The position numbers were made by a program, and so were the translations under genes. This document shows, piece after piece, positions 1-43,202 of a stretch of DNA of 43,202 nt (position 1 is its first letter; the number at the start of each line of letters is the position of its first letter). The notes under the pieces are model-generated. The model was not told the origin of the DNA. It saw only the letters and a list, made by a program, of their open reading frames with translations, and ran no database searches. Source of the DNA: Boothiomyces macroporosus. Lineage: Eukaryota > Chytridiomycota > Chytridiomycetes > Rhizophydiales > Terramycetaceae. Location of the stretch: positions 1-43,202 of the forward strand of contig JADGKB010000111.1 in NCBI GenBank assembly GCA_027604185.1, given 5' to 3'.

Positions 1-2
1 CT

Positions 3-737
3 GATGATTTCCTTCCTCACATTACTGTCGGGTATGACGAAAGGGACTGGTTCGAAGCTGACAATGTCTACAAGACCAAACACACTTGTATCAAGGATAT
101 CCAACTTGTTAATGGGTGCAACCCTCAACTTCCATTTTTGGATGAATATGTTGAAGAATTCCCAATTTCTGTTCCAGGAAACCCATTCCAAGTCAACTTT
201 AATATCTTGGATGCTTCCAGCGTTCCATTCACTCCTGCAGACTCTACCCTTGTCCAGACTCTCGATTACTCTTTGGTTCAACCATTATTTGACCAAATCA
301 ACTCTGCGTTTGGAGGAAATTTGGTTGCTTTGGGCAGTGCGGGCATTCCAATCTTTTCCTCCTTTGAATACATTCATGGTTTATCATATGTATTGACCAT
401 GGACAAGATTAACCAAATCGCTCAAGAAAATGGCATCCAATATGCCCAATTCGACATTGCCTGTGTAGCTAAACAAACTGGTGTTTCCCCACTTGACAAA
501 AAGAGACATACCATCTACAGCGTCTTGGTCAGATCTGATGATTTACTCAGTATTAGAAAGGCAATCTACGCAGAGTACTTGGCTGCTGGCGGTCCACCTT
601 CCAACTTTAACCCAGACGACTTTTTACCATTCTTTAACGTTGCTTTCGATTCTGGTTTACAAGCTGATTTGTTGGAAAGAGATTTGGTTTTCAAGCACTA
701 CAAGACTTGCATTGCTCCAGTAGAATATTTCATATAA
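3..737 (+). CDS. Possible tandem 2H-phosphoesterase-like protein, 3' part
   Basis: The reading frame is open from base 3, so the 5' end lies outside the window; 244 residues are visible, ending at a TAA just before an AATAAA. The first visible residues read DDFLPHITVGYD, the H-x-T motif with a following glycine that is typical of the second motif of 2H (LigT-like) phosphoesterases, including the fungal 'Swiss Army knife RNA repair-like' proteins. Near the C-terminus (bases about 612-650) the pattern recurs as DDFLPFFNVAFD and is followed in both cases by a similar stretch ending in K-x-C-I. This suggests two repeated domains, the second having lost the His and Thr. Family assignment is by motif only and could be wrong; coding status is good. 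No intron is needed. Confidence 0.5.
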   Translation, partial: DDFLPHITVGYDERDWFEADNVYKTKHTCIKDIQLVNGCNPQLPFLDEYVEEFPISVPGNPFQVNFNILDASSVPFTPADSTLVQTLDYSLVQPLFDQINSAFGGNLVALGSAGIPIFSSFEYIHGLSYVLTMDKINQIAQENGIQYAQFDIACVAKQTGVSPLDKKRHTIYSVLVRSDDLLSIRKAIYAEYLAAGGPPSNFNPDDFLPFFNVAFDSGLQADLLERDLVFKHYKTCIAPVEYFI

Positions 738-1270
738 ATAAAGCAAATCTACTTTTACAGCACAGTTGATTGATTCAAAGTGGCTAAGGGGATTGTCTGT
801 TGCTGCAAGGAAATAAGCTTTCCTACTCTAGTACTGCTCGCCATGTCGTGAACCGACTTGGAAGGACTTTTACCATTCACCAAGAGATCTTGCAATTACA
901 CTCTAGATCAGAATGACATATATGGGTCTTGTGACCAGTATACATTTTCTATTCCTCCGCTTTTGAATTCCCTATCCACCCAAAGCTGTTTGTTTTAGAT
1001 GAAGAGCCTAAGACGGTTGCTCCAGCGCCCACTTTTTTCCCTTCACCGTAACAGCAAAACCGCAGGTCAAATAGAATCAAGACTTTTTCCACTGCTTCAT
1101 ACCAGTCTAGATACTAGGAAATAAATTTTTCCGAAAGTAGTTTGGTTACGGTTTCAACTCTAACCACTTTGCACGAATGTTTCACTTTCCGTATTGGGAT
1201 GTAAAGTCGCGAGATAGTCTGGGCTCCTTGGTTAAAAACTGGATAAAATTGCATCAATCATAAAATAGAC
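738..1270. other. Intergenic, no gene recognised
   Basis: About 530 bases between the end of the first gene and the cupredoxin-like gene. I see no convincing reading frame on either strand, no tRNA-like structure and no obvious repeat. It presumably holds the 3' end of the upstream gene and the promoter of the downstream one. Confidence 0.5.
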
Positions 1271-1720
1271 ATGCACCTCTTCTTTTTGGTTTCTTTTGTA
1301 CTTGCGGGCACGATAAACATTCGCCTGTCAAACCAATTTAGCACGACACAGCTGAATTTGTATGAAATGGATACCGTAATGTTTTATGTAGACTCTGGAA
1401 ATCATACCGTTACACAGGTTCCTGATGGACAGTCTTGCTCACCACAGCAGAATGGATTTGATTCGAAACTGTTACATGCACCAATGAACTTTCCAGTAAC
1501 TTTTAATACCAGCGGAGACTTCTTTTTCGCTTCGTTGTTTGGAAGCGACTGCCAAAATGGATACAGACTTAAAGTAGTGGTGAATGGCAGACCGCAAGCA
1601 CCCCCTGTTGTTTATATGCGTCTGAATCCAAGTATACAGCAACAATCTACGAAAAAGAATGATTCCCAAAAGTTATATAGCAATCTGTACCTGCTCTTAG
1701 TATTTCTACTTTTAATATAA
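1271..1720 (+). CDS. Cupredoxin-like, probably GPI-anchored surface protein
   Basis: 149 aa. A hydrophobic N-terminus (residues 1-13) looks like a signal peptide, and the last 12 or so residues are hydrophobic after a polar Ser/Lys/Asn stretch, as in GPI-anchored proteins. The middle resembles the cupredoxin fold of fungal 'extracellular serine-rich' proteins and plant phytocyanins: MDTVMFYVDSGNHTVTQ, then C56, GFDS, FNTSGDFFF and C94. C56 and C94 would form the usual disulfide. His45 matches the first copper ligand. The other usual positions (Cys, His and Met near residues 88-98) hold Ser/Leu, Asp93 and Tyr98, so copper binding is probably lost. Function is likely at the cell surface or wall. 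Single exon. Confidence 0.6.
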   Translation: MHLFFLVSFVLAGTINIRLSNQFSTTQLNLYEMDTVMFYVDSGNHTVTQVPDGQSCSPQQNGFDSKLLHAPMNFPVTFNTSGDFFFASLFGSDCQNGYRLKVVVNGRPQAPPVVYMRLNPSIQQQSTKKNDSQKLYSNLYLLLVFLLLI

Positions 1721-1847
1721 TGATTTTTTACTTTCTACATAATTTGATTACATTCCACGAGTAATCACATTCCCACATTCCCGCTTTGACAGGCAATAGC
1801 GTAAGAAAACTAGTTTATAAATTCACCGAGATTTCTAATTATTTATT

Positions 1848-2591
1848 CTATGAACTACTTGAACTAACAGATGAAGAGGATATATTCATCGATTTTGCAA
1901 GTGGTGATGGCGTTAGTGGTTTATTTGGCAGAAATTGGCTAAGGTCTATTGGTATCCTGTCCTGCTCTGTGAAATTAAATTCTGTTTCATTTATAGGTGA
2001 AGGCAGTGGTGGAGAATCTGCTCTAGCAAAAGAATGTTTGGAATCACCAGAATTAAAGCTGAATTCTCTTTTCATATAAGATTGGTATGATCTTATTCCA
2101 AACACGGCTGCGACTACCAGGAATACTGATATACCAAAAGATAGTAGAATGATTGTGGTTGATGTTAAACTGGTGCCATTGTTCATTCCATCTGAAGGTG
2201 TAGTATTTGTTGGGGTACTGGTTGGAGGAGCAATTGGACTACCATCCACATTTCCTTGGTTTATTTGGCCCACTTGATTCTGGTCAGAATTTGAAATCTG
2301 TGTTTTATTCGTAGGAAGTGAAATGGAATTAATTTGTATTGGCTTGTTGGTATTTTGGTTTGACGTGTTGGGAATGTGCTCCTTTGGCGGTGGATTTGCA
2401 ACTGGAACAGGATTTGGCTGAGGAGGGGGAGTATTCCAAGGCAAATGGCTATGTGTGTGATTTACAAGACTTCCCTGTACAAATGTAGGAGTTGGTGAAG
2501 GTGCATGTGTTACAGAAGTGGTATTTTCACCAGCTATCGTGCTGTAAGTGATTGCAGCCACCGAAAGTAACTGAAAGAACAACCACTTCAT
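1848..2591 (-). CDS. Mucin-like single-pass membrane protein
   Basis: 247 aa counted from the ATG at 2591, chosen because it begins a clear signal peptide (MKWLFFQLLSVAAITYS); the frame extends further upstream but without sense. The ectodomain (about 20-170) is rich in Ser, Thr, Pro and Asn with many N-x-S/T sites. One membrane helix follows (STTIILLSFGISVFLVVAAV), then a cytoplasmic tail of about 75 residues beginning with basic residues and rich in Pro and Ser, ending in a poly-serine run. The layout is that of cell-surface sensors or adhesins, but I recognise no family. It resembles in plan, not in sequence, the proteins at 11.1, 11.9 and 12.7 kb. Confidence 0.65.
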   Translation of the reverse strand: MKWLFFQLLSVAAITYSTIAGENTTSVTHAPSPTPTFVQGSLVNHTHSHLPWNTPPPQPNPVPVANPPPKEHIPNTSNQNTNKPIQINSISLPTNKTQISNSDQNQVGQINQGNVDGSPIAPPTSTPTNTTPSDGMNNGTSLTSTTIILLSFGISVFLVVAAVFGIRSYQSYMKREFSFNSGDSKHSFARADSPPLPSPINETEFNFTEQDRIPIDLSQFLPNKPLTPSPLAKSMNISSSSVSSSSS

Positions 2592-3462
2592 TCTATTTTC
2601 TAAAACAAATTTTCTGAATTGCGTTTCTAAATAAGGACGGGGTCGACGTGGGCTCAGCGTTATTGATGGGGACGCCTCAAACGTGTAAATGATTGCAGTC
2701 CAATTTGGGCTTTTACAAATCAGATTCTGAGCTACCAGATGGTAAGACATGTAAAGTTATTTTCAGGTCCTCGTTTATACCATTGCAACAGAACAGAGCG
2801 ATGAGTTTCTGTCAATAACGGATGAAACATGCGCCGCTTAACCGTACACATTAATTCGGAATTCAAGGTAAAACCAATTGATAGAATGACAGACTGCGCC
2901 TTTAGGTTTTTATGACGCAAGGATTTGTACTTGCAGATGGCAATGCTATTGAAATGGCATAGATGCCCCTTGAACGAACCGCTTTAAGATACTGAACTGG
3001 ATCACACTCATAAAAGCTTGTATTTTCATACTTGAGGAAAGCTGATTTCGTTTTATTAGTAGTTGAAAAATGTTGTCTAATACTGGTTTAGATTGCATTG
3101 GGTTTTCGTTGAGCTCATAAACTATATATTCAAATATGTTTGCGACAGACTCTGTTCAGGTATTATTTCTATTCCCTTCACACCAACTTTGTGTTCCTAT
3201 TTACAGCCAATTGAATACAAACAGCCAGAAAGTAAAACCACTGCTAAATTTCATGTGGCAATTGAAAGAATTCAAAATCATAAATCAAATTTGTTTTTCT
3301 CATATTCCGGGGCTAACACTTACCCTATAAGATTTCCCCGCCTCATCCCTAGCTTGAATCTATTTTTCAAACAACTTTTATGCATTGTGTTGGATTTATA
3401 TTCCATATTGCTCCGCCACGAGTTTTGTGTGTTTTCTGTCACAAACTTAAAATTTTTTTGAA
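2592..3462. other. Divergent intergenic region
   Basis: About 870 bases between two divergent genes. Short frames exist on both strands (for example 3093-3461 plus, 2732-2920 minus) but have no recognisable content. It probably contains both promoters. Confidence 0.45.
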
Positions 3463-4665
3463 ATGGAGATCGAAATTCGTGCTTATGACGATGATGAAGA
3501 AAGTATTCATAGCACACACACTGAAGATAGCAGTGCTCAAATGGAACATGAAGACATACCTGATGGTGATGATGTAGCTTTGCGTTTTACCCAAAATGAA
3601 GAATACATGGAAGCTGAAATTGAACAGTGGGAAACGAGAGAATTGAAGAAAACAAATAGTGCCGGAGTGCCTATTAAATTAGTAGTTAAGCCTCAAGCAT
3701 CAAAAATGTCGCATAGATTATTGAATCCCTATATTTACAGAAACATTAAAGACATTGATGGTCTAGCTGGTTTGGCAACCATGTTGAATACACCACCCAA
3801 CTGGGAGGAAAAGTATAATCAAGTTAAGGAAAAAAGGACTGTAATACACTCGTTAACTGCCCTCCGTAGGTTACCAATTGAAACACGTGAAAGTGATGTC
3901 CAAACTCAGTTTGGTTCCTTGGTTTCAATGATTGCAACTCATCTTGATATTGGACTTCAAGTCAAATTAGAAACCAAAATTATTGTGGGTGGTATGTTTA
4001 CAAAAAATGAATATGATGTTAGATCAAGGACTGATCCACATTTTTTGGGTGAAAATAACCGTCATTTAATTGCATCCGAAGCTAAAAGGAGCGCAACTTT
4101 TGGGGATAGAGGAGTTTGGTATTACAGATCAAGGGGGATTCAAACTTTAAGTGCCTTATATAGATATGGTTGTCCAACATTTCTATACACGCAAAATATT
4201 TTCAAAGTGTTTGTGGAAAATGCCGAAAGAAATGCGATCTACACTTATCCTTACAATGACGACACTTCTCTTTCTGAACATGTAAGGTCAACACTGGTTC
4301 AACCTATGGGAAGCAATTTAATTAAAGCCATCGTTATCTGTTTGTTGTCAGAAAGGAACAAACCAGAAAAAGGAATAGATGATGAAGTCAAAATTGAATT
4401 GAAACTCGAAACTCCAATTAAAGGGGAAAATATTCCAAAACAATTGTATTTATCTACCAAAAAACCACCTACAAATAAATCAGAAAGAAGTTCAATTCAG
4501 AACAAAAAGCCTCGGTATGTATCTGGGTATGTTGACGGGCAACCTGTCTACACAGAAATACGTGTTTATTCTGGTGATGAGGTTGAAGAAGTTGAAGCAG
4601 AAATAGCTGAGGAAGAAAAGCGGTTTAAAAAAGAAAACAGTGAAAAGACATTAATTGAAAAATAA
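3463..4665 (+). CDS. Possible PD-(D/E)XK nuclease-like protein
   Basis: 400 aa, acidic N-terminus (1-60), and a highly charged C-terminus (about 365-400, Glu/Lys rich). The central part (about 140-265) has the look of a restriction-endonuclease-like fold: Asp191 in RTDPHF, then Glu206-x-Lys208 in ASEAKRS, followed by a helix with Arg224 and Gln227 (SRGIQTLSALY), the order expected for D...ExK plus the downstream Q/R helix. Such domains occur in many fungal lineage-expanded proteins, some of which are linked to Crinkler-like effectors or transposons. I see no transposase, no terminal repeats and no signal peptide. The fold assignment is inference from a short motif; the gene itself looks real and is intronless. 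Confidence 0.5.
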   Translation: MEIEIRAYDDDEESIHSTHTEDSSAQMEHEDIPDGDDVALRFTQNEEYMEAEIEQWETRELKKTNSAGVPIKLVVKPQASKMSHRLLNPYIYRNIKDIDGLAGLATMLNTPPNWEEKYNQVKEKRTVIHSLTALRRLPIETRESDVQTQFGSLVSMIATHLDIGLQVKLETKIIVGGMFTKNEYDVRSRTDPHFLGENNRHLIASEAKRSATFGDRGVWYYRSRGIQTLSALYRYGCPTFLYTQNIFKVFVENAERNAIYTYPYNDDTSLSEHVRSTLVQPMGSNLIKAIVICLLSERNKPEKGIDDEVKIELKLETPIKGENIPKQLYLSTKKPPTNKSERSSIQNKKPRYVSGYVDGQPVYTEIRVYSGDEVEEVEAEIAEEEKRFKKENSEKTLIEK

Positions 4666-4795
4666 AAGGAGTGTAATTATTTTAATGGATGGTTAGCTCC
4701 AATGTATTTTACTAGGAATTAAGACGGGTAATATGGTATTTTGTTTTCAAAATGCGCCAGCACATGTCACAGATTAATGGTAAAACAGAAAAGTA

Positions 4796-5128
4796 CTAAT
4801 CTTTGACAATGACTTTGACTGTATTCGCCATCTTGCTATTGCTGATTAGATGTGTACTGTATATCCCATATGTGCTAAACTCTTGGCCATCAATCACAGG
4901 ATTGCTGATTGTGTATCCTAACCCCACTCTGTTTCCTAATGTTGCTTTTGGGTCCAAACTTAGGAATCGTACAAAGTCGATTAGCGGCAGCCAAAGCACC
5001 AAAGGTACAATCAAGAGAAAAATACCAGGTAGTGTCAAAAGCAGTGCTACTGAATATAAAAAAGTAGTTTTACAGTTTCTTTGTAAGGGACTTGCCGGAA
5101 TCAATGAATCCCTGTCAAGCAAATTCAT
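4796..5128 (-). CDS. Small membrane-anchored protein, unknown
   Basis: 110 aa. A cytosolic-looking N-terminus of about 20 residues with Arg and Lys precedes one long hydrophobic stretch (about 23-50, FLYSVALLLTLPGIFLLIVP onward), then about 60 polar residues. Codon choice resembles neighbouring genes. A plus-strand frame (4803-5153) covers the same bases; I prefer the minus strand because of the orderly membrane-protein plan. It would be divergent from the seven-helix gene that starts about 100 bp away. No family recognised. Confidence 0.4.
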   Translation of the reverse strand: MNLLDRDSLIPASPLQRNCKTTFLYSVALLLTLPGIFLLIVPLVLWLPLIDFVRFLSLDPKATLGNRVGLGYTISNPVIDGQEFSTYGIYSTHLISNSKMANTVKVIVKD

Positions 5129-5190
5129 AAATTCAACACCAAGATTAAAATGATAAATTTAATCTTGATATCAATTCAACGATAAACGCT

Positions 5191-5213
5191 CGCGAAATTT
5201 GAAAACGTCACTC
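5191..5213 (+). promoter_or_regulatory. Shared CGCGAAA / ACGTCAC promoter elements
   Basis: CGCGAAA (5191-5197), like an SCB/E2F-type site, is followed by AAAACGTCACTC (5202-5213), which contains a CRE-like TGACGT in reverse. The ATG of the seven-helix gene follows 15 bases later. The same 12 bases and a CGCGAAA also occur just upstream of its paralogue at 25110-25140. The factor names are only motif resemblance. Confidence 0.35.
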
Positions 5214-5228
5214 AATATTTTTGACAAA

Positions 5229-6826
5229 ATGATACTATATTTCTTGATACAGTTGTATTCGACTCAATTAGTTATAGAAAGTCAGTTTAAAGCAAAGAAT
5301 TGCGCGGGACCACCAGATACGATTTATGGATTCAATGTACCTGATGTTACTGCTTATGCAAGCTCGTCAAACTATACCTGGCCAACGTTCTGGACTTTTC
5401 ATGCTTCTCAAGCAACAATTGGGTCTTGTGGTAACTTGGCAGTCTCGATTCCTGGTTCTTGTTGTATAGAATCCTTGGATTACCCTGACTCTGCTCCTTA
5501 CAATAGTGGAATTCCTAAGCTCTATGTTGACAAAAATAGCGTGAATGATGTAGTAATGCCAAGTGTGGATGGAACCCAGTATTGCTATGTAGAAGCTAGT
5601 GATTTCAACGATTATTCATCTCTATTTGGCTATCGATTTGTTTACCTTTTACCAAATGGAGATAGCTGTATTGATAATACGTTCAAATGCAATAATGGTG
5701 TATTAAAGATTTATAATGGTACTGGATGTCAAGGGTCAGTTAAAACTATTACACTTACTACCACATCAACTCCATATGTTGGTAAATCGAATTAATATAG
5801 GTTTGGCTGGTAGTATAAATGCTCAATTAATAACTATTACTCAGGGTAATTTGATTGTATCTTGGGTGGTTGATTTGCCTTGGAAATATGTCATTGCTCA
5901 TTGGAACGGTGTTGGAATAGTGTGTGCGATATTCTTTTTTTTAGGAATGATAATTGGACTGTCGCTGTTTGTCAAGGATATATTGTATCTAACAAAAACC
6001 AAAGATTTTGCTCCGTCAAAGTTATTGGCAGTATGTGCGAAACTCTTTTGGTTCTTGTATGTGCTGGTAAGTTTTCTGTACTGGGCAGTCTTGTTTCCTA
6101 CTACAGAGGTTGTAGCGCAGTTTAGTGAAGTTGTGGCTGTATCGCTGGCTATTGCTTCCATCTTGTCTGTATTCAGTTCGCTCTACATCTTGTTTTCTCT
6201 CTTTCCATCGCTCAAACTGCCATTCAAAGTCGCTGGCTATGTCTTTATTTTGCTGCTCCACTTTGGCTTATATGGAAGCATGTACTACAATTATTACTTT
6301 AATGGCGGTGACAATAACATTTACTATTCCAGTGATTGGGCTAGTTTATCCGTATCGCTTAATCAGTGGTACAATTATTACTTGTATTGGTAATTATTAC
6401 TCAATTAGGATACTGTGGATGTTTGTATTTGACACTTTTGTTCCAGTAACTGTTGGGCTGCGCATAATCTCACTCAAGAATTCCAAAAACTTTATCGAAG
6501 CAATTCCCCTCCTATTGCAGCACAACCAAAAGTTGATTTATTGGATTCTCGGCCAGGTACTCGGATTCATCTTTTACTACATCATTAGTTTCATAAAGTT
6601 CAATACTTATCTATGTGGTAATGACTTGATGTACTTGAACATGTCTGCTTTTCTCACTTTTTGCCTGATCATGCATGGTGTATTCACTGATTTGATTATT
6701 GAAATTATTATCAATTTGACCAAACAGAATTACACCAATAGTCCGTTGAAGGTAAAGGATACGAAGAGAGGGAAACCTGTAACGAGCGAGCCAACTTCAC
6801 CTTCTGGAACTATGGAGTTGTTGTAG
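5229..6826 (+). CDS. Seven-helix protein with cysteine-rich ectodomain (copy 1)
   Basis: Exons 5229-5781, 5801-6389 and 6409-6826, separated by two 19-nt introns; spliced product 519 aa. I chose the ATG at 5229, which starts a signal-like segment (MILYFLIQLYSTQLVIES). The ectodomain (to about residue 220) has the pattern C-x-GPPDT...SCGN...SCC...YC...LPNG-x-SCIDN...C...GC. Seven hydrophobic helices and a basic/Ser/Thr tail follow. The protein aligns along its whole length with the genes at 23554-25092 and, more weakly, 36955-38397: shared blocks include GPPDT, LPNG-x-CIDN, LF(W)xLY and the GND...Y pair before the last helix. The alignment across both junctions (for example YW-x-x-FVF) supports the introns. 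It is likely a plasma-membrane receptor; ligand and family are unknown to me. Confidence 0.75.
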
Positions 6827-6985
6827 GAATATATTTTTTTGAATCTTTATCTTTAACTCTATTATCTAACCTTGTAGTATTTTAACAGTATAGTCTATTT
6901 GATCCGTGCTATCATCTAGTTTTTAGTATTATTCTGAAACTCTAAAGTAATTTTAAACATGTATTTCTACCTCAATAGATATTTT

Positions 6986-7150
6986 CATAATAGAGATACT
7001 CATAATAGAGGTACTCATAATAAGGGTTCTAATAATAGAGATCCCCATAATAAGGATTCTCATAATAGAGATACTCATAATAGAGATACTCATAATAAGG
7101 GTTCTAATAATAGAGATCCCCATAATAAGGATTCTCATAATAGAGATACT
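6986..7150. repeat. 15-bp minisatellite with 75-bp higher-order repeat
   Basis: Eleven tandem 15-bp units of the type CATAATAGAGATACT. Five variant units form a 75-bp block that is repeated a second time, so the array grew by copying blocks of five. It lies about 95 bp upstream of the SF3B1 start codon. Although the array is open in some frames (HNRDT-like pentapeptides on plus), nothing suggests that it is translated. Confidence 0.9.
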
Positions 7151-7245
7151 CATGGTAAACAGGTCGGTAAGAGAGAATATCTAAAGCCACAGTTAGGGTT
7201 GAGGTTACTAATTAAGAGATTCAAACTTTTTTTGTTGATCAGAAA

Positions 7246-10200
7246 ATGGACTACAACAATATTTATGAATACGACACAGAGCTTCCCAATGAAAAGGAAT
7301 TGAAAAAGAAGCTGAGCTCATACTCAATGCCCGCGGATATCCAGCAGGATATTCTCAACGAAAAGGAAGAGACAGGTAACAATTACTAACAAGATTACAT
7401 GCAAATAAGACAAGAAGAAAAGCAACTGCGGGAAAATGATTACCAGAAACAGAGACTCAACCGCCAACTATCGCCAGAGCGAGTGGATGCTTTTAAACGA
7501 GAAAGCGAAGGAAAGAGCTACAAGCAAGTAATGAAAGAAAGAGAAGAAGAGTTTGAAAAAAGAAGAGAAAGAAAAAGACAATTGGATCAAGTAAATGTTC
7601 CTTCAGGTGGAGGCAGATGGGATCAGAAACCTGGCAGCGATTGGGAAACTGATGAACCAAAATCAAAAGGGAGATGGGATCAACCAACACCTGTAGGCCA
7701 GTATGGAGAAACACCTAAAGGTCAATATGGAGAAACACCTAAAGGTCAATATGGAGAAACCCCTAAAAAGAAATCGAGATGGGATGTGTCTGATACCCCT
7801 GTACAACAAACCCCAACTCAACAGACACCTAGGGAACAACGATACATGTCTGATGAAGAATTGAACCAAATGTTTCCTCCTGGTTACGAAATATTGGAGC
7901 CGCCTGCTAATTACCAGCCAATTAGAACACCTGCTAGAAAGCTACAACAGACGCCAATGAGACAAGATGGATTCGCAATGCAAGAAGATACAAAGTATGA
8001 AACGCCTCCTGAAATCCCTGGTGTTCAAGGGCTGGAGTTCTTTAAAAATGAAGATGCGCAATATTTTGGAAAGTTGATGGACAATAAGGATGACATGGAA
8101 TTGTCAATTGAAGAATTAAAGGAACGTAAAGTAATGAGATTGCTTTTAAAAATTAAAAATGGATCTCCTCAAGTACGAAGAGTTGCTCTAAGACAAATCA
8201 CTGATGGGGCTAGATTATTAGGAGCAGGACCGATTTTCAATCATATACTACCATTGCTAATGTCTCCTACTATTGAAGAACAAGAGAGACACATGTTGGT
8301 TAAAGTCATTGATAGAGTCATGTACAAACTAGACGATCTAGTGCGTCCATACTGCCACAAAATACTTGTAGTAATTGAACCAATGTTGATCGATACTGAT
8401 TATTATGCAAGAATTGAAGGAAGAGAAATCATTAGTAATTTAGCTAAAGCAGCTGGTCTTGCAACTATGATTGCTACAATGAGACCAGATATCGATCATG
8501 AAGATGAATATGTTAGAAACACTACTTCAAGAGCGTTTGCTGTCGTTGCTTCTGCTTTAGGTAAGTTTTATAATCCTTGAGGATTATTTTGATGGGTATT
8601 AACAATAGGTATCCCTGCACTTGTTCCCTTTTTGAAAGCCGTATGTAAATCTAAAAAATCTTGGCAGGCTAGACACACTGGAACAAAGATTGTGCAGCAG
8701 ATTGCTATTTTATTGGGGTGTGCTGTACTGCCTCATTTGAAATCACTAGTAGATGCTATTGGAAATGGGCTAGTTGATGAGCAACCAAAAGTCAGGACAA
8801 TGACTGCTTTGGCTATATCTGCTTTGGCTGAAGCTGCTTCTCCTTATGGTATTGAATCATTCCAATCTGTTTTACAAAATCTCATGGCTGGTATCAAGCA
8901 ACATAGAGGTAAAAGTTTGGCTGCGTTCTTTAAAGCAATCGGTAATTATTAGTTAATCAAGGTTTCATAATCCCATTATTTGATGCTACTTCTGCCAACG
9001 CCTATACCAAGAGCATTATGAAACATTTAACTGCTCAATTCGAGACACCAGACGAAGAAATGAAAAAGATTGTGCTTAAAGTAGTATCTCAATGTGTATC
9101 TACTGAACTGGATCCTGCATTTATCAAGAACGAGATCTTGCCAAAATATTTCCGGTATTTCTGGATTAGAAGAATGGCGCTAGACAGAAGAAATTACAAG
9201 CAAGTGGTGGAAACAACTGCACAAATCGCCCAAAAAGTTTCAGTTTCAGAGATTCTTGGAAGGATTATTGAAGATTTAAAAGATGAAAGTGAGCCATTCC
9301 GTAAAATGACAATGGAAACAATTGAGGAAATTGTTAAAAATTTGGGATCTGCGGATATAGATGATCGAATGGTTGAAGTACTATTGGACGGTGTATTGTA
9401 TGCATTCCAAGAACAAACTGCTGAAGACGACGGAATTTTAAATGGCTTTGGTACAATTGTAAACTCTTTGGGTCTTCGCTGTAAGCAATACCTACCTCAA
9501 ATCTGCTCTACCATCTTGTGGCGATTAAACAACAAATCAGCCAAAGTTCGTCAACAAGCAGCTGATTTAATATCTAAAATTGCTACTGTAATGAAGCAAT
9601 GTGGCGAAGAAAAACTTATGGGACAATTAGGTGTTGTTCTTTTCGAATATCTTGGTGAAGAGTACCCAGAAGTATTAGGAAGCATCATCAAAGCATTGAA
9701 ATCTATTGTAAATGTCATTGGAATGTCGAGTATGACTCCTCCAATCAAAGATTTGTTGCCTCGAATGACACCAATTCTAAAAAACAGACACGAAAAAGTT
9801 CAAGAGCATTGGTAAATATTTATTAATTGTAGTATTGATCTAGTGGGTAGAATTGCAGACAGAGGTGCTGAATTTGTGTCTGCTAGGGAATGGATGCGTA
9901 TTTGTTTCGAATTGCTGGATATGTTGCATGCGCACAAGAAATCTATTCGAAGAGCAGCAGTGAATACCTTTGGGTATATCGCCAAGGCAATTGGTCCTCA
10001 AGATGTTTTGGCTACATTATTGAACAATCTTAAAGTACAAGAGCGTCAAAACAGAGTGTGTACAACTGTTGCTATTGCAATTGTCGCTGAAACTTGTTCA
10101 CCGTTCACTGTTCTTCCAGCTCTAATGAATGAATACAGAGTTCCAGAGCTTAATGTTCAAAACGGTTGCTTGAAAGCTCTTTCTTTTTTGTTTGAATACA

Positions 10201-10643
10201 TTGGTGAAATGGGTAAAGACTATATCTGGGCTGTGTCTACATTGTTGGAAGATGCTCTTATGGATAGAGATTTAGTGCATCGACAGACTGCATGTGCTAC
10301 AGTCAAGCATATGGCATTAGGAGTAGTAGGGTTGGGTTGTGAAGATGCCATTACACACATGTTTAATCTAATCTGGCCAAACATTTTCGAAACTTCACCG
10401 CATGTGGTCAATGCAGTTATGGATGCATTAGAAGGATGCAGAGTTGCACTTGGCCCAGCAATTATTCTAAGTTATTGTTTACAAGGCTTATTCCATCCAG
10501 CAAGAAGAGTTCGTGAAATGTACTGGAAAGTTTACAACACTGTTTACATTGGTAGTCAAGACGCTCTAGTCCCATACTTTCCCAAGATTGAGAGCGACGG
10601 TAGGAACCAGTATGAAAGATGGGAGCTCGAGTATGTCATTTAA
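7246..10643 (+). CDS. SF3B1: Splicing factor 3B subunit 1 (SF3b155)
   Basis: U2 snRNP subunit that clamps the branch-point/U2 duplex. Exons 7246-7375, 7394-8560, 8609-8941, 8962-9811 and 9833-10643; introns 18, 48, 20 and 21 nt; product 1096 aa (human about 1300). The N-terminal region has SPERVDAF, three RWD-type U2AF-ligand motifs (about residues 118, 136 and 172) with TP dipeptides and a GQYGETPK triplet repeat; then [15 protein letters not shown] and IRTPARKL, and HEAT repeats from about 270 to the C-terminus ([10 protein letters not shown]). Branch-point-region residues known from human cancer mutations are kept: YVRNTT, RHTG-x-K and the Lys700 equivalent (QPKVRT, about residue 493). The N-terminal 18-nt intron rests on weaker homology than the others. 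The upstream limit (ATG 7246) is the first in-frame ATG. Confidence 0.95.
8561..8608 (+). other. 48-nt intron with internal hairpin in SF3B1
   Basis: The only intron in the window longer than 22 nt. It has GTAAGT at its 5' end and TTAACAATAG at its 3' end. Bases 8570-8587 form a perfect 7-bp stem (ATAATCC/GGATTAT) with a TTGA loop. Splicing here restores ...[16 protein letters not shown], which matches SF3B1 of other eukaryotes. Confidence 0.85.
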
Positions 10644-11098
10644 TAAAGGATATCGACGAGGTTTAGTCGTTGCACAATGTGGCACAAAACTGTTTTGATC
10701 GTAATTCCAATTACAGGTTCCATTCAAACATTCTATAGGTGAATCTGTTTGGTAATCTATATTCATTCGCTTAAGTTGGTGATTCTCTACTTTGCGGATA
10801 AATAGTATTTGCTAGTTGCACACAAGCTCTTTTTCACTCTGCTATTCTATCAACCCAATACCACACTTTATAAATACCTGGCATGCTTCAAACTGGACTA
10901 GAGCTTAAAGATGCTGATGATTCAAGTAGCAATTTTTTCCGATTGTCTGCAAGTCAGACTTTTCCCAATCTATTCCGCACCCAATATCTACTATATTTTT
11001 TGAGGCGTTCATATCACACTGTGGTACCTTTGCGGTAGAGTTCCCATGAAATACATTCCATTCAATGCTTGTTTTTGACAAAAGAAATAGAATTTAAA
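10644..11098. other. Intergenic, no gene recognised
   Basis: About 450 bases downstream of SF3B1. A TTTATAAATA box lies near 10867. I see no coding region or RNA gene. Confidence 0.4.
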
Positions 11099-11494
11099 AT
11101 GGCAGCCCATTCGATTATGCACACTACTACACATACTACCACAACGACTGCAACAACAACAACTACTACAACCACTACATTTATAGCTACTACTACCGCT
11201 CAAGTAGCGAACGCATTAGCTACACCGACACAGGTAGCAGATTCAACCCAGCAACAGTCTTCCATACCAGTCATTCCTATTATCCTAGTTGTACTAGCAG
11301 TAATTGCCGCAATAGTTGGCTATATATACTATAGAAAATCTAAGCAGGAGATGCCTGAGCCTAGTAACATTAAAGAAATCAGCCAACCAATAGATTTACC
11401 AGAAATTAAAGATATTCAGTTGAATTCTAATGATTTTAGAGTTTCGCAGTTGCTTCAAGTTGTTGATGGAAATGTAAAAATTGAAGGTCAATAA
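11099..11494 (+). CDS. Small Thr-rich single-pass membrane protein
   Basis: 131 aa from the ATG at 11099. The first 60 residues are almost entirely Thr, His, Ala and Gln, including long threonine runs, followed by one membrane helix (IPVIPIILVVLAVIAAIVGY) with a stop-transfer YYRKSK, and a 55-residue acidic tail. There is no obvious signal peptide, so either the helix itself is the anchor or a 5' exon was missed. It belongs by layout to the group of mucin-like membrane proteins at 1.8, 11.9 and 12.7 kb. No family recognised. Confidence 0.5.
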   Translation: MAAHSIMHTTTHTTTTTATTTTTTTTTFIATTTAQVANALATPTQVADSTQQQSSIPVIPIILVVLAVIAAIVGYIYYRKSKQEMPEPSNIKEISQPIDLPEIKDIQLNSNDFRVSQLLQVVDGNVKIEGQ

Positions 11495-11928
11495 AAAAGT
11501 AACTTTTCTTGTTGGTTGTTCTAATTTACCAGTTGATTTGGGTTTGCGAGTTGGTATGTACAATCGGTCAACCACAGCAAGCGATTTCCTTGATATCGAA
11601 AATAGCCAAAGATTATATCCTTTCCAAGTAATATATAAAGATATGATGTACGGCTTCAATCGAAACTATCGTGTTTTTTATCAAAATATTATTTCCCTTA
11701 CAAACTCGAAACTAGTGAGAATAAAATAGCGCAATTCTATTCATTTGTTAGAATCCAAATTCTAAAACGTATCGGTATCCCAATTTCTATTTCGTTTTCT
11801 ATTTTTTCGTTGTATGTGGTAGGGCTTTTACAAAAGATGGCGCTGTCAATCTCATACATAGGGGATCGAAAAACAACTTGGAGCCCGACTCTAAAACTAT
11901 ATATTCTACAGATGTACACAATCATCAG
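11495..11928. other. Spacer with an unassigned open frame
   Basis: A plus frame without ATG at its start (11481-11729) runs 80 codons through this spacer and ends at TAG. I could not join it to the upstream gene by a convincing microintron, and its product shows no family. It may be chance or a decayed exon. Confidence 0.3.
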
Positions 11929-12516
11929 ATGCTTATCATTTCGTTACTAATTACAGTAGTTATTGGTCATCCTTTGTACAAACGGGACGAGAATTCTCAA
12001 TATATTGTGGTGGGTGTATTATGCATATGCGCTTCGTTACTTGTTGGTGCTCTGCTATCTTACTTTTGCAACTCTTTCACAAAGTCATTCAAAAGTAGTG
12101 CTTTGAAGAGATCTAAAAGAAAGAATAGCAAAGATTATCATCAGCGACACCAATTCATCAAGGAATCAAAGAAAAAGTCTTTGGATGTAATTACAGAGGA
12201 ACCTGAAGAGTTGCCTGTGCCTGAACCAGTTATGCTTCCTCCTCCATACACTGAGAGGATTCTCGTATCCACAGAAAATCAAAGAAAGATACAGGTTAAC
12301 ACTGCAAAGCAAACGCTTGATAGCAAGAGTTTCAAAGCTGTTAATCAACCAAAGGCAGTGAATCCAGGTAAACCAAAAGCAAGAAGGCCAAGTATATCAA
12401 GTAAATATGTCCCTTCAAACAGTAATTTATCAAGTGAGTCTGGTCACCAGTCAGAGCTGTTCCAGCCGCAAACAACTGATAGACTCGTGCTGTCAAAAAC
12501 ACCAAGTTACTTTTAA
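11929..12516 (+). CDS. Single-pass membrane protein with PPPY tail
   Basis: 195 aa from the ATG at 11929, chosen because it starts a signal peptide (MLIISLLITVVIGHP); the frame extends 17 codons upstream without an ATG. A very short ectodomain with a KR pair precedes one helix (YIVVGVLCICASLLVGALLS). The tail of about 140 residues is basic near the membrane (KRSKRKNSK), then holds PVPEPVMLPPPYTERI. PPPY is a PPxY motif of the kind bound by WW domains of Nedd4/Rsp5 ubiquitin ligases. It could be a trafficking adaptor or a receptor tail; function unknown. Confidence 0.55.
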   Translation: MLIISLLITVVIGHPLYKRDENSQYIVVGVLCICASLLVGALLSYFCNSFTKSFKSSALKRSKRKNSKDYHQRHQFIKESKKKSLDVITEEPEELPVPEPVMLPPPYTERILVSTENQRKIQVNTAKQTLDSKSFKAVNQPKAVNPGKPKARRPSISSKYVPSNSNLSSESGHQSELFQPQTTDRLVLSKTPSYF

Positions 12517-12709
12517 TGTAAAATAAATACTGTAATCATTATTTCATTCTTTGATTATATATTCAGGTCCCTTGAACTAGTAGTAATTGCAAATCAGGGA
12601 TCTATATCCAAGTGGCTCATTGATTTTTTGACACCCCTATTCCAATCCAAAACCAGGCTCTTTGTTAAATCAGCATTAAAACTATTATCTCACTGTTTTT
12701 CTTTTTACC

Positions 12710-13726
12710 ATGATAATCCTGTTGTTATTGTATATTTTTGATTGCAAGCCAGTCAGTGTTTTTGCAGATTCAAAAATACCTTTGGGACAGAAAATATTCA
12801 AAGACTCGTTTGGTGCCAATGCTCAGTCTTTACAAGGAACGGATGGAAATGAGACACCAAGTGATGGTTTCCTAAACTTTCCAGTAGTAGAAGCAACTGG
12901 ACTACCCAGTGCATTACCTTCTGTAACTCAAAGTCCAATACCAGCAACTCAAACTGTCGAAATTATTAACGTGGATCCTACAGTAACTTCAAATGTAATC
13001 ATAATCAACACTGATACAACCAGTACAGTTTCCTCTGTTACTGCAACTAGTATTCAAAATACCACAACAACTAGTATCCCTACGACTGTTGCTATTTTGC
13101 CATTGCTGCCAACAGCAACTACGACTCCAACCCCAAGCACAACTCAAAGCAGTTTGTTGGAATCCACTGGCCAATTCATCAACCAAAACAAAATGATTTT
13201 AATAATAGTCGGTTCAACTATTGGCATGCTACTATTAATATTTATGGGCATCTATTTAAGACCGAAAAGAAAGCAACCTCCGCTAATGGACTTGAACAAT
13301 CCAGACTCCATTCCAGTACTATCTACGATTGGTAACAGTCAAGTATTTGGCGGCCAAAAAGATATTCTACTAAAGCCTGATAATCCATTTAAAGGACAGA
13401 CACCATTGACTTCACCAGCCCAGTTTGAATACCGACCACCACAAACTCAAAGGAGATTAAATCAACCGCAAATACCACAAACCCGATCAAACTATCAGAA
13501 AAAGTATAATCAAATACCTCAAAAAGCCCTTGTAAAACAAGCAAGTTACTCTCTTGATCCAAGAGACTCCATGTATACTGACGATGACGCTGCGGTATCT
13601 TTAGCTATGCATGCACTTAGTGAACGCTTAGAAAGCGACGACTCTTCAGTTGGGCTTTCTAGGCGGCCATCGCTTGTATCAAACTTTAGAACTACTTTTC
13701 TCTCATCTGTTTATAATCCAAAATAA
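12710..13726 (+). CDS. Mucin-like single-pass membrane protein with long tail
   Basis: 338 aa. A signal peptide (MIILLLLYIFDCKPVSVFA) leads into a Ser/Thr/Pro-rich ectodomain of about 145 residues. One helix (MILIIVGSTIGMLLLIFMGI) and a cytoplasmic tail of about 155 residues follow; the tail has KRK next to the membrane, several Pro-x-x-Pro stretches and an acidic DDDAA patch. It lies head to tail with two other single-pass proteins. The arrangement suggests a surface sensor or adhesin, but no family is recognised. Confidence 0.65.
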   Translation: MIILLLLYIFDCKPVSVFADSKIPLGQKIFKDSFGANAQSLQGTDGNETPSDGFLNFPVVEATGLPSALPSVTQSPIPATQTVEIINVDPTVTSNVIIINTDTTSTVSSVTATSIQNTTTTSIPTTVAILPLLPTATTTPTPSTTQSSLLESTGQFINQNKMILIIVGSTIGMLLLIFMGIYLRPKRKQPPLMDLNNPDSIPVLSTIGNSQVFGGQKDILLKPDNPFKGQTPLTSPAQFEYRPPQTQRRLNQPQIPQTRSNYQKKYNQIPQKALVKQASYSLDPRDSMYTDDDAAVSLAMHALSERLESDDSSVGLSRRPSLVSNFRTTFLSSVYNPK

Positions 13727-14757
13727 ATAACTAATCATCGAGTTGCTTTTTTCATATATTAGCTTAGGGCTCGCTAATCTCAATAGCAAGTAGCTTCTGT
13801 TGTTCCAAGTTACAATAAACTAAACAACAATGAACCTAATATGGGGTTTTGATTCGCCATTAAATTGAGGATTGTCTTCTGGTACTAAAAACACTTTGAC
13901 AATTGAAGATTTCGTTTATAGCGATTGAAAACCTCAGGATCATACTATTAAATTCAATATGTATAGCATTAGTCTATTAGGTGCATAGTCCTCGACAGAA
14001 AGCCCTCCTAACTTGACCAAGCATCTGTTTTTAATTAGTTGCGATCTTTCCAAATGGAGGATAATTGCCAAAAAAGGTAATTTTGAAAAAATCAAGTTTT
14101 CTGTATGATATATCTTTATTCAATTTATCGTATTCATTCTAAAATAAATAATCATTTGAAGTATTACTCTAGCCGAATTCGCTGTTTGAAAATAAATGAG
14201 AGGTGGCATTATTGATCAGAACTGAGGTGACTATGATGTGAGCAATAGATCTTTACTCTGAATTAACAAAATCGAACATACAAAGACATGATTCTTTATT
14301 CTTTCAGTTTATTCAGACTTATCCACTTGCAGCACCTCCTCCTACCTTAATTCCATATGTAACAGGAGATGAATCTTCTGTAGATTCAGGAACAGCAAGT
14401 GCGAATACAACGGATACACATAACGAAGCGATCTTGATAAAGTTCATTGGTAAAAACTAGAGTATCCCAATGACTGTTTAAATAGTGACACGCACCACTG
14501 CGCCACAAGAATATCTATCCAGTAAGAGCAGTGGTTTTCACCATTCGAGGTTCCAAAGTAAGGTACTCTTATGGCTTACTACCTGAGAGCACTCAAAAGT
14601 AGTTTTCCTAATCAGTTGCAGTGTTATACTGGAAAATGAGTGATCAAATTTCTTGTGTTTGGAGTGCCACGCCAAAAAAGGCATGTTGTCCCACACGAGG
14701 TGAGGCTTGAACTAATTAGACAAAAATAAAAGGACCACATGAAGCCAATGCAATAAG
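13727..14757. other. Intergenic; possible coding relic at about 14300-14460
   Basis: About 1 kb with no clear gene. A frame from about 14233 to 14459 would encode an acidic, Thr/Ser-rich stretch (LAAPPPTLIPYVTG...), but it has no ATG and no clear splice partner. Bases 14513-14538 repeat exactly 26 bases of the coding sequence at 15884-15909 of the next gene. A TTTCCTAAT element like those upstream of the ABC transporter lies at 14604-14612. Confidence 0.4.
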
Positions 14758-16039
14758 ATGGACTGGGACGGTAAATACAACTAAATATAGGTCCTAGAGA
14801 GATGATGACTAGCACAGATAGCAGTTCTGACGATGAGTCGAGCGAATCTGTTGTATCGGTGGATGGCAACCAGATCGGTACGCAAATGATACCGTTGGCT
14901 AACAACACTTGGAATGGGGAACACTCTCGTTCTATAAAAAGAGTGTGTCTCAGCCTAGGTAAATGTCCGTAACATTAGGCTTTCCATCAGTACACACTAC
15001 TGTAAAGAGATCGCTCGTTCTTGAAAGCAATACTATCATATCTGACGAAGAATTTGATGAATCAATCCCAAGCTCCGTATTTTCTGTTTCGCCTAGTGAT
15101 GAAGAAGCCTACCAGCAAGAAATAAATGGCGATGTTACTGATAATTCATCTGACGGCGGTAGAGTTTCTGAAAAGTCCAAGTTGGATTGCAAAAAGAAAT
15201 CCAATGGATCAAGAGAACTACCAGTTCAAGCGACAAAAAGCAATCCGCCGAAACCAATTCAAGGTGGTAGATCAGTCTCAAAAGAGTTGTTATCAGCCCT
15301 TAGCCCTGAAATGAACGCGAAAATTGAAGAGCAAAAGGCAAGGTCAATCGAAGGCTTTTTAGATTGGAAAGTAGAGTTACCGCAATACTTTGGTAACCAC
15401 TTTGGTTTGCTTTCTCAAGTTTTTCGTTTAAACCTCAACACTCTAGTGAAGGGGGAGTATTGGTTTGGTTCTGACTTTATCATGGATTGCAATCAAGATA
15501 AAGCACCGAAAGATGCTACCTTTGTTGGATTGATCCTGTCCGAAGGAGCTTCAGAAAAAAAGTATTTGGTAATCACTGGTCGTAAAAAAGTAGAATTGAA
15601 AGAAGGCTACTTTGAAGCAATAACTGATATTCTTACAATTAAGGTGTACGATGACGGTGAATTGGCATTGTATAACAAGGGAAAACCTTCCTTCCTAAAG
15701 GTATGTGCAAGTCCTCCAGATTTGTTTTTCAACTATGATTCAGATTTAATCTTTGTTGGAATCATTACTTCTGATAAAGTTTTCAAGGTTAATGTCTTGG
15801 GGTGTGATGTCGAATTCCAACTGGATGTTTTTGAAAATGAATGCCAAGTTTTGTACATTGACCACCTGTCAAAGTTGCAAAAAATCTATCCAGTAAGAGC
15901 AGTGGTTTTAAATGTTCTATCTGAAAGACTGGCAATGATGGATTTCAACTATTCTTATGCTTGCAGATCTGATGGTAAATATAAACCAAAGCTAATTGAC
16001 GTTCTCATTCCAGCAGGAGCAAACCCGTTCTACTTTTAA
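14758..16039 (+). CDS. Unknown cytosolic/nuclear protein with acidic N-terminus
   Basis: Exons 14758-14770 (13 bases), 14791-14958 and 14979-16039, with two 20-nt introns; 413 aa. The first intron contains ACTAA and the second GTAAC before TAG. The N-terminal 150 residues are rich in Ser, Asp and Glu (DSSSDDESSES) and look disordered. The C-terminal 250 residues, from about IEGFLDWKVELPQ, appear folded, with alternating beta-like segments and conserved-looking NPFYF at the end. I do not recognise the fold. The start exon encodes only MDWDG; a start at 14802 inside exon 2 is also possible, so the first intron could instead be in the 5' UTR. Confidence 0.65.
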
Positions 16040-16691
16040 TAAAGCAGCATTATCTTCCTATATCAAGCCAGAAGAAAGAGAGACAGCTCGATCTGCAGAT
16101 TTTTTGAACAGAGAGTATTAGAATATTGAACAAGGTAATTTCATAGAAAAACAAACTTTGGTGTCAGAAAGCTTGGTGCACTTTAAGCACTAGACCTTCA
16201 CAATTAACCTATGTTCAAAGATATGTTGTGAATTAAATGAATTCAGTGATTACGTTATATAGCACGAACGGAGGCTGATGACGTACAAGTATAAGTAAGC
16301 GTGTCGCCCTAGATATTTACTTGTTTTCCATTAAAAAGAAGAGTGTCTATATCTAGATTTGTAGAACAGACCGACTGTTGAGGCATTAAGAAAGATTAGA
16401 TACTGATTTTCCTAAATAGATATTAGGAAACGAACTGGAAAACTAGATACTCAAAAACAACAATGTATCTTCTGAACACTATCGCCATCGGTACAACTTC
16501 GGAAGATTCCCCCATAGGTTTCCTAATAGAGCTGAATGACTTGGACAAAGACCACAGGGGAGTATGATCTGTCCACAGACATCCCTAATTGGACTCATTT
16601 AATGGGATCTGCCTATAAAGCACATGATTTTCCTAATTAGTCCCTTTGAGGGAACTATGGCGTTCTTGTGTTCTTTTGTGCTTTTGCAAAA
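16040..16691. other. Intergenic region upstream of the ABC transporter
   Basis: About 650 bases without a recognisable gene. It holds four copies of TTTCCTAA, listed separately. A short frame from about 16462 has no support. Confidence 0.45.
16408..16640. promoter_or_regulatory. TTTCCTAA repeat cluster upstream of ABCC gene
   Basis: TTTCCTAA (16408-16415) and its perfect inverse TTAGGAAA (16423-16430) are separated by 7 bases; further direct copies, TTTCCTAATAG and TTTCCTAATTAG, lie at 16519 and 16629. All four are within 290 bases upstream of the transporter start. An inverted pair plus direct copies is the usual pattern of a binding site for a dimeric regulator, but I cannot name the factor. 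Confidence 0.35.
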
Positions 16692-19600
16692 ATGAAGAGG
16701 GTCCCAACAGATATCCTTAGTTTGATTGCAAATTCATGGATTACGCCTGAAAGCAAAAAGGCAGCATCTGGAGAAATAGATAGTGATGTGTGTTTGTATT
16801 AACCTAGCCTAACGTAGTCCTCCCTGAGACGTCCAAGGAATTGATGCCTACTGTGGAGAAATTCTTTGGTAATATTAGAAAGGACATTCAAAGGGATGCG
16901 ACGGTGAATCTTGCTGTACACATGGTTGAGCCGTACAAGATTGATTTGTAAGCTATACTCATTTTAGAGTGTTGTTGGCTTGCCTACAGTTGATTATAGT
17001 CTTTATTAGTAGTATTAAACCAATGCTGATTGCACAGGTAATTCAATTCTGATATAGTTTCTACTATATCTCGATCCTACCTACACGGGAAGTATCTGGT
17101 TTGGCAGCGTGTACTGCATTACTGTTTTACTTGTCGTTAGTGTGATATTAAAACCGCTGCTCGATTCTTTATGCGGTTCGCTTCTGTCAAAAATGGAATG
17201 TCGATTTTGGAACATCAGCTATCTGATAATTTACACAAAGATTTTAAACTTTAGTAGCACGAGTCGCTTGGTAATACAAATTAATTCCAGAAATACGACA
17301 TGGGAAATATTATGAATTTATTTAGTAGAGACCTAATGCGATTACTGGAAGGTTTAAAGATCATTCAAAATGGTTTCTACCCGATCTTTCTCATCTTTGT
17401 CAACTTTGCATTCGTTTACAGTTTGCTAGGAGTAACTGCTGTGTACTCTGCCCTGTTTTACTTTCTCACAATCATTCCAGTTGTGCTATTGAATTTCACC
17501 AACACAAAATACACTACTTCAAAAAACATCTTGCTCGACACCAGAGTAAATCTACTGCGTGAAATATTAAAAAGTAATTCATCACTGACTCAGACATCAA
17601 AAATATCAAATTTTGCAACATAGAAAACTATTTCTCCAAAGCACTTCTTGCTAACGTTGATCAATGTGTAAAAATTGGAAAGCGGATTTACAAAGTCAGC
17701 AGATTGCAAATGACATTTACAAAAACCATCAGCACAGTCCTTACCGGTCTTACATTTATTGTTTATAGTCTCCTTGGAAATACTGTGTCGCCTGCTATTA
17801 TATTTCCCACTTACATGTACTTGGACGAAATATGTAACCAGTTTAGTACGTTGCAGTTTCTGTTCACGAATGTTCTGAATACCTATGAAGCCTACCAAAT
17901 TGCTAAAGACTTTGTGTTGGCGGAAGAAAAAGGGTCGACTAGCCATACTTCTGAAGATCCTGATGTTGCTTTAGAGCTTGAAAAAGTGACTTTGAAGTGG
18001 AGCGACTCGAAATATGTGAAGATGGCTCACGATAGAAAGCTGAAAGAGATGAGATATATTTCCAAAGTAAAATTGGAGAAAATGGAGTACGCTGAAGACA
18101 AGAACACATTTGAATTGCAAAACTTGAATGTAACTATCAAGAAAGGTGCTCTGGTAGGAATCGTTGGTACTGTTGGTGCAGGAAAAAGCACATTATTTTC
18201 TGGGTTGGTGGGTGAACTTTCCAATATCTCTGGAAAGGTAACTAAGCTTAATACCAGGTAACAATCAACGGAGAAATAGCATACTTTACCCAAGAGCCAT
18301 GGATAATGAGTGATGATATCAAATCAAATATCGCCTTTGGGCGAGATGTCGACTTTGACAGGCTGGAGAAGGTAGTCAAGTCGTGTGGAATGGTCAAGGA
18401 CTTGAATGCCATGAAAGATGGGGTTTACACCAAATTAGGCGAAAGCGGAATTAACTTGTCCGGCGGTCAGAAAGCCAGAGTAGCGCTCGCCCGATGCCTC
18501 TACTCTGATGCAGACATCTTCCTGCTGGACGATCCGCTTGCGGCACTTGATGCTTATGTTGGTAGACAAGTGTTTGAAAATGCAATCAAAAAAGAACTCT
18601 CGAACAAAACAGTGCTTCTTGCCACTCATCAGCTGCAGTACATGCAACAAATGGACCACATAATTGTCCTTGACCAATGCAAAGTTGCTGAAAGCGGATC
18701 TTACGAAGATTTAATCGCGAAAAAAGGAGTGTTCCATTCGATGATGGCTCAATTCCATACCGAGGATGCTAGAACAGCTACTGTTATTCAAGAAACAGAG
18801 CAGTTGAGTGCACCACTTGATAAAAAACCAGAAAATATCGTCGAGTTTGTCAAAAAGGAAAAAAAGCAAACAGTAAATTTACGAATAATAATAGGGGAAT
18901 ATTCCATGGTCACTGTATGGTAAAGTATTCAAAGGAATCAACACCAAAGTATGGTTCCCGATATTTGGGGTTCTCTTTATTTTGAACTTTGCAGTGGATT
19001 TCTTAGGGCTATTGGTTATAACATGGTGGGCTGACGACAACACCAGAAATTCGTATTACGAAAGGTTGTTACTCGCAACTACGATTGGTAGGTCGGTCGT
19101 ATTTTGTAAGTTGATTTAATTTTAGATATTCTGAATGTCTTCTGGTTTTTATCAGGTGTCGACAACTACAAGTTCTATTTTATCCAAACTTATGAATCAA
19201 TCGTTCAAGCCCCGCTTTATTTTCATGAAGAAACTCCTATTGGCAGGATTTTAACACGATTCGGGATGGATATGAAGGCTTTGGATCATGGCATTTTTGT
19301 AGAGACGTATATTGCTATATCGTTCACATTGTCTTTTCTAGGAAAGAGCGTATTTATCTGCTTGGCCAACCCCTTCCTCGTAGGTAGAAAGATGTTAATT
19401 TAGTATTGCTATTGATTGCGTATTCCATAATAATCCATATTAGAAAAGTGTATGATGGAGCGAATTTAGAATTTATAAGATATTACAATTTATATGATTC
19501 GTCCGTAGATACTTTTGCTGTTGAAACATTGTCAGGATTAACTGCTATAGGCACTTTTCCATCTGCCACCAAATTATTTAACGAACGGTTCTACCAAATT

Positions 19601-20769
19601 TTCGACAAATTGGGAGGTTGGATTGCATTGGTACGATACAACAATTCATGGTATGAGTTTAGAGTATCTATGTTGAATTCTCTCATTACTATTAGTGTAA
19701 TTGCAAGCGCACTTTTTTTCAATCAACACACCACCTATTTTAGCGCACTAATTGGGCTTGCGTTAACACAAGCAGAAAGTTGTACTGCACTACTACTTTT
19801 TTTAATTCTGGGTATAGCGAGCGGTAAAGCTAGTGTAATTAATGTTTAAAGTTAGATGAACTCATTCCAAAGAATTATAGAGTATATCAATGAGACGCCA
19901 AAAGAAGGGGCAATGGAGCTTCCAACTGATCCAAAAGATAGATCTTGGCCGTCAGCAGGAGCCGTGGAAATCAATAGCTTGTGCATGGCATACCACAGCA
20001 AACCGGAAAAGCACGTAATCAGCAACCTTTGCATCAGCATCAATCCTGGAGAAAAGATTGGCGTGGTTGGACGAACAGGCTCTGGCAAGTCGACACTTGC
20101 CCTTGCCTTCTTTAGAATCCTGGAGCCAAAGAGCGGAAGCATTGCCGTTGATGGAAGAGGTACTTTTCCCTAACAGCAGACATTGCACAGCTGGGACTAA
20201 AAACACTTCGACGAAGCATCGATATCATTGCGCAGGAAGCAAACATCTTTTCAGGAACAGTCCGTTACAATCTGTGTCTCGACTCGGCGTTTTCCGACGA
20301 AGAGCTGTGGCAAGCGCTGGAGCTGGTGGGGATGAAAGAGTATGTGTCTCAACTCCCAGAGAAGCTGGAACATGAGCTGATTGGTGGCGGAAGCAATCTC
20401 TCTGCTGGACAGAAACAACTATTGTGTCTCGCAAGAGTGCTCATCAAGAAACCCAAAGTATTGGTTTTGGACGAAGCTAGCTCATCGATCGACGGTGAAG
20501 CAGACAAGTTGCTTCAGACTGTTCTTCGCAATACATTAAAAGACACCACCATCATCAGTATCGCCCATAGACTCAACACAATTGCAGATTTCGACCGAGT
20601 TCTAGTCCTCGATCAGGGAGAAATGACAGAGTTTGACTGTCCACATGTGTTACTGCAAGATCCATCTTCCGAGTTTAGCAAGCTGGTTGAATCATCGGGA
20701 GGTGCAAATGCCCAAGCAATTAAAGACATTGCTAGGGCAGCATATCAAAAAGATGGACAGGAGGAATAA
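16692..20769 (+). CDS. ABCC (MRP-type) ABC transporter, 12 exons with 11 microintrons
   Basis: Exons: 16692-16787, 16808-16947, 16968-17037, 17058-17270, 17291-17573, 17594-18237, 18258-18872, 18895-19105, 19126-19383, 19404-19834, 19856-20159, 20180-20769. Introns are 20 nt except 18873-18894 (22) and 19835-19855 (21). The product is 1284 aa, the size of a full ABCC protein without the extra N-terminal TMD0. TMD1 has MGNIMNLFSRDLMRLLEG; NBD1 has Walker A GTVGAGKST (about 459), signature LSGGQ (about 549) and FLLDDPLAALD, with the Asp that ABCC proteins have in place of the catalytic Glu. TMD2 has TPIGRILTRFGMD; NBD2 has GRTGSGKST (about 1059), LSAGQ and VLVLDEASSSID. Expected to export organic anions, conjugates or drugs, at the plasma or vacuolar membrane. 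It would be called a pseudogene without the microintrons. Confidence 0.92.
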
Positions 20770-21138
20770 ACAAGTTTCTTTTCATTTATAGTATCGCTTG
20801 TTGATGTATGTTCTAGTTTTAGGTCCTACATCTACTAGCCCTTTGTTGGCAAGATGCATGCTTGTCTGAGCACTGAGAGTTGCGCATTGAACTTGCTGCG
20901 GCAATCCTTTGTGGTGATTACAGAAACGTTTTCCTTTAGAAGACTCCTAATAATTCTTTTACATCTCAAAATACTATTCAAGCACATATAACAAGACTGA
21001 AGATCTGGTTATTCAACTCCGACTTATACTATCCTTTGAGGTACCCTTTGTGTGTAAGAAGCAATCTTTGCAACTGACAACGCATGGACGAAAAACGTGT
21101 TTGTTGGCTATAAGAAGGGTGAAAGAAAGCACTTTGTA
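20770..21138. other. Intergenic, no gene recognised
   Basis: About 370 bases between the transporter and the phosphatase gene. No reading frame, repeat or RNA gene stands out. Confidence 0.4.
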
Positions 21139-22335
21139 ATGAAGTTGCAGTACTTGGCAATATTTTCTCTAGTATGCTCAAACCCGTTACTCGGAACTAC
21201 TACTGGTTACTCTTCTGCCGACTACCAACCACTTTCTGCTAAAAAACTGGTCCAAGTACACCTGATAACTAGACATGGAGTTCGTTATCCAACTTTAGAC
21301 AACTTTCAAGCGCATTTGGATATAGTGCAGCAAATTCAATCTAGCCCTGCAATTAACTCTACAATTGATTTGAATTATGGCCCTTTATCCAATGCAGGAA
21401 TGTTGCATCCATCTGGTAAACAGTCTGTTCAAAGCTATGGCCAAAGGTTTCAAGCAAGGTACTCCAGTCTACTAGACGACCCCTCTAAATTTTTCACTTC
21501 CAGCAGTAATGTCCCTAGAGTACTAGATACAGCCTCAAGCTTTTTTATTGGAATGAAAGGCACTGAACTACCAAACGGTGTTATCCAAGATCGAACTTTG
21601 GATGCTGATAATGACATGAACAAGTCTTGTAAAAAGTATGTCAGTTTGCCTAAAAACAAAAAAGAAGCCAGTACTTTTGAAAAAGAGTACCTTCCAAATC
21701 TCGCAGATAAACTAAACAACAAACTAGATATGGAATTGAATACAACTCAAGCGTCAACTTTACTTGATGCTTGTGCATTTCAAATTGCTTTTGGAATGAA
21801 TCCAAACGAATCGTTTTGCAGCCAATTTGATTCTGATGATTTCAGCAACTACCAACTAAACGACGACTTTTCGAAATTCTATACTTTATCTTATGGTCTT
21901 GACGCGCCATTCAATTCGCAATTAGGTTGTTCGTTGGTAACTGATATTTACAACAATATAAACAACCAATCTTTGACAGCATCCTTTCATTTTGGGCACG
22001 CAGAAACAATCATCCCGTTAATTACTAGTTTAGGGCTACTCCGAGACTCTCAGCTTTTGACTACCCAGAGTCCAAATTTGGCAGATAGAAAGTTCAAGAC
22101 TGGGCTGTTTGCTCCAATGCAGGCTAATTTGGTATTTGAAGTATATGAAAACAATGATTTGCGGTTGGTGTTGAATGAAGCACCTATCGATATTCCTGGT
22201 TGTACTGATTCTACTGGGTTATGCGCGTTCAACAAGTTTCTTGAAATTTATCACAATGTTGTTGGGTGTGACTTTGATTCTATCTGTGAAAATGCCTCCA
22301 CCACTATTGGTGGATCTAACGGAAACACAAACTAA
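21139..22335 (+). CDS. MINPP1: MINPP1-type histidine phosphatase (phytase-like), secreted
   Basis: 398 aa from the ATG at 21139, chosen because it begins a signal peptide (MKLQYLAIFSLVCSNPLLG). The branch-2 histidine phosphatase motif is LITRHGVRYPT with catalytic His46. The proton-donor motif is HFGHAETIIPLI with His287-Ala-Glu; HAE rather than HD is characteristic of multiple inositol polyphosphate phosphatase (MINPP1). The C-terminal block VLNEAPIDIPGC...LCAFNKF also fits MINPP1. It is expected to remove phosphate from phytate or other inositol polyphosphates outside the cell or in the secretory pathway. Single exon, slightly shorter than animal homologues (about 480 aa). Confidence 0.8.
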   Translation: MKLQYLAIFSLVCSNPLLGTTTGYSSADYQPLSAKKLVQVHLITRHGVRYPTLDNFQAHLDIVQQIQSSPAINSTIDLNYGPLSNAGMLHPSGKQSVQSYGQRFQARYSSLLDDPSKFFTSSSNVPRVLDTASSFFIGMKGTELPNGVIQDRTLDADNDMNKSCKKYVSLPKNKKEASTFEKEYLPNLADKLNNKLDMELNTTQASTLLDACAFQIAFGMNPNESFCSQFDSDDFSNYQLNDDFSKFYTLSYGLDAPFNSQLGCSLVTDIYNNINNQSLTASFHFGHAETIIPLITSLGLLRDSQLLTTQSPNLADRKFKTGLFAPMQANLVFEVYENNDLRLVLNEAPIDIPGCTDSTGLCAFNKFLEIYHNVVGCDFDSICENASTTIGGSNGNTN

Positions 22336-22430
22336 TAAAGATATCATCAATGCTTCTGTTGTGGCGAGGTATTGATTCAAGAAAAGATAATACTGTTGGC
22401 AGTTTGAATTGAAAAACATCAATAAATATA

Positions 22431-23466
22431 TTAAATGTACTCTTCAGGGTTTTCATTATCGTTATCAGGATCACCACTATATTAATTATAATTACCTTGG
22501 GTTTGGTTTCTTGTCAAAAGGAGTAATAGGATCAAACCGTGCACCTTGGGGAACAGATCCAGGCGGTAGTTGCATTGGATTGTTTGGATCTGGTCTGTAA
22601 GGGTTTTGAGGAAGGTATGGATTCGCCGGTTGATAAGGATTTGGGATAGGACCCAACGGACCACCAGGATTTAGTGGACCACCAGGATTCAATGGACCAG
22701 ATGGCATTCCACCTTGGTAAGGTATTCCTCCAGGATGCATTGGTCCAAACCCACCTATTTCACCGCCATATGGGGTCTTGTAAGGGTTATCTGAAAATGG
22801 ATCCATTTTTGGTCTTATAGTATCAATAACATGGTGATTGCCAGGAGTATGCATCCCTGGATAGCCAGTATTACCAGGGAACCCAGGAGTATACCCCGAA
22901 GGTTTAGTATTTGAAAACATTGGGTGATCGGGACCAACAATCATACCTCCACCTGGATTAATTCCTTTAAAGTTTGGTTCCAAATCCGATCGTCCGATTT
23001 CAAATTTAGGAGTAATATTTACATTTGCCACAGTAACAGGGATTCCATATTGTACAGGTTTAGGGAGAGAATCAACTGGAGTGTGGGTAGGTTGAGGCTG
23101 CTTTAATCTATCCGCACTGAAATTATCCGCATCTTTTTGTACTTTTAATATGAATGCTTCAGCTACTTGCTGATCCATTTTGCTTTTTAGTAGCTGGGTC
23201 AGTCCAATCATAATTCCAGCGACTTTGTTCCAGTCCCAATAGCTGCTGGATAGAGGCAGATCTGCATCAAACGAAAAAGAATTGGATTCCAATTCGTACT
23301 CGGTCTCTTTTAAAAGTAGAATAAATTCACCGAGCTTGGTTTTTGAAAAGTACTGGTTGTCTTTGATTTGTTTGATTTCCACCTTGAGCGAAGAGAGTGT
23401 GTGGCGAGTTAGCGAATCCAAGAGATCTTGTTTGGATTTAAAAGACTTGTTTTTAAGGGCTTGCAT
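22431..23466 (-). CDS. PSMF1: PI31-type proteasome regulator
   Basis: Exons 23466-22496 and 22476-22431, joined across a 19-nt intron; 338 aa. The N-terminal 120 residues form the FP-like domain. The C-terminal half is Pro/Gly rich and disordered, with DLEPNFKG...GGGMIVGPDHPMF, repeated PLNPGGP units and PPGSVPQGARFDPITPF, the signature of PI31/Fub1. Without splicing the protein would stop at PNPR; splicing instead adds a short tail ending in EEYI. A penultimate Tyr matches the C-terminal HbYX-like end of PI31 proteins, although the preceding residue is Glu rather than hydrophobic. PI31 binds the 20S core and affects its activity or transport. Confidence 0.8.
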
Positions 23467-23553
23467 TAATTTTGAAAGAGTGAAATTCTCAAAACTTTTG
23501 GGTCTATAGTCACGTGATAATTATTCCAAATGATTCTCAAGGAATTTTATTCA

Positions 23554-25092
23554 CTATTTATCTACGGATTCAGTGTACGCAGTCGATTGAGTGATTTTAG
23601 TTTTCTGGCCGTTATTGCGAACGGAATCTGACGATTTCCTAATAATAGTATAAGTCTTCCACGTAAAGAACGAATGCAAAGTGAGAATTAGAGCGCTGCA
23701 TCCCAGAGTGTCATTATAAACCAAGTCATTGCCCAGCATAGAAGTGTACAACTTGATCGAGTTTAAAACCGCGTTTGCAGTGACTACCAACAGCTGGCCA
23801 AATATTATGAGGATGAAATACGGGTCAATCTTTTGGATCCTTTTAAAGAATGAAGAGTAGTGACCTTTTTCAAATTTTCCCGCCAGCAGCATTATCTTGT
23901 ATGAGATCAACAAGGGTATAATGGTATTGTATACAAATACAAAGTATGTCCAGTAAATACCGTATCCATTCCACTTTAGCAAAAACCTAAAGAAATCCAT
24001 GTTGGTATTGGCTTCGCCTTGGCCGCCATTAAGATACCACATGTCATAGTTGGACCCAAACAAGCCTACATGGACAATTACCAGAGTGCTCCAACTGATG
24101 TACCTTGCATACCAATAGTCTGGGAATAGAATGGTATTCAACAGCATTGTAGTTAATACACAAGACGCAAGCATACTCAATGAATGCGTTATCCCGACAT
24201 ACTCTTCAAATGCTGCCATTTGGACCAACTGGGGAAATGGAACACACCATGCAACCATTACACCACTAATATACAGTAACCACAAGAATTGACCAACTAG
24301 AGTAATAATCTGAGAAAATTTGCACACTTTTTTCGTAAGCATTTCCATGCCTGTTGAATAGAGCGTGTAAAGCAACATTAACATACTGATGACAAACAAT
24401 ACCAGAGCAATGAAATCAAAGTAGTAATCAAAATGAGGTACTAGTATCTCCATTGGCATATAAGCCACCCAGCTGTAAAACATTGCTGCATCAGTGACTG
24501 TCAAATATTGTACAGTGACATTTCCAAGTAAATCCGACGTGTAATTCTGTATTTGAAAAGTCAGTTGAATAGATTCTTCCACTCCATTACAGTTTGGTTG
24601 TGAATAAACACTAAACACGGCAGTACTACCATTTACTTTGCATTGGTAGTAGTTATCGATACAGTTCCCACCATTAGGTAAAGCCCAAATGCCTTTGTAC
24701 CCATTCAACGCAAACGTGTCATTGATATTCTGAACACCTAACGCGCAATATGAAGATCCTCTAGCTCCAACTGGTAATAAATCAGTCAATGGCTGATTGT
24801 ACTCTAGTGCTATACCAGAATAATACGGAAACGATAGTGAAATGTCCATTGTGCCTATACAGCAGTATCCAGGTATTGGAACGTATACATTACCGCAATC
24901 ACCAACTGACAGTTCAGTAGCTTGGAATTTGAAATACGGCGACCACGTTTCGTTGAGTGATGGATCATACGGAGCGTACCCCCAGGGATTGGCAACTTCA
25001 AAAGCGTAAAAGGTATCTGGTGGGCCTTTACACTCTTTTTGCTTGTACTGTAGCTCCAGTATCAAGTCGGCGGCAACTGGTGGAAACAGCAT
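23554..25092 (-). CDS. Seven-helix protein with cysteine-rich ectodomain (copy 2)
   Basis: 512 aa, no intron, start ATG at 25092. The ectodomain (1 to about 220) has cysteines at 21, 66, 77, 78, 116, 144, 151 and 168 in the pattern CKGPPDT...DCGN...YCC...SYC...LPNGGNCIDN...C...NC. Seven helices lie near 225-248, 260-284, 300-322, 332-350, 378-402, 424-446 and 460-480, with a basic tail. It aligns along its length with the gene at 5229-6826, which has two microintrons at positions where this copy has none. The N-terminal hydrophobic segment is a weak signal peptide. It is a probable surface receptor of a family I do not recognise. Confidence 0.75.
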   Translation of the reverse strand: MLFPPVAADLILELQYKQKECKGPPDTFYAFEVANPWGYAPYDPSLNETWSPYFKFQATELSVGDCGNVYVPIPGYCCIGTMDISLSFPYYSGIALEYNQPLTDLLPVGARGSSYCALGVQNINDTFALNGYKGIWALPNGGNCIDNYYQCKVNGSTAVFSVYSQPNCNGVEESIQLTFQIQNYTSDLLGNVTVQYLTVTDAAMFYSWVAYMPMEILVPHFDYYFDFIALVLFVISMLMLLYTLYSTGMEMLTKKVCKFSQIITLVGQFLWLLYISGVMVAWCVPFPQLVQMAAFEEYVGITHSLSMLASCVLTTMLLNTILFPDYWYARYISWSTLVIVHVGLFGSNYDMWYLNGGQGEANTNMDFFRFLLKWNGYGIYWTYFVFVYNTIIPLLISYKIMLLAGKFEKGHYSSFFKRIQKIDPYFILIIFGQLLVVTANAVLNSIKLYTSMLGNDLVYNDTLGCSALILTLHSFFTWKTYTIIRKSSDSVRNNGQKTKITQSTAYTESVDK

Positions 25093-25109
25093 TAGGATTG
25101 TCTATTAGG

Positions 25110-25140
25110 GAGTGACGTTTTTTTGAATGATGCCGCGAAA
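25110..25140 (-). promoter_or_regulatory. Shared CGCGAAA / ACGTCAC promoter elements
   Basis: Read on the minus strand, AAAACGTCACTC (25121-25110) lies 17 bases before the ATG of the seven-helix gene, with a TTTCGCG (25140-25134) further upstream. The same pair precedes the paralogue at 5229, with the 12-base element at nearly the same distance from the ATG. Confidence 0.35.
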
Positions 25141-25303
25141 TCGAGATATTATCGGCAATATTTTCAACTGATATTCGAGAGCTTATCTCTAAATACATGG
25201 TTCGAGTCTTTAGATTCTGTAATGTATCGCTATCTGTACGATATACAGAGATTTGATCTAGCGGAAATACGTCAAAATGCTTTTAAATTTATTCACAAAA
25301 GGT

Positions 25304-25936
25304 TTAAACATTATTAGTAGTGGCTACTTGACTAGGAGTGTATTCAGGGACATATTCTCCCTGGTAGACAGGCTGAGGAGGAGGGAAGCTCTTTTCGTTG
25401 TATGGTTGCTTGACATCCATCGGGTAGCTTTGCGGGTAAGTTTGAGCAAATGCAAACTCTGGTTCATCAGGCATTCCCAATACTGCATAGTACTTTCTGA
25501 TATTCATCAGCAAAACCAAGAGGACAATCGATTGGAAGACTGTGTTCAAACCAATAGAAATCTGAATGGCTCTGAAAATATCGTTAAAGTTGTCATTTGG
25601 GCTCTTGTCTGGAATATTATTAAAGGCATTCAATTCTTTCTGTCTGAAATCTGGCGAAAAGATTAGCAGCACTTTGATAGCAATGTTCATGAGCATTCCA
25701 AGTATTGCGAGTCCACCTGAGGTAACTGTTAATGGCCTGCTACGTAGGAATGACGCTGCTGCAAGTATTCCTGAAGAAACGACTCCGTAAATACCCAGAA
25801 CTAGCAAGAGAATGTCTGTAAAGTCCAAGCCATTGGCTACTGCTGAGATTACTTGTCTGAGGGAAGAAAGTGCGATTATTACCGCGAATACGTACAAGGA
25901 TGTTGCTGCGCTACAAAACAAGAATGATCGATCCAT
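25304..25936 (-). CDS. Four-helix membrane protein with Pro/Tyr-rich tail
   Basis: 210 aa from the ATG at 25936 (the frame extends 8 codons upstream without an ATG). Four hydrophobic helices: about 5-27, 38-66, 71-93 and 118-142, with a loop between helices 3 and 4 that is rich in Asp and Asn. The last 60 residues form a cytoplasmic-looking tail rich in Pro, Tyr and Gln. The plan resembles tetraspan proteins of the MARVEL/SUR7 kind, but I see no diagnostic motif, so the family is open. It lies next to and in the same direction as the cysteine-ectodomain receptor. Confidence 0.6.
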   Translation of the reverse strand: MDRSFLFCSAATSLYVFAVIIALSSLRQVISAVANGLDFTDILLLVLGIYGVVSSGILAAASFLRSRPLTVTSGGLAILGMLMNIAIKVLLIFSPDFRQKELNAFNNIPDKSPNDNFNDIFRAIQISIGLNTVFQSIVLLVLLMNIRKYYAVLGMPDEPEFAFAQTYPQSYPMDVKQPYNEKSFPPPQPVYQGEYVPEYTPSQVATTNNV

Positions 25937-26186
25937 AGGGGAATGTCTTGCTTTTACCAATTTATAGGCTTGTTTCAGAACGTGTGGCTGGGTGGGCTGA
26001 GAATGACTTCATGATGGAAAATCCGATTGGCTAAACAGAATACATTACACCAATCAAATCGATACACACAATGAATTCTTGCAATTCATTTTATTGGGTT
26101 GATTTTTCGTTGGGCTTCAAGAACGCTTAATCAAAAACCCCAATCAATTTGGCACTTTATTTAAACCAAGAGCAGCACTGAGTTAA

Positions 26187-27521
26187 TCAACGGCTTACGA
26201 AATCCGCTTCTGCTGGTAGCTGAGCAGACTCTGCTACCGTTTGCATCAAAGACAATGTAGAAACATCAGTGTCGTATACCCCATACCATCCTTAAATCAA
26301 TACAAAAATACCTGGTGCTTCATGATGTGGATCGCCTACCCTACATCTGCCATCCTTTTCATCTCCTGGTCTACTCGCACCACTGTAAACCCAGAAACCA
26401 AATCCTGCATATGCCCCGCCATTCATTCTTAAACTAACAGTTTTTTCAAGCATAGCTTTATAGTACCTGTCCTTGTTTGTTACTGTGTGTTTGCAACTGT
26501 AAATGTCTGGCTTTTGTTTTGCCAGCCAGTTATCTCGAGGAAATCCAAACTCTTCAAGAACCAAAGGTTTGTTGATAGCCCTAGCCCATTTATCTACCTT
26601 TTCAACAACTGCAGTCCCCCATTCAATAGCATGCTTGATATTTGCTTCAGATGGATCCATCATGTCGTATTCACCTCTGTTTTGCACCCAGATGTGGTTG
26701 CAACAATAATCTATTGACGGGCAAGCATGGGCTTGATTAAAGTCTTTTTGATCGAATTTAGACTCTAAACCAACAGTTACCATATGATTGGGAGCAATAG
26801 ACTTGATGAATTTGGCAGTTGATTCACACCATTCAGAAGTTGGAAGTTGAGGCTCGTTGCATAGTTCAAAGCTGAATATAGACGGGTCTTCCTTGTAATA
26901 CACGCCGGTATACTTGTTTTTTCGGTTGAGAATAAATGAAATGTGGTTACGGTAGATTTCTTGACACTTTGGAGCTATTTCTGCGTCAGTGTAGAACCTG
27001 GCTGCATAGTCAATAAAGATGCTCCAATTTTCATCAGATATCGCAACAGTGTAATCGTTTAACTCGGGGGACCATGATGGAGGATATGGGATGGGCTCTC
27101 CAGTTACCCAGTTCACATATTGAGCAAACCCACCAGACCAGTGCCAGAAACTATGTTAACTGAATAGTTACTTGTTGAAGCATAGTACTGCTTTAAAGCC
27201 TCTTTTTGACAGTTCAGCCATGGCATAGTCTAGACCATCCAAGACTTCCTCATTATACACGCCCAAAGACGGCATAAGAGATGGCTTCATCCTAAACGGT
27301 TCGGTATCAGGGCCTTCTGATGCAGCCATGATTCGCAAGTTGTTGATACCGAATCTCTTCATGTGGTCCAAGTCTTGGATTAGCCGATCCCTATCGCCCC
27401 AACTAGAGTCAGACGCTCCAAGATTCATTGCCTGCCAATAATTGGCAGAAAAACAAAAGTAATCTTGGCCTTTCAGTTGAAATCTTGTTCCCTTTGGTTT
27501 AACGTATGAAAAGGTATTCAT
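26187..27521 (-). CDS. GH5 (subfamily-7-like) beta-mannanase without signal peptide
   Basis: Exons 27521-27172, 27150-26312 and 26290-26187, with two 21-nt introns; 430 aa. It resembles fungal and plant endo-1,4-beta-mannanases: RIMAASEGP, LNN-like FNNFWHWSGG (created only by splicing), acid/base Glu216 in FELCNEP, HIWVQN, nucleophile Glu317 in LVLEEFGF, WVYSG, and DPHHEAPG joined by splicing to WYGVYDTD. It would hydrolyse beta-1,4-mannan. The N-terminus (MNTFSYVKPKGTRFQLKGQD) is not a signal peptide, so the enzyme looks cytosolic unless an upstream exon is missing. It is divergent from the large CBM1-mannanase. Confidence 0.88.
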
Positions 27522-28093
27522 AATTTCTTTAGCTTATTCTTGATTTAAAAGCTGTTGGAATTCTTTAGTCTTGTGATGTGAGATATGGCCGCCATGAGTG
27601 TAACAGAGATGAGTGACGGGCCACAACCCAAGTTGAATGGAAAAACAATAGAGTTGCTGCGGGCAAATCGCCATTGCATATAGATGACAGGGTCAAGTAT
27701 TTGATAGTAGGATTTCATTTATAGCTCATAACCAATCTTTTTTGCATCAGAGCAAATCAGGACACATGACTAAAAGCTGATCTTGCCCAAAATGGAACTC
27801 AAGGAGGTTGGAATGGCCCATTACTATATCAGAGTGCAACAGATGGAATAATCGGCTGCCGATCTTGAATCAATCAGTCCACATCAGCAGCTTGCATTAG
27901 CAATCCGAAAGCAGCGTTATTACAATTCTGACTAGCACTGGGACTTTGTCATGTACACTATTCTAGTTTAGCCTATTAGTGTAAACTGATTATCTATTTT
28001 CGTGCTGAAAAAGACATTTACCTGCTGACACGATCCAAATACACATGACTTTAGAACAAAAGTATAAAATCCTTATAGTGGGATGAGCTGGCA
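27522..28093. other. Divergent intergenic region between the two mannanase genes
   Basis: About 570 bases containing both promoters. I looked for a 5' exon carrying a signal peptide for either mannanase and found none that joins by a GT-AG intron of the usual size. Confidence 0.45.
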
Positions 28094-30879
28094 ATGAAGT
28101 TTGTTCGTGCATTAGCCTGCGGAAAGCTATACGACCAATGCGGAGGTGCTCAGTTTAGTGGCAGCACTTGCTGCGTTGAGGGAACAAAGTGTGTCTATCA
28201 AAACCAATGGTACTCTCAGTGCCAATCAGTGCCTTCTACAACTTGTGGCAATCTCTGGGACAAGTGTGGTGGGATTGGTTTCAACGGCCCAGCTTGTTGT
28301 GTTGCTGGTGCTCAGTGCGTTTATCAAGATCAATACTATTCCCAATGCAAACCATCTTCAAACACCGTTGCTCCAGTTCCACCAACTGCAACTATTCCAC
28401 CAGTAACCACAACTCCGCCTCAACCCAGTCCGACTAGCGTTCCTCAAGTAACAACTATGTCTCCTACAGCTACTCTATTGTCCAACGACCAAATGAACGG
28501 CTTTGTAAAGACCAATGGCGCTTCACTTTCGCTACTTGGAAAGCCCTTCTACTTTGGTGCCACCAATTTCTACAAATTGTTCTATTCGTATGAATCGGAT
28601 TTGCCGTACATCTTTAGCGATGCTGTAGCTATCAAGTCGTCAGTAGTAAGAACTTGGTGTTTTTGTGATGGTGTCAACTGTGACAGCACGTCATACACAA
28701 ACTTTAGTTTCCATTTTACTGATTACGACTCTGTAAACAAACGATTGACATTCAATGATGATGTCAATAGCGGAATAGGAAGGCTTGATCGAGTACTACA
28801 GTATGCAAAGCAATATGGTATCAAGCTAATTTTCACTCTATCAGGCAACTGGGGTGATTTTGGCGGAGTCGATTACTATGTGGAAAAGTTTTCTACCAAT
28901 CAGCAGAAAACCCATTCAGACTTTTATACAAATGCTGCTGTCATTGCCCAGTTCAAAAGCTATATTTCGCATATTTTGAATCGCGTAAATACACTCACTG
29001 GGATTGCTTACAAGGATGATCCGACAATTATGGCATGGGAGCTAGGTAATGAGCTCCGCTGTGTCGGTTCCGGCCAATTTCCTCGTGATTCCAATTGCAA
29101 CGCAGCTACAATTACAAAATGGGTTGATGATATATCCACTTTTATAAAAACCATCGACACTAATCACCTGGTAGCTATTGGCGATGAAGGTTTCTTTCAA
29201 TACAACAACTTTAATCCAAACGCAAATGGATATGCTGGATCGCCTTATAGTAATCTGTGGAATGGCGACAATGATTTTGTTGGGAATGCCAGATTGAAAA
29301 ACATTGACATTCTAACTTTCCATACATATTTCAGTAATTACTCGTTAATTTAGATCAATGGAACACTAAAGGTGATCCAGCGTTCATTCAAAATACTTTG
29401 CAATGGATCAAAGACCACGCAGCAGTGGCTCAATCAGTAGGAAAACCAATTTATGTTGGTGAATATGGTATTGATGTTGCAGACCAGCGAAGAACCGATT
29501 TCCCAATTCTGCAAAAGCAAATTGAGGACTCTAATATCTCTGGGTCATTAATGTGGTTGCTGTTGTCGCACAATGGAACTCTTCCTTGCAGAGAGATTCC
29601 TGATGAAAATGGATTAAATTTTGGATTGTGTGTGTCTGACCCTGATACGGCAAATATCTTGGTTCCTCATGGTACTAGAATGTTCAACAAAGGAGCTATG
29701 GATACCAATGCAAATTTTGTCACTAGAAATGGAATGCAATTAATGTACAATGGCAAACCATTCTACTTTGGAGGCACAAACGTGTACAACCTGTTTATTA
29801 GCTCCAATAGTGATATCGACACAATATTTGCCAATTTGGCTGCTTTGGATGCTAGGGTGGTTCGAACATGGTTATTTGCGGATGGAAAAAACAACGGGGC
29901 TTACTTTAATGGCCAGCAAGTGTGGTTTTTGGACTTTGATTCGCAAGGAAATATTTATTTCAATGACGATACCAATACTGGATTAGGACGGTTGGACTAT
30001 GCGATTCAATCTGCTCAAAAGCATGGAATCAAACTGATTTTTACTCTTGCAAATAACTGGAACGCATTTGGAGGGATCGATGTTTACATTAATGCCCTTC
30101 CAAACGCATCGTCCAGATTACATTCAATGTTCTTTACCAATCCACAAATCAAAGCTCAATTCAAACAGTATATTTCTCATGTATTGAATCGAGTGAACAC
30201 TCTTACCAACATTGCTTACAAGAATGATCCTACAATTATGGCTTTTGAACTTTTGAATGAAGCCAGGTGCACTGGTGGCAACGAAAATACCAATCCAACT
30301 GATCCAAACTGCGGAAAGAATGCTGTTATTACCAAATGGGTGGATGAAATGTCTACGTATATAAAAACAGTTGATGGGAATCATTTGATTGCTGCTGGCG
30401 ATGAGGGATTTTTCAACAGTTACAGCAAATACTCACAGACTTATCCGCTTGCTTATAGCAACATTTATGATGGTTCGGCTGGTGGCGACTTTGAAGCAAC
30501 TGCAAGACTGGAAAACGTTGACATTCTCGGATTGCACTCATACTTTAACCAGTGGATGGATAGCAGTCACTTTAACCAAGATGTATACCTTCATTACACA
30601 CAGTCTTGGATTGCAGATCATCAAGCTGTCGCCAAGGCAGTAAACAAACCAATCTACCTTGGAGAATATGGCATAGGAAATACTGCAATTAGACTAAACA
30701 CTTATCCGATCATTCAAAACTCTCTCGATTCTCTCAACTATGCTGGTTCAGCAACTTGGAACATGAATGCAGGTAATTGCCAACCTCAAAACGAAAATGA
30801 TGATAGTTACTGCTACAATGCAGACGGAATCCAAACATTTATGAAGAATTACGATACAAAGATGAAAAACAAGCAATAA
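28094..30879 (+). CDS. Double-domain GH5 mannanase with two CBM1 modules
   Basis: Exons 28094-29333 and 29354-30879 with a 20-nt intron; 921 aa. Two fungal cellulose-binding CBM1 modules (about 9-44 and 51-86, each with CGG...CC...YSQC) lead through a Pro/Thr linker (87-130) to two GH5 domains (about 135-520 and 545-921). Each starts with the [12 protein letters not shown] motif seen in GH5_7 mannanases. Catalytic Glu pairs are Glu320 (WELGNE) with Glu450 (VGEYG), and Glu716 (FELLNE) with Glu851 (LGEYG); both domains look active. The splice restores HTYFNQW, matching HSYFNQW in the second domain. It probably attacks mannan within cellulose. The N-terminus [10 protein letters not shown] is too short for a normal signal peptide. 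Confidence 0.88.
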
Positions 30880-30880
30880 A

Positions 30881-31960
30881 TCATTCATTTTCTTTAACAG
30901 TTGCAATTTCTGGTTCGTAGTTTACGTGTGTTTGGGGGTAGTCTGTCTGACTAGGCTGTATACTTGGTGGAGGGTTAGTGTACTCTGTTGCTTGTGGTGG
31001 TCCGCTAATTTGGTTGTTTGAAACGTTGAAACTGTGTGACAGCGATGTACCATATGTCTGTCTGAAATGCCTAAAGAAATCTCTAGCGTTTGACTTGATT
31101 GTTGGATCCATAGTAAGCATGATAATTGAATTTCCAATAGAATTTAGTAAAACAAAAGTGATGCCAAAACCGTCCAGGAATATTGAAGCTGTTTGTTTAG
31201 TGACGATTTCAATCACAATCAAGGCAAAAAAGGGCGTGTATCCGAGTAATTGGCAGCAGCAAATAGATATGGATTTGTACAACAAGAGTTTCTCTTTTGG
31301 ATTTAGTGGTTGATTTTTCTTTTTACGACGAAGATATAGCTGAACAATATGATAGTAGGTGTAATTAAGGACGCTGGAAGTGAGTATTACTAATATGACG
31401 CACAGTGTAATTGCAGGAATCAACGCATTACTACTGCTGTTCCATTTGTACGTGCATGCCAACCTAGATGGATATAACGCGATAATATCTGCATATACAT
31501 TTCCATAGTAGTAGGGGTAGCTAGACACTAGGAACGATATAACCCATATCGCCCAAATGGTGGTAGTAGATTGGCGGAATGACATTTGGTACTGATGCAA
31601 GATTGTCAAGTACAGTTCCACAGTAATTATTAATAATGACAGACACGAAGTAAATGTAAATGTGAACCCTAGTATCGCTGATATATCGCATCCCAATTTG
31701 GCGGTATAAAATCGGTTTAAAAAGAAGTTGATTCCAGCATGTACACAAGCCTGAAAGCATAGCAACAGATTGGAGACACATAGGGACAATATTAGAACGT
31801 ATCTTGGTGAATTTATTCTTCCAATGTTGGTGAATACGATTAGAGAGTATGTAATTGTTCCTAGTAGCCCAAGTCCGAACCCCAGCCCGACCCAGAACGA
31901 CTGGAGTGAATCAAAAGTAACATTTGAAGTTATATCATTATAATCAATGGGGGATTCCAT
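30881..31960 (-). CDS. Class-A-like seven-helix receptor, divergent paralogue
   Basis: 359 aa, no intron. Seven helices with the disulfide pair expected in rhodopsin-like receptors (Cys91 at the start of helix 3, Cys169 in YPSRLAC of loop 2). It is a paralogue of the two receptors at 33.3-35.6 kb (shared SPRY-x-LI-x-SL, YPSR, KEKLLL-x-KSI-x-IC-CQLLG, N-x-x-GN-x-x-x-L). Two activation hallmarks differ: the helix-2 Asp is Asn64 (SLCVSNLLL), and the helix-3 E-R-Y is Glu115-Leu-Tyr (VELYL), so Arg is lost. The tail is Pro/Ser/Thr rich. It may signal atypically. It is convergent with the mannanase, stop to stop, with one base between. Confidence 0.8.
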   Translation of the reverse strand: MESPIDYNDITSNVTFDSLQSFWVGLGFGLGLLGTITYSLIVFTNIGRINSPRYVLILSLCVSNLLLCFQACVHAGINFFLNRFYTAKLGCDISAILGFTFTFTSCLSLLIITVELYLTILHQYQMSFRQSTTTIWAIWVISFLVSSYPYYYGNVYADIIALYPSRLACTYKWNSSSNALIPAITLCVILVILTSSVLNYTYYHIVQLYLRRKKKNQPLNPKEKLLLYKSISICCCQLLGYTPFFALIVIEIVTKQTASIFLDGFGITFVLLNSIGNSIIMLTMDPTIKSNARDFFRHFRQTYGTSLSHSFNVSNNQISGPPQATEYTNPPPSIQPSQTDYPQTHVNYEPEIATVKENE

Positions 31961-32352
31961 TGCTCAATGTTTTGAAATTTGTGTTTTTGACAATGGGAAA
32001 AACGTAATTCAAATGCTCAAATTTACTAAATGAATAGTCAACTGAATATTTAGTGGAAGCTTTGAATAATTCTCGGGAAATATCGACATCTGTGGATGCC
32101 GTGATGTTAGTGCATGTATGTTCCGGGACTGAAACTACTACCAAGCGCATTACATATAATCTAGATGCGCTATTCGGTGCGGATATATTTGATTAGTTGG
32201 TAGTGTAAGAGAGGGCAAGTAGACGCTTGGATATTGCACGCGTTTTCACAGATTGGTTGTCAGATACTTGTTTTTCGGATAATCCAGTTCCATTGGCCAA
32301 TTCCAACATTGAAGGTACCATTCCTATCTGTAGAGATCCAGCATCCACAAAT
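31961..32352. other. Intergenic with overlapping weak frames
   Basis: About 390 bases upstream of the receptor gene. A minus frame of about 54 codons (roughly 32191-32352) with a plausible ending lies immediately beyond the stop of the frame at 32353-32742, in a different phase; a plus frame (32227-32481) covers it. I cannot decide which is real. Confidence 0.3.
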
Positions 32353-32742
32353 TTAGTCGATTCGTATTATATCAGATGTAGAAAGATAAATGGATCCAAT
32401 TGTAGATTTCTCGTACAGAAGAGAATCTATATTCCCCGGAAATTTCAAATTAGGATTAAAGGCAACTTTGCTCCCTTTTGACACGCAGAGCATTTTTAAC
32501 TGAATGAGCTTGCAGGAATACTCTTTCCACCAATGAAATGATGGCAGCTTTGCCCATCTATAACGGTAATTAATGATTTGCCTAAAACTTGTTGAATTAG
32601 CAACCCCACCACAAACATCCGTCAATGGTGGAAATGTTCCGTTGGTTCGTGATCTAACCGCAAGCCTCATGCACCTATTTTGATAAATGCGTTTCCAAAT
32701 TAGTCTACCATTGGCAGTTGAAAAAAGATGAAAGATTACCAC
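32353..32742 (-). CDS. Hypothetical protein, possibly broken
   Basis: 129 aa, basic, with WKRIYQNRCMRLAVRSR near the N-terminus and several Trp and Tyr residues; no family. Codon choice looks gene-like. The frame stops at TAA, while another coding-like frame continues past it in a different phase. No GT-AG microintron removes the stop, so this could be a frameshifted or decayed gene. Its 5' end overlaps the divergent plus-strand frame at 32728 by 15 bases, which is suspicious for both. Confidence 0.3.
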   Translation of the reverse strand: MVIFHLFSTANGRLIWKRIYQNRCMRLAVRSRTNGTFPPLTDVCGGVANSTSFRQIINYRYRWAKLPSFHWWKEYSCKLIQLKMLCVSKGSKVAFNPNLKFPGNIDSLLYEKSTIGSIYLSTSDIIRID

Positions 32743-33180
32743 TTTGTTCAGGAGGATCCTTCCACGTTACGTAAAAATAGTAAAAACCATTCAAATAGTG
32801 GCGAAGGATGGAAAAAGGAACCGTCGAAAATAGAAGCTGGTGCTTTAATGAATCTTGAAGGACCTCTGGCAAATGTGTATAGGAAAAAGTACAAGAGTGA
32901 ATTAAAGAAGTCAGGAGAATCGATGGCGGATTGTAATTGCAAAGAAACAGCGAGCAGCCATATCCTCAAAGGCAAGATTGCGATTAAGCGGAGCAACCGG
33001 TCCAGCACTATTCCAGATATCCACCACAGAAAAGTAGTTTCGGCGGTGTCTAAAAACCCACTTCCAAAGATTGAAACTTACTTGGCAAGGTTGCGGAAAA
33101 GGGAATCTTTACGAAAAGAAAGTGCTTTTACTATTTCTCATGATGCAGTAGATAAACAAGTAGCTACATTTCCCCCGTAA
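32728..33180 (+). CDS. Hypothetical basic protein
   Basis: 150 aa, rich in Lys, Ser and Arg, without membrane segments or signal peptide. The C-terminal half (NPLPKIETYLARLRKRES) could be helical. I recognise no family. It is compatible with a small nuclear or RNA-binding protein, but that is a guess. The ATG at 32728 is the first in frame. Confidence 0.4.
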   Translation: MKDYHFVQEDPSTLRKNSKNHSNSGEGWKKEPSKIEAGALMNLEGPLANVYRKKYKSELKKSGESMADCNCKETASSHILKGKIAIKRSNRSSTIPDIHHRKVVSAVSKNPLPKIETYLARLRKRESLRKESAFTISHDAVDKQVATFPP

Positions 33181-33303
33181 AGGAAAAGTAAAGTGCTACC
33201 CAAATGAAAGAGCTCCAAGGATAGCAGCAACTTTACGGAAGCAAGCTATGGTTATAGAAATATATTTATTATTTATATTTAACCCAACAAATGAATCCAA
33301 CAG

Positions 33304-34314
33304 CTAAAGTGGATGGGAAACAATTCTTGTTCCACCTATTCTCGTTGCTTCTACATTACCATCCTTTGTATTTTCTACCCTCAGCATTGATCGCGATGTA
33401 GAATCCCTTTGCAGAGGGAAAAAGTACTCTCTCAAGTTGCTTTTTACATTCGAGTCAAGAAAGTAAAGAAATAAAGCGTTAGCAAATGTTGTCCCTAGCG
33501 TTGAGCAGTTACTGAGTCCGTCAAAGAAAGCCCCGATTGATTTGTGAGTAATCAATTCGTAAAACACTTCAATGAAAAAGAAGCTCCATCCGAGTAGCTG
33601 GCACACGCAAATTGTAATTGATTTCTTCAACAACAACCATTCTTTATCAGTCATTTTCTTTTGCCTTTTAGATCTTTTAAAGTAAAACATTACTATTTGT
33701 GTGTAAGCAAAGTTCATAAACCCCGTTATTGTTGCCATTAGGAATAGTGCTGTAATTGTAGCTGGCAGCATGTATGGATTCGTACTGGCCCAGTCGTAGG
33801 AACAAGTAATTCTACTGGGATACAATGCCAATATATTCAGATATGAGTTTGTGTAAAATGGATAGAGCCCGTAAAGAATAGAGAATATCCATAGACTCCA
33901 GATCCATATTTTCGCCTTCCGAATATCCAATTCTATACCCTTCATTATTGCAAGGTATCTTTCAAAAGTAATTGCAAATAAAGACAAGGAAGAGGAAGTA
34001 CAAAGCGTTATTGAAATTACAGACGTGATTAAACATCCTTCTCTTCCACTAGCAAATCCGCCATAATACCAATTGTAAAACCCATGCACCATTGCATGCG
34101 ATGCAAGTAAAAAATCCGATACCACAAGTGAAATTATCAGCGTGAATCTAGGAGAGTGTATTAGATTTATAGATGATAGAATTATTGGAATATACAGTAG
34201 AAAGCCCACTGTTCCTAATATCCAGATTAGCGCAAACCAAATTGGCTGTGGTGTACTGTATACAATTGACGATTGGATATCTCTGAATATAATCAAGTCA
34301 CCGTCACCGCTCAT
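33304..34314 (-). CDS. Class-A-like seven-helix receptor
   Basis: 336 aa, no intron. Seven helices with rhodopsin-family hallmarks: helix-2 Asp67 (SLVVSDFLL), Cys94 at helix 3, Glu118-Arg119-Tyr120 (FERYL), Cys171 in loop 2 (YPSRITC), and a helix-6 region KKSITICVCQLLGW. The usual NPxxY of helix 7 is replaced by a region with N-x-L-x-x-x-x-LDSNVKSN. The loop after helix 5 is Lys/Arg rich, as expected for G-protein contact. There is no retinal-binding Lys in helix 7. It is most similar to the adjacent receptor at 34.5-35.6 kb. Confidence 0.85.
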   Translation of the reverse strand: MSGDGDLIIFRDIQSSIVYSTPQPIWFALIWILGTVGFLLYIPIILSSINLIHSPRFTLIISLVVSDFLLASHAMVHGFYNWYYGGFASGREGCLITSVISITLCTSSSLSLFAITFERYLAIMKGIELDIRKAKIWIWSLWIFSILYGLYPFYTNSYLNILALYPSRITCSYDWASTNPYMLPATITALFLMATITGFMNFAYTQIVMFYFKRSKRQKKMTDKEWLLLKKSITICVCQLLGWSFFFIEVFYELITHKSIGAFFDGLSNCSTLGTTFANALFLYFLDSNVKSNLREYFFPLQRDSTSRSMLRVENTKDGNVEATRIGGTRIVSHPL

Positions 34315-34551
34315 TTTTTCAAAAAGATATTGACATCATTCAAAAACAAAATACTCTTGCAATTGGCGATGGTCAGGTTATCAGTTCTTATACCGCATGG
34401 TTTAAATAACGCGCTACATTGGTTAGGCAGTTAATGATGACACCTAGTTGAGTACGCAAAACAAAATAGACCAGGGACCACTACTCGTACAAATATCAAC
34501 TGGAATGCGGCACCCACAGCGAGATAAGCAGAAACAAATATAATTTTAAAG

Positions 34552-35623
34552 TTACCTTTTTATTGCATAGTGCGACTGAACCTGAGTATCGGCATTGCTC
34601 TGGTTGACTGTAGCCACCATACTCTCTGCTTTTCTCTTGTTTTCATTTGCGGACAAGTCAATGTTTGAGTTGAATAAATTTGACGTGAGCCTCATTCCAT
34701 AAAAGTTTCCAAAGAAATCATTCAAATTGCTTCGTACATTCGCATCAAGTGAGATTAAAATTAAAGCGTTTCCTATCGTGTTGCTCGCTGCTAGGCACAA
34801 GCTAATTCCATCAAACATTACGCTGATGGATTTATGTTTGATTATTTCGTACACCACTTCCACAAAAAATAAACTCCATCCAAACATCTGACACATGCAA
34901 ATCACTATAGATTTTTTAAGCAATAGCTTTTCTTTGACTGTCATTCCATGCTTGCTTTTCTTTCTTCCAAAGTACAAAAGGACTATTTTGGTATAGGCGT
35001 AATTGACAAACCCAGTTACAATAATCACCATTCCTAGGGTAACTGTACTTGCTGGAATGATGAAAGGGTTTGGACTAAACCAATAGAACGCGCACGTAAT
35101 TCTGGACGGATGCAAAACAATAATATCTGTATAGGAACTGGTAATGAAAGGATACAATCCAAACAATGCTGAGAAAATCCAAGCTGCAAAGATCCATATT
35201 TTAGCTTGTCGAAAATCCAGTTCTTTTCCTTTCATTATACAAAGATATCTTTCCATAGTAATCATTAACAAAGATAGAGCTGATGAAGAGCAAAATGTGA
35301 CAGTAATAAATGAAGATATAATACATCCAGCTTGACCTGTATTAGGATAGTTTACCTGTCGCGAATCCATTATAGTACCAATTGATCCCTGCATGTATAA
35401 CAGCGTGCAGACTAAGAAAATAATCAGAAATCGCTAGCGATAATATCAATGCAAATCTTGGAGAGTGTATTTGATCATACGATGACAATAGAATAGGGAA
35501 ATAGAGAATTGAGCTAATCCCACCTGCAATCGCGCAGTATCCATAATAAGCTGTCTGCTCTGGGTCAAATGGGATGATTTCTGTGATATTATTAAAGTTT
35601 ATGAATTCTGGATAGTCAATCAT
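34552..35623 (-). CDS. Class-A-like seven-helix receptor, one microintron
   Basis: Exons 35623-35356 and 35336-34552 with a 19-nt intron; 350 aa. The intron falls between helices 2 and 3, and splicing gives NWYYNGFATGQAGC, matching NWYYGGFASGREGC of the neighbouring paralogue, which has no intron there. Hallmarks: Asp67 (SLAISDYFL), Cys94, Glu118-Arg119-Tyr120 (MERYL), YPSR-like HPSRITC in loop 2, and KKSIVICMCQMFGW in helix 6. The C-terminal tail has KRK and Ser/Asn-rich segments. It is in tandem with the receptor at 33.3 kb, probably from local duplication. Confidence 0.87.
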
Positions 35624-35718
35624 TGAATATTTAGAAAGAACAGGATGACATCATAGAGATGGGAGAAACGAATTCCTTCTAGAGTGGGATAGCTGATGCC
35701 CAGTGGGGATCTTGAAAA

Positions 35719-35830
35719 CTGGAGTCAGTAATCTGGAGCCAGTTATCAGGAGTCAGTTATCTGGAGCCAGTTATCAGGAGTCACTTATCTGGAGTCAGTT
35801 ATCTGGAGTCAGTTATCTGGAGTCATCAGG
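35719..35830. repeat. 14-bp minisatellite
   Basis: Seven to eight tandem 14-bp units of the type CTGGAGTCAGTTAT, with alternating C/T variants (GAGCCAG and GAGTCAG). It sits in the 350-bp gap between two divergent seven-helix genes (34552-35623 minus and 35978-36942 plus). Confidence 0.9.
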
Positions 35831-35977
35831 AGTGCAAAGGTACACTGTTCCAATATATCAATCAACTTACTTTGTTAATGGTTGCTTATACACTTTCCAG
35901 TATTAACATATATTTGCAACGCTTAGGTTCCTTGAATATCATATTTTCTCCAGTAAACAATTACCTTTCCACCCTAA

Positions 35978-36942
35978 ATGTTGAGCGAAATCACCTTGAC
36001 GGTACTAATATGCTCACTTTTATGCTGCGCAGCAACCATAGTATATATCGTGCAGCAGAATAGTTACCGACACTTGATTATGAAGTGGATTCTTGTATTG
36101 GAAATCGCGAATATCTTGACAGTCGGACAATTAATAGCAGCATACAATAAATACCCAATCGATAATGTAGAGTTGCTGATACAAGGGCTATCGATATTAC
36201 TTGTATTAATACTGTGCTACTATGTGCACTTGAAAACTTTTGAAATATTTTCGATATTGGATAATCGCATCACTCATACAACTGTCAATATCGTGCTATA
36301 TACGGGTGTAGGTGCATTCGTTTTAATCATGTGCTCGTTTCTATTCTTGATGATCACATCAGACAAAATTCTCGAGCCTGTAAGTGACACTTAATGTAGG
36401 TCTTTTCAGTTATATTTGATGTTTTGCTAGTGCTGGTTATATTGATTGTCGATTCGCAAATGTTTTATATCGCATACATGATATACTCTCACATCAAAGC
36501 GCTTACAGAGAGCACTGCCAATAGAATATACCTGCTTATCTTTTCGCTCATTAGCGTTGTAGGGCTGGATGCTGTCGTTTACTACCTGTATTACACGGCG
36601 AAACACTCACCTCCAAGTATAGCGTCTGTTCAGCAGTTTGACATTTCATGTGCACTGGTTAGCATCCACTCTTCAATCTTGTCTATCCTATTCTACCAGT
36701 TTAAAGGGCTTGCACTGCGGAAAAGACGAAATGTAGAAACTGCATCAAATAATGGAGTAGTAACCGTAAAAGAATGGTCAGTAAAAGAAGAACCGAGAGA
36801 AACATCAAACCATTTACAAACGGAATCCAAAAAATCCCCACTAGTCGCTTTATTACAGCAACCAACTAAACCTGACACTAGTGCAAAGCTGGAATTGGGG
36901 CTATTAGGCGAATCAATCAATATTCATTCTCCCACTAAATAA
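35978..36942 (+). CDS. Seven-helix membrane protein, unknown family
   Basis: Exons 35978-36379 and 36400-36942 with a 20-nt intron; 314 aa. The N-terminus is short, and seven hydrophobic helices follow (first ITLTVLICSLLCCAATIVYIV, last CALVSIHSSILSILFYQF), with helix 5 completed only by splicing. The tail of about 85 residues is Lys/Glu/Ser/Thr rich. It lacks the E-R-Y and disulfide hallmarks of the neighbouring class-A-like receptors and the cysteine-rich ectodomain of the other family. It could be a very divergent receptor. It converges, with 12 bases between stops, on the gene at 36955. Confidence 0.7.
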
Positions 36943-36954
36943 TTGTAATATATT

Positions 36955-38397
36955 CTATTTATTTTTAGTCTTTGAAATATTCTTTGAAGATCCATCCACT
37001 TTGGACTTTTTGTGAAGGCTCTTTTTGACCAACTTGAAATTGATAAACACAATTGGGAAATACATGTAATACCACAAAGTGCAGCAAGCATTCACCGCGT
37101 GCTGTAGTGTAAATAGAGAGTCATACACCAGCATGATTTGGTCATTTTGTGCGAAAAATGTATAGGTTGTAGCAACTTGCAAAAATACTGCAGTAACAAA
37201 GTTGGTCAAGCTGATTATACACATTACGATTAGCTTGTAGTCTTGAAACATTAGAGATAGCAAAGTGAGAAAATCCTGCTGGAATTCCAATAGACACGTT
37301 TTGATAATGTAGAAAACAACAGTTCCTGCTGTCAAAGGATCAAACGCAAAACAGAATATTTGCCAAACTGGATAGCATATAGTGTTAAAGTACCAGTTGA
37401 TCCAAATACCTGCTACAGTCATTTCGTCTGTATAATAACCAACATACAACACAAAAGGAAGTCCAAATGCAATGGTAATCAAAGTCACAATGGAAAATAA
37501 CAGGATTTGTGTCATTTTCTTTCTAAATACCAATTCAGACAAGCATTGGCAGTTTAAAAACACGTTGACGATTGACGACAAGCCATAGGTAAAATTCACA
37601 GTATAGGCGGGGACAGAGAATTGCGTAAATGTGAAAAACGTAAGAATACTCTCACATATAGCAATCGACAGCCCAAACGTAAAGATCAGGAATTTTGGTT
37701 TTTTGTTGACAACAAAGTAGAATATTGAAAGACCTAGATGAAGCAACAGTACTAGAGCGGTAAAGATGACCAAAAATAGTGATATGTACCATAGCTTTTG
37801 ATAAGGAGGGAGCAGAGTTCCATCAGATATAAATGTAGTCCAAATGATTCCCTCTGTTGCTTTTGTGACTGTATACGTTGATAGGTTGAACATTTGTGTA
37901 CCTATTGCGATCGGTTGACTGATAATAGATAAATTTGAAATAGTGGTGAATGATCCAGTACACGTTGTAGAATCATATATTCGTAAAGTCTGATTTCTTG
38001 TACACCAAAAGCTCTGATAACAATAGTTGGATCCAGCAAGTAAAAGAGTAGACTGATTAGCAGAATCGATGATACAGTACGAATTCCCATTTGCTCCTAA
38101 AGGATACATCCACTCTGCAGGTGAAGAGGGTATTGTATACAAGTAAGAATCTTGAAAACTTTGAAACCCATTCGTTAAATCCAAATTCAAAGATGCTGAA
38201 CATATTCCCGGATTACTGCAGTCTTCAATCCACTCCCATCCGCAATATCCAAATCCAGAATACACAAGATCAGAAAAAGGCACGGTAGAATAAATATCAG
38301 TCGTGCCAATTATCAACTGTGGAGCATTTTGACAATTATCATGCAACCAATGGGATTGAATTGCAAATGCGGCTCCTGAATTGACGTTACTCGACAT
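36955..38397 (-). CDS. Seven-helix protein with cysteine-rich ectodomain (copy 3, divergent)
   Basis: 480 aa, no intron. The ectodomain (to about 195) carries cysteines in an order similar to the genes at 5229 and 23554, including GNSYC, a C-x-x-x-x-x-C pair and LRIYDSTTCTGS, which corresponds to LKIYNGTGCQGS of copy 1; the GPPDT block is degenerated. Seven helices occupy about 198-455, followed by a Lys-rich tail. No signal peptide is visible at MSSNVNSGAAFAIQ, so a 5' exon may be missing. Its similarity to the other two is clear only in the cysteine frame and helix plan. Confidence 0.65.
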   Translation of the reverse strand: MSSNVNSGAAFAIQSHWLHDNCQNAPQLIIGTTDIYSTVPFSDLVYSGFGYCGWEWIEDCSNPGICSASLNLDLTNGFQSFQDSYLYTIPSSPAEWMYPLGANGNSYCIIDSANQSTLLLAGSNYCYQSFWCTRNQTLRIYDSTTCTGSFTTISNLSIISQPIAIGTQMFNLSTYTVTKATEGIIWTTFISDGTLLPPYQKLWYISLFLVIFTALVLLLHLGLSIFYFVVNKKPKFLIFTFGLSIAICESILTFFTFTQFSVPAYTVNFTYGLSSIVNVFLNCQCLSELVFRKKMTQILLFSIVTLITIAFGLPFVLYVGYYTDEMTVAGIWINWYFNTICYPVWQIFCFAFDPLTAGTVVFYIIKTCLLEFQQDFLTLLSLMFQDYKLIVMCIISLTNFVTAVFLQVATTYTFFAQNDQIMLVYDSLFTLQHAVNACCTLWYYMYFPIVFINFKLVKKSLHKKSKVDGSSKNISKTKNK

Positions 38398-38515
38398 TTG
38401 TTAATAAAAATGATAACAGTATATCTTTGTTATTGTGCTCATTGTTCCGAAACAATGATAAAATACCATTTCAAAAACAAAACCATATCAACAAACTATC
38501 CATAAATGAATATAT

Positions 38516-39649
38516 ATGAGCGATAATTTTGCTGTTACAAAAATAAACGAAAAGCAAGTGTCTTTGCAGACAGAGCAATTGACAAAGCAGATGGAACTAT
38601 TCAATGAAATCACACTTGAGCTTGAAACCACAAAAAAGAAACTTGTAGAGGTGGAAAAGAAGCATTCAGCTTTAATTGACGCCAGTAAAACGCAATTGCA
38701 AGATATATATCACGACTTTAGTGTAAAGGAGGATACACTGAATATGCAAATCAGGAATCTCGAATCAAGACTAAAGAAATCGGAGGCTTCCAATCTGGAA
38801 TTATCAGCTAATTTGAACGAAAGTACTGTGCCATTGCTGCAGCAGATTACCAACCTTGAAATGAAGAATAGGGAACTATCCCACGATCTTTTCAACCTTT
38901 CAAAGGAACTTTTAGACTCTGGTAAAGTAAAAGAGGAACTCAAAGTGCTGCAAGTACAAATTAAATCATTACAAGACGAATTGGAATTAAAAGAAAACAG
39001 TGTCAGTGAATTAGCTTTGCAAATCTCTAGTTACGAGAAACATGTATTGGAAAAAGAAGAGAAAATCAATGAACTTGTCAATACAATTGCAAAAATACAA
39101 GATGAAAAGGAAGGGCTGATAAAGGAAAAGGAAAAGATACTAGAGCAGCATAAATTGGCACTAGAGAGTCAGCAATCTCAGAGTTCAATAAATTCAGACA
39201 AGGACGAAGAAGTAAAGACAGAAAAGAAAAACAGGGAGCAATTGCGAATAGAGATTCAGCAGGAAAGAGAATCATCTGCTTCGGTACATGTAATTAATTC
39301 TAGAGCCCTACAACTCCAAGAAATACTTTGCTGTTGGTTGGTCAGCTTCAAACACAGCTTAAACAAACAAAATCAAGATACCAGCTGCTAGAAGTTCAGT
39401 TCCAACAGTTGCAACAAGAACTGGATCAGCACAAATCGATAATAAACGAAACGGATATCTACAAGACTCGCCTATCTGATATAGAAAAAGAAAATGAAGA
39501 CTTGAAGAAAAAGTAGTTTGATTTAACCTAGATTTGATTTACTATTAATTATGGTTGGCGAGAAAGAAGAAAGAATTGGCGAGTTGGAAAATGATATTAT
39601 TGATATGAAACAAGTCTTTCAACAGCAGTTGAATGAAAAGTACAAATAA
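38516..39649 (+). CDS. TMF1: TMF/Sgm1-like Golgi coiled-coil protein (intact copy)
   Basis: Exons 38516-39283, 39304-39512 and 39532-39649, with introns of 20 and 19 nt; 364 aa, almost entirely coiled coil (Lys/Glu/Leu heptads). After splicing, the C-terminal 100 residues follow the layout of the TMF1 'TATA element modulatory factor' C-terminal domain: LLLVGQLQTQLKQ, QLQQELDQH, RLSDIEKENEDLKKK, then LLLIMVGEKEERIGELENDI, matching the YGEK-x-EE-x-EEL-x-x-D motif. TMF proteins act at the Golgi as Rab6-binding tethers. The protein is shorter than animal TMF1. Most of its 3' part is duplicated at 40688-41744. It converges on the thaumatin-like gene with 13 bases between them. Confidence 0.65.
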
Positions 39650-39662
39650 ATGGACATTATGT

Positions 39663-40687
39663 TTATTCATCACAGTCGTCACTTGCATCGGTTTCTATTG
39701 GACTGTCGGAAGTTGTAGTTGGGCTTGGACTGTTTGTTGATGATGATATTGTAACGATATCAGTTGTTACCAAAGGGATTTGCAAAGTGCTGGTTTGAAC
39801 TAAACTAGTTGTTTCTGGGGATAAAGTAGTGGCAATAATAATGGTAGTCCTTGATGCAACAATGGATGTTGTACCGGTCGGGTCAAGTGCTTTGGTAGAT
39901 TCTGCAGCCTGAGATGTAGTTGGATGAGGAATTACAGTGTCTGGTCCACCACCTTGACTTTCTGACGAACCAACAATTGAGCTTTTACCTGGACAAAAAG
40001 AGATGGTGTACTCTACCATATTGGTTGCTTTTTCTGCATTGAACGGATCAGCACCTTGTACGAAATTGCTACAAACAAAAGTGCTTGATTTGTCATCATA
40101 TGGGTACACGTATGCAGTAGGACAGGTTTCCTTTATCCATTTTAAATGAGGAAGTACATGGTTGATCCAATTTGGGTTGATAAACGTGCAGTCTTGGGTA
40201 ACAGCAGGAACCTTGATTCCAATACTGTTCCAGTTTTGACACCCACAACAACCTTCATTTGAATGAGCTTTGTCTTGGTAACAAGATGGTAGCCCATTAG
40301 AACAGCCAAATAAATCAGCAAGTTTAACTCCATTATTTGGTGCTGTTAAAGTGGTTGAGCATTTATCAGTCCCACAAGCTTTTTCAGGGCTAAAGTATCC
40401 TAAAAGCTTTCCACAATGAAGGTCGTTTGATGGATCAAACCCAGGTGTTTGAGATGGAATGCCGCATTTCAGACCTGCTTGACAGTCCGAGTCTTTTGCG
40501 CATTTTGGAGATTTGTTATCACCGGAAACCCATACTTGGAACGGAGTGGGTGGTTCCAAGTTCCAGCTACAAGCACCTAAATCAGGGTGTTTAGGCGTTT
40601 GGCTTCCGGGGTTGGTGCAAAAGTATGGATCGGAGGGTTTTAGTAAAGAGTCTGGCACATTGGCACTCATTTCCATTGGAACAGAGA
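39663..40687 (-). pseudogene. Thaumatin-like protein, 5'-truncated duplicate
   Basis: Identical in frame to the last exon of the gene at 41758-43202 apart from one Asp/Gly change near the C-terminus. It is cut at the duplication junction (40687), so the signal peptide, the first half of the thaumatin fold and two introns are absent. An internal Met (40676, MEMSANV) opens a 337-codon frame, but the product would lack half the fold. It is presumably non-functional unless the duplication is an assembly artefact. Confidence 0.8.
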
Positions 40688-41744
40688 GGAACTATTCAAT
40701 GAAATCACACTTGAGCTTGAAACCACAAAACAGAAACTTGTAGAGGTGGAAAAGAAGCATTCAGCTTTAATTGACGCCAGTAAAACGCAATTGCAAGATA
40801 TATATCACGACTTTAGTGTAAAGGAGGATACACTGAATATGCAAATCAGGAATCTCGAATCAAGACTAAAGAAATCGGAGGCTTCCAATCTGGAATTATC
40901 AGCTAATTTGAACGAAAGTACTGTGCCATTGCTGCAGCAGATTACCAACCTTGAAATGAAGAATAGGGAACTATCCCACGATCTTTTCAACCTTTCAAAG
41001 GAACTTTTAGACTCTGGTAAAGTAAAAGAGGAAATCAAAGTGCTGCAAGTACAAATTAAATCATTACAAGACGAATTGGAATTAAAAGAAAAGAGTGTCA
41101 GTGAATTAGCTTTGCAAATCTCTAGTTACGAGAAACATGTATTGGAAAAAGAAGAGAAAATCAATGAACTTGTCAATACAATTGCAAAAATACAAGATGA
41201 AAGGGAAGGGCTGATAAAGGAAAAGGAAAAGATACTAGAGCAGCATAAATTGGCACTAGAGAGTCAGCAATCTCAGAGTTCAATAAATTCAGACAAGGAC
41301 GAAGAAGTAAAGACAGAAAAGAAAAACAGGGAGCAACTGCGAATAGAGATTCAGCAGGAAAGAGAATCATCTGCTTCGGTACATGTAGTTAATTCTAGAG
41401 CCCTACAACTCCAAGAAATACTTTGCTGTTGGTTGGTCAGCTTCAAACACAGCTTAAACAGACAAAATCAAGATACCAGCTGCTAGAAGTTCAGTTCCAA
41501 CAGTTGCAACAAGAACTGGATCAGCACAAATCGATAATAAACGAAACAGATATCTACAAGACTCGCCTATCTGATATAGAAAAAGAAAATGAAGACTTGA
41601 AGAAAAAGTAGTTTGATTTAACCTAGATTTGATTTACTATTAATTATGGTTGGCGAGAAAGAAGAAAGAATTGGCGAGTTGGAAAATGATATTATTGATA
41701 TGAAACAAGTCTTTCAACAGCAGTTGAATGAAAAGTACAAATAA
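40688..41744 (+). pseudogene. TMF-like coiled-coil gene, 5'-truncated duplicate
   Basis: Copies the TMF-like gene from codon 26 onward (exons 40688-41378, 41399-41607 and 41627-41744), with both microintrons kept. The original start codon and first 25 codons are missing. The frame stays open upstream to 40647 without an ATG, and the first in-frame Met is the one in TLNMQIRN. All frames are still open, which fits a recent event. Differences from the intact copy after splicing: four amino-acid changes, three silent changes and one base inside the first intron. Confidence 0.8.
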
Positions 41745-41757
41745 ATGGACATTATGT

Positions 41758-43202
41758 TTATTCATCACAGTCGTCACTTGCACCGGTTTCTATTGGACTG
41801 TCGGAAGTTGTAGTTGGGCTTGGACTGTTTGTTGATGATGATATTGTAACGATATCAGTTGTTACCAAAGGGATTTGCAAAGTGCTGGTTTGAACTAAAC
41901 TAGTTGTTTCTGGGGATAAAGTAGTGGCAATAATAATGGTAGTCCTTGATGCAACAATGGATGTTGTACCGGTCGGGTCAAGTGCTTTGGTAGATTCTGC
42001 AGCCTGAGATGTAGTTGGATGAGGAATTACAGTGTCTGGTCCACCACCTTGACTTTCTGACGAACCAACAATTGAGCTTTTACCTGGACAAAAAGAGATG
42101 GTGTACTCTACCATATTGGTTGCTTTTTCTGCATTGAACGGATCAGCACCTTGTACGAAATTGCTACAAACAAAAGTGCTTGATTTGTCATCATATGGGT
42201 ACACGTATGCAGTAGGACAGGTTTCCTTTATCCATTTTAAATGAGGAAGTACATGGTTGATCCAATTTGGGTTGATAAACGTGCAGTCTTGGGTAACAGC
42301 AGGAACCTTGATTCCAATACTGTTCCAGTTTTGACACCCACAACAACCTTCATTTGAATGAGCTTTGTCTTGGTAACAAGATGGTAGCCCATTAGAACAG
42401 CCAAATAAATCAGCAAGTTTAACTCCATTATTTGGTGCTGTTAAAGTGGTTGAGCATTTATCAGTCCCACAAGCTTTTTCAGGGCTAAAGTATCCTAAAA
42501 GCTTTCCACAATGAAGGTCGTTTGATGGATCAAACCCAGGTGTTTGAGATGGAATGCCGCATTTCAGACCTGCTTGACAGTCCGAGTCTTTTGCGCATTT
42601 TGGAGATTTGTTATCACCGGAAACCCATACTTGGAACGGAGTGGGTGGTTCCAAGTTCCAGCTACAAGCACCTAAATCAGGGTGTTTAGGCGTTTGGCTT
42701 CCGGGGTTGGTGCAAAAGTATGGATCGGAGGGTTTTAGTAAAGAGTCTGGCACATTGGCACTCATTTCCATTGGAACAGAGAAACCTGGTATTAATTAAA
42801 CTTACCATCAATCAAAGAAACATCGTAAAAGTCGACGTCAGTTCTAGCCAAAGTGAATTCAGCCTTGGCAGTTTGAGGACCTCTGTTTAGACCAGTCGCA
42901 TCACAAGTCTCTCCAGTGCAACCTGCAAGTTAGCTGTAATGTACCTTCGATATTACCACTCCACACAGGACCGTTATTGTTGGAGAATGGAAAAGTAAGA
43001 GTGTTTGTTTGCCCTGGTTGTAGCAAAGTTGGCCCACTCAATTTCGGAGCGACATAGAAGCACACCTTGTTCTTTGTGTTGCATGAACCACCATCAAGAC
43101 AATCGGCGTCAGAGTTGCATTGGTTCAAGCCAGCTTTGAAACCAATAGCACCAGGGATAAAATTAATGTTTACTGGTGCAGCGCAGTTGTTTACAACTTT
43201 TA
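41758..43202 (-). CDS. Thaumatin-like protein with Cys-rich inserts and Ser/Thr-rich tail (5' end outside window)
   Basis: Exons 43202-42945 (partial), 42922-42806 and 42785-41758, with introns of 22 and 20 nt. It begins VVNNCAAPVNINF at the window edge. Spliced blocks match the thaumatin/PR-5 family: W-x-GNIEGCTGETC, KAEFTLARTDVDFYDVSLIDGFSVPMEM (here split in two quoted pieces by the splice at DG), then CGTDKC, CYQDKA...CCGC and YVYPYDDKSSTFVC...YTISFCPG. Two unusual inserts with the pattern C-x-x-D-x-DC-x-x-G-x-x-C occur, one in exon 1 and one in exon 3. A Ser/Thr/Pro-rich tail of about 100 residues ends in DDCDE, without a GPI signal. It is likely secreted, acting on beta-glucan or other wall material. 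One of the duplicated pair; this copy keeps its 5' exons. Confidence 0.85.

Follow-up and report, generated by a model that had tools for sequence, protein, structure and literature searches.

Does any fungus use introns of about 20 nt as its normal class? The question is raised by a window, the whole 43,202-nt stretch of DNA analyzed here, from Boothiomyces macroporosus, a true fungus (Chytridiomycota) and a Rhizophydiales chytrid. A sequence-only reading had described 28 distinct introns of 18-22 nt, with mode 20, in eleven genes. That size class and mode stand; gene-by-gene reading now places 30 such introns (29 distinct) in 12 genes, one intron sequence occurring in both copies of a tandemly duplicated gene. 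The lengths are 18 nt in one intron, 19 in six, 20 in 17, 21 in four and 22 in two. As had been claimed, the segments begin with GT, nearly always as GTA (29 of 30, with one GTG), and end for the most part in TAG (20) or CAG (7), with AAG in three. The outer coordinates of the earlier finding, 5782 and 42944, are both intron ends.

Genes and introns of the window

Eleven introns are found in an ABCC transporter gene (16692..20769, + strand; 12 exons, 1284 aa). The first five, all of 20 nt, lie at 16788-16807, 16948-16967, 17038-17057, 17271-17290 and 17574-17593, and the other six at 18238-18257 (20 nt), 18873-18894 (22), 19106-19125 (20), 19384-19403 (20), 19835-19855 (21) and 20160-20179 (20). 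The SF3B1 gene (7246..10643, +; 1096 aa) contains introns at 7376-7393 (18 nt, uncertain), 8561-8608 (48), 8942-8961 (20) and 9812-9832 (21). The 48-nt segment corrects the earlier statement that segments of 18-22 nt explain every broken frame. Two products were read by eye as membrane proteins. One is multi-pass (5229..6826, +; introns 5782-5800 and 6390-6408, 19 nt each), and its joined frame is open up to a single stop. The other (35978..36942, +; intron 36380-36399, 20 nt) comes from the decoder described below and the intron list, as do the genes at 14758..16039 (+; introns 14771-14790 and 14959-14978, 20 nt each) and 22431..23466 (-; intron 22495-22477, 19 nt).

For several of the remaining genes, Pfam domains extend across a joint. 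The GH5 gene (26187..27521, -; introns 27171-27151 and 26311-26291, both 21 nt) has PF00150 at residues 35-325, covering the first joint (residue 117) and not the second (396). A CBM1-GH5 gene with two GH5 stretches (28094..30879, +; intron 29334-29353, 20 nt) has the same family at residues 227-468, across the joint at 413, and in a Rhodopsin-family 7TM receptor (34552..35623, -; intron 35355-35337, 19 nt) PF00001 (residues 46-279) runs across the joint at 89. A TMF1-like gene is present as two copies. In copy 1 (38516..39649, +; introns 39284-39303, 20 nt, and 39513-39531, 19 nt) PF12325 at residues 268-360 covers the second joint (326) and not the first (256); copy 2, whose start is not fixed (40646..41744, +), has introns at 41379-41398 (20 nt) and 41608-41626 (19 nt). 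A Thaumatin-like gene continues beyond the end of the contig (41758..43202, -; introns 42944-42923, 22 nt, and 42805-42786, 20 nt); in its joined product PF00314 (residues 87-333) covers the second joint (124), and the first (85) lies just before the domain. In genes outside the window, joints fall inside the domain for a kinesin motor (5 of 5), an acyl transferase (5 of 6) and a formyltransferase (3 of 3). Nine joined products were examined for domains, and clean multi-joint domain support was obtained in only three.

Alignment to homologs gives a finer view of the SF3B1 and ABCC introns. Three of the four SF3B1 joints are crossed without a gap (8561-8608 and 8942-8961 in 119 of 119 homologs, 9812-9832 in 117 of 119), in keeping with the earlier claim that the joined proteins match known families across each junction. 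The exception is the first SF3B1 joint. The 18-nt intron there is considered uncertain because it is supported by 0 of 119 homologs and because 7 further residues are missing from the public model at this place, as a 39-nt cut would give; the other three of the four joints agree with that model. For ABCC 113 homologs were aligned, and at 8 of 11 joints 91% or more of the homologs covering the site show no gap within 6 aa. The other three are weakly supported (gapless in 5/102, 15/104 and 65/110 homologs). Of the 11 ABCC joints, 9 are shared by the public protein, P0121.

Length distribution in the genome sample

The sample used for intron decoding included the window and 20 tiles of 10 kb each, taken at one fixed offset from the 20 largest contigs, a non-random draw (255,855 nt, about 256 kb of the 15.2-Mb assembly, both strands). 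Simple joining of ORF pairs, applied to the window, listed the introns without telling them apart from decoys, since overlapping open frames flood the method. For this reason a Viterbi decoder was adopted, with 12-400 nt allowed and no length preference. It was run in two versions, one using codons only, with GT..AG as the sole splice requirement, the other a splice-motif model.

The codon-only decoder found 101 GT..AG introns of 18-23 nt, compared with 9-18 for seven decoy dinucleotide pairs. Its counts in longer classes were 33 at 31-50 nt (decoys 47-59), 43 at 51-100 nt (57-79) and 39 at 101-150 nt (31-52). With the motif model, 164 of 227 introns fell at 18-23 nt, and 79 of these were exactly 20 nt long (18 nt, 1; 19, 36; 20, 79; 21, 33; 22, 10; 23, 5; 0 at 16, 17 and 24-27 nt). 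Decoy runs placed 4/84, 18/106, 1/73 and 0/80 in this class, the count of 18 belonging to the decoy that retains GT..AG. When motifs were learned from 28 window introns only, the codon table being trained on all sequence including the tiles, 123 of 191 introns in the 20 outside tiles were of 18-23 nt, and a reversed-motif decoy gave 3 of 84. The class was found in 20 of 20 tiles. The proposal that ultrashort introns are normal for this genome thus holds over the 256 kb sampled, and the sequence supports, wherever sampled, a normal class of GT..AG introns whose lengths peak at 20 nt.

Might the frame breaks be assembly or sequencing errors, or mark pseudogenes? The assembly is indeed a draft in 216 contigs. 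Errors would nevertheless have to insert segments of one narrow length, with common splice motifs, in each of the 20 tiles, and the segments also occur in conserved genes, e.g., SF3B1 and a kinesin; the probability left to such an origin is negligible.

A second concern is that the class is real without being the normal one, longer introns having been missed by a motif model trained on short ones. The 48-nt intron of SF3B1 (8561-8608, +), the sole longer intron confirmed by homology, is in favor of this, as is an 82-nt candidate on L007, where the gain on that strand is 29.9 nats; five other strands gain at least 15 nats. Allowing 25-130 nt improved L007+, L017+, L019+, L021-, L025+ and window+ by 15-39 nats, in runs made without decoys, so that real introns of greater length do exist. 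Calls at 30-400 nt made up 59 of the 227 from the motif model, but decoys yielded as many, and no size class in this range exceeded its decoys in the 256 kb. The motif-free, codon-only decoder likewise has an excess only near 20 nt, and a predominance of missed longer introns is considered very unlikely. The 48-nt intron contains a 7-bp hairpin; its fold is no more stable than those of shuffled sequences (z -0.01), and it was dropped as a special feature.

Splice signals and machinery

The earlier reading had also noted a branch-like TAA(C/T) just before the acceptor, and a branch-like A does occupy a near-fixed place. Among the motif-free introns of 18-23 nt it stands at nt 14 or 15, followed by 5 or 6 nt, in 65 of 101, compared with 2 of 63 for decoys; the motif-model introns share this geometry in 128 of 164. 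In the latter set YTRAY, with its A sixth or seventh from the intron end, occurs in 115 of 164 and is absent from the expected place in 45. The donor is GTA in 161 of the 164, and the acceptors are TAG (119), CAG (37) and AAG (8).

Uniform length would also be expected if the introns, instead of being ordinary ones that had shrunk, were introners, recently copied from an intron-generating element. However, a single sequence is repeated among the 164, present twice in a tandemly duplicated gene, and what the introns have in common is limited to splice motifs. An introner origin is accordingly given a very low probability.

Components of a spliceosome are encoded in the genome. U2 (two copies), U4 and U6 RNAs scored over their cut-offs, and a U1 match of 68.8 bits fell just under its cut-off of 69.5. 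The genome search gave no match for U5 RNA, a miss that does not show absence, and none for U12 RNA, for which the control likewise gave no match anywhere. All six splicing protein families searched were matched; SF3b1, SF1-HH, Isy1, CWC25 and Yju2 were over cut-off, and the U2AF-large family reached 230.7 bits, under its cut-off of 310.3; the same search also gave below-cut-off matches in two bacterial control genomes.

Removal of the segments by some other route (RNA editing, translational bypass or DNA elimination) could be entertained because 20 nt is far under reported fungal intron sizes; for example, one paper describes a mean of 63 bp in Cryptococcus as "relatively short" (PMC8476143). 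Against it are the GT..AG ends, the near-fixed branch-like A and the encoded snRNAs and splicing proteins. Introns of 15-21 nt are moreover reportedly spliced in other lineages (PMC10245619, PMC9505925), and such a route is judged extremely improbable. U2-type introns cut down to about 20 nt are, judging from the DNA, almost certainly the normal intron class of B. macroporosus.

In the mechanism proposed for them, U1 would read the donor, and SF1, then U2, the branch site. Each intron would be recognized as a single unit, and the 3' splice site would be the first AG 5-6 nt past the branch site. The three signals lie almost in contact with one another, so close that a polypyrimidine tract could not fit between the branch site and the AG. 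Intron length would be the sum of two near-fixed spacings, one of 14 or 15 and the other of 5 or 6, and would come to 19, 20 or 21. It seems fairly probable that an essentially conventional fungal spliceosome (SF1, a U2AF-large-like protein, CWC25 with a conserved N-terminus) splices the whole gene set near its steric floor with a 19-21 nt ruler, in which 13-14 nt would separate the donor G from the branch A and 5-6 nt would follow to the end. In that case a reduced or remodelled spliceosome is not needed for ultrashort introns, and substrates below 20 nt are workable for an ordinary fungal one.

Other ultrashort introns

Reports of ultrashort introns as the rule come from nucleomorphs, from mikrocytid parasites, whose spliceosomal proteins are few, and from ciliates. 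Chlorarachniophyte nucleomorph introns, at 18-21 nt (PMC10245619), have nearly the same length range as a normal class; the nucleomorph is a relic endosymbiont nucleus, whereas B. macroporosus is a fungus with a 15.2-Mb assembly. Mikrocytid introns (16-17 nt) share with those of B. macroporosus a narrow length range and conserved motifs, and in that intracellular parasite the same paper reports only 17-19 spliceosomal proteins plus U2, U4 and U6 RNAs (PMC10245619). B. macroporosus, in contrast, has a U1 match and all six searched protein families (U2AF-large under cut-off), a comparison that covers these families. Microsporidia, fungal relatives, are described as having relatively short introns and reduced spliceosomes (PMC10245619), but their introns are few and those of B. 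macroporosus numerous.

In the heterotrich ciliate Stentor the introns are 15-16 nt, with the branch A at the 10th or 11th nt and GUAAUU as the commonest start (PMC9505925); a near-fixed branch A is thus common to both organisms. Altered branching factors have been proposed as an adaptation of ciliates to ultrashort introns, and in Stentor the N-terminal plug of CWC25 and the N-terminus of ISY1 are reportedly not conserved (PMC9505925). Unlike this, CWC25 residues 1-14 of B. macroporosus are identical to PDB chain 5yzg_X. The comparison rests on CWC25 because the ISY1 N-terminus, with two candidate introns one base apart, could not be modelled.

A limited literature search found no prior description of a fungus with ultrashort introns as its normal class, which agrees with the earlier remark that no such fungal-like genome was known, and B. 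macroporosus is apparently the first. The introns themselves are nonetheless already annotated, since public gene models cut 12 of the 15 checked (ABCC and SF3B1 genes only). A named fungus with recognizable snRNAs and branching factors would make the lower size limit of splicing testable in a relative of the yeast models. If the smallest intron allowed in building a chytrid gene catalogue exceeds 20 nt, many genes with several exons would come out broken.

Very short introns are likewise the rule in Paramecium and Nyctotherus, ciliates in which they are about 5 nt longer (~25 nt), and Paramecium introns of length 3n are rich in in-frame stops (PMC5014332). In B. macroporosus all 32 of the 3n introns with an assigned frame contain an in-frame stop; the decoder itself favors such introns, and the count, like the one that follows, is only suggestive of selection for stops. 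In 157,479 nt of exon sequence, motif matches that were not called as introns occur 6 times at 21 nt and 5 times at 18, compared with 4 times at 19 and 3 times at 20.

Introns of the window and their joined products

The genome of Boothiomyces macroporosus (Chytridiomycota, Rhizophydiales, Terramycetaceae), a soil saprotroph, is reportedly the subject of Amses and others 2022. The assembly comprises 15.2 Mb in 216 contigs, with the window at C111:1-43202. Read gene by gene, the window has 30 ultrashort introns in 12 genes (the sequence-only reading had counted 28 in eleven), with lengths of 18 nt (1), 19 nt (6), 20 nt (17), 21 nt (4) and 22 nt (2). The borders that had been claimed, GT and nearly always GTA at the start and AG, usually TAG or CAG, at the end, are borne out: 29 introns start with GTA and one with GTG, and the ends are TAG (20), CAG (7) and AAG (3). 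Segments of 18-22 nt had also been held to explain every frame break. They account for nearly all; the exception is in SF3B1, where the intron at 8561-8608 is 48 nt long. It contains a perfect 7-bp hairpin, which would shorten the effective length to nearer 30 nt; this intron folds no better than shuffled sequences do.

A match to known families had been proposed across each junction, here called a joint (the position in the protein where an intron was cut out). For SF3B1, 119 homologs (P0002-P0120) were aligned and joints scored as gapless within 10 residues. Those of the 48-nt and 20-nt introns are gapless in 119/119 homologs, that of the 21-nt intron in 117/119 and that of the 18-nt intron in 0/119; this last stretch is poorly conserved, and the public model differs there too. 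With its eleven introns cut out, the ABCC gene has one uninterrupted frame of 1284 codons that begins with ATG and ends at a stop. Among the 113 homologs of 900-1700 aa aligned out of P0123-P0240 (gapless within 6 residues), eight ABCC joints are gapless in 96/101, 107/112, 111/113, 104/110, 101/109, 101/110, 110/113 and 111/113 of the covering sequences; three have weaker agreement (65/110, 15/104 and 5/102). Two GH5 genes, the 7TM receptor gene, the thaumatin-like gene and the TMF1-like gene have one joint apiece inside a Pfam domain; in the first GH5 gene, the thaumatin-like gene and the TMF1-like gene, a further joint falls outside it.

The TMF1-like and thaumatin-like genes form a pair that is tandemly duplicated at 38516-42771, with a spacing of 2095 nt. 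One 300-nt stretch is reported as 100% identical between the copies, and a single base distinguishes the paired versions of one intron. At 39663-40676, the first exons of the thaumatin-like copy are apparently missing. Minisatellites occur at 6974-7176 (15-nt unit, 12 copies) and 35719-35825 (14-nt unit, 7.6 copies).

Intron lengths and anatomy across the genome

Outside the window, 20 tiles of 10 kb were sampled at one fixed offset from the largest contigs (C1-C20); these tiles, four snRNA loci and the window make up the 255,855 nt decoded, less than 2% of the assembly. The initial decoder, a Viterbi gene model using codon usage and GT..AG only, with no length preference over 10-150 nt, called 2, 13, 45, 23, 11 and 7 introns of 18, 19, 20, 21, 22 and 23 nt. 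Seven decoy dinucleotide pairs gave 9-18 calls at 18-23 nt and exceeded the real pair at 31-100 nt. A second decoder took its donor and acceptor motifs from the first set and gave equal weight to all lengths of 12-400 nt; it placed 164 of its 227 introns at 18-23 nt and zero at 16, 17 and 24-27 nt. Its longer calls numbered 4 at 30-50 nt (decoys 7-11), 14 at 51-100 nt (17-26), 16 at 101-200 nt (16-26) and 25 at 201-400 nt (23-25). Motifs taken from 28 window introns only and applied to the tiles placed 123/191 calls at 18-23 nt (59 at 20 nt alone); a reversed-motif decoy placed 3/84 there. Every one of the 20 tiles has ultrashort introns (3-11 per tile). The observation of 18-22 nt introns is confirmed and extended beyond the window, and the interpretation that they would be real spliceosomal introns forming the normal class is supported by the genomic sequence, in which the length histogram peaks at 20 nt. 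Decoding with 17-24 nt introns only gave introns in 65 of 106 sampled complete gene models that were 200 aa or longer (155 introns, 1.19 per kb of coding sequence).

Longer introns exist alongside this class. For example, besides the 48-nt intron of SF3B1, the SF1 gene model includes one of 24 nt, and six strands gain 15-39 nats when 25-130 nt introns are allowed. A candidate 82-nt intron at 7943-8024 of sampled locus L007, whose strand gains 29.9 nats, is among the few longer ones likely to be real.

The 164 introns have a G+C content of 28%, GTA (161) or GTT (3) donors, most commonly GTAATT (37), and TAG (119), CAG (37) or AAG (8) acceptors. In 128/164 the probable branch A is nt 14 or 15, with 5 or 6 nt after it (14+6 in 40, 14+5 in 35, 15+5 in 30 and 15+6 in 23). 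Because the motif decoder scores the last 11 nt, this geometry was recounted on a motif-free set, where it occurs in 65/101 introns vs 2/63 in four decoy sets. With two almost fixed spacings, to the branch A and then to the end, intron length is their sum. Where a branch-like TAA(C/T) had been claimed, just before the end, the motifs are TTAAT (48), CTAAT (25), TTAAC (19) and CTAAC (15), 12 introns have G at the third place, and 45/164 have no motif at the expected place.

In nine joined products outside the window, picked for many introns or a splicing role and compared with Pfam, joints fall within the domain in 5/5 cases for a kinesin (motor domain), 5/6 for an acyl transferase and 3/3 for a formyltransferase. 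The joint counts cover these three; the other six were placed in families (dehydrogenase-like, WD40, ISY1, SF1, U2AF-large-like and CWC25). In the ISY1 gene, 1259-1299 of locus L029 holds two candidate 20-nt introns one base apart, possibly twin introns, or one of about 40 nt.

Splicing machinery and a probable mode of recognition

Two U2 RNA genes (142.2 and 135.4 bits), U4 (58.0 bits) and U6 (62.2 bits) exceed their Rfam cut-offs; U1 scores 68.8 bits against a cut-off of 69.5. The U1 match begins with ATACTTACCTG, U2 contains GTGTAGTA, and the U6 locus has ACAGAGA on the opposite strand, all three being the usual pairing sequences. The genome search gave no match to U5 or U12 RNA, an outcome that is no evidence of absence. 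Among six splicing protein families searched, SF3b1 (72.1 bits), SF1 (114.6), Isy1 (56.8), CWC25 (70.2) and Yju2 (223.4) exceed their Pfam cut-offs. The U2AF-large match (230.7 bits) is below the whole-protein cut-off of 310.3, and this family also matched two bacterial control genomes below cut-off; the gene model has four introns of 19-20 nt and a joined product with three RRM stretches. Over residues 1-14, CWC25 shows no difference from its human homolog in PDB chain 5yzg_X. CWC25 is found with equal score at C49:3194-3481 and C100:4789-5076, and two equal RRM matches occur on C20; either may represent duplicates or unmerged haplotypes.

The whole intron is probably recognised as one unit, U1 reading the donor and SF1/U2 the branch site, and the first AG downstream of the branch site would be used as acceptor. 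Since 5-6 nt separate the branch A from the end, the usual polypyrimidine tract does not fit, and the U2AF-large-like protein must therefore work at another site (such as one upstream of the branch sequence), serve the longer minority of introns, or play no part here. In human cells SMU1 and RBM17 are reported, in the available text, to aid introns with short spacings (PMC12862383).

Known systems and public gene models

As far as the available texts go, introns are 16-17 nt in mikrocytids, 18-21 nt in nucleomorphs and 15-16 nt in heterotrich ciliates, and few and relatively short in microsporidia (PMC10245619); ultrashort introns of Stentor are treated in PMC9505925, and those of Paramecium and Nyctotherus are about 25 nt (PMC5014332). 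A survey of 644 fungal genomes terms the Cryptococcus mean of 63 bp relatively short, and its available text names no ultrashort class (PMC8476143). No chytrid intron length class is given in the available parts of PMC5364385, PMC11649378, PMC6572847 and PMC13391722. Among the papers listed by a literature search (titles and abstract starts; preprints and most subscription journals outside its scope), none describes such introns for Boothiomyces or another fungus. An ultrashort class spanning a fungal genome seems undescribed, as had been suggested, although individual introns are already annotated, since public models cut them. The best match of the window ABCC protein is a public B. macroporosus protein, and public models cut 9/11 ABCC joints and 3/4 SF3B1 introns, the 48-nt one included.

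Compared with the window reading, the public B. macroporosus SF3B1 protein (P0001; gene at 7246-10643) starts with 118 extra residues and is 7 residues shorter at the first intron; the remaining 1,089 are identical. In the public model, a repeat array and part of the membrane-protein gene that lies upstream are fused onto the N-terminus, and the first intron seems to be cut as 39 nt, not 18.
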